Positions 1-64,000 of a stretch of DNA of 64,000 nucleotides are shown here, one piece after another. The first letter of the stretch is position 1. Every line of letters begins with the position of its first letter. A program made the position numbers and the translations under genes. The DNA is from Tomocerus qinae (taxonomy: Eukaryota; Arthropoda; Collembola; Entomobryomorpha; Tomoceridae): NCBI GenBank assembly GCA_020055645.1, contig CM034549.1, forward strand, positions 372,001 through 436,000, in the 5' to 3' direction. The notes under the pieces were generated by a model. The model had not been told where the DNA came from, did no database searches, and was given only the letters and a program-made list of their open reading frames with translations.

Positions 1-394
1 TTATATAAATACAGAAGGTAAGGCAAACAGTATTAGTACGGCAGGTAAGACAGACAGCGTAGAAGCATAGAGGACTGTGGATGAGCTGAGCTATCTAAGA
101 GACTACACACCGCGCTGGTATTAACATGCCTGCTCTGAAACTGCGGGTAGACAAATGCAATATAAAATAGCTTCTCGATTAGTTGAATACAATTTTCGTT
201 TCATTGCAACAGAATTGTCACTGCATTGTAATCCAAAAGTGAAAATTGGCTAAAGAAGAGGATTATTGTCGATTGTGAATAGTTAAATACAGTTTGAAAC
301 ATTTTATCGCAAAAATTGGCAAAATATAAGAGTTTGAAACATTATAACGTGAAAATTGTCAAAATATAATAAAAATGGTCGTCCATCGTCTTTA

Positions 395-855
395 GGTATG
401 GTTTAAATCACAATACTATATTTAATTTGTATTGCAATCCAAAAAATTATTAATCGGGTATAATCCCAATCGTAACACTCGATTCTTTCCAGCTTTACAG
501 TCACCTGGTGCGGCATTGATTGAGTTCTGCATGTTGACACTCACACGGTGAAGAATAGGTGTTCATTATTTGGAATGAACATTTTATCGTGGAATCTACA
601 AAATCGACAAGATATTACTATTTAGGTATTGTTTAAGTCACGTTACTATATTGAATTTGTATTTCCAGCTGACATGCCGAATGCATCACTAATATTATTA
701 AATGGTATATTCCATTCTTTCCAGCTCTACAGTTACCTGGTGTAGAATTGATTGAGTTCCGCATGTTGACACATGGTAAAGAATTGAAATTCACTATTTG
801 GAATAAAAAATTTATCGTGGAATCTACAAAATCGACAAGATATCACTATTTAGCT
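395..855. repeat. imperfect tandem duplication, about 230-bp unit
   Basis: Two diverged copies in direct order. Shared blocks include TCTTTCCAGCTNTACAGT (483 and 717), ATTGATTGAGTTCNGCATGT (516 and 748) and GTGGAATCTACAAAATCGAC (590 and 818). No open frame. A shorter pair of GAGTTTGAAACATT blocks precedes it near 300-350. Confidence 0.7.
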
Positions 856-899
856 TGGTGTTAATTGACTCCTGTAGGGTGGATATTCATGAATACCAG

Positions 900-1220
900 C
901 AGTTTGATCTGGGACAGGAATGGGACTAATTCAAAAGAAAGTCTCACATGAAAGTTCAAACTCTCTTATAGGAATTTCTATACAGAACCCAACTGATACG
1001 GGGAGAGGAGGGGGCGTGAGTCAGTCTATTTGCCTTGATTCTGATGATAACTGATTGCGGCTGAATACAGGTGCTACCATATGCAAAAAGCAGATTTGAA
1101 ACAAGTTACGTCGTTCCAAAAATATGCGTGCATATTATTAGCGAAGGACCATCAGACCACCAGAATTTTTTTAAATCTCCCACTTCGATCCTGCATATAC
1201 GCCTGTTGCCAACAGTTTAT
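900..1220. other. no recognisable feature
   Basis: AT-rich, no matches elsewhere in the window, no sizeable frame. Confidence 0.5.
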
Positions 1221-1221
1221 T

Positions 1222-2750
1222 AATTGAATGGGTTATACGAATAACCTGTAAACTCAGATGTTAGATAAATTATGAAAAATCTCTCTTGACAACAAAACTT
1301 ATTATGAAAGACCAGGGACCCGAAAGTCAATACGCATTCTATCGAAAATGACAAACCCCAGTTTATGCAGTTGCAGTTGACCTTAGAAGTCGATTTCGGA
1401 GATGGCAAGGATGTCTTACAGCCATAATATGTATAAATGGCCTAAAAATCACTTTTTATTTCGTCAGATTTTATTATGGTATTTTGGGAAAATTTGGCAT
1501 TTGCCCCCTATGCAGCCTCACTCAATGTAGCTTTGTTTTCAGTCCTATTGTTCGTTCAAAAAAATTGGAAAGTTCAAAATCTGAAAGTTTTTTGGCATAT
1601 TTAAATGTTACCATGCATGGTTATTTAGATTTTTGTCTTCAGTGAAATAAAATTTACCAGTAAACTAAGATTTCAAAATGATCAGCATGTAAAAAGCCAC
1701 GCAGGACTATCTAATTTTCCTGAACGAACAGTAGTATGGTGCACAAAATTTTGAATCTGACTAAGAAATAGAACATATTGGTTGGTATCTTGTTTCAATA
1801 TACCCATTGTCTGTTTCCTCGAAACTTAATAAAATACCCTAACATCCGTTGCATTCCGTCACTATTTTTTCTCTTTTCTGTCCTAACAAAAAACAAAAGA
1901 AACATGCTACTAGTTAGGCTTTAAATTTTTAAGTAAGGTCCAAAAATAAGCAAAAAAGTGACGGGAACCAAATCAAAGAATGGGGCGGGTGGGGCGCCCT
2001 ACCATGGATGGGTAGTTTTAGTTTTGCTGTTGAGAAGGTTTACGAAATAGGTAAATCTATCTCCGCCATTTTGACCAAAATCCAAAGTTGCAACATAGCC
2101 TATTATGCTAACACATTACCTCCTCATCATACTATTTTTTTTACTTTTTTTGACATAACCTAAGGGTATTTTATTGAGCATAAAAGTGATGATTGAATAT
2201 GTGGAAACTTGGAGGAAACCAAGAAGCATGAGCTGTAGTCATGGCGCTGTATAATGGTATTAAGGAGAGTCCACTAGCGAATTTTGCTATATAGATTTCT
2301 GAAGATTTAAAAGGGATTTTTTCTCAGAAAAGTCGCTTGTACCTCTACCTTTGCTATAATGCTTCACCATTGATCGTCCCATTCCAATATCCTGGTAATC
2401 GTTCTGCATTTATTCCGTTTCCAACAATATGTTGGATATTTAGGGATAAATTAGTGAAAAAAATCCCTTATGGGAAATTCTGTATTTGACACTCTTTATA
2501 CAGTTTATGCTTCTTGGAGGAAACAGGAGGAAACGAGATCTCGATGCCTAAATTCAGCCCGCAATAGTAAATTTTAATATCCAGAGAGGACTGATAATTT
2601 TTTGTTCAGTTTTGTTCGGCTGGATACATTACGCAAGTGATTTCGGGTGTTTTATTTGTTTGTTGTCAAGGATTAAATTATTAAAAAATTTTCTAATTTA
2701 TCTACGATTTGAGTTTACAGGTCATTCGTATAACCCATTCAATTGAGGGA
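1222..2750. mobile_element. old TIR element, about 1.5 kb
   Basis: Ends at about 1222-1272 and 2700-2750 are inverted copies sharing ATTGAATGGGTTATACGAAT. The interior has degraded pieces (GTTTCCTCGAAACTTAAT, GCCTAAATTCAGCCC near 2549) that also occur in the foldback-type family at 21.4, 36.6 and 43.4 kb. No coding sequence. Confidence 0.5.
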
Positions 2751-3999
2751 CGGTATAAGATAAGAACGGGCCGGCATTCAATATAGAAAATCCCGTTGCT
2801 GAGCACACGATTTTCCTATATATGGTGCGCAAAAATTTTATTCAATACATTTTGGAAATCAGTCGCAGTCGTAAGTTATGTGACAAGCTAAGCAACGAAA
2901 TTTAGGAAAAACAAACATTGATTAGCAAAATTCGTATTCAATATCACATTTTTTCATAAACTGTGTGACAGAAACTTGCCTAAGTTAAGCCTGCATAGTA
3001 CCGCCCCATAAGTTAAGAAAATCATGGCAGTTCCACTTTTTGTTCTAAATAACGAACGAAATCGGGCGTTAAAAAGATGTACTGTTCTTGAAAGTTTATC
3101 TGAATATGAAATTCTCAAACATACTGGACTACCCTATTGGGGTGCAAGAGAAATTTTACATGGTTAGAACCAAGTGTTGCGCCCCCAACACTTCGTAACA
3201 ATGCCATATCAGCAGGGTGTGACGTATGGGGAAGTCGACAATAACCTTTCGTAAGAAAGGGTGAAGTGAAAGAAAGAGAGTATAAAAGGTTCGATGTATT
3301 TTGTACAAATTCAGTCTTTATTTATAATATGAACACGTAGGTGGATTAGATCCAAAGATAAAAGACTGCCAATTAAATATATGCCAATTCGGTTAATAAA
3401 AATATAGATACATAATAATTTAGAATTTAATACATCCAATCTTCTGAAGCGAAGTGAAGATATGCCGTTCGGCAAGAGAATTCAATGAAGACAGCAGTAC
3501 TGCTGTTTGGAGAGAAGTCTAGCCAGCAGTGCTGCTGGGATCAGGAGAGGAGAGGTAGAAGGACCGTACGGTCCGAGAGGAGAGCAAGGTCTCAGCTCAG
3601 GTGCTGATTTGTTTCCAGAGTAGATCTGGAAACGAAGGTTTGTAATCTGGATTCGTGACTTGCTGAGCCAATCCAAGTCACAAGACTTTAGGCCGCTGAA
3701 CTGTAGCATCCTTCAGGCGCACTATACGAGTGTCAGGGGTTACAAGGGGAGACAAAAGTGTTACTTGCACTAGGTTTCTTTAGATCAGGGTGTTTCCAAT
3801 GGATGACTGGAACTGTGTCAGAAACATCACAAGCAAGCTCATCAAGAATCATTAATCTTTTGTAGTTGTCCTAATAAGTTTCAGTCAGTGTCCGCCTCTA
3901 CTAATTTCTTTAGTGAATATATTTACGAGTTACTATTCTACTAATCAAGACTTCCTGTATTCTATTCTTATTATTTCATAATAAGAGAATCAAGAGTCG

Positions 4000-4203
4000 G
4001 AGTCAAATTTTTGAAAATCACCTTAGCTACTAGCTAATTTTAATTTAAAATCCCTCCCCTTCCCCTTAGCATAAAACTGTAAACAGTGTATACCAAAGGT
4101 ATCAATTCGGTGTATAATCATACTTTGGTGTGCCAATTTATGCTAAGAGGTTGTTGAGGGGATAATGGAGCGAGGTGCTGGAGCAAGGTGCTAAATTCCG
4201 ACT
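4000..4203. repeat. repeat family K, copy 1
   Basis: Matches the reverse complement of 22958-23180. Shared blocks include TCAAATTTTTGAAAATCACC, CTTAGCATAAAACTGT and TTATGCTAAGAGG. The last two form inner inverted ends of about 12 bp. No coding capacity. Confidence 0.65.
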
Positions 4204-4296
4204 CCGACTCCAGACTACTATTCTACATAATAACTATAAAGTGTGAACCGTTTGTTGCTGCTTTTAAAATGAACCTTGAGGTTTCAATAAATATTG

Positions 4297-4576
4297 TTTA
4301 AGTCACAGTAGCTTGATCCCCATTGCTACTCCCCCACATACAGTAATGCCCGACCCAAAATAACAAAAATTTTGCACCCAAGTTGGAGAAGTTCATGGCA
4401 TTGGCAATTTGGGTGTGGATTCTGCAGACTGTTGTTACTATTGACTCCACGTGTTGAGCAACCACCCAAGATCCTATTCAAAAATCGAAACTTGGGTGCA
4501 AAATTTTTGTTATTTTGGGTGGGGCATTACTGTATGTGGGGGAGTAGCCATGGGGATCAAAATACTGTGGTTTAAG
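4297..4576. mobile_element. hairpin MITE, about 280 bp
   Basis: Arms of about 80 bp (TTAAGTCACAGTA...CATACAGTAATGCC...AAATTTTGCACCCAAGTT) are near-perfect inverses. A diverged relative lies at 29250-29440. The open frame across the right arm is a by-product. Confidence 0.75.
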
Positions 4577-5339
4577 TAATAAACAAAGCTTTATTTTTGT
4601 TATACAAAGTATTCATGAACTACAATGTTACAATAACAACGTTTTTAAGTAACACGCAATTTCCAAATGTCATCCTTAGTTTGATCCGTAAAACTTGTAA
4701 ATTTTCCAACTTACTCATGATAATGTGTAGTAACTCCTTCCACGAGAACCGCCTTTTCTGTATCTGAAAATTTTGGTCTGCGCTTCATCTTTTGGCTGTT
4801 ATTATCGGCCATCATACAGTAAAACTGCTTTAAGTAGAATTCAAGTTACAAATGAAGTGAATCCTGAAAATTTTGGAAGTGACTGGGGAAGTTGAAATCG
4901 ATCATTTAATTAATCAATTAATTGATCAAAAGGATGCCTAACTTACGAAATGCCTAGCAATATTAGGGCTAAATATTATGAACCTCGTCTCACATTATGA
5001 GGGCTCCTCAAGATTTAAAATCGCTGATTGGTGTAAAACCATGGTAATCGAAGACTTGTAGCAATTTATTGAATACGAATTTTTGCTAAGCAAAATGTGG
5101 TGCTCAGCATGGCGTAACTTACGAATGATATAGGAAGGGTTATATTGAATGCCAGCCCTGGTATCTCCATACTAAAATTTTCAAACTAAAGTGGTAGTTA
5201 TTTGTAACCAACGTGTTTTATATAGGAAATATGTTAAAATTTTAATTGTTATTTGAGGTCAATTTGAGACAAGTTATTACACACTGCCCCTCAATTATCG
5301 TGAAAAGATGATTTCGAATATGTGATTTCAACCGGGAGA

Positions 5340-6400
5340 ATGGGGCATCTTTTTTATTAAATTACAACCTATTTTGATTATCTAGAAAATTCATTTTTCC
5401 TTGTTTTCTGGTTTCCCTTGCGTCTCCCTATACGTTTTTTAAGGTTTTTACCTTTTAATATTTTTTATTTTATAGTTTTTATTGTATATAAATAGTTTGT
5501 ATGTAATGTAGCGCTATATTGAAAGTTAGGTAAAATATATTCTCAGTGAAGTAAGAATAATTTAGGTCTGTTATACGCAAAACAATATTTTTTATTCCTG
5601 GAATATTTCTTTTTCTCATTTTTAAAATTATTTTCTACCCCTGGAATATTTCCCTATTTCTAAAATTATTTTCAATCCCTAGAATTTTTTCCCATTGCTG
5701 GAATCCGTAAAATGTATATTATCATTTATTCTCAAAATCTTTAATAAAATACTCTATCGAATGATATGAGAATATGGTTTTATGGGGGGCTTTGCACCCC
5801 AACCCCCGTCAGGGGAATGATAGGATGGTGTTGTGGCTGCACACAATGGCTGCACCTAGTAATTCAAGTCCTTTGAATTAGAACTAGGCGACGGTATTAT
5901 GTAACCTTGTGTATTACTATGCCAAAGTAGAGTGAGTGGGCGTAAAACACGTAATGATAGGGATTTGAAAGAATACTTCACTATACTACTACTATACACT
6001 GTATCTAGGGCAAAGCCTCGGCCTTCTGCTTTAGGTCTTGTCCAACACACTACACAACACAGTTTAGATGGGGGAACAGTGGCGGTCTCCCACAGAACCG
6101 TCAGTCACCTTAACTAACAGCCTAAAATAACCAATAAACACCGCATGCATAAACTCTATTGTTTATGTGATTAGCACTTCTAACACTTCTGTGGGCCGCC
6201 TCTTAACCGGCCCTCCGACAGAGTTGCTGAATTAACGCAACGTAGTTCGAAGAATTATCTACCCGTTTTGTATCTAAAATTTTTCCCCAAAAGTTTTAGG
6301 TTTTTGAGGTATGCATGACAATGACAAGTCGTTTTGACTCAAAGAGGAAAAGGATACATAGGGACTGACAAATCCTGAGGACAGTTAGCCTGACTTTTAC
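5340..6400. repeat. repeat family G, copy 1
   Basis: Co-linear with 32715-33260 and 34410-34830. Shared blocks are CTTGTTTTCTGGTTTCCCTTG, ATACTCTATCGAATGATAT, TTTATGGGGGGCT and CCGACAGAGTTGCTGAATTAA. It includes a GC-rich stem GGGGGGCTTTGCACCCCAAC at 5784. Part of its right half (6010-6215) also matches the inverse of 49080-49290. No gene seen. Confidence 0.6.
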
Positions 6401-6724
6401 TTCTTTCACACAGGTATAATAATATTATCTCATTTTGCCGCTCAAACAACGCACTATTTCTGCTCTCCCTACTTTCGTTCTTATTCCTGTACAAAATTCC
6501 TACTTCGAAGGAATTCCGCTAGTTGCTTAGTGATAGCTAAGGACGCCCAATAATGTTGGCCCAAAAACGGCGTCGAGTCGGATGATTCCCAACAGTTAGC
6601 CAACGGAACCACTACATTGTCAGCCCTATGACTTTTGGAGGTTAGGTCCTTAAAAACCAGGCTAATTTACCCTGTTTGAAAGTTAGTCTACCGTTTTGTA
6701 TTAAGGACAGGGTATTTTGTTTGA
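6400..6724. other. no recognisable feature
   Basis: Unique within the window; no frame or repeat of note. Confidence 0.4.
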
Positions 6725-7320
6725 AACCCGTAACTAGCAAAAATTGTCATAGAGGGTAAATGTGAATTAGAGAGTTGCACGGGCAGGCAATTTAGTGCCC
6801 GTGCCCGCCCGTCCCCGTACGGGCACGGGCCGGGCAGCTGCCCGTACGGGCTGCCTGTGCCCGTGCAACTCTATTAAGAGTTGCACGGGCAGGCAATTTA
6901 GTGCCCGTGCCCGCCCGTGCCCGTACGGGCATGGGCCGGGCAGCTGCCCGTACGGGCAGCCTGTGCCCGTGCAACTCTCTAATGTGAATCGCCATTTTAT
7001 GCGAAATTCTTACCTTTTCTAAGGAAAATCGCGAATAATGTGAGACCATTGGTCTAACATTAACATCAAAATTAGTCTTAAAAATAAATATAAAAAAGAA
7101 TCATCGAACACTATTCTATGCAGAACATTTTGAAAATTTTAATTTTTGTCTTCTACTTCAAGATATAAGGCTTAACGATTACATCTTGAAGTAGAAGATA
7201 AAAACGTGAAATGTTCAAAATGTCCTCTAAAGAATAGAGTTCGATGATTTTGTTTTAACATTTAATGTATGGGTGTAGGACCAATAGTCTCAGATACTTA
7301 GGGATTCTCTCCTAAAAGAA
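6725..7320. mobile_element. TIR family M, copy 1 (contains the hAT hairpin)
   Basis: Inverted arms share GTAGGACNANTGGTCTCAGA and CATAGAGGGTAAATG with copies at 33290-34270 and 42300-42760. The central stem (7088-7250) pairs around a TCTTCTACTTCAAGAT core. No coding capacity. The left arm is split by the 214-bp insertion at 6768. Confidence 0.65.
6768..6981. mobile_element. GC-rich dimeric hairpin, hAT-type, 8-bp TSD ATGTGAAT
   Basis: A 214-bp GC-rich insertion in AT-rich DNA. Both ends read TAGAGAGTTGCACGGGC in opposite orientation, and both flanks carry ATGTGAAT (6760-6767, 6982-6989), an 8-bp duplication typical of hAT. It consists of two head-to-tail copies of a ~105-bp palindrome joined at CTCTATTAAGAG. 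Each copy is built from CCCGTACGGGC-type blocks. The paralogous sequences near 34230-34260 and 42700-42730 show the empty site (GGTAAATGGGAATCGG), which confirms the duplication. Long open frames across it are by-products of the palindrome. Confidence 0.88.
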
Positions 7321-7329
7321 GTTAATGGG

Positions 7330-7480
7330 AACAAGCACATATCTAGAAATTTGTTCAAGGGGGGCGGAAGCAAAAATTATATAAAAAATAAGACATATTC
7401 GCGCGAAGCACGAAAAAATTCACTTTTTCTCAGATTTAAGGGGGGCGCTGCGCCCCCCCCTACTAAATACGTGCTTGAAT
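7330..7480. repeat. GC stem-loop and GCGCGAAGC motif
   Basis: Contains ATTCGCGCGAAGCACG (7399) and the perfect stem GGGGGGCGCTGCGCCCCCC (7440). Both motif types recur elsewhere in the window (56.4-57.4 kb; 10.88 and 35.45 kb). Confidence 0.5.
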
Positions 7481-7489
7481 GGGAAATAT

Positions 7490-7900
7490 GATAGTCGGAT
7501 TAATCCCAGATTAATCTGTCCGTAAGTAACCCGGACTTGAAGGTGACATTTTCAGAATGCGGATGATGAACTGATGCAATATTTGTGTTTGACAGAGGCA
7601 AGAATGGGTATGTATTAAATTTATTAGTTATATATTGGAGAGTGAAGGCAGGAAGCGTTTTGCGAGGTTAATGAAAGGTTTACATTGCTTATTATCGTAT
7701 CTAAGTAAGTAATAAGTATCCATTCGTTATTTGGAACACAAATGGTCATATTATATGTCTTTAGATGCAGTAGAATATTGGTCTTCTTAAACTCACACTT
7801 CACTATCCGTACCTGTACTGTACTCCATTTCAAAACATTTTTACCAATCTAATGAATTTTTAGGCGAAAAAACCAAAACTAGATACAAACACCGTAGCGA
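7490..7900. other. no recognisable feature
   Basis: AT-rich unique sequence; the minus-strand 69-codon frame has no known motif. Confidence 0.4.
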
Positions 7901-7904
7901 GCTA

Positions 7905-8545
7905 TTTAAAAATCCGTGGAGGTAATCCATAATGGAACCCGGGCTATTCAAGTATTATTTGACAAAAACAAAAGGAACACAGGAGGCTCTTTGTGGAGGT
8001 AATCCACTAAGCACCCGGGCTGTCCGAATATTATTTGACACAATGCATAATCATTGTAGGAAAACCATTAAGATACCAGGGCTATTATTATTATTATTAT
8101 AAATATTGTTTGCGGAAAATCATATCTGTAGACCCACAATAAAGAACCCTGGACTGTTACAAATATTCTTTGAAGAAAACTATATAGGCTCCCCACAGGC
8201 GCTGTTATTGTTTGAGGAAAATCACAAAAACTATAAGAAACCCATAAAGGAATCCGTGATATCATAAAGAAAATAATAAACAACAAAGTAGTAAAAAAAT
8301 AAATTATTTAAATATTATGTAAAGATTATTTAAATTTTGTTAGAAGAAAATTATAAAGATATGAGAAAACAATAAAGGAATAAAGAACCCGTGATATTCT
8401 ATAAAATTAGTTGAGGAAAAACCATAAACAAGTCAGAAAACTTATACTATTGTATTATTGAGGAAAATAAGAGGATTTCTGGCATCTTCTTTGAGGAAAG
8501 CCTTAAATGAACCCCGGGTTATTGGAATATTGTTTGTTGTGCATA
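7905..8545. repeat. degenerate tandem repeat, units of about 65-80 bp
   Basis: Eight or so diverged units. Each carries a version of AACCCGGGCTATTCAA followed by ATTATTTGA(G/C)GAAAA and CATAAA; for example 7937, 8018, 8075, 8145, 8195, 8385 and 8510. It lies just beyond the cac stop codon and may be transcribed in the 3' UTR. Confidence 0.55.
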
Positions 8546-8805
8546 CGATTGAGCGGAACTTATAGTCACAAAGCACGTGGGTGGTAATTTCGGGTATATA
8601 GAACACATGGAGAGTATACTATTAAATATATTTCCGTTGCTGATAACTTGCTTGATCCCGTGGACTCTGATGGACGTGCTACCTGTCTACAGAGCTAATT
8701 AATTGTACATAGTCTTATATTTTGGCCTGGTCTGTAGTACTTATTGGACCCCGTTGGGATAATAGAAACAAAATCCGCCAATTGTTGGATTAAAGGAGGC
8801 AATCG
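8545..8805 (-). other. probable cac 3' UTR start
   Basis: Sequence immediately downstream of the TGA on the minus strand. It has no open frame of note and no repeat copy elsewhere in the window. I see no canonical AATAAA within about 260 bases; a weak CCAATAAG lies near 8732-8740. Transcription probably continues into the degenerate tandem repeat at 7905-8545. Confidence 0.35.
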
Positions 8806-9047
8806 TCAGCACCAGTCGTCTTCGTCTTCTGACAGCTGGTGGGGTCGGGGCGGTTCTAAATCCCCACCTGGTCCAGAGTCGGTGTAGCCCCCCAGTTGAA
8901 CTGCCGACTGAGTATGACGTCCATGGTGCCCATGGTACCCATTTGGCACGACTTGGCTCTGCCCACGTGGCGATGGTGGCAGTACTCGCGACCCGCACCC
9001 AAACGAGTGACCCTCCACATGCCCATTAACCGACACAACACCATCAT
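8806..9047 (-). CDS. cac: cac-like CaV2 calcium channel, last coding exon
   Basis: Encodes the extreme C-terminus of what I read as a presynaptic CaV2 channel alpha1 subunit, the pore that triggers transmitter release at active zones. The exon follows an acceptor ending TTATTTAG. It starts with two bases that complete a GAT codon with the G ending the exon at 20032, then runs 79 codons to a TGA at 8806-8808. Visible motifs are RVLPPSP, which fits the R-x-L-P-x-x-P ligand of RIM-binding-protein SH3 domains, a Gly/His/Pro/Ser-rich middle, and an acidic end finishing in DDWC. In the CaV2 family the terminal D-x-W-C is the ligand for RIM and Mint PDZ domains. Local GC is far above the surrounding intron. 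The 3' UTR lies below 8806; I could not fix a polyadenylation signal. The family call rests on the motifs plus exon phasing, not on an alignment. Confidence 0.8.
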
Positions 9048-9470
9048 CTAAATAACATTTAACATTATTTAGATTCGAACCAAATATTTATTTTATTACT
9101 ATGACTGACTAGGCATGCATATATATAACGAATAATGGCATATGTTGCCATTTTATGGGACCAAAAGTGAAAGAAATGATGATATATACAGAATGGTCGT
9201 AAATGAACTAAGACTTTTGACGCCAAGTCATAAGTCCTAGTTTATTTCCCACCACGCTGTATATTTTGGTAAAACGGCACCTAAGTATAACTTTAACGGT
9301 TTGACAGATTAAAAAACCTGTTAAGCAGTGCAACTAAGATATCTAAGAAAAAACATTTCACAAATAAATTCCCAACCAGCACCAAGTTTGATATTAAGCT
9401 TCGATTTTCCTCCAAAGTAAATATAGTATATAATATATAATATATACTGAGGAGCTAGATGTAAGTCATA
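9048..9470. other. intron sequence, nothing recognised
   Basis: AT-rich; a dinucleotide-like ATATAATATATAATATAT stretch at 9421-9448. Confidence 0.4.
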
Positions 9471-9575
9471 TAGACGTTTCCCACAATTGGTGACCGGTCA
9501 CTAAATTAACATGAATAGGTATTGAAATGACTACAGTACCTGCCTGTGTTATCCTGGAATTGTGGGAAACGTCTA
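9471..9575. mobile_element. 105-bp MITE, copy 1
   Basis: Inverted ends TAGACGTTTCCCACAATTG / CAATTGTGGGAAACGTCTA. The middle GGTGACCGGTCAC is itself palindromic. A second copy is at 52094-52201. Confidence 0.75.
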
Positions 9576-9714
9576 TTGACCAAAATGCTTCACAGCGCAT
9601 ACCGACAGGCAACGATTTTTAATTCCATGTTGAAATCCGTTCTCTGATTCTCTGTACTGAAGATTTCAATTTTAAATGCAGCTTTTGTTGCAATGCACAT
9701 GCGCGGACAAAATG

Positions 9715-11165
9715 CATGTTTCATAAAATTACAGGTTAAAAACCTGCAGAAATATACGGGGAGAAGGCCAGAAAAACTCGAAAACAAGATATAATTTAGA
9801 TGCCAAGATATAATTAAAGCTAGTAATTCAAAAAAATCTCCCCGTGCGTTTACCGCTATTTCACTTGCCTACTCTCTTCGAAAAAAACCATTTTAAAGAA
9901 CAAAAATACAATAGTGATTTAATTAAATCCTGAACCGGGGATGGAAAATATTTTCGACAATGGGAACACAGTCAAAGCTGCTATTTAGTGTTCTGTGGGA
10001 ACACCTTTTTTACAATCGTACATACATGTTCCCTCAGTAATTGTAACGACTCCAAATTATTTTCTGAAAATCAAAATTCAGGTTAAATTGTCGTATCCAT
10101 AGTAATTAAGCAACAATTAAGAGTATGAATTTTTCCGTATTAACAACAATTAACAGTAAAATATACTTTTATATACATATGACTGCGCTATAATTGTCAA
10201 CTAAATGTCCAAAGTGCAATAAAAATGTTGCGGTGTTAAGAAATTGCCACAATGTACAAAGTAACTGTGAGATTAGTATTTTTTGATTTTTTAGCCTTAT
10301 CTTATTTCAATATTTCCATGAAATTTATATTTTCAGTTATTAGCACTTACAGTCTAGTTGATAATAGTGTGAATGTTTTAGGCAAGTTTTAGGGTTGTTG
10401 CAAGGAAATTAACTGTAAACGCACGGGGAGATTTTTTTGAAGAAAAGTTTAAAATTACTAGCTTTAATTATATCTTGGCATCTAAATTATATCTTGTTTT
10501 CGAGTTTTTCTGGCCTTCTCCCCGTATATTTCTCCAGGTTTTTAACCTGTAATTTTATTTTATTGTTTTTCTTGATATATCTGGTTATAACTATGACATA
10601 ACTACGAACTACAAAATTTTTAACCAGATTATGAATATTTCGAAATTATTTATGTCGGTTACAATACAAGTAATACAGCACACGACAATGTACTCGAGTA
10701 AACATTCCCAACGCGCAACGAGTTCTATTTAACATGTCCCCATTTCCGAAATATATATCTATGCCTAGGTTATACTTTAAATACATTTATGGAAAAATGA
10801 TATATAGTATGCTATTTTATTTTTTTCGCAAAATTATTAATAATATATTCTATATGTATTTATATAGTGTTATTTTTTTGGGGGCTGCCGCCCCCAAACC
10901 CCCGCTTGAGGGCAGATAAATAGTTGGTATCCTTGTAGTTAGTAAAACAAGAGCATGTAAAGCGTAATTGTTTGTATTAGTATTGTAGAAATGAGCATTA
11001 CGGATATGCATGCCTATCACAATTTGTCATTTTCTATGCCTAGAATCGCACTCAATGCTAATTTTTTTTCCATCCCTGGAATTTTCCTCATTGTTTATTT
11101 TTTACAATTCCTGTAAGTTCCCTCAAGCCTAATATATTTTCCACTCCTGGAAATGTTATCAGCAA
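9715..11165. mobile_element. repeat family E, copy 1 (long inverted arms)
   Basis: Arms at 9730-9880 and 10410-10550 are inverted: CCCCGTATATTTCTNCAGGT, TTTTTCTGGCCTTCTCC and ACGCACGGGGAGATTTTTTT. The right-hand extension to 11165 (GC stem GGGGGCTGCCGCCCCC at 10880, then CCATCCCTGGAATTTTCC) matches the inverse of 35225-35720. No coding capacity. Confidence 0.6.
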
Positions 11166-11169
11166 TCAG

Positions 11170-12405
11170 CACTGAGATGAATGAACTGGAATTATTGGGA
11201 ATGAGAAGCGAATACTGCGTAATAACAATGTATCTTTAAATCCGACATTATTTCATTATTGAGATGATGCCTTCCAATGCCAATTCAGTGCACTCAGTAC
11301 TCCGTATCTACGGAGATTGGATTAGGAAACGGAACTTTTCAATGTGCATGGTATTCCTAGTCCATCTCCTATCCATCCAATATCCAATTGACTATGATGC
11401 ATGATGCATTTCCACCATTTATTACTTTTGGTGAAAATGAGACGTGTTGCAGCTTTATTAAATACTAGTAAACCCCAGCATGCATGACCTAATTTCAAAA
11501 GGTAGGCAATAATCATATTGGATATTGAATTTCGAAAGATTAATATTAACCCAGAATGTGGTTAACTTTTTTAAATGTAATATGCATATTAAATATTGAC
11601 TTTCCCTACCACACATAGATCAATACATACATAGGTGTAAATTCATTGCTTTATTTAGACGGTGGTTATACTATAGATTATTTTTTTCAGTGCATCTCAA
11701 ATTCAAATATTTAACTCTAGCCCTTTTAATAAATTACTAGTGAACCCAGCTAAGGGGCAAATCTAGCACTCAAGACAAATTCACCAGGCCACCCAACGCA
11801 GTAATAAAAACAATTTCGAAAACATCCCATTAGGTTGTTATGTTAACTTTGTAAATGCAAAGTACATTTAAATTAATACTATTAACTGTAGATCGTAGCA
11901 TCAAATACAGGGAACAATGAAAGACTATTTTCGAAAAAACTCCCACAAAGTTACCAAAAAGCTTCCTTGTAAAATCGAAATAATAAGATTCCCTCTAGGA
12001 TTTTGGAAAAACGTACAAACCCCATGAGTCAACTTACGAATAAATATTTTTAAAGAATAAATAGTGGCTCCCAGTACTGTTATTTAATTCTACAAAAAGA
12101 TATCTCAACTGACACAAAATAATTAAGAGGGTTGTAAAAAGTCAACCCAGCTCCATTAATAAATGTTGAATAAGTATGTCGATATTATAGCAGAACCACT
12201 TTGGATTAGAAGTTTTGAAATGCTATTTAATACGCACATTACGATCATTACGAAATGTTCCCTTTCGCTAATCATTTCTATTCGATCCCCACTCACCATT
12301 CAACCTTCTTATGTTCTATTTTTATTTAGACGTTATAATAATAATATGAAACGTGAAACGACTCATTTCGTTGGTTTAGAGGAATTGGGCTTGCGCATTT
12401 TGCTT
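11170..12405. other. intron, no gene; one dispersed repeat piece
   Basis: The block CCCTACCACACATAGATCAATACATACATAGG (first 15 bases at 11606) recurs at 12545 and 31953. The open frame at 12163-12585 has no recognisable motif. Confidence 0.45.
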
Positions 12406-12409
12406 TTAA

Positions 12410-12536
12410 GGAGCCTGCATATATTACGTGTGCAGTTGATGGGAGGAGGAGATACCCAAAAGTGTTACAGTCAGCACTTGCGTTACAGATCGAGGGGGGG
12501 GGGAGGATTTGCGTTACGTAATATATGCAGGTTCCC
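12410..12536. mobile_element. 127-bp hairpin MITE
   Basis: Ends GGAGCCTGCATATATTACGT and ACGTAATATATGCAGGTTCC; a run of nine G at 12494-12502. Confidence 0.65.
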
Positions 12537-13138
12537 TAGATTCTCCCTACCACACGTACATACATATATATATATAGACAGGTAAATTTATTGAAGTCTG
12601 CGATTATATATAGAGATTACATATTTTAATCGCTTAATTTTTTGCAATAACTATATTTGGTTGAATTAAAATTAATTATTACAGTTTTGATGAAAGCGTT
12701 TGAAATCCGAAACCCAATTTGCTATCGAACTTTAAATTTACATATACAAGAAAATATACGGTCCTCATAAATATATACATTTATATCCTTGCATTTCAAG
12801 GTCAATTTTGCAAGGATAGTTTATAGATTATAAATTACTCGACCTTCAATTTCAATTCAAAATAATGTGGGCAGGGGACATTGTGTCAAAATTTTAATTC
12901 GGGCTTGATTTGGCAAGCATCTCTGGAAAACATGGGTCTGTTTTGAAATAAACTTATGGTTACTTGGGCTACAAATGTACTTTTACACCCTTTTTGTGGT
13001 AGCGAACAGGTTAAGGCACTTTTCATAAAGTTGAAGTATAGGTCAAAATTTTCATACATAAATACTAATTCTATAAAATTATTTTCACTTACATCGTCAA
13101 AGGCTTGAGGAATGGTAAGAATTTCGCTCTTAAGTTAC

Positions 13139-13642
13139 TTAAAAAGGACATTGTATTGTTGTGTGGTAAAGCGATAATTCCCTTAAATAACATTCTTTAC
13201 ATACCGTAATGTCGATAACCTCTCTGTCAATGTAGATCTTGTCACAATTTAATCTGATTTGGGCTATTACCGATTTTATTACAGTGGGAATATTGCATTC
13301 TATGTACGAGGCTGCATCATTATTTAATGGCATTATCTTGCGATAATGCGAATACGAAATAGACTTCTCTACCCTATTTACGTCTACATTATTTAAATAT
13401 ATAGTAAATTTTTCCGAGATAGACCCGAGTTGGTTTCGAAGTTCACACTTATCAATAATCCTAGTCACATCATTTATATCTACTTTCTCAAATAGTGTAT
13501 CAACCTGTCTTGCCCAGTTATACCTTAAGTCTGTATTGTTATTTTCTGATGCCACATCATAACATATCCGTACCAGGCTATTACTTTCCTTAGACAGACA
13601 ACGGTATAAAAATTTGAATAAATTCTTAATTGCATATAACAT
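13139..13642 (-). pseudogene. LINE C-terminal fragment with C-x2-C-x8-H-x4-C knuckle
   Basis: A 167-codon minus-strand frame. The end carries C148-x2-C151-x8-H160-x4-C165-P, the zinc-knuckle-like motif at the C-terminus of many non-LTR retrotransposon polyproteins. It is preceded by an IAQIRLNC...IDREVIDI stretch of the right type. Directly after CPF the frame hits a stop, but coding-like sequence goes on in another frame for at least 60 codons, so a frameshift is likely. Upstream at about 13660 there is also a stop. No 5' part is present. It lies in a cac intron on the same strand as the gene. Confidence 0.62.
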
Positions 13643-13779
13643 AGTGTGACTAAACCCAGTTTTTTAATGATATATAATCTGAATATCATGCAATAAATGA
13701 CCTGTTAATAATGATAATTTCGTTTTGACTAGTAAAAATAAGTTATTTCAAGCTACAGTTGCAGGTTAAACCCCAGATA

Positions 13780-13928
13780 AAGTGTCACTTCCTTTTCACT
13801 TCTTCCGCAAAGGATCATGCGTAAATAAAACAAATGCGTTGCCCCAGGTGAGGATATTTTGAATTTTATGCAAAATTAGTAACTGAATAGTCCTCTTTTC
13901 AGGAGGAAGTGAAAAGGAAGTGACACTT
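13780..13928. mobile_element. 149-bp TA-flanked MITE
   Basis: Near-perfect inverted ends AAGTGTCACTTCCTTTTCAC / GTGAAAAGGAAGTGACACTT with TA on both sides, so Tc1/mariner-like. Confidence 0.8.
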
Positions 13929-14088
13929 TAAATAGGGTCTTACACACCAAAAATATTCCATATTGTCTCATTCTTATCCGAAAATCCGAACTAACCGTCC
14001 TCACAGAGCCTGCCATGCCGTCCACTCAAAACCTAGGCTATGAGGTGACCCTCTCGCTGTTACTCCCGCGTTTTATTAATACTGTATG

Positions 14089-14153
14089 AAAAAAAATGCT
14101 GCGCCCCAGGCTCCTTGTTAAACTAGGCTAAAATGAGGCGCAGCATTTTTTTT
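14089..14153. repeat. short inverted repeat
   Basis: AAAAAAAATGCTGCGCC pairs with GGCGCAGCATTTTTTTT around a ~30-base loop. Confidence 0.6.
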
Positions 14154-15309
14154 CGTCTAATTGTTTAATGGTTACACAATAGGCTGTCACGATGAAACCC
14201 CATGTTCTCTCAAGGCCTACGACATATATGCTACCAGTTAGAATTTATAGAGAATATTTTTAATTTTCGTTAGCGCGAACTATTTCCATTAGTGATGGTT
14301 GAGTAAAAGACGTAAGATAGAAGTAGACTGGAAGTTTCGTTTGTTTACTTTTACTGGCAGAAATACCCGCGAACATTATATATAAACTCTACAATCTATA
14401 GGTATATCTACATCCTTTCGCGGGGATTTCTACCACAAAAGAGTACTGAGTCACTCAAATATACACAAAGAAAAAATACTCTAGCTCTGCTTGTTTAAAT
14501 TTTAATACACTTATGCGTACTTTCCCATAGTTTACGAATCCACTCGCGCAAATCTACAATCTACAAAGTAAAGCGGGTATCATCCAACTATGTTTCTACC
14601 GAGTAGCACTTCGTGCTGGCTGGGATCATTTTGCCAACTTATGGTACCAAATTAACGAAATACCAAGGAGCATACACGGTTACCATGGTCATCGTCCCCT
14701 ACCCTACCAGGTACATCTGTAGAGAGGGGCAAGCATCTTTCAAAACCGAGTGGCGCTACGGTACGAAAAATAGGGAAGGGGGAATGAACAAAGGGAAAGA
14801 TGAAAAAAAGGAAGAAAGAAGAAAATCTACGGCTAGCCGTAACAGAAGCTCGCCTGAGTAAAGGGGACCGTGTACACATTTTTGGTAGAACAATAATAGA
14901 AACAGATTTATTTTGATTACTAAAATGAAATTCAAATTAGATCAGTATTCAAAAAAATCTAAATTGATTAATGCTGACTATGAAAATCAACAGAAAATCG
15001 AAACTGATTAATATTGATTATCAAACTGAACAGAAAATCAAAATAGATGATTCTGATTTGAACTCGAATTCGACTGCGTTCGAAAGTCATCGTATTCTCG
15101 GACGAACGGACTGTGCGATTCTATAAGCTGCCTAAATCAGGCGAACTAAAAAAGGAAGGAAAAATAAAAGGAAAGAAAAAAAGGAAGGAGGAAAGAAGAA
15201 CAGGGAAACAGAAGCATACTACGAAAAAGATAGAAAAGGAAGACGATAGGCTTCGAGCGATTAAAAAAAATAAGACATTTTTCCTTTTACAGTCCAACCG
15301 ATCCTGATT

Positions 15310-15605
15310 CATCAGCAGTATCCAGGCAACATTTCTCCTTCTCATTGCTCAATATCATATTCCAGAATGAATGTCTACTTGAAATGAAAACTATTAGGCA
15401 ATAAAATAGATGAGTATGACTGCATTGTAGCTTGCAACAATTCAAAATTTGCTAAAATGTCCCCATTTGGGTAATCTATAGAATTTTCGTCATAGAAATA
15501 GCCAATCAGAAGGCTGGATTTCAAAAAATTTCAGCTAAGCAGAAGGCTTATCGCCATTCCACAGGGCAAGAGAGGTCTGATGTTGGGTGATTCTAACAGT
15601 ACTTA
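15310..15605. mobile_element. single arm of the 0.9-kb TA-flanked family
   Basis: Matches the right arm of 28098-29045 and 54552-55459: TGAATGTCTACTTGAAATGA, GTCCCCATTTGGGTAAT, GGGTGATTCTAACAGTA. The other arm is missing. Confidence 0.75.
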
Positions 15606-15837
15606 CAGTAGGTGAACTCTTTTGGCTAATTGTTGAATTTTTTTGTTATTTGTTAAGCTTTAATCATTTAACAGTTTAACATCGTCTAAATTTGAAGACC
15701 CCTCTGCTGGAGTAAATAAACCTTTTAGTTTTAGTGTTATATAGCACCGCGAAATTTAATATTTGGTCAAATTGTAATTTCAACTTTTTTTATCGCAAAA
15801 CTCAAAATGATACGAAGATCAGAGCGTAAGAAACTGA

Positions 15838-16023
15838 TTGAAAAAGTATTTTACGACGGAATTTTTAATATACTATGGGCAAATACCAGAACTAGATACT
15901 AGACCTATTGATCCACTAGATGAAGTGGACGGTGACGACGAAGCAGAACAATATTATGGACAAGATTGTAATGTTAGGGAAGAGCGAAGAAGAGATTTAT
16001 TTAATTGGATAAATGGAAGATGA
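15838..16023 (+). pseudogene. possible Harbinger transposase C-terminal fragment
   Basis: An open stretch that starts right after an in-frame TGA and ends at TGA 16021-16023. It encodes an acidic segment (DPLDEVDGDDEAEQYYGQD) followed by a basic end (VREERRRDLFNWINGR). HARBI1-like transposases end with an acidic linker and an R-R-R/K-x-x-L tail of this kind, after the DDE domain. Only about 60 codons survive, and upstream sequence is out of frame. The call depends on the context at 16106-16270 and on the flanking TIRs. Confidence 0.35.
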
Positions 16024-16105
16024 CCACATATGAGTGAACAAATAAAAATAATTAGTTAATTTACATCTGCATACGAGTTTTTCGAGTTCAAACTCTTGAG
16101 CTAAT

Positions 16106-16270
16106 TTAAAATTTCATTTTCGCCAGCTCAGCATCATTTTGAAGTTTTAATTTTTGAAGATCTTTGGCTACTTTTCGCTGTTCTAATTCTTCTTTCCATT
16201 TCAGTCTTTCAAAATCTAGATGCTTTTTTTTGGATTGAATGTCCAATTTCACTGAATTTCTTTTTTGGTT
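16106..16270 (-). pseudogene. possible Myb/SANT-like partner protein, C-terminal coiled-coil fragment
   Basis: A minus-strand open stretch of about 54 codons from a stop near 16273 to TAA at 16106-16108. It is very rich in Lys, Glu and Gln with heptad-like Leu: KKKHLDFERLKWKEELEQ then further K/E/L sequence ending AELAKMKF. The DNA-binding accessory proteins of PIF/Harbinger elements end in such a charged coiled coil. Further upstream (about 16300-16380) similar sequence is broken by stops. It converges on the transposase-like fragment with about 80 bases between. Confidence 0.4.
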
Positions 16271-16719
16271 CTACGTCTTTTGATGGCTGAATTATTTTGG
16301 TTTGTTCAGGCTTTCAAATATGCTGTTGTAAGTCGTTGATGTAAAAATTACGTCCATCAAAATTCATTTTGGTTTTTGAATTGCCCAACAAATCATTTGC
16401 ATTAAAGAACAAAAAAGTAATACGAGTAAGGAACTAAAAATTTGACAGACTTTTGTTTCTTGGCGCTTCTGTCAAAGGATATAACGAATTTGTTATAGAA
16501 AAAACATGCCCTCCTAGGTGGTTAAAATGTTATGATAATGCGTTAAAATATAACTACTGTGTAATAGAGTAGGAGAAGTGACATTCACCTAGTATTTACT
16601 TACGATATACATATAACAGTACAAGAATTTTCCCATTCCGGGTTTAGGACGATGTTTGCACCTCTTTACAGATTTACCTGGTATAGGGGACCATGGTAAC
16701 CGTCTACTCCCTGGGAAAA

Positions 16720-17812
16720 TATGTTGGGGGATCGATTTCACAGTCCCCCAAAATTTGCGGTTAATATTTTTAGTACTATACTTTATTATTCATCATTCAC
16801 CAACACAAGCATTTGAAGCTGTAGTCATGGTGATAATGGATATAGTGGTCAGAAAACTAACGTAAGACGGCCGTTTATGTCATGTCGATTCCCCAGAGAA
16901 AAAAATCTGCGTTCGATCTACGTTCCTTGCGAAACACCGATATATTTGAATAGATAGACGCCCAATTGCACAAAGCGATCAAATTCGAATAGTAGCTACA
17001 TAAATGGCCAATTTTAATTTAAACTAAAACACATTTTTAAAATTTTCTTAATAACATTTTAGAATGATACTGTAAATTTCAAATTTTTAATTTATGTTGG
17101 AGAATAATATATAGTTTTGCATTAATGTTAAAATTCTTAATCTTTTACATGTATTTAAATCAGACAGCTGGCAAAAAAATCGAGGATGTTCGACCTCTTG
17201 TTTGTTGGGTATTTTGGAAGTAGTAGCAGGTTGTACCCTTTTTAGTTTTTGGGGGTGTGTTGTCAATCGTTCAGAAATCAATTATAGGTTAGAAGAAACT
17301 TGTGTAATTTTAAAACACACGATAGATAGCTCACATATATGAATGTACTAGTAATTCTAGCGGCTGCGAAAGCAAGGTGCAGAAGTAAAATATGCCATTC
17401 TGCTCAGAGTTTGCAAACGTATCTGCCAATGAAATGATTGGATTCGGTTCGAAATGAATCCCGCTTTCGCAGTAGCTCGCAGTTCTGCAACTAGTTGGTT
17501 GAGTTGGCTTACTGTTGATTCTATAGAAATAAGCGCAGATATTGTGCTTATTATATATCCATTTAAGTTCAGCTGCTCATATCTGCTCCATTCGAAGAAA
17601 ACAATTTTTTAATAAAGGGTTATTTTACTAGTGTACCAGCATTGTTTTGAAATCAACCCAGATGAATATTGCCATTTGCTAATAAATGATGCTACTGGCA
17701 ATGCAGAGAGGTATGAAGACGGACTAGGAGCTAATTTATTGTTCCAGATCTGTTTTGTTTTAAAATAATCATTTTAGCATATATACACCATCATACATAT
17801 GTATTTTATAGT
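16720..17812. other. intron, nothing recognised
   Basis: Only a loose inverted pair (AGCGGCTGCGAAAGC / GCTTTCGCAGTAGCT) at 17360-17480. Confidence 0.4.
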
Positions 17813-17813
17813 A

Positions 17814-17992
17814 CAGGGTTGCGCAAAAATAACTGGACCATAGGGATTATACATAGCAGTGTGCACTACTACATTAGAATACAATCCAAGGAGTGTTAGA
17901 ATTGCCATGGTTTCTGGTACCCCTAACCCAAGTTATATTGCTTGCTGACAATGCATAATCTCCTATGGCCCAGTTATTTTTGCGCAACCCTG
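17814..17992. mobile_element. 179-bp TA-flanked MITE
   Basis: Ends CAGGGTTGCGCAAAAATAAC and GTTATTTTTGCGCAACCCTG are perfect inverses flanked by TA. The family is Tc1/mariner-like. Confidence 0.85.
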
Positions 17993-18177
17993 TATATATT
18001 ATAACAGATAAAATATTTTTTTGATTTATTAATCTAATTTGAATGTATTGTTCATAAGAACTACTTTATGAAACACTATTAAGCCTCAGAAATTTTAATG
18101 TGGCTTGAAATATTTTTGTTGCACCTGAATGAATTTGTTCGCTTTGTGAATTGGCCCAATAATGCAATAATACTTAA

Positions 18178-18623
18178 GGTTGCTCATCACGCCTACATAG
18201 CAACCGCATGGGCCTATCTAAATGCTTGTTAAAAAATGCTTTACATCAAGCTTTATTCCTTCCGAAGATTACGGCCGATTTTTATGGGACTTACATTTTT
18301 GGAATCCTGGACAATCGAGGAACGCAGGAGAGAGGATGGACTTTTGATATTATTGCTTTAAATGCTTTTAAAAAAATCGAATTCCAAAAAAAGTGAATCA
18401 GTTTTAGTTTTTATACAATGTTGATTTTTTTTGCACCATTTAAAGTAATAATATCAAAAGTCCATCCGCCCTCCTGTGTTCCTCGATAGTCCAGGATTCC
18501 AAAAATGTAAGTCTCATAAAAATCGGCCGTAATCTTCGGGAGGAATAAAGCTTGATGTAAAGCATTTTTTAACACGCATTTAGATAGGCCCATGCGGTTG
18601 CTATGCATGCGTGATGAGCAACC
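18178..18623. mobile_element. 446-bp inverted-repeat element flanked by TTAA
   Basis: Two arms of about 190 bp (18178-18370, 18430-18623) start GGTTGCTCATCACGC, with TTAA on both flanks. A TTAA duplication is the piggyBac signature; a TA duplication with TA-ending arms would give the same picture. Each arm holds the mirror-image 62-65-codon frames, which code for nothing known. Confidence 0.65.
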
Positions 18624-18896
18624 TTAAACGGTTTGCAAATTAAAAGAGCATTTTTAAATTTCAAAAAGAGAAGGGTAAATAAATAAATCATTTTAAAAGT
18701 CACTAAGTTGCCAATTTTTGGAACCAAAACAATTAGAAAATTCCTTCATTGAGGTTCAGGGGTGGTTCAAAATACGGGGAAATTCAATGAGGGGCAGGTA
18801 ATGGGGAAGTATCTATGGCTACGATTTAAAATACACAGAGCCATAGAAATTTACTCTATGACAATACAGCAAAATGAATAGGGCATAAAAGTGACG

Positions 18897-19195
18897 ATTT
18901 TTTTTGGGAAACTTGGATCTAGTCCGAGAATATTGGTCGTAGAAAGACGAAGTTGGTCTCTAAAAACGCAGAAAATGTCAATTTATAGCAGCTTGCACTT
19001 AGATTCCTAATTTTTACCTCTGGTTACGAGATATTAATTAAAATTGCAATAACTCGCAAACGAAGGTAAAAGGTAGAAATCTAAGTGCAAGCTGCTATAA
19101 ATTGACATTTTCTGGGTTTTTAGAGACCAACTTCGTCTTTCTACGACCAATATTCTCGGACTAGATCCAAGTTTCCCAAAAAAAGTTAAGAGCGA
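18897..19195. mobile_element. about 300-bp hairpin element
   Basis: Arms CTTGGATCTAGTCCGAGAAT and ATTCTCGGACTAGATCCAAG, continued by long near-identical inverted sequence including GACGAAGTTGGTCTCTAAAA. Very few differences between arms, so recent. Confidence 0.75.
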
Positions 19196-19199
19196 TTAT

Positions 19200-20031
19200 G
19201 ATAGTCAAGCTCAATCGTCATTAGAAACCATACCTACCTCTTAAATGTCTATTTTATTTTTATTTATTTTTAATGGATATTCTCATTTCATTTTCTGTTC
19301 CGTTTCCCTACTTATCATTTATCAACTGAGGGGGACATCTTCCTAGGAAGAAGATCGAAATGCGAGCGTGCGTTTGTCTAGGGTGTTAAGCCAAGCCTTC
19401 AAAGTACTAACTATACAACCTTAAGCAAATGATTTTAATGGACTACAAATTACAAATTCGTCAGTTAATTGGGTCAGGCATCGAAATTTTTCGGAAAACA
19501 GACTTCTCTCCGCCTACTTCTTAAATTAATAAATGAAGTTGCACTGGAAATCTGGTAAAAATTTTACCTGAAAAAGTCTTTTGGTAAAAGATTTTGACAT
19601 ATACAAAAATCTGGGTTAAATGCTAGTTCGGGTAAAAAGATGGAAACTTAGGGGGAAAAGCTGATAATGATGATTAAGTGGGCGTAGTATAATGTGAGTC
19701 ATGACCTATTTCCTTGGAAATGAAAATATTTTCGATGCCTGGATTGTGTTTGCCCAATAGCAATAGCTCATAAAGTGTATGTATACAAATACATAAAAAT
19801 CAGTTGGGGAGTAGAGGAATACCTAGAGGTAGTTTAGCAATTTGTCTTCTGGAACGGAGGTCTCTCCAGAGTCCAGGATGAGGGGGGAAGGGGGAATGAA
19901 TTGTTGGCGTCAACCAACCTTGCCAGATCGAATATTTCATACTCTGCTTCGTTTGACAACCGTCAATCGACTCATGACATGACTCACGATCTTGCGGTTG
20001 AATAGGACATCTCTTTTGCCTGGTCACTTAC
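19200..20031. other. intron between cac exons D and E, no other feature
   Basis: The 75-codon minus-strand frame at 19800-20027 begins inside the donor site of exon D and is not coding on the evidence available. Confidence 0.45.
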
Positions 20032-20118
20032 CTGGAACTGCGTCTCTGAAATTTCGCACGTGTGTAGGCAGAAGGAGTGCAGACGGATGTGGAGGTGTAG
20101 CAGGCAAACGTCTTCCGC
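20032..20118 (-). CDS. cac: cac-like CaV2 channel, 87-nt internal exon with RIM-BP motif
   Basis: This has the best splice sites in the window: acceptor TTTGTGTTTGCAG before the first base and donor CAG|GTAAGT after the last. The exon is 87 nt with phase 1 at both ends, so it is frame-neutral. It encodes GRRLPATPPHPSALLLP and then a short basic stretch. RRLPATP matches R-x-L-P-x-T-P, the RIM-BP binding site known in CaV2 tails, and the opening G-R-R-L-P-x-T-P resembles the cacophony tail as I remember it. Because the upstream exon ends in a single G and the downstream exon begins AT, both inclusion and skipping keep the frame. Its intron towards the last exon is about 11 kb and carries a PIF/Harbinger remnant, a LINE fragment and several MITEs. 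Confidence 0.82.
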
Positions 20119-20198
20119 CTGCAAACACAAATATTTGTTTCACATCGTCCCACAATCAGAGAGAATCATCGCCTAGAGAATCCATATACTTATTATAT

Positions 20199-20422
20199 TT
20201 ATTACAATCACAATTTATCTTTAGCTTGCATGTGTTTTTGATTCATGTCCAGTGTGTATCCATTTACTTGCCATTTGACACGTTTAAAGAACGACACAAA
20301 AGCTGAAATTGTAAATGAGCAGACAATATCTTGCATTGTGGACTGTTTCTGCCAACCCATTCTGTTCGTGCCAGTTTCAATCAAAAACACATGCAAGCTA
20401 AAGATAAGTAGTGATTGTAATA
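20199..20422. mobile_element. 224-bp MITE in a cac intron
   Basis: Ends TTATTACAATCACAATTTAT and the inverse TAGTGATTGTAATAA, with GCTTGCATGTGTTTTTGATT / AATCAAAAACACATGCAAGC inside. Lies about 80 bases upstream of the acceptor of exon D. Confidence 0.75.
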
Positions 20423-20429
20423 AATTCAC

Positions 20430-21195
20430 ACCACACTCAAAAAATATTTACATTGGTCGATTTTTATTGTCATTAGCCAATAAAATTGCAGAAATCAATG
20501 GCGAAATTTTATATGATTTTATTAACTGCCCCAGGTGATAAATATTGATGAAACAATGCTCTCAATACTCGATATTTTTTATGTGCACTTATGCTAAGAA
20601 AATGCAAACCAAGAGTTTTGGATATCATCAGAATCACATTTCACATTAAAATATATAGTTGTATACATTTTGATTTGTGTTAAAGTCTCTATATAGGTCT
20701 CGGACGAGATCGTCAATCATATACGCATCATTGGAACGACTTTACAATACTAGTCGGTCACAGGACCTAGGCCCTGTTATAAATAAAGCTAGTGTGTATT
20801 CCGGGGGCAATATTGTGCGGTGAGAAGAAAGCATTTCAGATGCACAGCTTTTTCTAATTGAACGTTTCATGGTTTCCCATTTAGTGAGTCGGCGTCGATG
20901 TAGAGATTTTACATTGATAGGGGACTTTTGACTTTGGTTTTAGAAAACTGTTCTTATCTCCGAACAGGAAGGAGGTTGGCAATTTGGCAATTGTGTATTG
21001 TTTTGCATCATAATGTAAATGGCCATATTTTAAATTTTCCCGCACATGAAATGATAGGAACCTTAAGCGCACCAAAAGCTGGAATTATTTGCATACAGAA
21101 CGCATGAACTGCTTTTTTATGAAATATGTTAAATTCAGTACATGGAGGTATGCGTTGGGGTACATTATTAAAAACATTAATTTGATGCACGATAG
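20430..21195. other. intron, nothing recognised
   Basis: Unique AT-rich sequence, except that GGGGTACANTATTAAAAACATT (21157) also occurs at 40257. Confidence 0.4.
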
Positions 21196-21197
21196 TA

Positions 21198-22219
21198 CAG
21201 GGTGTCAAACTAGGATTCCGGCCCTATGTATCTAAAGAACCGTAAGTAGCACGACAAAACCGTTGATACCAATCGAAAGCCCGTGCAAAGTTACATTGAA
21301 ACACCGGTTTTCATCAACTTATTCCTACGCATTCGCTTACACCAGCAGTTCTCCCAAAAAAAGTTGAAAATATAAATAAATTACTAGCTAATTCGTGACC
21401 AAATCTCTCGCAGGGGCTGAATTTAGACAGCGGTACTGTGTTGCCACTGTTTCCGCTGGCAGGTATGGGGGTGAGCGGCAACAGCATGACAGTGGAGACA
21501 GTGGCAAATACGGCAACAGTGGCGACACGCTAGAACCCCTGGCGGCAACAGTGGCGACATGCTACAACCACTTGCGGCGACACGCTACAACCACTTGCAG
21601 CAACAGCGGCGACACGCTGCAACCACTAGCGGCAACACTGACCAGCGGCAACAGAGACACATTAATCTGGTTTCCGTGTTGCTCTTGTCTTAGAGCATTG
21701 AGCTCAGAGCAACAGTGCACTGGCTTATATTAGGTTTAGTGGCAACAGATGAAATCAGATTAATGTGACTCTGTTGCCACTAGTGGTTGCAGCGTGTCGC
21801 CGCTGTTGCCGCAAGTGGTTGTAGCGTGTCGCCACTGTTGCCGCTAGTGGTTGTAGCGTGTCGCCACTGTTGCCGCCAGTGGTTGTAGCGTGTCGCCACT
21901 GTCTCCACTATTATGCTGTTGCCGCTCACCCCATACCTCCCAGCGGCAACGGCGGCAACAGCTGAAACAGTGGCAAGACAGTACCGCTGCCTAAATTCAG
22001 CCCCTGCGAGAGATTTGGTCACGAATTAGCTAGTAATTTATTTATATTTTCAACTTTTTTTGGGAGAACTGCTGGTGTAAGCGAATGCGTAGGAATAAGT
22101 TGATGAAAACCGGTGTTTCAATGTAACTTTGCACGGGCTTTCGATTGGTATCAACGGTTTTGTCGTGCTACTTACGGTTCTTTAGATACATAGGGCCTGA
22201 ATCCTAGTTTGACACCCTG
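21198..22219. mobile_element. TA-flanked long inverted repeat (Tc1/mariner-type ends)
   Basis: Ends CAGGGTGTCAAACTAGGATT and AATCCTAGTTTGACACCCTG are perfect inverses with TA on each side. The arms (about 215 bp) are nearly identical. Between them sits the foldback-type core at 21413-22004, so the whole locus can form a stem of about 500 bp. Confidence 0.8.
21413..22004. mobile_element. foldback-type core with 32-bp minisatellite arms, copy A
   Basis: Ends GGGGCTGAATTTAGACAGCG and the inverse. Each arm holds several copies of a 32-bp unit (GTTGTAGCGTGTCGCCACTG then TTGCCGCTAGTG) in opposite orientation around a short spacer containing ATTGAGCTCAGAGCA. Long inverted repeats made of short tandem units are the structure of Foldback elements. 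No transposase. Confidence 0.75.
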
Positions 22220-22741
22220 TACATACATACTGACATACATACCGACATACCGATTTTTATCGCGCAACTCGAACAAGACGATTATCTTTAGTAGTGATAG
22301 TGATGTGTAATTCATAGAGTCAAATCCGATATAGCCCGAAGCTGTATCAGTATTCATTACAAATTCGTACATTTAACATTAATGAAATTTTGTGAATGGA
22401 ATTGCTAACTTTATTGGCTAAAGCAAAAAGTAACCGAATAAGGGGTTTACTAGTTCGTATTTGAAAATCAACTTAAAAGTAACTATGCAGTTTAGTTCAC
22501 TTCACTCTCTAATGTTGCTAAATTGATAGTGATAGTCTGATAGTTGAGCTTATGCCGATTCGGAAGGATAAAGGTGTCTCATTTATCTGTGGTAGTTTAG
22601 ATTAGGACGCATCTCCATCCGGATGGAAAGCGTCTCGTGTATTGAGAGCCTAACTCATGACATAGGTCAGCTGACACTTGGGCTAGGGCTGTCGTCGGCT
22701 ATAATGAATCCAATAACTTGAGGTAAGAAAGCTTGACATAC
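22220..22741. other. intron, nothing recognised
   Basis: A short ACATAC microsatellite-like patch at 22221-22252; otherwise unique. Confidence 0.4.
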
Positions 22742-22854
22742 CCGATCGGCGGCCAGGAAGCATTGGATAGCTACCATTGGGGTGATACGGTCTGTGATGA
22801 TGAAATGGCGGACTTGGTGATCTTTCCAAACTGTTACCCGCTCTTTGTAGCAAT
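22742..22854 (-). CDS. cac: cac-like CaV2 channel, internal exon (Pro/His-rich tail)
   Basis: A 113-nt exon between the acceptor TTTTTTATAG and the donor GG|GTATGT. One leading base completes an AGA codon with the AG that ends the exon at 38481. Then come 37 codons and a trailing G. The peptide is rich in Ser, Pro, His and Arg, with SPSPPFHHHRPYHPNG followed by a Gly-Arg-Arg stretch. Such low-complexity basic sequence is usual in the distal C-tail of CaV2 channels and has no catalytic role. Matching phases on both sides (2 in, 1 out) and the same strand as the neighbouring exons are the main evidence. It sits inside a long TE-filled interval, with intron lengths of 15.6 kb upstream and 2.6 kb downstream. 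Confidence 0.74.
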
Positions 22855-22957
22855 CTATAAAAAATATTCACATCCCTGTTGTCTTTAATTTTATAAGTTT
22901 TCATTCAACAAATCATTGTAATTGACCACAAAACGGTTTACTAAAACGATACAGTCT

Positions 22958-23180
22958 GGGATCGGAGTCGGAATTTAGCACCTCACTCCAGCACCTCACT
23001 CCATTTTCCCCTCAACAGCCTCTTAGCATAAATTGGCACACCAAAGTATGATAATACACCGAATTGATGCCTTTGGTACCTACAGTGTATAGTTTTATGC
23101 TAAGAGGAAGGAGAGGAATTAAAGAGAGAAATTAAAATTAGCTAATAGCTAAGGTGATTTTCAAAAATTTGACTCAACTG
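22958..23180. repeat. repeat family K, copy 2 (inverted relative to 4.0 kb)
   Basis: Begins GGAGTCGGAATTTAGCACCT and contains the inverted pair CCTCTTAGCATAAATT ... TTTATGCTAAGAGG. Lies just upstream of cac exon C on the gene's strand. Confidence 0.65.
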
Positions 23181-23279
23181 ACAACAACTATCCATCATCC
23201 ATAGCTTCAAGCTTTTATCATTAATTTGTAAGGAGTTGGAGTTACGTTTCAATACTTGATAATTACAATTAAGGTTAAT

Positions 23280-23690
23280 AAAAAGGCAATTTTTTGAACA
23301 TGTACAGAGTGCAGGCCAGATTCCCAATTTTATGTTTTTTACATTCCTGCCCCGGAACTGGAAACAGCCTAGCGATCATATCCACAATGACTAGTAATTT
23401 TATATTATTGTTATTACGTATAAACCTGAACGTTATGTATTTACTGATGCCATTGCTGTCACTACATTGTTGTTTAACTTCATGGCTCAGGTGACTGAGG
23501 TGTTGTCAATAAAGAATACAATACAATATAATACAACGACTTTCGTACAGGGCAGAAGGGCGTGACATAGCTTTCACACGTTAAAATCAATTTTAGCACA
23601 CACCGGACGGGCGACAAATCTAACCCTATGTTAAGTTAGTTACCATAGAAGGGATAAGCTTCCTATCTTTTCTGTTCAAAAGAAGTTAGC
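23280..23690. repeat. repeat family P, partial copy
   Basis: Co-linear with 48660-48985 (GGTTAATAAAAAGGNAATTT, CATGTACAGAGTGCAG, TTCGTACAGGGCAG) apart from the insert at 23391-23528. Confidence 0.7.
23391..23528 (+). mobile_element. short retroposed insert with (AATAC)n tail
   Basis: Compared with the paralogue at 48.8 kb, which reads straight through CATATTCAAAATGACTTTCG, this locus has about 140 extra bases after AATGAC. The insert ends CAATAAAGAATACAATACAA, a microsatellite-like tail, and is followed by ACGAC. That fits a 5'-truncated LINE or a SINE inserted by target-primed reverse transcription. Confidence 0.5.
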
Positions 23691-23821
23691 TGGGGGGGAA
23701 CAATACATTCTTCGTAGGTCTATATAGTAAGTTCAGATCCTTAGAAACTTTTTCACTTGTAACTTGTCCAAGATGAACTTGGTAATCAAGAAGAGGCTTA
23801 GTGATAAGTATTGTGTGGACT

Positions 23822-25460
23822 AGAGAGTTGAACGGGCACGGGCCGCCCGTACGGGCTCTGGAGGGCACTTAAGGTGGGGTTCATTGTTTCATAGCGGAAT
23901 CTATAGTCTGCGACAAAACTTAAAAAAATAGGGTGTGCGCGCAAATTGTGGATGAGAAGGAATTGCTGCGAGTTGTTGAGTTGTTTTGATAGTTGCGGAG
24001 CTTTTGTTTGTAAAGAAATTGTTTGTGGACGTCTCCTTTGTCCTTGTTCTTCCCACAAAATTTTTCGCAGTAATTATCAAAAATTTTACATGGAAAATCG
24101 CATTTTCCAAATTGCGAAACTTTAGGACATTGTGCAGAGGTGAAATAAATTTCAAAAAAAAGACGATCAAAATATCTATCGAACCTGAAGCCGCTTTTTT
24201 CAGTTTTCATTGATTGATTGATTGATTGATCCAATTTATTTAAGTGACGAGTATTTTTAACAATTATTTTTGTAATAATGGTTATCTCCAGTATACAGTC
24301 ACTCTAGCTACTAAAGTAAATAAAAGAGTATAAATTGATACAATTAAAATTAGTGGTATGTATGTACATAGGGATGTCAGGTCTTGGTTGTAAATTCTGT
24401 ATTAGTATAAATTAGCTCAGTCATTTCTTAGTTTTAAAAAATGTTCGCGAATATTTTTATCAAAATCCGTATAACAATTGGATTCTTTAATTTTAGATGG
24501 TAAATTGTTCCACAATCTAGCACTTCTGTAGGAAAAGGCTGATCTTGCAAAGCTAGTGAATATCTTGGGTAACACTAAGTCATTATTTTGTCTAGTAGTT
24601 CTGCATAAAGACGACTTTAAGAAATAATCAGTTTCTATTATATACTCATGGACGTGAGTGTTCACGTTTATAACATGTAAGTATACAAATAATAAAGAAC
24701 TCACATCTCTACGTTCCTGTGTATTTAGTATATTTAGTTTTTCTAGCATTACATTCTTTTTAGCACATTTTTTAGTTTTTGAATAGCCTAGGACTTTTTC
24801 ACACATTCTTTGTATTACTCTATCTATCTTAATTATCCTAGTTGGTGATAAATTACCCCAAATGGGCAAGCAATAATCAAGACTAGATAGGACCAATGAG
24901 TTACAGAATATCCACAGCTTATGCTGATTAAAAAACCTCTTATATCTATTAATTAATTTAATTTTGTTATTCATAGTACATATAACTTTGTCTGCATGAT
25001 TAGACCAATTTAGTTTCTCGTCTAATATTAATCCCAAGTATGTGAACACTTGTACTTGTTCTAGTTTTTGTTGGTTCACATAAATAACAATTTCAACAGA
25101 TTTCATATTTGTCGCAGTAAACAGTATTTATATTTAAACAGTATTTAAACAGTAAATAAAAATGTAAATACATTTCTGCAATGCATTTCTCCTACTCAAA
25201 TTAAATTCAAATTTTCAGCTTTCGAAAAATGTTTTTGAAATTTTGGCCTTCAGGTTCGATAGAGAAATATGCGTAGATTTCAAAAGTGTCGATTTTATTA
25301 CTATACTCTTTGCCGTTCTCTCTGAATCTGGAATTTAGATTTTTTACGGGCACAGGCAGATCAAGGATACTCAAGGGCGGGCACGGGCAAGTACGGGCGG
25401 GAATGGGCTCATTTACTACGGGCACGGCTCACGGGCAGGCAAATTCATGCTGCCCGTGAG
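23822..25460. mobile_element. element related to the GC hairpin family, split by a LINE
   Basis: The left end TAGAGAGTTGAACGGGCACG matches the terminus of the hAT hairpin at 6768. Related blocks (ACGGGCAAGTACGGGCGG, CACGGGCAGGCAAATTCATG) lie at 25380-25450. Inner arms with CTTCAGGTTCGATAGA flank the LINE at 24210-25108. No clean right end or target duplication found. Confidence 0.45.
24210..25108 (-). pseudogene. 5'-truncated LINE: RT C-terminal region, 229 codons, (TCAA)n tail
   Basis: An uninterrupted 229-codon frame (25106-24417) covers the end of a non-LTR reverse transcriptase and its tail. Visible landmarks are FTYLGLILDEKLNW (RT block with Y-L-G, residues 21-34), SLDYCLPIWGN (about 75-85), an RxxQRMCEKVLGY-type stretch, and AFSYRSARLWNNLPSKIKES near the end. 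This order is typical of CR1/Jockey-like LINEs. Roughly 200 bases of 3' UTR follow, ending in ATCAATCAATCAATCAATCA (24211-24230, minus strand). RT catalytic blocks and endonuclease are missing, so the copy is dead on arrival, but the intact frame suggests it is young. It lies between inverted arms that contain CTTCAGGTTCGATAGA (about 24180 and 25250), so it inserted into another element. Confidence 0.85.
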
Positions 25461-26220
25461 CGCCACAGCGCCAGTAACTACCAGTAAACATATATGGTAA
25501 AAAAGTTAGAAATTTTGGTTTTTTTGTGTGACCGGCCCGGGGTCACAACTCGCACGGTGTCATACTACAAATTTCTCACGGGCACACAGTTCAGAATTTT
25601 CACGGGCACTGGCCGATCAAAGTTGAGGATGGTAAAGTAAGGTATGCAAGTACGATAAAGCCCACCTCTGCTACAGTCTCCTTGTCAGTTTGTTAACACG
25701 ATAACTCTTTAATACATACAGAGATTTAGACAAAACTTAGGAAAAACGTTGCTTATTGGTCTGTGTCAATCTGCATTAATTTGGTTCAAATCAGTTCTCT
25801 GTTTGTCAAATTATGTGGGCTTTCCCCTATTACCACAACGGGTGTTGGGTCTTGAACCCGAGGTTTTTGAATAATTGCTATACCCTTGTTTTATAAATTA
25901 ATAACCCAAGTTTGTACATCTAAAAAGTTAAAAATATTGGTCTTAATAAAATTAAAACCATATTTAAAGAAATTTAGTGGTAGTCTAGTCATTGCAAAAC
26001 GATACGGACAGAAATATTCCTTTAGTTCCCCACATGGAGAATTATTATGATATGGGAGACTACATTTCGAATGGCAAATTAAAAAATTTCTGTATTATTT
26101 CAATGCAAAATTAAATCATAAAAACAGTAAATGAGTATATTAGAAGGAATTTAGTTTGTCATCAGAGGATAGAGCCCATAGGCTGTGTTAGATCAACATC
26201 CATTTCTTCTTCATCATCGT
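25460..26220. other. intron, nothing recognised
   Basis: No repeats shared with the rest of the window except a short GC-rich patch to 25615. Confidence 0.4.
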
Positions 26221-26224
26221 TATC

Positions 26225-27310
26225 ATTCTGCTATACAAAATTTACCAATTTATAGCCTTTATTACCATCACAGTGGTATCAATGCATTTAATGGTAAAAA
26301 TGTTAAATTAAAGTGAATACACAAACGGCACATTAAAATAAGTTTTCATGCTCTATTTTCATTAAAATATTTCCAATTAATATTTTTATTTGAATATCCA
26401 CTGGAAGTGGTGAAAAAATCATTTAAACGACATTTATTCTTTTGGTACTTTTATTTTAATAGAAAAAATGCTTATTTAATTAAAATTAATTATTTAATAA
26501 GTAAATAAGGACGATTTTGTTCCAATTAGTGAACTCTTTCGTGGATTAATTAAAACACGTTAAGTTGGGGAGTCAATGTTATTCAATATTCTGTACGACA
26601 TTTAAATATAACTGTTTTAACCATTTCTTACCAATTATACCATTTACCACCAATTTTAAGGTAGTGGTAAATTACATTAATTACCATTAAAAACTACTTA
26701 CCACTGGTACCGTCGTAATAATCGATATAATTCCTCGTATCGAAATAATTCCCCGGAAGAGGAACTATATCAGTTTTCCCCGTAAATAGCAGCCTTTAAA
26801 ACTAATTCTCCGTATCGAAATAATTCCCCGGTCAAAAACTAAGGGCATTTGGTAAGTGTGCACTTACAGTAAGTTCATGTGTACTAAATGAGAAAGGAAG
26901 CAGTGTACAAAATTTACCACTTGTTAGCCTTTTTTACCATCACAGTGGTAAAAATGCACTTAATGGTAAAAATGCATTTAATGGTAAAAATTTTAGCGAT
27001 TTATTAGACAGATTAGTATAGATAATCCTATTCATTCGGTTGTTCCCCGAAAGTTATAAAAAAATGTTACTAAAACCAAGATTGCATTTGGTATCGCCAA
27101 TATAAAATTGATATGAATGCGCCAATTTAATTGCAATTATTTTCTCAATTGGCAAATAAGGGCAATTAGTGTCCCCATCGGTTGAATCCAACTCTGATCG
27201 AATGGACACTTATCAATTTGTGATAACAATCATCATCTGCTAAGCTATTTCATACTTTTGCACCCAATTTTATTCAAAATCTAAACACGAAATTTAAATG
27301 TAACTATATT
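26225..27310. repeat. two diverged copies of a TTTACCA-rich TIR family
   Basis: Starts at 26231 and 26910 with ACAAAATTTACCA and CCATCACAGTGGTA. The segment 26910-27310 matches the inverse of 52425-52934, including GATGATTGTTNTCACAAATTGATAAGT. No gene. Confidence 0.55.
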
Positions 27311-27522
27311 TTACCGTGTCCGGCAAATGGGTCTAGTACTTTACTGAGCCTGTCAATTATTATAATAACCATGGATATTTTGGCTGCCTCCCCTCCCCCT
27401 CATTTCCGCATCCGCTATCAACTAATTTGTAATGTATATCATTACAAAACTTATGTAATTTTTTAAAGCGAAAAGTACTAGACCCATTTCCTAGGCAAAT
27501 AAGGGTATAGATTCTAGACAAA

Positions 27523-27639
27523 CTATTCTGATGCTAACTGTCTTTCCAGGATAGTGAATTCCTCAACCACCTTTCGTAACGACATTGTTGTCCGCATCTT
27601 TACAATTTCAATTCGCTCACTTATTGACAGTTTATCCAT
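27523..27639 (-). pseudogene. transposase N-terminal helix-turn-helix fragment
   Basis: 39 codons starting MDKLSISERIEIVKM and continuing with SLRKVVEEF. The pattern S-x-x-E-R-I-E-I-V-K plus a second helix resembles the N-terminal HTH found in mariner-like transposases and their domesticated relatives. It ends in a stop without any DDE domain. It lies beside sequence of the 62-63 kb TIR family (CATGGATATTTTGGC at about 27370). Confidence 0.4.
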
Positions 27640-27795
27640 ATTGAGTTCTTCAGATTGAAGCAACGCATTATTTATTGCGAAAAGAAGGAAAGAGGGACGA
27701 ACAATGAAATAATAAAAGGGAAATCTGACAATGAAAGTGCTATGCAAGATGCCTCGAATTTGTCACTCTATAGTAACGTATTTGTTTAATCAACT

Positions 27796-28004
27796 CCATT
27801 ACCAGGTGCAGACATAGAGGGGGTTTCCCGGATTTTTGCACCCAATCCGTATTTACTTTCTACCACAGTAGAGGTAGGCACCCAAACCAAATAACCATGG
27901 TTACTTTCGGCTTGGGTGTTTACTCCTCTGTGGCAGTATAGGTAGAATTCGAATTGGGTGCAAACTCGGGGAATATCCCTCTATGTCTTCACCTTGTAAT
28001 GGAG
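27796..28004. mobile_element. 209-bp hairpin MITE
   Basis: Ends CCATTACCAGGTGCAGACAT and ATGTCTTCACCTTGTAATGG; inner TTTGCACCCAATCC / GAATTGGGTGCAAA and a centre with TTTACT...AGTAAA. Confidence 0.7.
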
Positions 28005-28097
28005 GCATCTTGGTGCTATGGATACTAAACTCCTATGTATACCCAAATACCCATAAACTCCTACGTATACCCACTTTCTAATACATACTGTAGTTTA

Positions 28098-29045
28098 CTG
28101 TTTGAATCACCCAACGTCAGACCTTTCGTTGCCCTGTGGTATGGCGACAAGCCTTCTGATTGGCTGAAATTTTTTGAAATCCAGCCTTCTGATTGGCTAT
28201 TTCTATGACGAAAATTCTATAGATTATCCAAATGGGGACATTTTAGCAAGTTTTGAATTTTTGCAAGCTACAATGCAGTCATATCATGAATCATCTATTT
28301 TATTGCCCAATTATTTTCATTTCAAGTAGACATTCATTCTGGAATATGATATTGAGCAATGAGAATGTTGCCTGGATACTACAGATGAACCAGGATCGGG
28401 TGATCAGGAATTAGCAGAAACGGTCTGATGTTTAGATATATTTAGTATTCAGACATCTGTCAGTAATCTGTTTGTTGAGTTATTATTTTAAGGGTCGTAA
28501 GAAGAATTTGTACGATACTAGTTTAATATTAATCACAACAATCACAACATTCTTTGTTCGATTATGCACTTTGTATTTATATATCCATAGTGTGTGTTCT
28601 TCCGACTTATACTTGTTTCTCATTGCTCAATATTGTGTTACAGAATAAAAGTCTACATTGAAAGGGAAACTGGTAGGTAATAAAAATAGATGATTCATAG
28701 TTTATGGCATAAAATTTATAGTGTAATAACTGCATAAGATGTGCATGTAAATAGCTCAATATATACATTTCTCATTCTCATTGCTCAATATCATATTCCA
28801 GACAGAATGAATGTCTACTTGAAATGAAAACTATTAGGCAATAAAATAGATGATTCATGATATGACTGCATTGTAGCTTGCAAAAATTCAAAACTTGCTA
28901 AAATGTCCCCATTTGGGTAATTTATAGAATTTTCGTCATAGAAATAGCCAATCAGAAGGCTGAATTTCAAAAAATTTCAGCCAATCAGAAGGCTTGTCGC
29001 CATTCCACAGGGCAACGAAAGGTCTGACGTTGGGTGATTCAAACA
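28098..29045. mobile_element. Tc1/mariner-like nonautonomous element, 948 bp, copy 1
   Basis: Ends CTGTTTGAATCACCCAACGT and inverse, flanked by TA. Arms of about 285 bp. Nearly identical to 54552-55459; further arms at 15310, 55600 and (diverged) 47690. No transposase. Confidence 0.85.
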
Positions 29046-29060
29046 GTATACATATATATA

Positions 29061-30371
29061 TGAATGGTTCAGGGCAGTAACCAGCAACCTCGGAGAGTTA
29101 TAAAACTATTATTAAATCCAATAGCAACTTAGTGTGCAAATCAAAATTTTGCACATCTAGGGACTTTCCATAAACAAATGTAAGAATTTTAAAAATGAAA
29201 ATGTCACCATCCAATAGATTTATTTCGGTGCTATACTAGTAATTCCCCACAAATACAGTAATGCACTGCATAGTAATACAATACCAAAAATAGCAAAACA
29301 AATTGCATCTAGGTTCCGATTTTTGAATGGGATCATGGGTGGTTGTTCAACACATGGAGTCAATAGCAACAGCGCCCAAATTGCCAATGCCAATCAGTTC
29401 TCCAACGTGGGTGCAAAATTTTTGTTATTTTGGGTATGGAATTATTCAGTGGTTTTTACCAAAGAACCTAGAATATACTGACAAGGAAAGGCAAATATTA
29501 ATTTTTTGTTGCTACTAAAAATGACGTAGCTTGCAGTACTTTTTAAATAAGATTTATTGGAAATCAATTTTTCGAAATGAGAACTTTCCATTTAAAATGT
29601 ACAGCAGATGACGTCACAAATTTACTTAAGATTTTCTATGGGGATTTGCCACGGGTTTGGTTTTACTATCATATTATCGCAATTTTGGTAGAAGTAGAGT
29701 GAAAAATTTTATACTGCAAACTAACAATATAAATAGGACATTAAATTATTTGCTGTCCACTTATTGTCAATGCCAATTGTTCACTTTGACTGTAATAAAA
29801 ACTAAGTGAGCGCGCAGTGTTCAGCAGCAGTTCAGCAGCCTATCGTCGATTTAAAACAAAATAAAAAGGGTTCGTCACAGGTCTATAAGCAATGTTTTTG
29901 TCAACTTTAGCCAACGTCCGTCAATGCGTTCAAAATTTATAGTGTTTGCGTTTCTATAAACACGGGCCAGCGGCGAGCTAAAGTATTTTGTTGCCAATCA
30001 ACCCGAGCATCGTCGGACTAATCGAATAGTATGACCCAACCTATTTTGCCTTCAAAATTATAAAAAATATATAGTAATACGTCATATTTCCAAATCCCGA
30101 TTTTTTCGGCCCGTGACGTCACTTGCAGTACCGTTTAACACGTATTTAGATAGTCATGACGTGATGTAGTTTACAGTATTTACTATGGATTTTCATAGTG
30201 ATGGAATCTTTTTCAAATTTTGATTATTTGCCTTTCCTTGTCAGTATTCTAGATTCTTTGGTAATTCGTGATTTATGAACACCCCCTAAAAATTTTATCT
30301 TGTTTATTCGTTAGAATAAAATTTCTATAAAATAATGTTCCGAGTTTGCTGGTTACTGCCGTGAACCATTC
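29061..30371. mobile_element. 1.3-kb TIR element with CRE-like sites
   Basis: Ends GAATGGTTCAGGGCAGTAAC and GTTACTGCCGTGAACCATTC; sub-terminal arms share AATGACGTAGCTTGCAGTA-type sequence. It holds TGACGTCA at 29609 and 30114. Most of a right arm is repeated at 49315-49460. The left part has taken up a relative of the 4.3-kb MITE (29250-29440). No coding sequence. Confidence 0.65.
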
Positions 30372-30484
30372 ATATTATGATTGTTACCTACACAAATAAT
30401 TTCGAAATATTCATAATTTGGTAAAAATTTATGTAGTTCGTAGTTATATTATAGTTATAACCAAGGAGTGTCAACAGTTTTAAC

Positions 30485-30620
30485 AGGAGGGTTCAGCTAG
30501 GCACTTTGCGTGAATATCTATAGGGAACAAATCCTACCAGTTGTCATTGGCAACAATCGGATAAGGGACGAAAAACGTCCCTTATAGATATTCACGCAAA
30601 GGGCCTAACTGAACCCTCCT
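30485..30620. mobile_element. 136-bp hairpin MITE, copy 1
   Basis: Ends AGGAGGGTTCAGCTAGGC and GCCTAACTGAACCCTCCT; inner CTTTGCGTGAATATCTATA / TATAGATATTCACGCAAAG. Second copy at 45953-46080. Confidence 0.75.
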
Positions 30621-30994
30621 TATGAAAAAAACAGTCAAAGAGAAACCAAGGGATGCCTAAACCAGTTAAAGGTCCTTGGTTATAACCAAGGAGCATGGAT
30701 GTTGTTATAGTATCATCGTTTAATAAGGAGGGCCAAGTAGAGAATTCCCCATAAAGGATTTTGAAGATCTATAAGGGACGTTTTCTATTTCAAATTGGGG
30801 TAAAAATCCCTTATGATTATGATCATAATAACAAGTTCATTTCCCAACGACGTTGTGGAATGATGTAAGATATGATATCACATCATTAATAATAAACTAG
30901 GCTAGAGACATTGGATTGCAATTTCATAGAAAGAAATTAATTCCAATTTCCGATTTTTCTACGGACTGGCAACAACTATAAAAAGGTTGTCATT

Positions 30995-31257
30995 ATGGGG
31001 AAGAAATGTGCTATTTGCGGTAGCAAGGCTAAGGGGTTCACAACAATCCATGAGTTCCCCAAGAAATGTCCAGAAATTAGATCAAAATGGATTAAAATCA
31101 CCACATTGTGCAGAAATAAGCCTTTCAATCCAGACAACTTCGGAATATGTAGAGCGCATTTTGATACAAACTCATACAAAAGAGAATGTGAGGGAAAGCG
31201 AAAGTTACGGGATTGTGCTATTCCAAGTCTTTTCTTGCAAGGAACTGGTAATCAGAG
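30995..31257 (+). pseudogene. THAP-domain first exon, interrupted by a transposon
   Basis: The ATG opens directly into a THAP zinc finger, a C2CH DNA-binding fold found in P-type transposases and in host regulators. Visible are C5-x2-C8, H19-E-F-P22, W32, then C52-x2-H55-F56, with 43 residues between the cysteine pairs. An AVPTIF-like box (CAIPSLF) lies at about residues 74-80. All invariant THAP positions I know are present, so the domain itself looks intact. A candidate splice donor (ACTG|GTAATC) follows at 31247. At 31258 a TA-flanked Tc1/mariner-like element begins and destroys any further reading. A TATAAAAA stretch lies only about 20 bases before the ATG. It lies on the plus strand inside a cac intron. 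It could be the remnant of a THAP transposon or the first exon of an intronic gene; no downstream exon is recognisable. Confidence 0.7.
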
Positions 31258-31259
31258 TA

Positions 31260-32568
31260 CTGTTGCTATCACGAATTCGGGATATGGGTATCATAAAAAC
31301 CGCAGTCGAAGTCTCTTCTCATTGGTGGATTCAAATTGTTTTTAGCCAATGGGATTGCAGCTTTCATTTACAAAACTTTATATGATTTCCATAAATCACC
31401 CCAAGGGGGAATGTTTATTTTTGTTTACTACATTTCATGACAACACATAATACACTGAATACACTCATCGATATACCCAATTTTACGACGATACGAACAA
31501 ATCGTATTGACATAAATATCGATTATTTGACTGTTCATGTAGTCGGTACAATTTAACCATACTTGGAAGCATAACAAACAGTATTGCTAATTGTATCACA
31601 TTACGAAGACACAGTAAAACAATATATCATTACCATTTTCTTTCAGGGCCGCAGCCAGAAAAAAATTTCGGGAGGGGCACCGAGAAAAAATTAGCTAAAG
31701 CGATTTTTTGCGATTTTGGATAAAAATTTCTTTAGTTTTCTCGATTTCGGGGGGGGGGGGGGCCCGTGCCCCGGTGCCCCCCCTCGCTGCGGCCCTGTTT
31801 TCTTTACATGACTCTAAATCTGAAATTTGTTCCAAATACAACACTTTCAGCTTAACTACCATTATCCTAAAACTAGAAACTGTGCATAGTGCTTATCAAG
31901 TCGGGGATTACAACATGGACTGGATATTTGCACATTATGAAATCATTCAGCTCTCCCTACCATACATACATAGGTGGATAAATTTAAAAAGTCTAGGATT
32001 ATATTATAGATTAAACATGTAGAAGTATTATGTTTTTAGGTAAAGTAGTTCTATTTTCTTGTTGTAAAAGAGGGTACATTGAGAGTGTTTAGGTATTCAG
32101 ATTCAGAGTCATGTAAATCGTAATTGTAATCATGTAGTCGTTTTATTGTGTCTATGTAATGTGATACAATTAGCAATTTATGTTTAGATCGCAGATAGAT
32201 CGTGTTATGCTTCCAAGTATGGTTAAATTGTATCGACTATCATGAACAGTCAAAGTTCCGTTTAGTAATTAATAGTGCTAGCAAGTTTCAGTAATTAAAT
32301 ATTTATGTCAATACAACTTGTTCGTATCGTCGTAAAATTAGATATATTGATGTGTGTATTCAGCAGTGTATTATGTCTGTTGTAATGAAATGTAGTAAGC
32401 AAAAATAAACATTCCCCCTTGGGGTGATTTGTGGAAAGCATATTATAAAATTTTGTAATTGAAAGCTTCAATCCTATTGGCTAAAAACAATTTGAATCCA
32501 CCAATGGGAAGAGACTTCGACTGCGGTTTTTATGATACCCATATCCCGAATTCGTATGATAGCAACAG
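31260..32568. mobile_element. Tc1/mariner-like nonautonomous element with long TIRs
   Basis: Inverted arms of roughly 350 bp (31260-31625 and 32190-32568) begin CTGTTGCTATCA and are flanked by TA on both sides. That is the target duplication of the Tc1/mariner group. The 1.3-kb element has no transposase. It carries a nested 154-bp hAT element at 31644-31797. It has jumped into the THAP reading frame. The arms contain the motif AATAAACATTCCCC, also seen in the 62-63 kb family. Confidence 0.75.
31644..31797. mobile_element. hAT-type MITE, 8-bp TSD TTTTCTTT
   Basis: A 154-bp insertion with ends CAGGGCCGCAG and CTGCGGCCCTG, flanked on both sides by TTTTCTTT (31636-31643 and 31798-31805). Terminal CAGGG and an 8-bp duplication are the hAT signature. 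The interior holds a run of 14 or so G and GC-rich palindromic sequence. Nested within the mariner-like element at 31260-32568, so it is the younger insertion. Confidence 0.85.
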
Positions 32569-32912
32569 TAACTACTTATTATTTAGTTATATTATGTTTC
32601 AAAATTTGCATTATCTGCTCATCCTAATATTCTGTACAAATTGTCTAATCAGATTGGATTATTTGTGTAGGCAATTCACTATTGCAATGTATGTTTTTTG
32701 AATTCACACCATATTCTGATTATCCAGAAACTTTATTCTTCCCTGTTTTCTGGTTTTCCTTGCGTCTCTATGAGTTTTTTTAAGTTTTTTACTTTTTAAT
32801 TTATTTTATAGTTTCAAATTGTTTACATGTAATGTAGTGCTATTGAACGTTAGGTATATGGCGGTATAAGTGAGAATATTTAGGGATGTTGTACACAAAA
32901 CAATATTTTTCC

Positions 32913-33208
32913 AGCACATGTGGCTTGCGTGGTAGAGTGTCAATCTCTACTGCGAGTGGTTACAGCTTCGATGCTTGGCGATATTGGTGTTTAGATATGG
33001 TTTTTTACCGCTGATGTATTTAGCAGTTACGGCTGTTACTAATTATGCATCATGCAATGGTTTTCCCGTGTCTGTAACTCCGAATGGAGAAATACCTTAA
33101 CATTTCTTCGTTCTACTGAACGTAACATTTAAAAGAAAGTGAGATATGTTCAACTGGTGTAATTGGTTTCTAACGAAACAAACCAGTGGTGTATGAGCTT
33201 TTTTTCCA
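32913..33208 (+). mobile_element. possible tRNA-derived SINE
   Basis: Relative to the paralogue at 5570-5610, about 295 bases are inserted between CAAAACAATATTTTT and CCATTCATGGAATATTT. The insert starts with a tRNA-like stretch: an A-box-like TGGTAGAGTGTC about 20 bases in, and a B-box-like AGCTTCGATGCTT about 35 bases later. The boxes are imperfect, and I do not see a convincing cloverleaf. Confidence 0.4.
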
Positions 33209-33289
33209 TTCATGGAATATTTCCCCATTTCTAAAAACATTTCTGTCCCTGGAGACTTTTTCAACTTTTAAAGCATGGAAACGAAAATG

Positions 33290-34270
33290 ATTTCTCGACT
33301 ATCAAATTTGCCAGTAACTTTTTTTTGGAAATTCCCTAAGGATCTGACACCACTGGTCCTACAGACGTTGGTATTGGTATTGGTATTGGTAAGCTTTATT
33401 GACGATTTCTGGCCAGCTTATAGCTGTTCTCTCCCAGGTGTCACAATAAGTACTTTCTTAGCCTAATTAATCCTAATTAACATTAAATTAAATTTTAACT
33501 AGTCACTTATGGAAACTAAACACAAACTGGTGTTCAAATTCTACATGACATAAATAATTGCACAACGTCTTTTTTGAACAAATTATGGGATTTTAGAAAC
33601 GAGCATTCAGGAAATTTATATCGTAGTTTGTTCCATATCTTTACTGTACGATACTTAAGGCTTCTCTGTGCAGTAGTGGTACGCAAGAGGGGTACCTCTA
33701 AATTACCTTCGCAGATTGAGTTACGCTCATGGTTTTCCAATTTATAAAAATTTTCCAAAGCCTGGATGTTGGGGGGAAACATCAAGGCTTTGTGAGCTTC
33801 AGTGATTTGGTAGTACGCTATACGTTCCTTTACCGAAAGGATACCAGTTAATTCGAGTATAGAGTTATTATTTAGATTACTTAGTTTAGGGTAAAGTTTT
33901 AATATTTCTATAATAATGTTATCTATTTTGGCAATTTTACAATGTACAATAATTTTTAAAAAATCCTTCGATACTTATTCTATAATAGTTATTTTGAAAA
34001 TTCCACATTTTGGGCTTTGGCTTGAAGATATAAATTCGCAATATATAATTCACAAAAAACACATTTTTCGGTTTCAAACGATGATGTCTTCAAGTCGAAG
34101 ACCAAAATGTGGAATTTTCAAAATAACTATCATAGAATAAGTATCGAAGAATTTTTTAAAAATTATTGTACGGCTGTAGGACTAGTGGTCTCAGATCCTT
34201 AGGGAATTTTCAAAAAAAAGTACGAATTTTTCCGATTCCCATTTACCCTCTATGATAATTTTTGCTGGTT
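33290..34270. mobile_element. TIR family M, copy 2, split by a LINE fragment
   Basis: Left end TTCCCTAAGGATCTGACACC (33324-33343) is the inverse of the right-end GGTCTCAGATCCTTAGGGAA (34187-34206). The inner stem at 33950-34165 pairs around ATTTTGAAAATTCCACATTT. A LINE 3' fragment (33366 to about 33944) interrupts the left arm. Confidence 0.7.
33366..33944 (-). pseudogene. LINE 3' fragment (non-LTR RT C-terminus) with (ACCAAT)n tail
   Basis: On the minus strand an open stretch runs from about 33935 to the stop at 33534. It reads through AKIDNIIIEIL, the ...LSVKERIAYYQ... region and ends with RSLKYRTVKIWNKL. The R-S-L-x-Y-R-x-x-x-I-W-N-x-L block is the common tail of CR1/L2/Jockey-like reverse transcriptases, just after the RT domain. 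The 3' end finishes in four copies of a six-base repeat (TTGGTA on the plus strand, 33367-33390), as in LINEs with microsatellite tails. It is 5' truncated and sits inside the arm of family M. Confidence 0.75.
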
Positions 34271-34849
34271 GCCCAGCAACATCCCCATTTGTGGCAAAAA
34301 CAATCTGAGTCTTTTGAAGCCTGCACCATTGCCTTAAGAAAAATTCCCAATTTCGGAAATCCTTTTTCTGTCTCTGTAACCTTACCAGTGCACTGTATAT
34401 CATTTGTTCACTAAAGTATTAATAATATACTCTATCGAATGATATCAGTATTTGGCTTTATGGGGGGCTATGACAAGAGTGGATTGAGAGGACGTGATAG
34501 TGATGATACGGATTTGAAAGAGTAATACAGTAGTACACTATACTACTACTGCACTGTATCTACGGAAACTGAATAGGATAATTGAATTAATGCTAACCAA
34601 ACAAGGTCACAACCGAATCTTCGGGCTCTAGCGGGAGAACCGATCCTCCGACAGAGTTGCTGAATTAAAGCACACTCCGTTGAAGAATTGTTTACTAATT
34701 TTGTCTCTATAATTTTTGCCCAGAAGTTTCAAGTTTTCGAGATATCCTTTACAGAAATTTTCGAACCCCCACCCAACTTCATACATAGGGATTGACAAAT
34801 CCTGAGAGCAGTTAGGAGAAGTCCGGACAAAGAAGGGCGGATAATATTT

Positions 34850-35220
34850 TCAATATTCAATTACCTTGGCAACTTAGCATTTTAAATGTTATGTGAATGA
34901 CATGTGACCCGAATTCCGACATCAAAAGAGCCACATTTGAGAAAATTAAACAGAGAAAGCTTTTGGTAACTAAAAATGGATAAAAAGGTGGTTATTACCA
35001 GTTCACTCACACCTTAGTAAGTTAAACCAACGACGAAAGCGCTCTATAAACTTAAATTTAACAATAAAAGAAGTTCGAAAGCGGAGTAAAAACAGTGGTC
35101 AGCTATACATTTCTTCTGTAGGAAACCCAGTTCCAGGAAAGCACCGCCAGAAGTAAATATTGTATACCAATTTAAATTCTAATAATCCCAGTTACATTCA
35201 CACCTCAATCCAAATACACT
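34850..35220. other. intron, nothing recognised
   Basis: No shared repeats or frames. Confidence 0.35.
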
Positions 35221-35224
35221 GAGA

Positions 35225-36545
35225 ACAATTCCAGGGATGGAAAATATATTTGGTTTGAGGGTGCTGGTGCTTACAGGGATTGTAAAAAATAAACAATGAG
35301 GAAAATTTCAGGGATGAAACAAATAACATAGAGTCTTTCCAGGCATCGAAAATATCAAATTCCAATAGGCATGCATATCTATAATGCTTTGCTGTCTCGT
35401 GTTTTACTAACTACGAGGATACCAACTATTAATCTCCACCAAGCGGAGGTTTGGGGGCGGTAGCCCCCAATAAAAAAATAAAGTTATTAATTATTTACAT
35501 TTTGAGAAAAAAACCAAATTTATAAAGAACAAATAGCATATTAAATATCATTTTCCATAAATGTAAAACATTATAACGTAGACAGGGATGCATATTTACT
35601 CGAGTACTGTTCATTGTCATGCGCTGTATTACTGGTATTGTAATCTACATAAATAATTTAGAAATATTCATAAACTGGTCAAATCTTTGGTAGTTCGTAG
35701 TTATACGATAGTTATAACCAGATATATCAAGAAAAACAATAAAATAAAAAATATAACATGTAAAAACCTGGAAAAATATACTGTGAGAATGCCAGATAAA
35801 CTAAAAAACAAGGCACTATTTAGAGTGGTATGATAATGATAAAATAATGAAATTTTACAAAAGTATTCTCCAAAATATCTCCCCGTGAGTTTAAAGCTAT
35901 TTCCTTGCAACCCCTAACAGATATCGAACAGACTATATGTAATTTTATTTGTAGTTGACGATAATTTCAAAAGCAGGTACATTTAAACATGACAGAAATC
36001 TAACGTTTTGTATATTAAAAGTAGAAAACTACAGGCCCAATTAAATGGCGATTTCAATAAACAACAGCATTTTCTGTAATAGTTATGAATAAAATTTTGA
36101 CATTAAATTAAATTTTTTATACACCCACCCCCCTCATATTAGATGTGCAATCATGTTATGATTTGAAGAAAACAAATAAAAAATTGCCGTATATCGTCAA
36201 CTCTCCGTAACTCCGTTATTGACATTAAAGTTATGCTATTTTGCAAAAGGCGTACAAAAATATAAGGGCAACAAATTCCTCTTTTACGAAATATTTTCCA
36301 TCCCTACATAGGTTAACTACATTGACGGGCCAGGAAAACACAAATACATTTTGAGGTTTCGGCTCATGTACTCATGTCACATAACAAATGTTCAAAGATA
36401 GTAAAATTGACTTAACTTTAAACTCGCGTGGAGATATTTAGAGGAATACTTTTGTAAAATTTCATGATTTTCTCATACCGCAATCTCTAAATAATAATGC
36501 CTTGTTTTTTCTGGAGTTCTCACCATATATTTCTCCACTTTATAT
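35225..36545. mobile_element. repeat family E, copy 2
   Basis: Same arms, inverted relative to copy 1: ATATACTGTGAGAATGCCAG at about 35776 and TTCTCACCATATATTTCTCC at 36514. GC stem GGGGGCGGTAGCCCCC at 35453. No gene. Confidence 0.6.
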
Positions 36546-36556
36546 TAAAAAATAAC

Positions 36557-37568
36557 GGCTGAAATTAGGCAGCGGTACTTTGATGCCACTGTCTGATAAT
36601 AATCTGATTTCCTCTGTTGCCGCTGTTGACTGTTGAGCATTGAGCTCAGAGCACACAGTGTCCACTTTCATAATCAGTTTGCGACAAAAGAGTATTGTGA
36701 GACTGAATGAAGTTTTACGCTAAAAAAATTAATTTAAGTTTTAAACATAGTTCGCTGATGCCGACAGAAACAATCTTCCAATAACTTCCGGCATTTAGCC
36801 TTAAGAATTTTTTCAAAAAATAAAATGTTGATTAAAGTGTCCCACCGCTGTGTTTGACGAGGTCAAAATTCGGAGAAAACCACTTTCAAGGTCACGAACC
36901 TCAGCCACCGATAAAATTCGGTCAAAATTGTTTTCAGCGAAAGAATCTTAATAGGCTCCCAGGTACTTGTGAAATAAAAATCAGTCTCCCGACCGTTGGA
37001 GAACAGAGATAAAAAGTTCTTTTTAATTTCTTATGGAAAATCCCATATAAACCGTTTTTAAGGTTACAACATTCACTGGTAGTTTTATGCAACTTGGGGT
37101 ATCTGAAATCGCATAGCATTTAAAAACCTGGGGTTTTAGACATTTCTTTGTCTTTTAAAAAGAAAACAACTTATCTAATCACAGAACCATTAATGGGACT
37201 TTTGTCACAATTTGAACAAAGGAAGTGTACACTGTGGAGCAGCAGTGCACTGGCTTATATTAGGTTAATGTTAATGTGTCTCTGTTGCCGCTAAAGGTTT
37301 AAGCTGTATCGCCGCTAGTGTTTGTAGCGTGTCGCCACTGTTGCCGCTAGTGTTAGCAGCGTGTCGCCACTGTTGCCGCTAGTGTTAGCAGCGTGTCGCC
37401 ACTGTTGCCGCTAGTGTTAGTAGCGTGTCGCCACTGTTGCCGCTAGTGTTAGTAGCGTGTCGCCACTGTTGCCGCTGTTATGCCGTTACGGCTAAGCCCC
37501 GATATCCCCCAACGGCAACAGCGGAGACAAAGTAACATAGAACAAAGTACCGTTGCCTAAATTCAGCC
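36557..37568. mobile_element. foldback-type element, copy B
   Basis: Ends GGCTGAAATTAGGCAGCGGT and ACCGTTGCCTAAATTCAGCC. The right arm has about six units of the same 32-bp minisatellite (37295-37470), here as GCCGCTAGTGTTAGCAGCGT. The left arm has lost its array. The middle shares CATTGAGCTCAGAGCA with copy A. A 9-bp flank duplication (AAAAATAAC / AAAAACTAG) is not convincing. Confidence 0.65.
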
Positions 37569-37569
37569 A

Positions 37570-37880
37570 AAAACTAGGTAGTCATAGTTGTATGATTCCT
37601 ACAATTGAAACGGTTTACAAATGTTGACTCTATTGTCGGCTATGCAGGGATGGCTGTCTGGTGAACTTTCGGCCATAACATGAGAATTGCAATTTCTATA
37701 TTTTGTTTACAAAATTTCTAGAAATTATCCGCCCTTATTTCTCCAGACTTCTGAGTTAGTCTGCCTCGAATGTCTCCCTATGAAAAACATTGAAATAAGA
37801 TGATCCTACATTTCAAGGCAAAAAACTTTTCCGTATAAATAACAGAAAATTCTAATTTCACAATTACTTGGTACATATAA
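37570..37880. other. intron, nothing recognised
   Basis: Unique sequence. Confidence 0.35.
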
Positions 37881-38450
37881 TGCTTATTTACCATGCGACA
37901 ACCTGGATTTTGATTTTCAGAAATAATTTGGAGTCGTTACAGTAAGTGTCTTTCTTTATTGGCGACAGCTAGCGTTTCGGCCTTGTACTGTTTGTATAAT
38001 GTGTAAAATTAGTTAATATTTAAATTATAAGCTGATCAACTTTGTCTGTTAACTGCGCTGAGTTTAAATTTCCTTTAATCTTCGCTCCTAGTCCAGGGCC
38101 GAAACGCTGGTTGTCGCCAATAAAGAATGACACTTATTAATGACGGTTGCAAAGGTGTCTAATATAGCAGCTTTGACTGGTGTTTCCATTGTCTAAAATA
38201 TTTTCCATCCCCACTTTAGGAGTTGAATTACTTTTGTATCTGTATTATAAATTTTATTGCTTTGTTTTCTGAAGTGTTAGCTGCTAGAGGGTTAGCTGTA
38301 AACGCAAACGGATATTTGTTTGAAGAAAATTGAAAAAATTTGAGTTATATTTACCTCTTGGTATCTACATTATCTTGTTTTCGAGTATTTCTGGCTTTCT
38401 CACCGTATATTTTTCCAGATTTTTACCTGTTATATTTTCTATTCGATGCT
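37880..38450. mobile_element. repeat family E, partial copy 3
   Basis: One arm (CTTTCTCACCGTATATTTTTCC at 38395) plus the central part (ATTTTCAGAAATAATTTGGAG). Interrupted by the hairpin at 37942-38139. Ends just downstream of cac exon B. Confidence 0.55.
37942..38139. mobile_element. 198-bp hairpin MITE nested in family E
   Basis: Inverted ends TAAGTGTCTTTCTTTATTGG and CCAATAAAGAATGACACTTA; inner pair AGCGTTTCGGCC / GGCCGAAACGCT. Confidence 0.7.
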
Positions 38451-38480
38451 TATGAATAAATTTATTAAACGTAAGTATAC

Positions 38481-38775
38481 CTCGGAGGTAGGAATCCATT
38501 GCTGCTCCCTCGTTCGGGGGTAGAGGGACTAATTGCACTGTCATGATACCCCGGTCTGAATCTTACGGGAGAAAGCGAAAATTCGTCCCCCCTTAGTTTA
38601 GCTCGGGCTCTTCCTCTACGAGACGTTTCTACGCGTACCAAGTCAACCATATCTGCTACTGCATCACTGAAGCCCACATCATGTGGATGCAATCCTCTCC
38701 GAGTCGGAGAAGGAGATCGTGATCTGCTTGGTCGTCCATGACCATGTCCATGATGCGGATGTAAATAAATGTTTT
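38481..38775 (-). CDS. cac: cac-like CaV2 channel, internal exon (HGHGHG and Arg/Ser-rich tail)
   Basis: A 295-nt GC-rich exon in AT-rich surroundings. The donor is AG|GTATAC at 38481/38480. The likely acceptor is ATGAATAG before 38775, giving two leading bases, 97 codons and a trailing AG. The peptide opens with a HGHGHG stretch and SRSRSPSPTRRG. It continues with a probably structured block, HPHDVGFSDAVADMVDLV, then a basic segment and SPSTPERGSSNGFLPP. I take it as distal tail of the same channel because its exit phase (2) fits the exon at 22854. The acceptor has a weak pyrimidine tract. A second AG about 60 nt further in (before ATCACG) would need a different donor in the exon at 40970, so the 5' edge is the least certain part. 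Confidence 0.72.
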
Positions 38776-39170
38776 CTATTCATAAAAGGTACATCTATAA
38801 AGAGTCTAAACCAATTACTTACAATCTACATGTCCCACTACAAAAACTGCAAATACCGTAAAATCAGAATTAATTCGCCCCGTTCAAAATAGGTGACCCC
38901 CTCCGTGTCAACTATTATATTTTCACGTAAAAAAGTACCTTCAAAAAATAATTGACACTACTCGAATTATTTTACTTCCCTATTTTGTATAGGTATATAC
39001 GATCTACGTTAGTGGGATAAACAGCAGAGTTGCTTGGAAAAAGCTAATGAATTGGAGATTAGGATTTACTTAGATTTTTAGATTATGATCAGATAATAAG
39101 CAATTACTCAGCTTAGCTCAAGATTTTAGTGAAAATGTATCTCTAAGAAGGCCGTATCTAGCCAGATTAG
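38776..39170. other. intron between cac exons A and B, nothing else recognised
   Basis: AT-rich, leads into the 42-bp satellite. Confidence 0.4.
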
Positions 39171-39171
39171 T

Positions 39172-39835
39172 CCTAAGGCAGACAACCAGCTGATCATTTG
39201 TCATTTAAGGCAGACTTGACAACCACCTAAGCTGATCATTTGTCATTTAAGGCAGACTTGACAACCACCTAAGCTGATCATTTGTCATTTAAGGCAGACT
39301 TGACAACCACCTAAGCTGATCATTTGTCATTTAAGGCAGACTTGACAACCACCTAAGCTGATCATTTGTCATTTAAGGCAGACTTGACAACCACCTAAGC
39401 TGATCATTTGTCATTTAAGGCAGACTTGACAACCACCTAAGCTGATCATTTGTCATTTAAGGCAGACTTGACAACCACCTAAGCTGATCATTTGTCATTT
39501 AAGGCAGACTTGACAACCACCTAAGCTGATCATTTGTCATTTAAGGCAGACTTGACAACCACCTAAGCTGATCATTTGTCATTTAAGGCAGACTTGACAA
39601 CCACCTAAGCTGATCATTTGTCATTTAAGGCAGACTTGACAACCACCTAAGCTGATCATTTGTCATTTAAGGCAGACTTGACAACCACCTACGCTGATCA
39701 TTTGTCATTTAAGGCAGACTTGACAACCACTTAAGCTGATCATTTGCCATTTAAGGCAGACTTGACAACCACTTAAGCTGATCATTTGCCATTTAAGGCA
39801 GACTTGACAACCACCTAAGCTGATCATTTGTCATA
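39172..39835. repeat. 42-bp satellite, about 15-16 copies
   Basis: Unit AAGGCAGACTTGACAACCAC followed by CTAAGCTGATCATTTGTCATTT, head to tail. Most units are identical. The first is 10 bases short, and the last three carry single changes (CTTAAG, TTTGCCATT). It lies within the intron between cac exons A and B. Uniform spacing without variable spacers rules out a CRISPR array. Confidence 0.95.
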
Positions 39836-39839
39836 ACTT

Positions 39840-40969
39840 GGCAGCTAACTAAAAAATAGCTAAAAATCGCTGTATTTAATATTCGTTTGTATTCAACCTA
39901 CAACATCGTGTAAAAGCTTGTTTTCAATATAAAATCCGTTATTGAAATTCCAAATCGCACTAATAAATGTATTATACGCAGAGTAGGGCTTAGACAGGCA
40001 GTATCAATGTATAAGCCAAATTCGACCTCTGCCAATTGAAATTGCATGTTGGACCCGATCGCCGTAAGACTATCAACTGTTAACATATAGCCAGCTGTCG
40101 GTTGTGTTCACTTGGTCAGGTGATTGGTAGCGCATGAATAGGTTGGCGGTCTTTAGTCTTACAGCATAGACGTCAACCACACGCAACATGCTATTGTCGT
40201 CCGAAGTTACCCGAAAAAGACACTTTGCTAATAGTGGACTTCGGGTAAACTGATTTGGGGTACACTATTAAAAACATTCATTATTCAATGCGCGTGCGCC
40301 AGATTATCTTTATACTTTAGTCATGATAGTATATATAATACATATTTGGTAACGGCTCTATGGAAACTACTGTTAACAAATCTTTAATTAATTCATTCAA
40401 GCAGACGCCATACACAAAGTAGCAGCGCAATTTAATTTTTGCGTAGTCTTATAATAATGGAAAAGACAACTAGAAAAGCTAAAGCTGGAAAGCCAAAATT
40501 AATGAAGGTAAATAGACTATATAGGAATAGCTCACTTGAAAGAAGTCTCGGAACACCGAAAGTGTAACTGCCCCGACTTTTTCTTCAAACCACACAATAG
40601 AAATCTCTGTTGACGAACTAATGGAAACAGACTGAACACACTTAATATCTCTTCTGTTCTATCATTTTTATACTTCCCTCATTTGACACTGCCCTTTGTA
40701 GTATTTCCAGAATTTAGCATTTTAAGAAAAGAATTTGAATTCACCTTGAAACGATATTTTACCCTTATCATTTTAATTGACCCCTCTGGAGTCAACTATT
40801 TATTTTTCGTACGAATGGCTTCGTGGAAACAATGGTTAATCCTGGTGAATTAATTCGGATTTTACGGTAAATGTTAATCGGGTTTTTTGTTATTTTACTT
40901 ATGGATTGTTCAGAGCTTAAAGTGATTTTGTTGTGGAAAATCTTATTGTTATCTACAAACATGACCGAC
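39840..40969. other. intron, nothing recognised
   Basis: Unique AT-rich sequence; no exon with usable splice sites. Confidence 0.4.
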
Positions 40970-41105
40970 CTTTAGTAGAATATTCATCTTCGTCCATATC
41001 TTGCAGAGAGTCCCGATCAAAGTCGTCTTTGTTTTTGTTGGAAGGATCCAAAGGACTAGGACTCCTTTCCTTGACACTCCCAACTAAGTCTTGAAGCTCA
41101 ATGGC
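40970..41105 (-). CDS. cac: cac-like CaV2 channel, most upstream exon seen in the window
   Basis: A 136-nt exon read as 45 codons plus one base. The acceptor is GTAATCTATAG|GCC after a T-rich tract. The donor is AAAG|GTCGGT, weak at positions +3 to +5. The peptide starts AIELQDLVGSVKERSPSP and continues into a strongly acidic Asp/Glu stretch with SLQDMDEDEYST. Entry phase is 0. Exit phase is 1, which fits the two leading bases of the exon at 38775 to give a GAA codon. The charged, Ser/Pro-rich character suits a channel tail segment downstream of the IQ region, but no diagnostic motif is present, so membership rests on strand, order and phase. An alternative donor GTAGAT about 17 nt further on would change the phase. 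Confidence 0.6.
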
Positions 41106-42299
41106 CTATAGATTACAATAATAATCTTATTATTAGTAGTTTTGACTTAGATTTTTATTTTTAGGGATCCTATCTACAATCACAATGATTTATTAGTAGT
41201 GACAATGATAACGAGACGGTTGCATGCATCACAAAACATTCCTTACATTTTCAATTCTGAAATTGACATACGATTATACGATAGACATTTGTTTTCATGT
41301 GTGACAATTTGAACGACTACTGGCTATCACATCCGCAATCATTATCATGCGAGATATAGATTAATATGAAATGTCCGCCGTACATGTATTAAATATATAT
41401 ATCTAAAATGGAAGTTTTTTGTCTACAGAAAGTACGTTTTCGGATGTTACGGTACAAAAGTCAACCAACAACTAGATTTACCTCTTTAACTAATAATCAA
41501 CTAAGTTCTATGACTTTAGAATTAGAACTACACACACTTGACAAGCTTCTTGGCTCAGAACTACATAAAATAGCATCCAATCAACTCGTAATACAGGGTA
41601 CTATCTTCCAAATTCTCTCAATTGCTCCCGGCTTGCTTGCAACTTTTTTTTAGAAATGACGATCAAGTCATTCGGAAAGTGAATTAAAAACGAGAATTGG
41701 GTACGGCATATTATGTCCCGAACTAACACCCATAAGCATACAGGATTTTCGGTGTCGGAGTTACCAGGAAAAATGATAGCCCGTAGTAGCTGTTTTACTT
41801 TTTTCCATTCCTCCCTTCTTGTCAAAATATGCGATACTTAACGGGGATTAGGCAATCGACAAAAACAGGGTTCGTTTCAATTTTCCAGGGATTGACAGGG
41901 TTTTTAATTGTTGGATTGTTGCAAACGGGAGGCAGCTAAGTTTTTCCCAATAGAAAATGAAGCAAAACTAAGTATTTTCAAAACCAGCCACTATTAGCCT
42001 TAGTTTGGTCTAACCTAATAATAAACAGCCAAACATTTATTATCTTTATTTATTTAAATTAGGGTAGGTCACTTTTGCGAAAATAGTGACGGGTGGCTTA
42101 AAAAGCGACTATACACTGAACTGAAGACCCTGATTTTTACATTAATTGGGAAGAGAGTAGTATGGATGGCTCTGGCTCATTGAATTTTTAAATCATAGTC
42201 CTGTGGCGACTTTCCCATTACGTAAATGTACCCGTACTTTGAACCGCCCTTACCCAAACAACTCTGAATTACGTAGATTTTATTTCATTACGTCTATCA
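41106..42299. other. upstream of cac exon A, nothing recognised
   Basis: Should be intron of the same gene. The 81- and 74-codon frames at 41.4-41.8 kb show no motif. Confidence 0.4.
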
Positions 42300-42760
42300 T
42301 TGCCAGTAACTTTTTTTTGGAAATTCCCTAAGGATTTGAGACCACAGCGCAGGTCCTACGGTCATACAGTAAATTTAAAAAAATCTTCGAAATCAATTAT
42401 TAAGTAGTTATATTGTCCAGGGTTGCGGTGGATGAAATAGGATGGATAGTTAAAACTGGACAAAATGAATTTCTTCCAGTATAAGAGTGGACAAAATTAA
42501 TTTCATCCATGGAGACAAAACTGGTTTCATCCATTTCATTTCGTCCGGACAATATACAACCCTGTGTCCCATTTTGGTCAGACAAAAATGTGGAATTTTC
42601 AATATAGCTACTACAGAATAAGTTTCGAAGAATTTAAAAAAAATTACTTTATGGGTGTAGGACTAGTGGTCTCAGATCCTTAGGGAATGTCCAAAAAAAG
42701 TATCGATTTTTTCCGATTCCCATTTACCCCCTATGAAACTTTTTGCTGGTTACCCTGCAA
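42300..42760. mobile_element. TIR family M, copy 3, with inner insertion
   Basis: Same terminal block as at 33.3 kb, ending GTCTCAGATCCTTAGGGAAT near 42689. The middle (about 42412-42563) is a separate insertion with ends CAGGGTTGCGG and ACAACCCTG and inner inverted repeats containing CATCCATTTCAT. It looks hAT-like, but I could not see a clean 8-bp duplication. Confidence 0.6.
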
Positions 42761-43369
42761 CATCCACATTTGTGGGAAAAACAATCTGAGTCTTTTAAAA
42801 TATTTTACATGCGCAGAAAAATCGCATTGAAATAATCCTCAGCGTCAGCGTGAATGTTTTGTTTTGTCATATTAAACCCCTATGAGTGCTCCCAAATACC
42901 CCATACAGTATTTAAATTCTGTGTACGCCGATTTAGGCGAATCAATTTATGCCAAAGTGGAAAACGCATTTAGGCCAAACCAGAAACTCTGAAAACCCAA
43001 TTAGGCCTAAAAAAGTGACCACTTAGGCCAAAACTTTATTTGCGCAGGAATTAGTGTCAGATAGTGCATAACGAAGAAAAAGTAACTAAGTTATTTAGGA
43101 TTTTACAATATTTTGGCAAATATTAGACAATATGTAGGTAATTTTAAGCAAATAATACGATGTTATTGATTCATAATATGCATATACATATGACGGCTTG
43201 AGCCGAAGAACAATGTATGTTAGAATAATATCCAGCTCACCCTGGTATTTATTTTATTTTACAATAGTAACTGTAAACAAACTAAATATCCGATAGTAAC
43301 TTTGTAACTTCACAACGCACCCGACAACTGAATAATAATGTTAGTAATCGAATGGGGATATTGTCAGCG

Positions 43370-43675
43370 GGATATTGTTTCCTCCGTTATCTCCTACCCC
43401 GTTTCCTCCAAGATGCCACATAACCTATTATCCTAATATGCCTCCCGTAACTATTTTAGCCTCTTTTCTAACGTAATAAAAAGTAAACATAGCTAACAAA
43501 TAACATTATTTTTTATTACATCAGTTTAGAAAGGAGGCAAAAATAGTAACGGGAGGCAATGTATATTAGGGTATTTTATTAAGTTTGGATGTTCGAGGAA
43601 ACGGATAATAGGTTATGTGGCACTTTGGAAGAAGCGGAAGAAGTGGTATTCCGCTGCCTAAATTCAGCCCCCAAA
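43370..43675. mobile_element. relative of the foldback-type family
   Basis: Right end CCGCTGCCTAAATTCAGCCC (43650-43669). Inner inverted pair AGGCTCTTTTCTAA-like blocks and CATAACCTATTATCC / GGATAATAGGTTATG. Shares motifs with 1800-2560. Confidence 0.45.
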
Positions 43676-45564
43676 TTTTCCAACGCTTAAAAATTACCCC
43701 TCCCACTGAAGGTACCAAATGAAAACCACTAACAGCACGTAATAGTGAGAACGTAGGGGTATAAAAATTTAAATTTCAAGTTTCTTGTGCACGTAACGAT
43801 TTAAACATTTATAATTAGTTTCAGTGCACAAAGTGGTCTACAATAAAACTACACATTTCTGCCTAAAAACTAAAATTCTGACTGTTTGTGGACAATGCAG
43901 TGAGAAAACTAAAAATTCGAGATTCTGTCCATAAAGCAGTGTAAAAATCGAAATTATAATTTTTAGGCCTAAATTTGCACAGAAACTCAAAATTTTAGTT
44001 TCCACACCGAAGAAATGGGAACAAATACTTAATTTAACTACAATTTAAATAAATACAAATACAAAATTTTCATGCCGCAGAATGCAAAGAAACTCCAGTT
44101 TACAGTTTTAGTTTGTTTGTTCGCAGTAACTCCAAATTTTGTTTTGGAATTTTAGTTTTTACATATACTAAGATTAAGCCTGAAACAGCTTAATATGCCC
44201 AAAGTCTTTGTTATATTTGATGCCATCTCTCATAATTTAATCATTACTATTGGCTAGTTGACAGCCAATGACAATGACTAAATTATGACCACCTCAGGTG
44301 GATTGGAGTTTGAGAACCGGCGCCAATTCAATTGGCGCAATAGTTTGGCAGTATAGGCATTCAAATTTGCCTTCAGATTGGTAAATGGACTCTGTGTGTC
44401 TTATAGCAGAAAAAAGCTTTTTCTGCTATGAATACTTAGTCTATGTAGTTTTTAGAACGCAGTAAGCACTTTCATTTTGCAATTTTGAGACTGCTTTTTG
44501 TGCACTGAAATGAAACTCAATAATAGTGAAAACCAATGCGCCTTTAAATGAAACTTGTTTCAATAAAAGCCAGTTTTCAGCTATTTTATTAATAACTATC
44601 AAAAGAAGTCAAAATTGTCTCGGTGTCGGATGCATTCTTCCGTGTGTACTGGTCTCCTTCGAGTTGACAACATTTTGTTACTATGGGTGTTAAACAATTT
44701 TAGGACTTTGTTCTAACACACATCGTTCTACGGCTTAAGAGCCCAGTGCCTTTAAATTTGGAAATCTCGACTATCAAAATACATGTAAAAATTGTTTTAC
44801 AACTCTTGGAATTCTGTCTAAAGTTCTTGCCCGATTATCTTGTGTGGCGCATTTTTGGATATATTCAAGTTTAGTATTTCCTTGCTTACCATGGATGGCG
44901 GATGTAAGCGACCTAAGCAAGAAAAACTCCACCGACAAGGGTTTTCTTTTACAATAAAAATTGTTCGGTCCTCTATCCCTTAAAACTAAAACAAATTAAC
45001 TAAAACCATTTTTGGGACTTATGTCGCAAACTGAACAAAGAAGTTGGACATAGTGCACCATAAGGATAATGATCAATTGAAAATGGTTACGTTTACGTTT
45101 TCTCATACTATTTTGCTATTTTTATATAATTGACATTTTACTTTGAAAAAGAAACTATATTATGATTAAATAGCCTGTCACCATGGCCATTTTGTAAAAT
45201 TTCAGTGTTTCGAAATTGAGAGAATAGGGGATAAGTTGGGATTAAGACTACTTTGTGAGAGTTTACTATCTGTCTGTCTGTCCATTTTTCTGTAAGCAAT
45301 GCTTACTAAGAATAGTACTATTTTGATTGAGAAAAGATTAAGATCAGCATCCAAAATATTTGAAATCTGGTGGTCAAAAGCACTGTTTAGTTTGAAAATC
45401 AACAAAATCGGACATCCTCCCTATGCCTTATCTTTTGTCTAGGGAGGATTAGAAATCAAAGGATCAAAATAGATGTAGATTGTAAATGTAACCCTGTGCC
45501 GAGCAGGTTTCCTTTCCCAGTGAGGTTCAAACTGGATACCCCACAAACCTAATTTAGCTTATCA

Positions 45565-45590
45565 CAATATAACCTAACCTAACCAAAGAA
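45565..45590. repeat. (AACCT)n patch
   Basis: ATAACCTAACCTAACC, about three units of the arthropod telomere repeat complement. Confidence 0.4.
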
Positions 45591-45952
45591 TGGGGTGGCT
45601 GCCTACTTTATTATTTTAGTTTTAGTTTGCGGGCAGACAGAAATCAAAACAGGCGCTACTGTCGTACTGTCAACTGCCAGGGTCTACACAGTTTTTCTAA
45701 GTTACGTTTAACCTGGCTGCAGACAAAGAGTAAAACAGGACCCAGATCCTCAATGAGGCTAAAAAATGCGAAGAAAAGCCTGGCTCATTTAAGTCACCCC
45801 AAAGTCTGGCTTTTCAAAGCCTTGAGACTTCATCCAGAATGTTTTTAGACTTCGACTTATCTCTGTCTCAATTCTTAGTCGACTTACGATTTAAGTTAGT
45901 CGGAGCTTTAACTATAGCTTGTTATTCCTTTGGTTTCTCTTTTTGCTTTATC

Positions 45953-46080
45953 AGGAGGGTTCAGCTAGGCACTTTGCATGAGCGTTTTTAATACTACCAG
46001 TTGCCAATAACAGCGGGTAGTGTATCTCTCAATGTTGTCCCTTATAAGATATTTACACTAAGTGCATAACTGACGCCTGC
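45953..46080. mobile_element. hairpin MITE, copy 2 of the 30.5-kb family
   Basis: Starts AGGAGGGTTCAGCTAGGCAC; the right arm is decayed. Confidence 0.65.
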
Positions 46081-46124
46081 GGTATCAACCCATTTGCTCT
46101 CATAACAGGTGTAATTGGGAATAG

Positions 46125-46205
46125 ATATCACAGGGAGCAGGTGTCAGTTGGAGCAGATGTATAGGGGAGCAGGTGTGATACGGGAGCAAATACAGCGTAT
46201 TCTTA
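46125..46205. repeat. short degenerate tandem repeat (GGGAGCAGGTGT type)
   Basis: Four units of about 16-20 bases, GGGAGCAGGTGT, GGAGCAGATGTA, GGGAGCAGGTGT, GGGAGCAAATAC. Similar units occur at 54005-54055 (GGGAGCAGATGTAACGGGGA) and inverted at 53860-53920. Confidence 0.5.
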
Positions 46206-47689
46206 ACAATGGCCATGATTGACAGTGATAGTGATACATTAATGAAGCTATTCTTGTTGAACATAGTAAATGTTACATGATGAGAAGATTGGTGTATCAC
46301 AATCATTACATTGCATTGATTTCTAATGTATCACGGTAGCCACCGATTATTGCCACTGCTTTATTCAACAGTTTATCGGATTGTCATAAATCTTGGTCAA
46401 TTATATTTGCTATTATGTTGGCTAATTACTACGGAAGTCACCGTCTTGAGGAGTATGATTAAGTTGGCTTGAAAAGCCAGTCTAAGGTGCCAGAAGTTCG
46501 ACTGTGGATAACAAAGGCAGCTAAGACAAACTTATGCTGTCAATCCACGGAGTCAACTACGATTTTCCAATGCTAACTTTTTAAAGTTCGGACTTTTCGC
46601 GGGCTAACCTGTAAGTCGGCTTTTGAGAGATTGTGGATAAGTGGAAGTCAAAAATTGGCTAACTTTTAAAAAACTTAAGCCGAAGTCTTGTTCTGGATCC
46701 ATTTCCAGGAGCTCGTCACTTGAACGACTTGAAGTAACAGGAGTTGTCACTGTCATAGTAACATTTTTGAAAATCGTGAGCTAGAGCCTGATTTGATTGA
46801 AAGTACACTTTTAGATAATGTATCTAAAGGACTAGGGATGTTACATCTATAGATGTTTGCGATCTAATGACTTAACCTCCGCTACTTGTTTACATCCGCT
46901 TGAACAATATTTATAAAATTTTGGTTTCTAATCTTACTGGGAAATATAGGGGAAACTCCCCCGAGGGGAAGCCCTGGCTATTTTCCATAGATACAAATTA
47001 ATATACAATTTCGAAAACTCATATAGGTTCTTTTTCAAAGTAAAATCTCAATTAATATTTTAAATTACTCATAATACACTAATTTTAGCTCAAATTATGT
47101 GTGGTTCTACATTAGCGTGTATTATTTGCTTAAAATTACCTACATATTGTCTACCATTTACTAAAATATGGCAAAATCCTAAATAACTTAGTTATTTTTC
47201 TTCATTATGTACTATCTGACACTAATTCCTGCGCAAATAAAGTTTTGGCCTAAGTGGTCACTTTTTTGGCCTAATTGTGTTTTCAGAGTTTCTGGCCTAA
47301 ATCGGCTAGAATCATTTTATTCAAAAGGGCGTATCTCAGTATCTCATTATATCCTCCGTTTTTAATTGAAAACCTACTAAGTAAAAACCCTCAATATTTG
47401 AAAAAGTGAGCGAGAAATACGTATTTAAAAGATTGCCCCAGTTGTGTTTGGGGAATTGTGGATAAGATTTTTCTTACGATCCAGCAGACCCTCCCATTGG
47501 TTAATATTTTGTGTCATTTGAACAATAAGATCACAGATTTCCATTACGAAAGGTTACGTGATTTTCAGAGGTCATTCTTAGGGGTGACTTTTATTGTAAC
47601 GGTGCCTTGTATTACATTATGAAACAAAAGTACCATTGAATGTACTGGTTAGGCTCGTAATGAAGTAAACCTTTTTCTGAGAACTTGCC

Positions 47690-47880
47690 ACTCTATACGC
47701 ATTCCTATTGGTGATATTTTTTGAAATGCAGCAATCTGATTGGTTTTCTCTATGCCGAAAATTTTATAGATTAATCTAAGGGTAACATTTTACAAAATTG
47801 TGCAATTGTAGGAGGATAGTTTCCCTTGAAATGCATTAAAATGTAGACTGTAGACATCCACTCTGAAATAGCATATGACT
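47690..47880. repeat. diverged arm of the TA-flanked 0.9-kb family
   Basis: Resembles the left arm at 28170-28330: TGATATTTTTTGAAATNCAGC, CTGATTGGTTTTCTCTATG, AAATTTTATAGATTA. Confidence 0.4.
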
Positions 47881-48152
47881 GTTTCAATACAATAAGGGGG
47901 TTAGATATTTGTAAACAAATTAATTTTTAGCCTGCAAGAGGAGTTGAGCTTATAGAACCGCATTGTCTGTTCGAAAAAACTATAACAATGAATGAACACA
48001 ATGAATTATTACTTGGTTGCCCAAGGATCTAACGTGTCAATAATGTCTGTGTAGCAACAACATATGAAAATAGCATATTTTATTGGTGGTCACATTTTCG
48101 GTTGCCACATAGTTGAAGTAAGAGGGTCCTAGTAAAAGGGTTAGATGGACAT

Positions 48153-48174
48153 AACCTAACCTAACCTAACCTAA
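48153..48174. repeat. interstitial telomere-type repeat (TTAGG)n
   Basis: Four perfect AACCT units plus AA on the plus strand, i.e. TTAGG on the other. This is the canonical insect telomere unit, here far from any chromosome end as far as the window shows. Confidence 0.6.
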
Positions 48175-48600
48175 TTAATATAATAACATCTAATTCTATC
48201 ATGTTAGTTTGGAATTTGAAAATATTTTCCATTTTTACTCTTCTGGATTTTGCATAGAAACAATATCTTAATATTATCCTTTTTGCAATTTTTTTTCCTT
48301 TCTTCAGAATGGCTACAAATAAAAAATGATGGCTATATGACAGAGGGAAAAGGTGTTTCTAAAAACCGATAAACTTTTTGATTACGTAATATGTGGATCA
48401 ACTCTAAATATGTGGGTACCTTATTGTAATTTAACTCGGCCTTCTCACCGCTTTCGTCCCCTGTCTTTGCTATTTATTTCCTGGACTTACTGGCTACAAC
48501 ATCCAATGAGACGCAACAATGACCTCCACAACTATTTCAAAGTATAAGTGCTATATCTGTATTCTCATTTAAATACATAAAATGTAAATATTTCACTGAT
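48175..48600. other. nothing recognised
   Basis: AT-rich; 64-codon plus-strand frame at 48353 without motif. Confidence 0.35.
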
Positions 48601-50170
48601 TTCTTCTAACAACAACTATCCATCATCCGTAGCTTCATGTTTTTATCATTTTGCAATGAGTTACGTTTCAAAAATTGATAATTACAATTAAGGTTAATAA
48701 AAAGGTAATTTGTTTGAACATGTACAGAGTGCAGACTGAAAATAACCATTGCCCAATTTTATATGTTTTTCACATTCCTGCCCCGAAACTGGAAACAGCC
48801 TAGCGATCATATTCAAAATGACTTTCGTACAGGGCAGTAAGGCGTGACATAGCTTTCACACGTTAAAACCAATTTTAACATACCCCGGACGGGCGACAAA
48901 TCTAACCCTTTGTAAAGTTTGTTACTATCGAAGGGATACGATTCGTATCTTTTCTGCACAAACGATGTTAGTTCACGATGACAATCATAGCAATCGGCGG
49001 CAGATCCCCATAGTAAAAGTCACAGAATTATATTATAGTACCTAGTATATAGACTAGAAGCAGGAAACGAGCCTTGCAGTTGGTTAATTGCCTATCAGAG
49101 GCGACCCACAGAAGTGTTAGAAGTGCTAATCACATAAACAATAGAGTTTATGCATGTGATTGGTTATTTTAGGCTGTTAGTTAAGGTGACTGACGGTTCT
49201 GTGGGACACCGCCACTGTTCCCCCATCTAAACATGTTCATCTGTGTAGTGTATTGGACAAAACCTAAAGCAGAAGGCCGAGGCTTTGGTAAAAGTCAAAA
49301 ATTTCATCTTTCTGCCCGTGACGTCACTTGCAGTACCGTTTAACACGTGTTTTGATACTCATGACGCGACGTAGTTTGCAGTACTTACTATTGATTTTAA
49401 TAGCCATGGAATTTTTATCAAAATTTGATTATTTGCCTTTTCTTCTGTATTCTAGCTTTTTTGGCTAATAGTTAGGAATAGCGTTACTACTTTTCTGCAC
49501 ACTTATTGTTCTCGTGAGCAAACGTCGTCTGTACAGAAAAGATACGAACCCTATCCCTTCAATACTAAAATCAGTTTCCATAGGGTTAGATTTGTCGCCC
49601 GTCCGGTGTGTGTTAAAATGGGTTTTAACCTGTGAAAGCTATGTCACGCCTTACTGCCCTGTACGAAAGTCATTTGGATATGATCGCTAGGCTGTTTCCA
49701 GTTTCGGGGCAGGAATGTGAAAAACATAAAATTGGGCATAGGCGTCGGAACCGGGGGGACAGGGGGGACAATGTCCCCCCTAGAATATGGCTAGGAGGGA
49801 CATGTCCCCCTAAAAATGTTCCAAAAACCAAACTAAAATTACATAAACACCAGAAAAGGCGATTTTTTTGTCAAAAAAGGTTAAAAATCCAAAAAATTCG
49901 AATTTGTCTTCGATTTACCAATATTTTATTATTTTGGCGGGCCCCCTTTCTGAAGAAGCCATTTTGTCCCCCCCTCGATAAATTACGTTCCGACGCCTAT
50001 GAAATTGGGCAATGGTTATTTTCAGTCTGAACTCTACATGTTCAAAAAAATTACCTTTTTATTAACCTTAATTGTAATTATCAATTATTGAAACGTAACT
50101 CATTACAAATTAATAATAAAAACATGAAGCTACGGATGATTGATAGTTGTTATTAGAAGAAATCGATGAA
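48600..50170. mobile_element. repeat family P, long inverted pair
   Basis: Arms 48610-48990 and 49510-50165 are inverted copies (CATCATCCGTAGCTTCATG, GGGGCAGGAATGTGAAAA, GGACGGGCGACAAATCTAAC). The interior between them holds a piece of family G (49080-49290) and an arm of the 29-30 kb element (49315-49460). The right arm carries the hAT element at 49737-50001. The 132-codon frame across that junction is accidental. Confidence 0.7.
49737..50001. mobile_element. 265-bp hAT-type element, 8-bp TSD AAATTGGG
   Basis: Ends CATAGGCGTCGGAAC and GTTCCGACGCCTATG are perfect inverses. AAATTGGG flanks both sides (49729-49736, 50002-50009). The paralogous arm at 48757-48775 shows the empty site (reverse complement AAAATTGGGCAATGG). 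GC-rich GGGGGGACA blocks lie next to both ends. Confidence 0.85.
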
Positions 50171-50199
50171 ATATTTACATTTTACGTATTTAAATGATC

Positions 50200-51070
50200 A
50201 TTATCATTTAAAAAAAACTCAACAGTAAGTTATTATCCGTTGAATATACATATTATAGTTGCCAGTTTCCATTTAATTACCTACCTATCACCAAACTGCA
50301 TGTGTAAAAGTGCCTGAACTATGACGTCAGGACCGCCATGATTTAAAATTTGGATGCAAAAATCCGGGAAATCTCTATCATTTTTGTCTCTACCTTGTAA
50401 TTAGTTAAGATATTTGTACTCATTCGACTTTACGTTTCACGTTGTGAAACAGTGAATGAGTTAAGAGTCTCAGGTCCAAAAAATGTCTCCGGAGGAGCAA
50501 ATTCTGTCTCCACCAGGCTTATATATTTTCACACTTCATCAGCAGCGCCACAGCATAACATTACAAAACGGCAAGGGAAGCCGCCTCGTCAAAGAGACGG
50601 ATAGTTAGACACTGCGGCGGGGAAGCCTACAAACATTTGGCTAAGTGTTTATTGTTTTTCCCAAAAATAAGGTACCTTGCTTTGCGGTTAGTTTTAAATA
50701 TCAGCCAGTAGACTCCTAGACTAGACTACCTTGTAATGGAGTTAATATAAAAATTAAATGAGTTAAGAGTGACAAATTCAAGGCATCTTTACATTCACCA
50801 ATAATGGGAGGGCCTGCTGCTGGACGGTAAGAAAATTCCTCTTGACAACTGGGACAATAAGAGTATGTTTGTTTAGAGCTAAAAAGTACATAAATTTAGA
50901 AATAATAAATAACAACACTTTACACAAAAATGTAGTACAATAATCAAGAGGTACATTATAGATAAGTCACCGAAGTATATAATTACCTATTAATAATATA
51001 ATATGCAAACAATGTAGCGTATACATATAAGTTAAGTTAATAATTACAAGTAATGACAAATGACGGGTAT
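50200..51070. other. nothing recognised
   Basis: A GGACGGTAAGAAAA stretch at 50822 mirrors TTTTTCTTACGATCC at 47470; TGACGTCA at 50322. No gene. Confidence 0.35.
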
Positions 51071-51368
51071 CTAGGCGACTAATAGTCTAACTATTCCTAT
51101 GGCCACACGAATATGGAGTGTGCGGGAAGGAAAAAGGCAAACCCCATTTGGCAGTTGGCTGCTGCTAGGCCGTCTCCTGGAGAATCTCTTTCGTTTGCTG
51201 CGCTTTTTGCTGCGAGTACTCCCACATCTGTCAAGACACTCTTTCATACCTTCGTTCTGTCTCATCACTTCCGCTTCAGCCTCATCCTTATGCACCATCC
51301 CCATTATGCACGCCAACAAGCCCACCGTCGAAGAATTCTATTTATTTATTAGCCACTTAGCCTTTTAG
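51071..51368 (-). other. GC-rich open stretch, possible pseudogene or unknown exon
   Basis: About 300 bases of balanced base composition in AT-rich DNA, open in several frames. On the minus strand one frame reads KDEAEAEVMRQNEGMKECLD, helical and charged. The adjoining frame continues in similar style as MWEYSQQKAQQTKEILQET before a stop. That is what a frameshifted coiled-coil coding remnant would look like. I could not assign a family or find supporting splice sites. It has no other copy in the window. Confidence 0.3.
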
Positions 51369-51369
51369 A

Positions 51370-51674
51370 TATACCTTACAAAATTAATCTTCCATTTAAT
51401 TTTACGGAAGTACCATCTGACATCACTCCATCCTATTTATGAGCTAATAACTTATTATAATTTAATTGTTATGGATTAACCACCACTTTCTACAATTTAA
51501 AGGCGATGTGCCAATTCACGATAATTCACTCAAAAATACAAGCTGCCTATTATCTGACTTGTACTCTAATTTATCATCATATACCACTCAAGTTATTCAG
51601 AGAACGAATACCTTCAACCATGGTGTCATGGTGTCCATCTCTCTTAAAACTGCTACTGCCAATCAGAGTATAAA
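51370..51674. other. nothing recognised
   Basis: AT-rich unique sequence. Confidence 0.35.
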
Positions 51675-52071
51675 GCCGTAAATTATTTTCAGATGCCGCA
51701 TGCCGTAATTGCCATTAAAGTCGTAAATGCAGTAAAATACATAAGACACGGCATAGACAGTTTAATGGTAATATTCAACTAGCTGAAGAACAAAAAATAT
51801 AATTTCGATCATTTTATAATAAATGACAAAACTCTCATAAGTTATAAAATGAGTTTTAACTTTTTTCAAGGCTTTTCAGCCACTATAAAGTGGCTTATAA
51901 TGATGTTAAGACACAATATTGATCTATAAAACCACTTTTAGCGTGTTATTTATTTTTAATTTGTCCCATTAATTTATGTATAAAAACAGCTAAAACGTAA
52001 AAAATAATTTACGGCATGCCGCCAAATACCAAATGGCGTAAATTGAATTTACGGCATGCGGCATTTACGGC
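51675..52071. mobile_element. 397-bp inverted-repeat element with GCCGCATGCCGTAA motif
   Basis: Left GCCGTAAATTATTTTCAGAT then GCCGCATGCCGTAA; right TTACGGCATGCGGCATTTAC. The motif appears several times in both orientations near the ends. No coding capacity. Confidence 0.55.
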
Positions 52072-52093
52072 ACACTCGACAATTTGCTGCCAA

Positions 52094-52201
52094 TAGAGGT
52101 TTCTCACAATTGGTGACCGGTCACCAAATTAGCATGAATAGGTATTGAAATGACTCTAGTACCTAGCTGTCTGTGTTATCCTGAAATTACGGAAACATCT
52201 A
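52094..52201. mobile_element. 108-bp MITE, copy 2
   Basis: Same family as 9471-9575: shares ACAATTGGTGACCGGTCAC and CATGAATAGGTATTGAAATG. Ends TAGAGGTTTC / GGAAACATCTA are more diverged. Confidence 0.7.
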
Positions 52202-52424
52202 TACAATATGGAAACAATCACCCAACATACAGTTTAGTTTTCAATTCTACGCCAAAAACATTAATACTCATATTCAGGCTCCTTAAATCAATTTCCGCCG
52301 AAATTACTTGTGGCATTTTTGAAAGATAGGAGATCTCAACAGGAGCGACATTTCATCTTTGTTGCCTTAAAGTTGCGATATTGCAAGAGACGCAAGAGTT
52401 GCTACGGTGTGATCTCAAAAAAAC

Positions 52425-52934
52425 CAGTGTACAAAATACCATTTAATGTTAAATACCACTACCTAAAAAGAAGTAGTAAGTTGTAAAAATGGTAAAAAAA
52501 ATAGTTTCATTTAAATTTTGAATAAAATTCGGTACCAAAGCATGAAATAGCTTAGCAGATGATGATTGTTGTCACAAATTGATAAGTATTCATTAATCAG
52601 AGTTGGATTCAACCAATGGCGGCACTAACAGGCCTTACTTGCCGATTGAGATATTAACTGTAATTAAATTGGCACATACATAACAATTTTAAATTTGCGA
52701 TTCTAAATGCATTAGCCTTGGTTTTAGTAGCATTTTTTATAAATTTCTGAACAGTCAAATAAATTGGATTAACTTGATTAATTAAGGGGATAGTTGGAAA
52801 TATTATTATTTCATTGTATCTGTACTAAGCTGTCTAATCTAATCAATCGCTAAAATTAACCATTTTTACCATTAAGTGCATTTTTACCACTGTGATGGTA
52901 AAAAAGCCTAAAAAGTGGTAAATTTTGTACACTG
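52425..52934. mobile_element. 510-bp hAT-like nonautonomous element
   Basis: Ends CAGTGTACAAAATACCA and the inverse TGGTAAATTTTGTACACTG. Flanks AAAAAAAC and AAATAAAC match at 7 of 8 positions, fitting an aged 8-bp duplication. Full-length relative of the copies at 26.2-27.3 kb. Confidence 0.6.
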
Positions 52935-53032
52935 AAATAAACTCATATACACATGTCAGCTAGCAGCAAGTTTGCACAGGTTTTATAGGGTTTGGAGTTT
53001 GGACAACGTCTCGAAAAAATCAGTTAAATTAC

Positions 53033-53297
53033 GTCTGGTTTGAACCATACATGGGCTCAGTCGCATTACGCTTAATAAGAGGTTTTGGGTTTGGAGCGGA
53101 TCGCGCCATTTTTATTAGTAGAGGAGTACCAAGGTGCTCACCACCAACAACTATCCTGGTATATTGTGGTGGGCAGTCAGGATAGTTGATGGTGATGAGT
53201 ACCTTGGTACTCCTCTACTAATAAAAATGGCGCGATCCGCTCCAAACCCAAAACTCTTCATAAGCGTAATGCGACTGAGCCCATGTCTGGTTTGAAC
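53033..53297. mobile_element. near-perfect palindrome flanked by 13-bp direct repeats
   Basis: Arms of about 110 bp (CATGGGCTCAGTCGCATTAC ... GTAATGCGACTGAGCCCATG) around a short centre. GTCTGGTTTGAAC occurs directly on both sides (53033-53045, 53285-53297). CATA intervenes on the left. Confidence 0.75.
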
Positions 53298-53299
53298 AC

Positions 53300-53690
53300 T
53301 TGCTAATTAAACGGCAGGGCGTGGCGGTCGCGTATTATTACTATATTATGTGCGTTGAACTTACTTCCCCCATGTAAGTGAGTGCAGGGAGTCGTGTCAA
53401 CGCGCGTTAAAGCGAAACAAGTGACAGCAAAAGTAGGCATATGGTGGCGGCAGACATAATTATAATATTGTGACTTCACGACAAGGTATCTCCTATTCAA
53501 TGATGGATATGAATAGTACGAATTTTTTGCTTCAACTTCAATTTTTGAAGCGAAAGATTCGAAGTTCATAAAAAAAGAGAAAGGTTTAGCTACTGAACAA
53601 ATTTAAAAGCTACTGTAGCTATGACGACTTAAAATTACCTGAAGAGAAAGAAAAGATATTTTAGACTTGCAGAAATTTAAAATGGGCTCT
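53300..53690. other. nothing recognised, moderately GC-rich left half
   Basis: 53310-53460 is CpG-containing (ACGCGCGTTAAAGCG) and open for 88 codons on the minus strand, but no motif or splice site supports a gene. Confidence 0.35.
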
Positions 53691-53697
53691 AAGACCA

Positions 53698-53848
53698 GTT
53701 TTATACTTACCACTTTCACTTCACTTTCACATTTAGTGACGTCAAAATGACGTCATTACGTTGGAAACCAAATTGGAAACATATTTTTGATAATTACTTA
53801 ACTGTAGTGACATCACAAAACGTGAAAGAAAAGTGAAAAGTATAAAAC
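53698..53848. mobile_element. 151-bp MITE with two CRE palindromes
   Basis: Ends GTTTTATACTTACCACTTTC and the inverse GTGAAAAGTATAAAAC. TGACGTCA at 53737 and 53748, 11 bp apart. Confidence 0.65.
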
Positions 53849-54274
53849 AAGCATAATACTTGCTCCCCCTTATACCTAGCTGCTCTCTATTACCATAGCT
53901 CCCGTGTACACTTGCTCCTTGTAAGAAAAATAAGGAGAAACGGCAGAACGAAAATTAGTAATACATTTTCTATATAACCGGGGCGGGACAGGACAGGTAT
54001 ACCCGGGAGCAGATGTAACGGGGAGCTAGTGTAACATGGAAGCAAATGTAATGCATTTGTAACAATAGGTATATGTCTCATGCAACCATGGAGTCCTTTC
54101 TTAATATTTAAAAATAATTTATTGGGCCATTCATAAAAAAATTTCCATGGGCGAAACCTTGATCATTATCTTTGACTACTTACCGAATTATTAAAAAACA
54201 AATTTTGTGGTAGGCCGTTTTCCAGATTAATCTGTCGATTTATCCCTAAATCTTTAACTTTCTGTGGTTACTAT

Positions 54275-54519
54275 CAAGGTTGGTGGACATGGTAACACAC
54301 TCTGCCACTAGTACTAGGTTAACTTATAGTTGTTTGAAATATCATCCAAAACCACTTATGGGAAAACGAACAGGCATCTCCTTGCCATAGAGTTAATATC
54401 TATAAAATCTGTGGTTACCCCTCTTTTGATCCCCATAAGTGGTTTTGGATGATATTTTAAACAACTATAAGTTAACCTAGTACTAGTGGCAGAGTGTGTT
54501 ACCATGTCCACCAACCTTG
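54275..54519. mobile_element. 245-bp hAT-type MITE, 8-bp TSD GTTACTAT
   Basis: Ends CAAGGTTGGTGGACATGGTA and inverse CCACCAACCTTG; GTTACTAT on both flanks (54267-54274, 54520-54527). Arms of about 100 bp are nearly identical. Confidence 0.88.
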
Positions 54520-54551
54520 GTTACTATGTTGTTGGAAATAAAATAAATGTA

Positions 54552-55459
54552 CTGTTTGAATCACCCAACGTCAGACCTCTGGTTGCCCTGTGGTATGGCG
54601 ATAAGCATCCTGATTGCCTGAAATTTTTTGAAATCCAGCCTTCTGATTGGCTATTTCTACGACGAAAATTCTATAAATTACCCAAATGGGGACATTTTAG
54701 CAAGTTTTGAATTTTTGCAAGCTACAATGCAGTCATATCATAAATCATCTATTTTATTGCCCAATTATTTTCATTTCAAGTAAACATTCATTCTGGAATA
54801 TGATATTGAGCAATGAGAATGTTGCCTGGATACTACAGATGAACCAGGATCGGGTGATCAGGAATTAGCAGAAACGGTCTGATGTTTAGATATATTTAGT
54901 ATTCAGACATCTGTCAGTAATCTGTTTGTTGAGTTATTATTTTAAAGGTCGTAAGAAGAATTTGTACGATACTAGTTTAATATTAATCACAACAATCACA
55001 ACATTCTTTGTTCGATTATGCACTTTGTATTTATATATCCATAGTGTGTGTTCTTCCGATTTATACTTGTTTCTCATTGCTCAATATTGTGCTACAGAAT
55101 AAAAGTCTACATTGAAAGGGAAACTGGTAGGTAATAAAAATAGTTGATTCATAGTTCATGGCATAAAATTTATAGTGTAATAACTGCATAAGATAAGATG
55201 TACATGTAAATAGCTCAATATATACATTTCTCATTCTCATTGCTCAGACAGAATGAATGTCTACTTGAAATAAAAACTATTAGGCAATAAAATAGATGAT
55301 TCATGATATGACTGCATTGTAGCTTGCAAAAATTCAAAACTTGCTAAAATGTCCCCATTTGGGTAATTTATAGAATTTCCGTCAGAGAAATAGCCAATCA
55401 GAAGGCTTGTCGCCATACCACAGGGCAACGAAAGGTCTTCCGTTGGGTGATTCAAACAG
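54552..55459. mobile_element. Tc1/mariner-like nonautonomous element, 908 bp, copy 2
   Basis: Same family as 28098-29045 with TA on both flanks. The right arm has lost about 30 bases around AGCCAATCAGAAGGCTT. Sits 32 bases right of a hAT-type MITE. Confidence 0.85.
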
Positions 55460-55462
55460 TAG

Positions 55463-55970
55463 GTAGGGCTAAAGTGATTCGAATGTGCTCCGCCCTCGTT
55501 TTCAAATCACTTTGGGTAGGGCGATAACTTTGATGCCGGGGTAAGATCAATAAGATCATCAATGTTGAAACATTACTGCTGCTGTCAAGCAGCCAATTAC
55601 TTCCCATTGCCCTGTGGTATGGCGATACTTTTTGATATTTTTTGAGATCCAGCCATCTGATTGGCTATTTCGATGACGAAAAGTCTATATTATTACCCAT
55701 ATATGGGGACATTTTTAGCAAATTTTGGAGTTGTTGCAAGCTCATATGGTCCCAAGCAATCTATTTTTCTATTCAATTGGAAGAACAATGAATCATATGG
55801 TACTACACAAAAGGCTTGCTTCGACCAGAACTCGAAGCCGATAAAAACAACGTGTGAGGTCCAACTACACTACAATTCTGCGGGTAAGATTTCATATCCG
55901 AAGCACGTTACGATTTGCCGACCGATGAATGCTACTTATTTGATTACAGATTGAGCTCAATGACCATATG
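55463..55970. repeat. inverted-repeat arm paired with 59625-59820
   Basis: TGGTCCCAAGCAATCTATTT to GACCAGAACTCGAAGCCGA (55750-55840) is the inverse of 59640-59765. Upstream 55600-55740 resembles the 0.9-kb family arm. A small stem CTAAAGTGATT / AATCACTTTGGG lies at 55470-55515. Confidence 0.6.
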
Positions 55971-56311
55971 TTTCGCGATCTGACATAAACTCCTTACGAC
56001 ATTAACTTCTAACGCGGAAAAAAGCTAATACAAGGCGCGTCGCTCATTTTAACCATTCATATTATTAAGCATACGTACTCATCAACAACATAGTAAAGCA
56101 ATAATGAATTCTCATCTGGAATGCTTTACTTTGTTTTATAAATTAAAAATACTAAAAGTGGTTTAAAAATTTCTAATTTTTTTTAATGTAGAGAATTTTT
56201 TTCTGTATTTGATGACACTAAAATCTAATTTTTGTAAACAGCTGTCGTTAAGACATTGACGTTAGACCGGGCCACATATAACTGAATGCCTACATAGGGT
56301 TACAGTACAGC

Positions 56312-57676
56312 TAGGCTGACCATAATTTGATGAAGGGAAAACGGGACACCATGCAGTATTGTATTTAGAAGTTGATTTTGACGGTGGTAATGCCATTTAA
56401 ACTGTATTTTAAGAATATTTTCCCGAAGCGCGTTAATTTTAAGATACTTTCGCCCAACATTTAAAAAAATGGCATTTAATCGCGCGAAGTGCGATAATTT
56501 TAAGCTATTTTTGCCTAAAATAACCATAAAAGACAATTATAATCGAGCGAAGCGAGTTAATTTTAACCTCTTATTGCTGAAAATAGACAAAAAATCTTAT
56601 AATAGAGCGAAGCTGGTTAATTTTAAGTTTTGTTTGCAAAAAATGGTCTACAATTTCCTCATAATCGTACGATGAGCGTTTATTTTCCCTAAAACGGCTT
56701 AAAGTTTTCAAACAATTGTGCGAACCATGAAATGTTAGGTCCTTTTGTTGAAAAAGGCCAATATATGTTGTAGATTGTCATTAAGTTTTACCATTAATCG
56801 CCCGAAGCGCGAAAAATTTTGTTATTTTCAGTCAAAATTTTCCTTTTTCGTTCGTAGTCGGGTTACCAGATTTTCTTCAACGAATTTAAGTATCCAGGCC
56901 AACAATAGCCATTTAACCAACCCGCGCCCTTAGGGCGCGTCTTGGTAAATGCTTACAAATAAATGTCATACAGCCGTACTTTACGCAATCATATGAGCGC
57001 AGCTAACAAATTTACGGTTGTTTGTTGAAAAAGAAGCAAAAATAAGTAAATTACGTATCTTGAAATAAATATTCTTGCATATTACTTCATATATGCAGGA
57101 GGAAGTCAAGAGAAAATCCCAATTCGCGCGAAGCGCGAGAAATTTTTGAAATTCAACTTCAAACCTGATCAATAAAGACTTAACGAATTTTGAGTAATTT
57201 AGCTTTAACGGTTTAGTGACATAGTTGAGGAAGAGAGAATGTTATTTATACCCCACTGATAAGGTATTAATAAATTTCCTTTAAATTTGAAGACAATTTT
57301 GACCATTAGACTGGGTTGAAAGACAAAAATACTTAAATTCGCGCGAAGCGCGAGAAAATTTCAATTAGTAAACGTACCTGAACGATAACAAAGTGTGTTC
57401 TAATATTAAAGGACATTAAGTTACCTCACTGTTTTCGATTTTAGCTGATTTAAGTATATTTAATTATAGATCTAAGTATAGTGCCCAATTTAAGTATTAT
57501 ACTTGCCATTTAAGTATACCTGGTAACCCTGTTCGTAGTAGTCATTAAATTAGATATTACTCAATTTTTTCTAAAAAAACGGGACGCGTTTCAGAAAACG
57601 GGACACTTTCGGGACGCCGGGACAGGTCACCAAAAACGGGACGATCCCGTTAAAAACGGGACGGATGGTCAGCCTA
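56312..57676. mobile_element. 1365-bp hAT-type element, 8-bp TSD AGTACAGC
   Basis: Ends TAGGCTGACCAT and ATGGTCAGCCTA with AGTACAGC on both flanks (56304-56311, 57677-57684). Sub-terminal ACGGGAC repeats at both ends. The interior has several GCGCGAAGCGCG-type palindromes and no transposase. Confidence 0.88.
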
Positions 57677-57783
57677 AGTACAGCTGAAATGTAAATGACA
57701 GTATAGCCAAATAAGGACGACCGCATATCGGAATGTAAATGACTACAGCCGAAATACGGATGAATGTATAGCCGAAATGCGGA

Positions 57784-59272
57784 TTTACGATTAAATTCAA
57801 AAAGTTACGAGTAAATTCAAAAATTTACGAGTAAATTCAAAAATGTACGATTAAATTCCAAAATTTACGATTAAATTCAAAAATTTACGAGTAAATTCAA
57901 AAATGTACGAGTAAATTCAAAAATTTACGAGTAAATTCAAAAATGTACGATTAAATTCCAAAATTTACGATTAAATTCAAAAATTTACGAGTAAATTCAA
58001 AAATGTACGAGTAAATTCAAAAATTTACGAGTAAATTCAAAAATTTACGAGTAAATTCAAAAATTTACGAGTAAATTCAAAAATTTACGAGTAAATTCAA
58101 AAATTTACGAGTAAATTCAAAAATTTACGAGTAAATTCAAAAATTTACGAGTAAATTCAAAAATTTACGAGTAAATTCAAAAATTTACGAGTAAATTCAA
58201 AAATTTACGAGTAAATTCAAAAATTTACGAGTAAATTCAAAAATTTACGAGTAAATTCAAAAATTTACGAGTAAATTCAAAAATTTACGAGTAAATTCAA
58301 AAATTTACGAGTAAATTCAAAAATTTACGAGTAAATTCAAAAATTTACGAGTAAATTCAAAAATTTACGAGTAAATTCAAAAATTTACGAGTAAATTCAA
58401 AAATTTACGAGTAAATTCAAAAATTTACGAGTAAATTCAAAAATTTACGAGTAAATTCAAAAATTTACGAGTAAATTCAAAAATTTACGAGTAAATTCAA
58501 AAATTTACGAGTAAATTCAAAAATTTACGAGTAAATTCAAAAATTTACGAGTAAATTCAAAAATTTACGAGTAAATTCAAAAATTTACGAGTAAATTCAA
58601 AAATTTACGAGTAAATTCAAAAATTTACGAGTAAATTCAAAAATTTACGAGTAAATTCAAAAATTTACGAGTAAATTCAAAAATTTACGAGTAAATTCAA
58701 AAATTTACGAGTAAATTCAAAAATTTACGAGTAAATTCAAAAATTTACGAGTAAATTCAAAAATTTACGAGTAAATTCAAAAATTTACGAGTAAATTCAA
58801 AAATTTACGAGTAAATTCAAAAATTTACGAGTAAATTCAAAAATTTACGAGTAAATTCAAAAATTTACGAGTAAATTCAAAAATTTACGAGTAAATTCAA
58901 AAATTTACGAGTAAATTCAAAAATTTACGAGTAAATTCAAAATTTACGAGTAAATTCAAAAATTTACGAGTAAATTCAAAAATTTACGAGTAAATTCAAA
59001 AATTTACGAGTAAATTCAAAAATTTACGAGTAAATTCAAAAATTTACGAGTAAATTCAAAAATTTACGAGTAAATTCAAAAATTTACGATTAAATTCAAA
59101 AATTTACGATTAAATTCCAAAATGTACGATTAAATTCAAAAATTTACGAGTAAATTCCAAAATTTACGATTAAATTCCAAAATGTACGATTAAATTCCAA
59201 AATTTACGATTAAATTCCAAAATGTACGATTAAATTCCAAAATTTTCGATTAAATTTAAAAATTTACGAGTA
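57784..59272. repeat. 20-bp satellite, about 74 copies
   Basis: Unit AAATTTACGAGTAAATTCAA, of which TTTAC-GA-GTAAA is a dyad. The central ~850 bases are essentially identical copies. Both edges have variants (GATTAAATTCC, AATGTACG), and one unit near 58940 lacks a base. Confidence 0.97.
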
Positions 59273-59490
59273 CAGTATACAGTCATCACATTCGGCTATT
59301 CAGTCATTACATCATTTGCATTCAGCTCAATATGTTAAGTACTAGTGCATAAATTCAAGTTCAACCGCCGACTAAAGCTACGGCTATGGAACGTGAATGG
59401 ACCCAGTCTAAGCCAGGCTCCCGCCATACATACCTTCTTAAGGCTATACATATAATAATAACAGTATATATATAGCAATACAATGTTAAA

Positions 59491-59538
59491 AGAGTAGGGA
59501 GTACACTTCCTCCTTGGAGGAAATGTACTCCCTACTCT
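59491..59538. repeat. tight 23-bp stem-loop
   Basis: AGAGTAGGGAGTACACTTCC pairs with GGAAATGTACTCCCTACTCT with one mismatch and a loop of only two bases beyond TCC/GGA. Too tight for a normal pre-miRNA; likely a transposon relic. Confidence 0.6.
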
Positions 59539-59624
59539 AATACATTGGTACCATGTGACTCATCGACCATACACTAGTTAAGTACATACTATTCATCAGT
59601 CGGCAAATAGTAGTGGGCTTCGCG

Positions 59625-59820
59625 TATGAAATCGTACCCGCAGTGTGGTAGTCTCATAGTACAGTTCTCGGCTTCGAGTTCTGGTCGAAGCAAGCCTTTT
59701 GTGTAGTACCATATGATTCATTGTTCTTCCAATTGAATAGAAAAATAGATTGCTTGGGACCATAATACAATGAAATATCGTCACGAATCCTCTATTTTAT
59801 TACCTACACTTTCCATTTCA
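59625..59820. repeat. inverted-repeat arm paired with 55750-55840
   Basis: Contains TCGGCTTCGAGTTCTGGTCG and CAATTGAATAGAAAAATAGA. Together with the left arm it encloses the 56.3-kb hAT element and the 20-bp satellite, so both were probably added to one ~4-kb inverted-repeat element. Confidence 0.6.
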
Positions 59821-59912
59821 ATGTAGACATTAAAAAGTTACTGGGTAATATCAAGGCTAGTAGAAGTAAAATAGGTTTGGAATTCCCAGGCACTTCTGAA
59901 TTTTTGTGTATG

Positions 59913-60075
59913 TAAACCGATTTATGACGTCACACGACGACTTTCCTATACATTTGCATGGGGCATCACCATGGTGAAAGTGCATGTCAAAAAATTTAAA
60001 AAATGTTGTCTAAAATATTTTTCTGCCCCATGGAAATGAATGGGAAATGTCGCCGTGTGAAGTCACAAATCGAAT
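59913..60075. mobile_element. 163-bp hairpin MITE
   Basis: GATTTATGACGTCACACG pairs imperfectly with CGTGTGAAGTCACAAATC; inner CATTTGCATGGGGCA / TGCCCCATGGAAATG. Holds a TGACGTCA at 59935. Confidence 0.6.
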
Positions 60076-60283
60076 GCATTACAAAAAAATTGAATGAAGC
60101 CTGGAATGCCGCAGGTTGGGGCAACATGATAGCCGAGAGATCATTTACGTTACTATGCACCCGGACTTTAAGCATCTCGTAATAAAAACCAGTGACTAAG
60201 TTTGCTTGCAAGTCAATACAGATACCAACGGGCAAGTCGGTCTACAAAAAAGGCAAAATTACCACGTGGCAAAGTACTGGTGG

Positions 60284-61503
60284 CAGTGCTTAATTTTAGC
60301 CCCCTTTTTTGCATCTTAGCCATCCAGTAGGCCATTTTATCTGGCTAAATTGGCTGGCGGCTAAAATAGCCAAACTCTAATTTACTCTGGTTTTAATTTT
60401 AGCCACTAAAGTACAAGAAATATTCACAATGACTAAAGTAATACATAGTCATCATATCACGATACATTAATTGCACGTAGAAGTGTAAAAGCTATATTTT
60501 GTTATATACAAACTGTATAACTTTGTGTTGTTGTTGTGTTTGTTTTTGTTATAGCACACCTGATTATACCTTTGTTTACATTTTTAAATAGAAATATGAC
60601 AAAAAATTATTATGTTTTGCTTATCTAGATGGAGCTTTAGTGCACATCATTATAAGTTTTGTAAAAAACCCAATAAACCCAGGGTTTTTTAAGTGAAGTG
60701 GGGTGGGTTTTTTGCCAAAAAACCCCAACCCATAAAAAACCTGACCCACAACCCTGACAAGAATAAATAATATGGAGTTGGAAATTCTGAGACGTTAGCT
60801 AACAATCTGACCTTGCAAGGACCTTCGTTTTCATAAAAAATTTTCATGTCGCTATGGATTTAAGACTAAATAACCAATTTGTGCAAAATCACATTTCAGA
60901 ATTTAATGCATGGAGAAGGCCTGTTTCAACCCCCTAATATTTATTCCTGTACTCTATTGTGGGCCCAGCTCAACGTCTAAGTACAGGGCAAGACAGGATC
61001 CATTATCGTCATGCAAACAGTAAAATCATTGACTTTTGTCGAAGTCAGAGCTGTCCGCCGTAAGGCCTATGTTAAATTGAAAACAACGTATGTGAGGCTG
61101 TCACAACGTCCTGCCCTGTGAGAAAGTCATTTTGGATATGATCTCTAGGCTGTTTCCATAGGGGTGTGAAAAACAGATCAAATTGGTCAATCTCCATTTA
61201 AGTTTACCAATTTAATCTGTTTTTTACACCCCTATGGAAACAGCCTAGAGATCATATCCAAAACGACTTTCTCACAGGGCAGGACGTTGTGACAGCCTCA
61301 CATACGTTGTTTTCAATTTAACATAGGCCTTACGGCGGACAGCTCTGACTTCGACAAAAGTCAATAATTTTACTGTTTGCATGACGATAATGGATCCTGT
61401 CTTGCCCTGTACTTAGACGTTGAGCTGGGCCCACAATAGATAAAATTGATTTTAGCCAGATTAAAACCATTTTAGCCACTGGCCGGTGGCTAGTCAAACA
61501 CTG
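60284..61503. mobile_element. 1.2-kb hAT-like element, aged 8-bp TSD
   Basis: Ends CAGTGCTTAATTTTAGCC and GGCTAGTCAAACACTG; sub-terminal TTTAGCCA repeats. Flanks ACTGGTGG and ACTAATGG match at 6 of 8. It contains the palindrome at 60957-61436. Confidence 0.6.
60957..61436. mobile_element. 480-bp near-perfect palindrome, TA-flanked
   Basis: Arms of about 225 bp starting TTGTGGGCCCAGCTCAACGT with TA on both flanks. Arms differ at only a few positions. Shares TAGGCTGTTTCCATAGGGGT-like sequence with family P. Confidence 0.85.
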
Positions 61504-61509
61504 ACTAAT

Positions 61510-61980
61510 GGCAAAACTCAGTCCTGTGCATTAGTTAGTATTAGTCAAAAAAATTTCAGTATTATTCCTTCTACGTCCGGTTATAAACGGGAAATAATTT
61601 GTCGTGAAGGCACAATATAGTAGCTTTCAAGTCACCTTAGTACCAAAATGCCCACGTAGACGCATGTATTTGGGGATGTACGATCACAATTTCTCCGTAA
61701 GTGAGATGCTTAACATGGAAGGAATATTGCGCAAAATTTGCACAGGAAGTATCTGTAACTATTACAATTCTATGGTAATTTCGTTTCTTCGTAATTTTGT
61801 GTAGAAAGAATCTGTTCGCAAAGTATTTTTTGTAAAAGTGATTTTGATATCATCACTAGGCTGTTTTCTACAGGGTGAAAAACAAGGAAATTTCCAGTCG
61901 TCTTTCTTGACATGTTATCGGTAATTTTGCCGATCGGCTGGTCATAATTTTACCAAAATAATTCCTTCAAAAGACCGGGC
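61510..61980. other. nothing recognised
   Basis: AT-rich; plus-strand 66-codon frame without motif. Confidence 0.35.
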
Positions 61981-62009
61981 CGGTAGGATTGATGCAATCT
62001 CGTGTCAAC

Positions 62010-62790
62010 ATAATAATAGTTGTGTCAACTGTAATTAATTAAGATTATCTAGTCTATTATGATGTTTTCATAACTCGAAAGTTAATCTAATAAAATATAG
62101 CATGTATTACTCATAGAGCTGAGTACGCACTGTCGAAAGTGTAGCTTAGGATGGTGATAATAATGTTATATGCTAAAATGTATGTAGTATATTATATCAA
62201 ACGACTGTTGCAATAAATATTCCCCTTGAGAATGCTTATGAAATTCACACATTTTGAATTGAAACGCTATAAATTATGTTCTGATTCATTATTTCTTACA
62301 ATAACCATGGATATTTTGGCCATCACCTCTGTTTGCCACGAAAACAGAATGCATTTGGTAGAGTGCTAGGAAAGACAGCATTGGGTGTAGACTCTAGACA
62401 AAGCCTACAGTTGAGCTTTTTTTGTCTAGAGTCTATACCCATTATTGCTTTCCAGCAATAGGGTCTAGTATCGTTGGCTCTACCGAATGCATTCTGTGTG
62501 CCACGGAATCCGTGGCGGAAATGAGAGGAGGCGGCCAAAATATCCATGGTTATTATAATAAATAATAAATCAGAACACAGCATTTCATTTCAAAAGTTTA
62601 TATGACTTTCATAAACATTCTCAGGGAGAATATTTATTGAAACAGTCGTTTGATATACTACATTCATTTAAGCATATTGCATTATTAATTATTATCACTC
62701 AGCTCTATGAGTAATACATGCTATATTTTATTGGATTAACTTTCGAACCATGAAAACATCATAATAGACTTATTATTTATTTGGAAATGC
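62010..62790. mobile_element. TIR family Q, copy 1
   Basis: Inverted arms 62010-62330 and 62520-62770 (AAACGACTGTTGCAATAAATATTCCCC, first 20 bases shared, GAGCTGAGTACGCACTGT, ATAACCATGGATATTTTGGC). Centre holds GTCTAGAGTCTA-type dyads. No coding. Confidence 0.7.
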
Positions 62791-62874
62791 TATAATTTAT
62801 TCGGAAATGTTGTAATTTGTTGATATTGATGATTTATAACCCAAAAATCTACCGTGTCTGTCTATTTTGTGTGT

Positions 62875-63310
62875 CAACATAATAATAGTTGGGTCAATAG
62901 TTGCTCATTCCTAACAGTAATTAATTAAGATAATCTAATCTATTATGAAGTTTTCATAGTTCGAAAGTTAATTCAATAAAATATAGCTTGTAATATTCAT
63001 AGAGCTGAGTACGCACTGTAGAAAGTGTAGCTTATGATGGTGATAATAAATGTTATATGCTAAAATGTATGTAGTATATCATATCAAACGACTGTTGCAA
63101 TAAATATTCCCCTGAGAATGTTTATGAAAGTCATATAAACTTTTGAAATGAAATGCTGTGTTCTGATTTATTATTTATTATAATAACCATGGGTACTTTG
63201 GCCGCCTCCTCTCAATTCCACCTCGTCTCATTGTCGGCCATCAGCCAACGATACTAGACCCTATTGCTGGAAAGCAATAATCGGTATAGACTAAGACTCT
63301 AGAGAAGAGC
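62875..63310. mobile_element. TIR family Q, copy 2, left arm only
   Basis: Direct repeat of 61985-62330 plus the start of the centre; the right arm is absent. A further piece lies at 27340-27535. Confidence 0.65.
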
Positions 63311-63319
63311 TTTTTAGGT

Positions 63320-64000
63320 TGGGTTATCGATTTCATATTCCCCCAGGTGTATCTTTTCAGTATAGTACTGTACTTTATTCAGGACATGTCAGCTTTTAGA
63401 CTGTCTACAATGAGTTGCACAGAAAAGTAACCAATTGGGGTAGGCACCAGTCTTATGGAGTTCATGCACCGACAGATCTGATTAGGATTAAAACATGTTG
63501 TAGCACTATTTTTTCTGACCAAAAGTCATTATTGTCGAAATTCAATATGGGCTACCGTTTTCGAGATATCTGTGGTCAAAAACTGCCATTTTAACGTTAG
63601 GGGAGAAATCCTGGGAACCTATTCACTATGGTTCCTATTTCAAAATTTTGCTATTTCTAAGAAATTTTTGATTCAGTAAAATTGCTAAGTATTTCCAAAA
63701 AGTGAGACAATTATTTTCGATGCTTACTGAATGAACTTAAGCATGAAAAAGTGATTAAGTCAAGCTTGGGAGCAATTTTTGGACTTAAGTCAGAAATTTA
63801 ATTCAGTATCTTTACTGAATCGCAAATGGCGACTTAAGGCAGATTATTTGAGCAAAAAGATAGGGATGATCGGAGTTACCCTAAGTGCGACTGTTGAGAT
63901 TGGAAGTAGGATTGTAATGTTTTTAAATAAAATTTTGCGTAGATCTTATTACAAGTTTTACATAGATCGTGGCATCCACACTATAATTAGTGGTTCCTAA
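63320..64000. other. nothing recognised
   Basis: AT-rich; the 73-codon frame running off the window end shows no family signature. Confidence 0.35.

Follow-up and report, generated by a model that had tools for sequence, protein, structure and literature searches.

The window analysed here, 64,000 nucleotides of springtail DNA without Ns (C4:372001-436000 of a 334-Mb genome), raises the question of whether five short exons scattered on its minus strand form the end of one gene and, if so, of which gene. The five exons are almost certainly the 3' end of a springtail CaV2-type (cacophony) voltage-gated calcium channel alpha-1 gene. Judged by its sequence, the tail that they encode is that of an ordinary springtail orthologue, in which the unusual points are small changes to docking motifs only; the CaV2 family is already known, and this tail is an added member of it. 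The outcome is a well-supported exon model of a springtail CaV2 tail, and a gene end spread over 32 kb of repeats proved to be correctly readable from the raw sequence.

Placement of the exons within a CaV2 gene

Six exons of the CaV2 gene fall within the window: the final five and a 65-codon cassette (Table 1). The remaining channel exons lie upstream on the same strand and in order, reaching C4:612371. Read leftwards along C4, the gene covers about 232 kb, from 612371 or beyond to 380806, and its introns are long and filled with repeats. There are 31 non-overlapping minus-strand matches to the Orchesella and Folsomia channels, all collinear, and 27 of these fall outside the window. A preliminary description of this DNA had placed the remainder of the gene beyond the 64 kb, which is correct for most of the channel exons, but the cassette, a sixth exon inside the window, had been missed.

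Table 1. Exons at the 3' end of the CaV2 gene. Positions are those of the window unless prefixed by C4; tblastn scores are for the Orchesella (P0021) and Folsomia (P0022) tails.
Feature	Position	Strand	Length	Splice sites and phase	tblastn bits (P0021; P0022)	Remarks
EF-hand/pre-IQ and IQ exon	C4:443761-444178	-		ends phase 0		Ca_chan_IQ 108.9 bits
Cassette exon (probable), NSSTVGLLACIMGM...	51143-51337	-	65 codons	phase 0 to 0		between IQ exon and tail exon 1
Tail exon 1, AIELQDLVGSVKERSPSPL...EDEYSTK	40970-41105	-	136 nt	AG/GT, phase 0 to 1	33.5; 30.8	downstream of IQ exon
Tail exon 2, ...PHDVGFSDAVADMVDLVRVETSRRGRARAKLRGDEFSLSP...NGFLPPR	38481-38775	-	295 nt	AG/GT, phase 1 to 2	70.9; 107	77% identity to P0022
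Tail exon 3, LLQRAGNSLERSPSPPFHHHRPYHPNGSYPMLPGRRSG	22742-22854	-	113 nt	AG/GT, phase 2 to 1	61.2; 58.2	79% identity to P0021
Tail exon 4, GRRLPATPPHPSALLLPTHVRNFRDAVP	20032-20118	-	87 nt	AG/GT	44.3; 42.4	71% identity to P0021; presumed RIM-BP SH3 ligand
Tail exon 5 and stop, ...RVLPPSP...SEDEDDWC	8806-9047	-	242 nt	AG acceptor, phase 1, TGA	52.0; 56.6	48% identity to P0021; presumed PDZ ligand end

The class of the channel is indicated by the domain II exon, for which the best matches among solved channels are CaV2.1 (1.1e-100), CaV2.2 (1.4e-98) and CaV2.3 (6e-96), followed by CaV1 (CaV1.3 at 3.1e-75), CaV3 and NaV; the gene encodes a four-domain channel of the CaV2 class rather than CaV1, CaV3 or NaV. 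Nearer the tail lies the match at C4:443794-444030 (minus strand), which scores highest for Ca_chan_IQ in the whole genome (4.1e-29); the exon that holds it ends 7.8 kb outside the window. The EF-hand stretch and the IQ motif are both located outside the window, and a search of window positions 41106-64000 for IQ and tail motifs gave nothing convincing.

A similarity search with the incomplete gene model as query, restricted to the 350 C-terminal residues, yielded 484 matches, of which 120 are listed. The best match is Orchesella dallaii CaV2 (E 4.6e-96, with 50% identity across the whole 350-residue query region) and the second is Folsomia candida CaV2 (E 8.6e-94), followed among the 120 listed of 484 by Daphnia, decapods and insects; every one of these listed matches that bears a specific name is a CaV2 'type A' or cacophony protein. 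The preliminary description had assigned the tail to a cacophony-type CaV2 channel and proposed a blastp comparison with arthropod CaV2 proteins. This equivalent search, with full-length CaV2/cacophony proteins best and springtails first, bears out the assignment, as do the channel exons upstream on the same strand. With the tail alone as query, only five short relatives were returned because that search is confined to proteins of comparable length; P0004 as query gave 17 relatives, one from krill, and a phmmer search of the tail against PDB sequences gave nothing at E up to 10.

The spliced tail and its last intron

When spliced, the five exons form one open frame of 290 codons and a stop, ending in DDWC, with AG at all five acceptors and GT at all four internal donors. 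The preliminary description had given the same minus-strand exons, coordinates and phases, and had estimated about 290 residues ending in DDWC, all of which was confirmed. We infer that the exons are spliced in vivo as modelled. In a global alignment, the joins of the IQ exon to exon 1 and of exons 1/2, 2/3 and 3/4 fall within or adjoin aligned sequence. The join of exons 4 and 5 adjoins a missing block; neither the last part of exon 4 nor the first part of exon 5 can be aligned with the relatives, and the evidence for this join is therefore its splice sites, phase and order. The exon 4 donor, CAGGTAAGT, is perfect.

The missing block, with the motifs INFPRL, RELPREP and LSFEQA, is common to most of the listed arthropod tails (120 of 484 matches). 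The INFP motif occurs in 97 of these 120 CaV2 proteins and one or both of the block motifs in 101, and both are present in Orchesella and Folsomia. Such a wide distribution lends some weight to the possibility that the last intron hides another exon carrying the block, in which case the true tail would be longer. We consider this improbable. Neither the stretch between exons 4 and 5 nor the 264 kb examined yielded the block: a block profile that recovers P0021 and P0022 at 58 and 59 bits gave nothing at E<20 in all frames of the 264 kb, and the eight matches that it gives once E is relaxed to 100 all lie outside the window. Direct tblastn of the block gave only weak, short or stop-bearing matches among those listed, the window has no Ns, and exons 4 and 5 are already in phase. 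The profile is nevertheless insensitive to divergence (the P0001 fragment, with LQFPRLTDSPT and RRLPREP, scores 1.7 bits), and a strongly diverged block could escape the search. Both motifs as written are absent from 19 of the 120 listed proteins (of 484), 14 of which have the variant PLSYEAALA of the second, and the arthropod block INFPxL ... SFExA is not a strict defining feature of CaV2.

Long, repeat-rich introns would also be compatible with a decayed or duplicated copy of a CaV2 tail, a pseudogene and not the functional 3' end of the gene. This is very hard to reconcile with 290 codons free of stops and frameshifts, with the AG/GT splice sites, with the ordering of the exons downstream of the channel exons or with the genome-best IQ match just upstream. 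Least credible of all is that chance open frames were put together by a pattern-seeking reader: the exons are short and the 290-residue tail has no Pfam domain at E up to 1, but with the Orchesella and Folsomia tails as queries tblastn recovered the five exons as separate matches, in order and on the minus strand, and every exon score exceeds the best among 100 dinucleotide-shuffled windows (27.3 bits), which excludes chance.

A candidate cassette and the rest of the window

Upstream of these five exons of the CaV2 gene, the exon that follows the IQ exon is probably an optional cassette. It matches an insert, NSSAAGLLRCLMGM..., of the Folsomia candida CaV2 isoform X5 (P0022, 2073 aa; residues 1646-1684, 39.7 bits) that stands at the equivalent place, between IQ and IELHDM, whereas Orchesella P0021 has no counterpart. 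The donor end of the exon was set by phase and alignment. Its acceptor is TAG and its donor, GTTTGC, is weak, with a score of 4/9 that is equalled or exceeded by 56% of all GTs on the same strand of the window; splice sites of this kind loosely fit a regulated exon. Further cassettes were sought in 41106-72300 at E<=0.5, using the IQ-to-tail segments of those listed proteins with a recognised IQ motif (114 of 120). In this interval, besides the IQ exon, the candidate cassette alone fell below 0.05.

Elsewhere in the window, one of the 108 stop-to-stop frames of at least 70 aa has a Pfam match at E 0.01 (THAP, 30941-31342, plus strand), and this frame can be of transposon or host origin; Rfam at gathering thresholds and ARAGORN gave nothing in the window. 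The preliminary claim that the channel is the sole host gene here is consistent with these results, if unproved. Its further claim that no frame above about 100 codons marks the gene was close, but exon 2 sits in a stop-to-stop frame of 104 codons.

Docking motifs and comparison with known CaV2 tails

The tail carries two RxLPxxP sites, one (RRLPATP) where exon 4 begins and one (RVLPPSP) in exon 5. Counterparts of RVLPPSP are found in both springtail proteins and in very few other arthropod proteins among the 120 listed of 484. Springtail tails have two to three such sites, and 116 of the 120 listed CaV2 proteins (of 484 matches) have one. The tail ends in SEDEDDWC, and a DWC end is shared by 113 of the 120 listed relatives (of 484). 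In Orchesella dallaii CaV2 (P0021, 1885 aa), the exon-encoded stretches between IVS6 and DDWC follow one another as they do here, 328 of 466 aligned residues are identical in a global alignment and RRLPATP is unchanged, but this protein possesses the INFPRL-RELPREP-LSFEQA block, and its RxLPxxP sites number three. Folsomia CaV2 also has the middle block and three sites, and it ends in DENDWC rather than DDWC.

In the proposed mechanism, the CaV2 tail would anchor the channel to the active zone of the presynaptic terminal, with GRRLPATPP binding an SH3 domain of RIM-binding protein and the DDWC end binding a PDZ domain of RIM or Mint, while the cassette would alter the proximal tail in some isoforms. 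In a one-way search of the same genome, RIM-BP-like SH3 exons gave four matches at C3:44727673-44731464 (best 1.8e-17); these SH3-II/SH3-III matches have 58-77% identity, and one is stop-bearing in the matched stretch. A speculative and rather doubtful reading is that springtail CaV2 tails multiplied their RIM-BP docking sites and that this lineage then lost the middle site and the conserved block. It is based on the three RxLPxxP sites of Orchesella and Folsomia, set against one in 116 of the 118 other listed proteins (of 484). If true, docking-site number would evolve piecemeal, perhaps tuning the RIM-BP molecules per channel. The variation in RxLPxxP number among springtails, together with the candidate cassette, provides small natural experiments on CaV2 anchoring at release sites.

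In the available text of PMC4536467, the Drosophila Cac peptide IGRRLPPTPSKPSTL was crystallised with RBP SH3-II and SH3-III (PDB 4Z89, 4Z8A), compared with GRRLPATPPHPSAL here. Of the two motifs named in the preliminary description, RRLPATP corresponds to the crystallised peptide (PMC4536467), and RVLPPSP repeats the pattern at a second site. The available part of the Aplysia paper (PMC10657410) gives one site for each of Drosophila and Aplysia; the present tail has two of this pattern. The same text reports that the DDWC end of Aplysia CaV2, an end shared by the present tail, binds the RIM PDZ domain in pull-down assays, and that Aplysia CaV2 has four alternatively used exons right after the IQ domain (PMC10657410), as against one candidate cassette in this springtail.

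Exon chain and identity of the channel

The preliminary description had reconstructed the C-terminal tail of a cacophony-type CaV2 calcium channel from five minus-strand exons, and AG acceptors and GT donors are found at each of the places it gave. Spliced together, these exons form an uninterrupted frame of 290 codons followed by a stop, and their phases (0-1, 1-2, 2-1, 1-1 and 1-stop) agree with those described. When two springtail CaV2 tails were compared with the window by tblastn, exons 1 to 5 were recovered in order on the minus strand at 30.8 to 107 bits, the top score over 100 dinucleotide-shuffled windows being 27.3 bits. Exon 1 scored lowest (33.5 and 30.8 bits with the two tails). 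Its phases also suit a place before exon 2 and after the IQ exon, whose end is in phase 0. The exon 4/5 join is the least backed by alignment because its flanking residues are unlike those of relatives.

The spliced tail was appended to a still incomplete gene model and searched with scoring confined to the last 350 residues; it matched 484 proteins at E up to 0.001, and 120 of them were listed. Some of these rows are hypothetical, unnamed or without a name; the specific names all denote arthropod channels, either CaV2 "type A subunit alpha-1" or cacophony. The top two listed matches are springtails, Orchesella dallaii (4.6e-96) followed by Folsomia candida (8.6e-94), which makes a springtail the most probable source of the genome. 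The assembly searched comprises 334,443,149 bases in 115 contigs, with the window at G000:C4:372001-436000. There, the two springtail channels give 31 non-overlapping minus-strand matches (identity at least 50%, E no higher than 0.001). Their order is kept from C4:612371 (domain I, S1) to the window, which holds 4 of them, the other 27 lying beyond its edge; exons 1 and 5 fail this filter and were seen by tblastn with the tails. The domain II exon alone gives its top scores with solved CaV2.1, CaV2.2 and CaV2.3, and CaV1 is clearly lower. The five-exon tail of the preliminary description is confirmed and its CaV2/cacophony reading supported, with one exon added and one block apparently lost. 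The rest of the gene had been placed beyond 64 kb, which holds for the upstream channel exons but not for the added one. Farther upstream, within C4:464331-606662, lie four pairs of candidate exons; the two members of a pair match one and the same stretch of the channel and may be mutually exclusive.

Features of the gene and its surroundings (positions with the prefix C4 are contig positions, all others window positions)
Feature	Position	Strand	Remarks
Paired exon candidates, same channel stretch	C4:606546-606662 / 595507-595611		outside window
Paired exon candidates, same channel stretch	C4:545894-545992 / 539197-539286		outside window
Paired exon candidates, same channel stretch	C4:491851-491961 / 487463-487687		outside window
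Paired exon candidates, same channel stretch	C4:466415-466507 / 464331-464423		outside window
EF-hand/IQ exon	C4:443761-444178		window coordinates 71761-72178; best Ca_chan_IQ match in genome
Inferred cassette exon	51143-51337	-	195-nt frame NSSTVGLLACIMGMVHKDE...SSSQLPNG, between IQ exon and exon 1; absent from preliminary description
Exon 1	40970-41105	-	
Exon 2	38481-38775	-	
Exon 3	22742-22854	-	
Exon 4	20032-20118	-	
Exon 5	8806-9047	-	
THAP-domain open frame	30941-31342	+	THAP 1.4e-9; overlaps arm of long inverted repeat (31271-32555)
Tandem array	57783-59272		20-bp unit, 74.6 copies
Tandem array	39188-39834		42-bp unit, 15.4 copies at 99%
Fold-back elements	21195-22222, 28093-29051, 54543-55407, 60953-61440, 62511-63225		arms 116-264 nt, 94-98% complementary

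An additional exon and a missing block

We infer that the added exon is an optional cassette. It matches an insert between IQ and IELHDM in Folsomia CaV2 isoform X5 (P0022) at 39.7 bits. When the cassette was compared by phmmer with 140 proteins, P0022 gave the only clear match within the 60 lines listed. The reading frame stays intact with the cassette in or left out, and its splice sites are weak. An IQ motif is recognisable in 114 of the listed CaV2 proteins, and in 23 of these a loose cassette-like pattern follows the IQ domain; the pattern was designed to fit, and the 23 include several isoforms of a single species. In Aplysia, four exons following the IQ domain are described as all alternatively used (PMC10657410).

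Orchesella and Folsomia have some 65 extra residues between their counterparts of exons 4 and 5 (INFPRLN-SPTRM ... RELPREP ... LSFEQAVALGRG). In the Tomocerus gene these two exons meet in phase. At least one of two motifs of this block occurs in 101 of the 120 listed proteins (the first in 97, the second in 83), and 14 of the 19 with neither carry a PLSYEAALA variant. The block was not found among the tblastn matches listed, including in the intron where it is expected (9048-20031, minus strand), nor when 264 kb was searched in all frames with a profile. The profile recovers the Orchesella (P0021) and Folsomia proteins, and it gives the related stretch of a protein fragment, P0001, only 1.7 bits, so that a strongly diverged block would escape the search. 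From these comparisons, the conserved block appears to have been lost from the Tomocerus tail.

Introns and repeats

The introns from the IQ exon to exon 5 measure 2.2 to 20.4 kb and are repeat-rich, with inverted-repeat elements (arms up to 264 nt) and two tandem arrays. The fold-back elements at 28093-29051 and 54543-55407 form one family, about 96% alike across 300 nt. Only one of 108 window frames of at least 70 aa has a Pfam match at E 0.01; this THAP-domain frame is either transposon-derived or a small host gene. By eye, the minus-strand frames 24417-25127 and 33534-33974 resemble 3' ends of non-LTR retrotransposon reverse transcriptases; the Pfam search gave neither a significant match. 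RNA family and tRNA searches found none in the window.

Presumed ligand motifs of the tail

RRLPATP sits at the start of exon 4 and corresponds to the Drosophila Cac peptide IGRRLPPTPSKPSTL, whose structure was solved with RIM-BP SH3-II and SH3-III (PMC4536467). RVLPPSP in exon 5 also fits RxLPxxP, giving the Tomocerus gene two sites, and the fragment P0001 has three. Within the last 520 residues of the 120 listed proteins, which include many same-species isoforms and are therefore not independent, the site occurs once in 116, twice in one (P0134), three times in both springtails and not at all in one. RIM-BP-like SH3 exons exist in the same genome (a one-way similarity match).

The tail ends in DDWC, which PMC11405698 and PMC10657410 give as the consensus ligand for the PDZ domains of RIM and Mint. 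A strong docking claim for it is weakened because Drosophila cacophony localises normally even when a fluorescent protein obstructs this end (PMC10657410), and the unclear role of Mint (PMC11405698) also counts against such a claim. Taken together, the feature is an ordinary orthologue of the well-known CaV2 channel.
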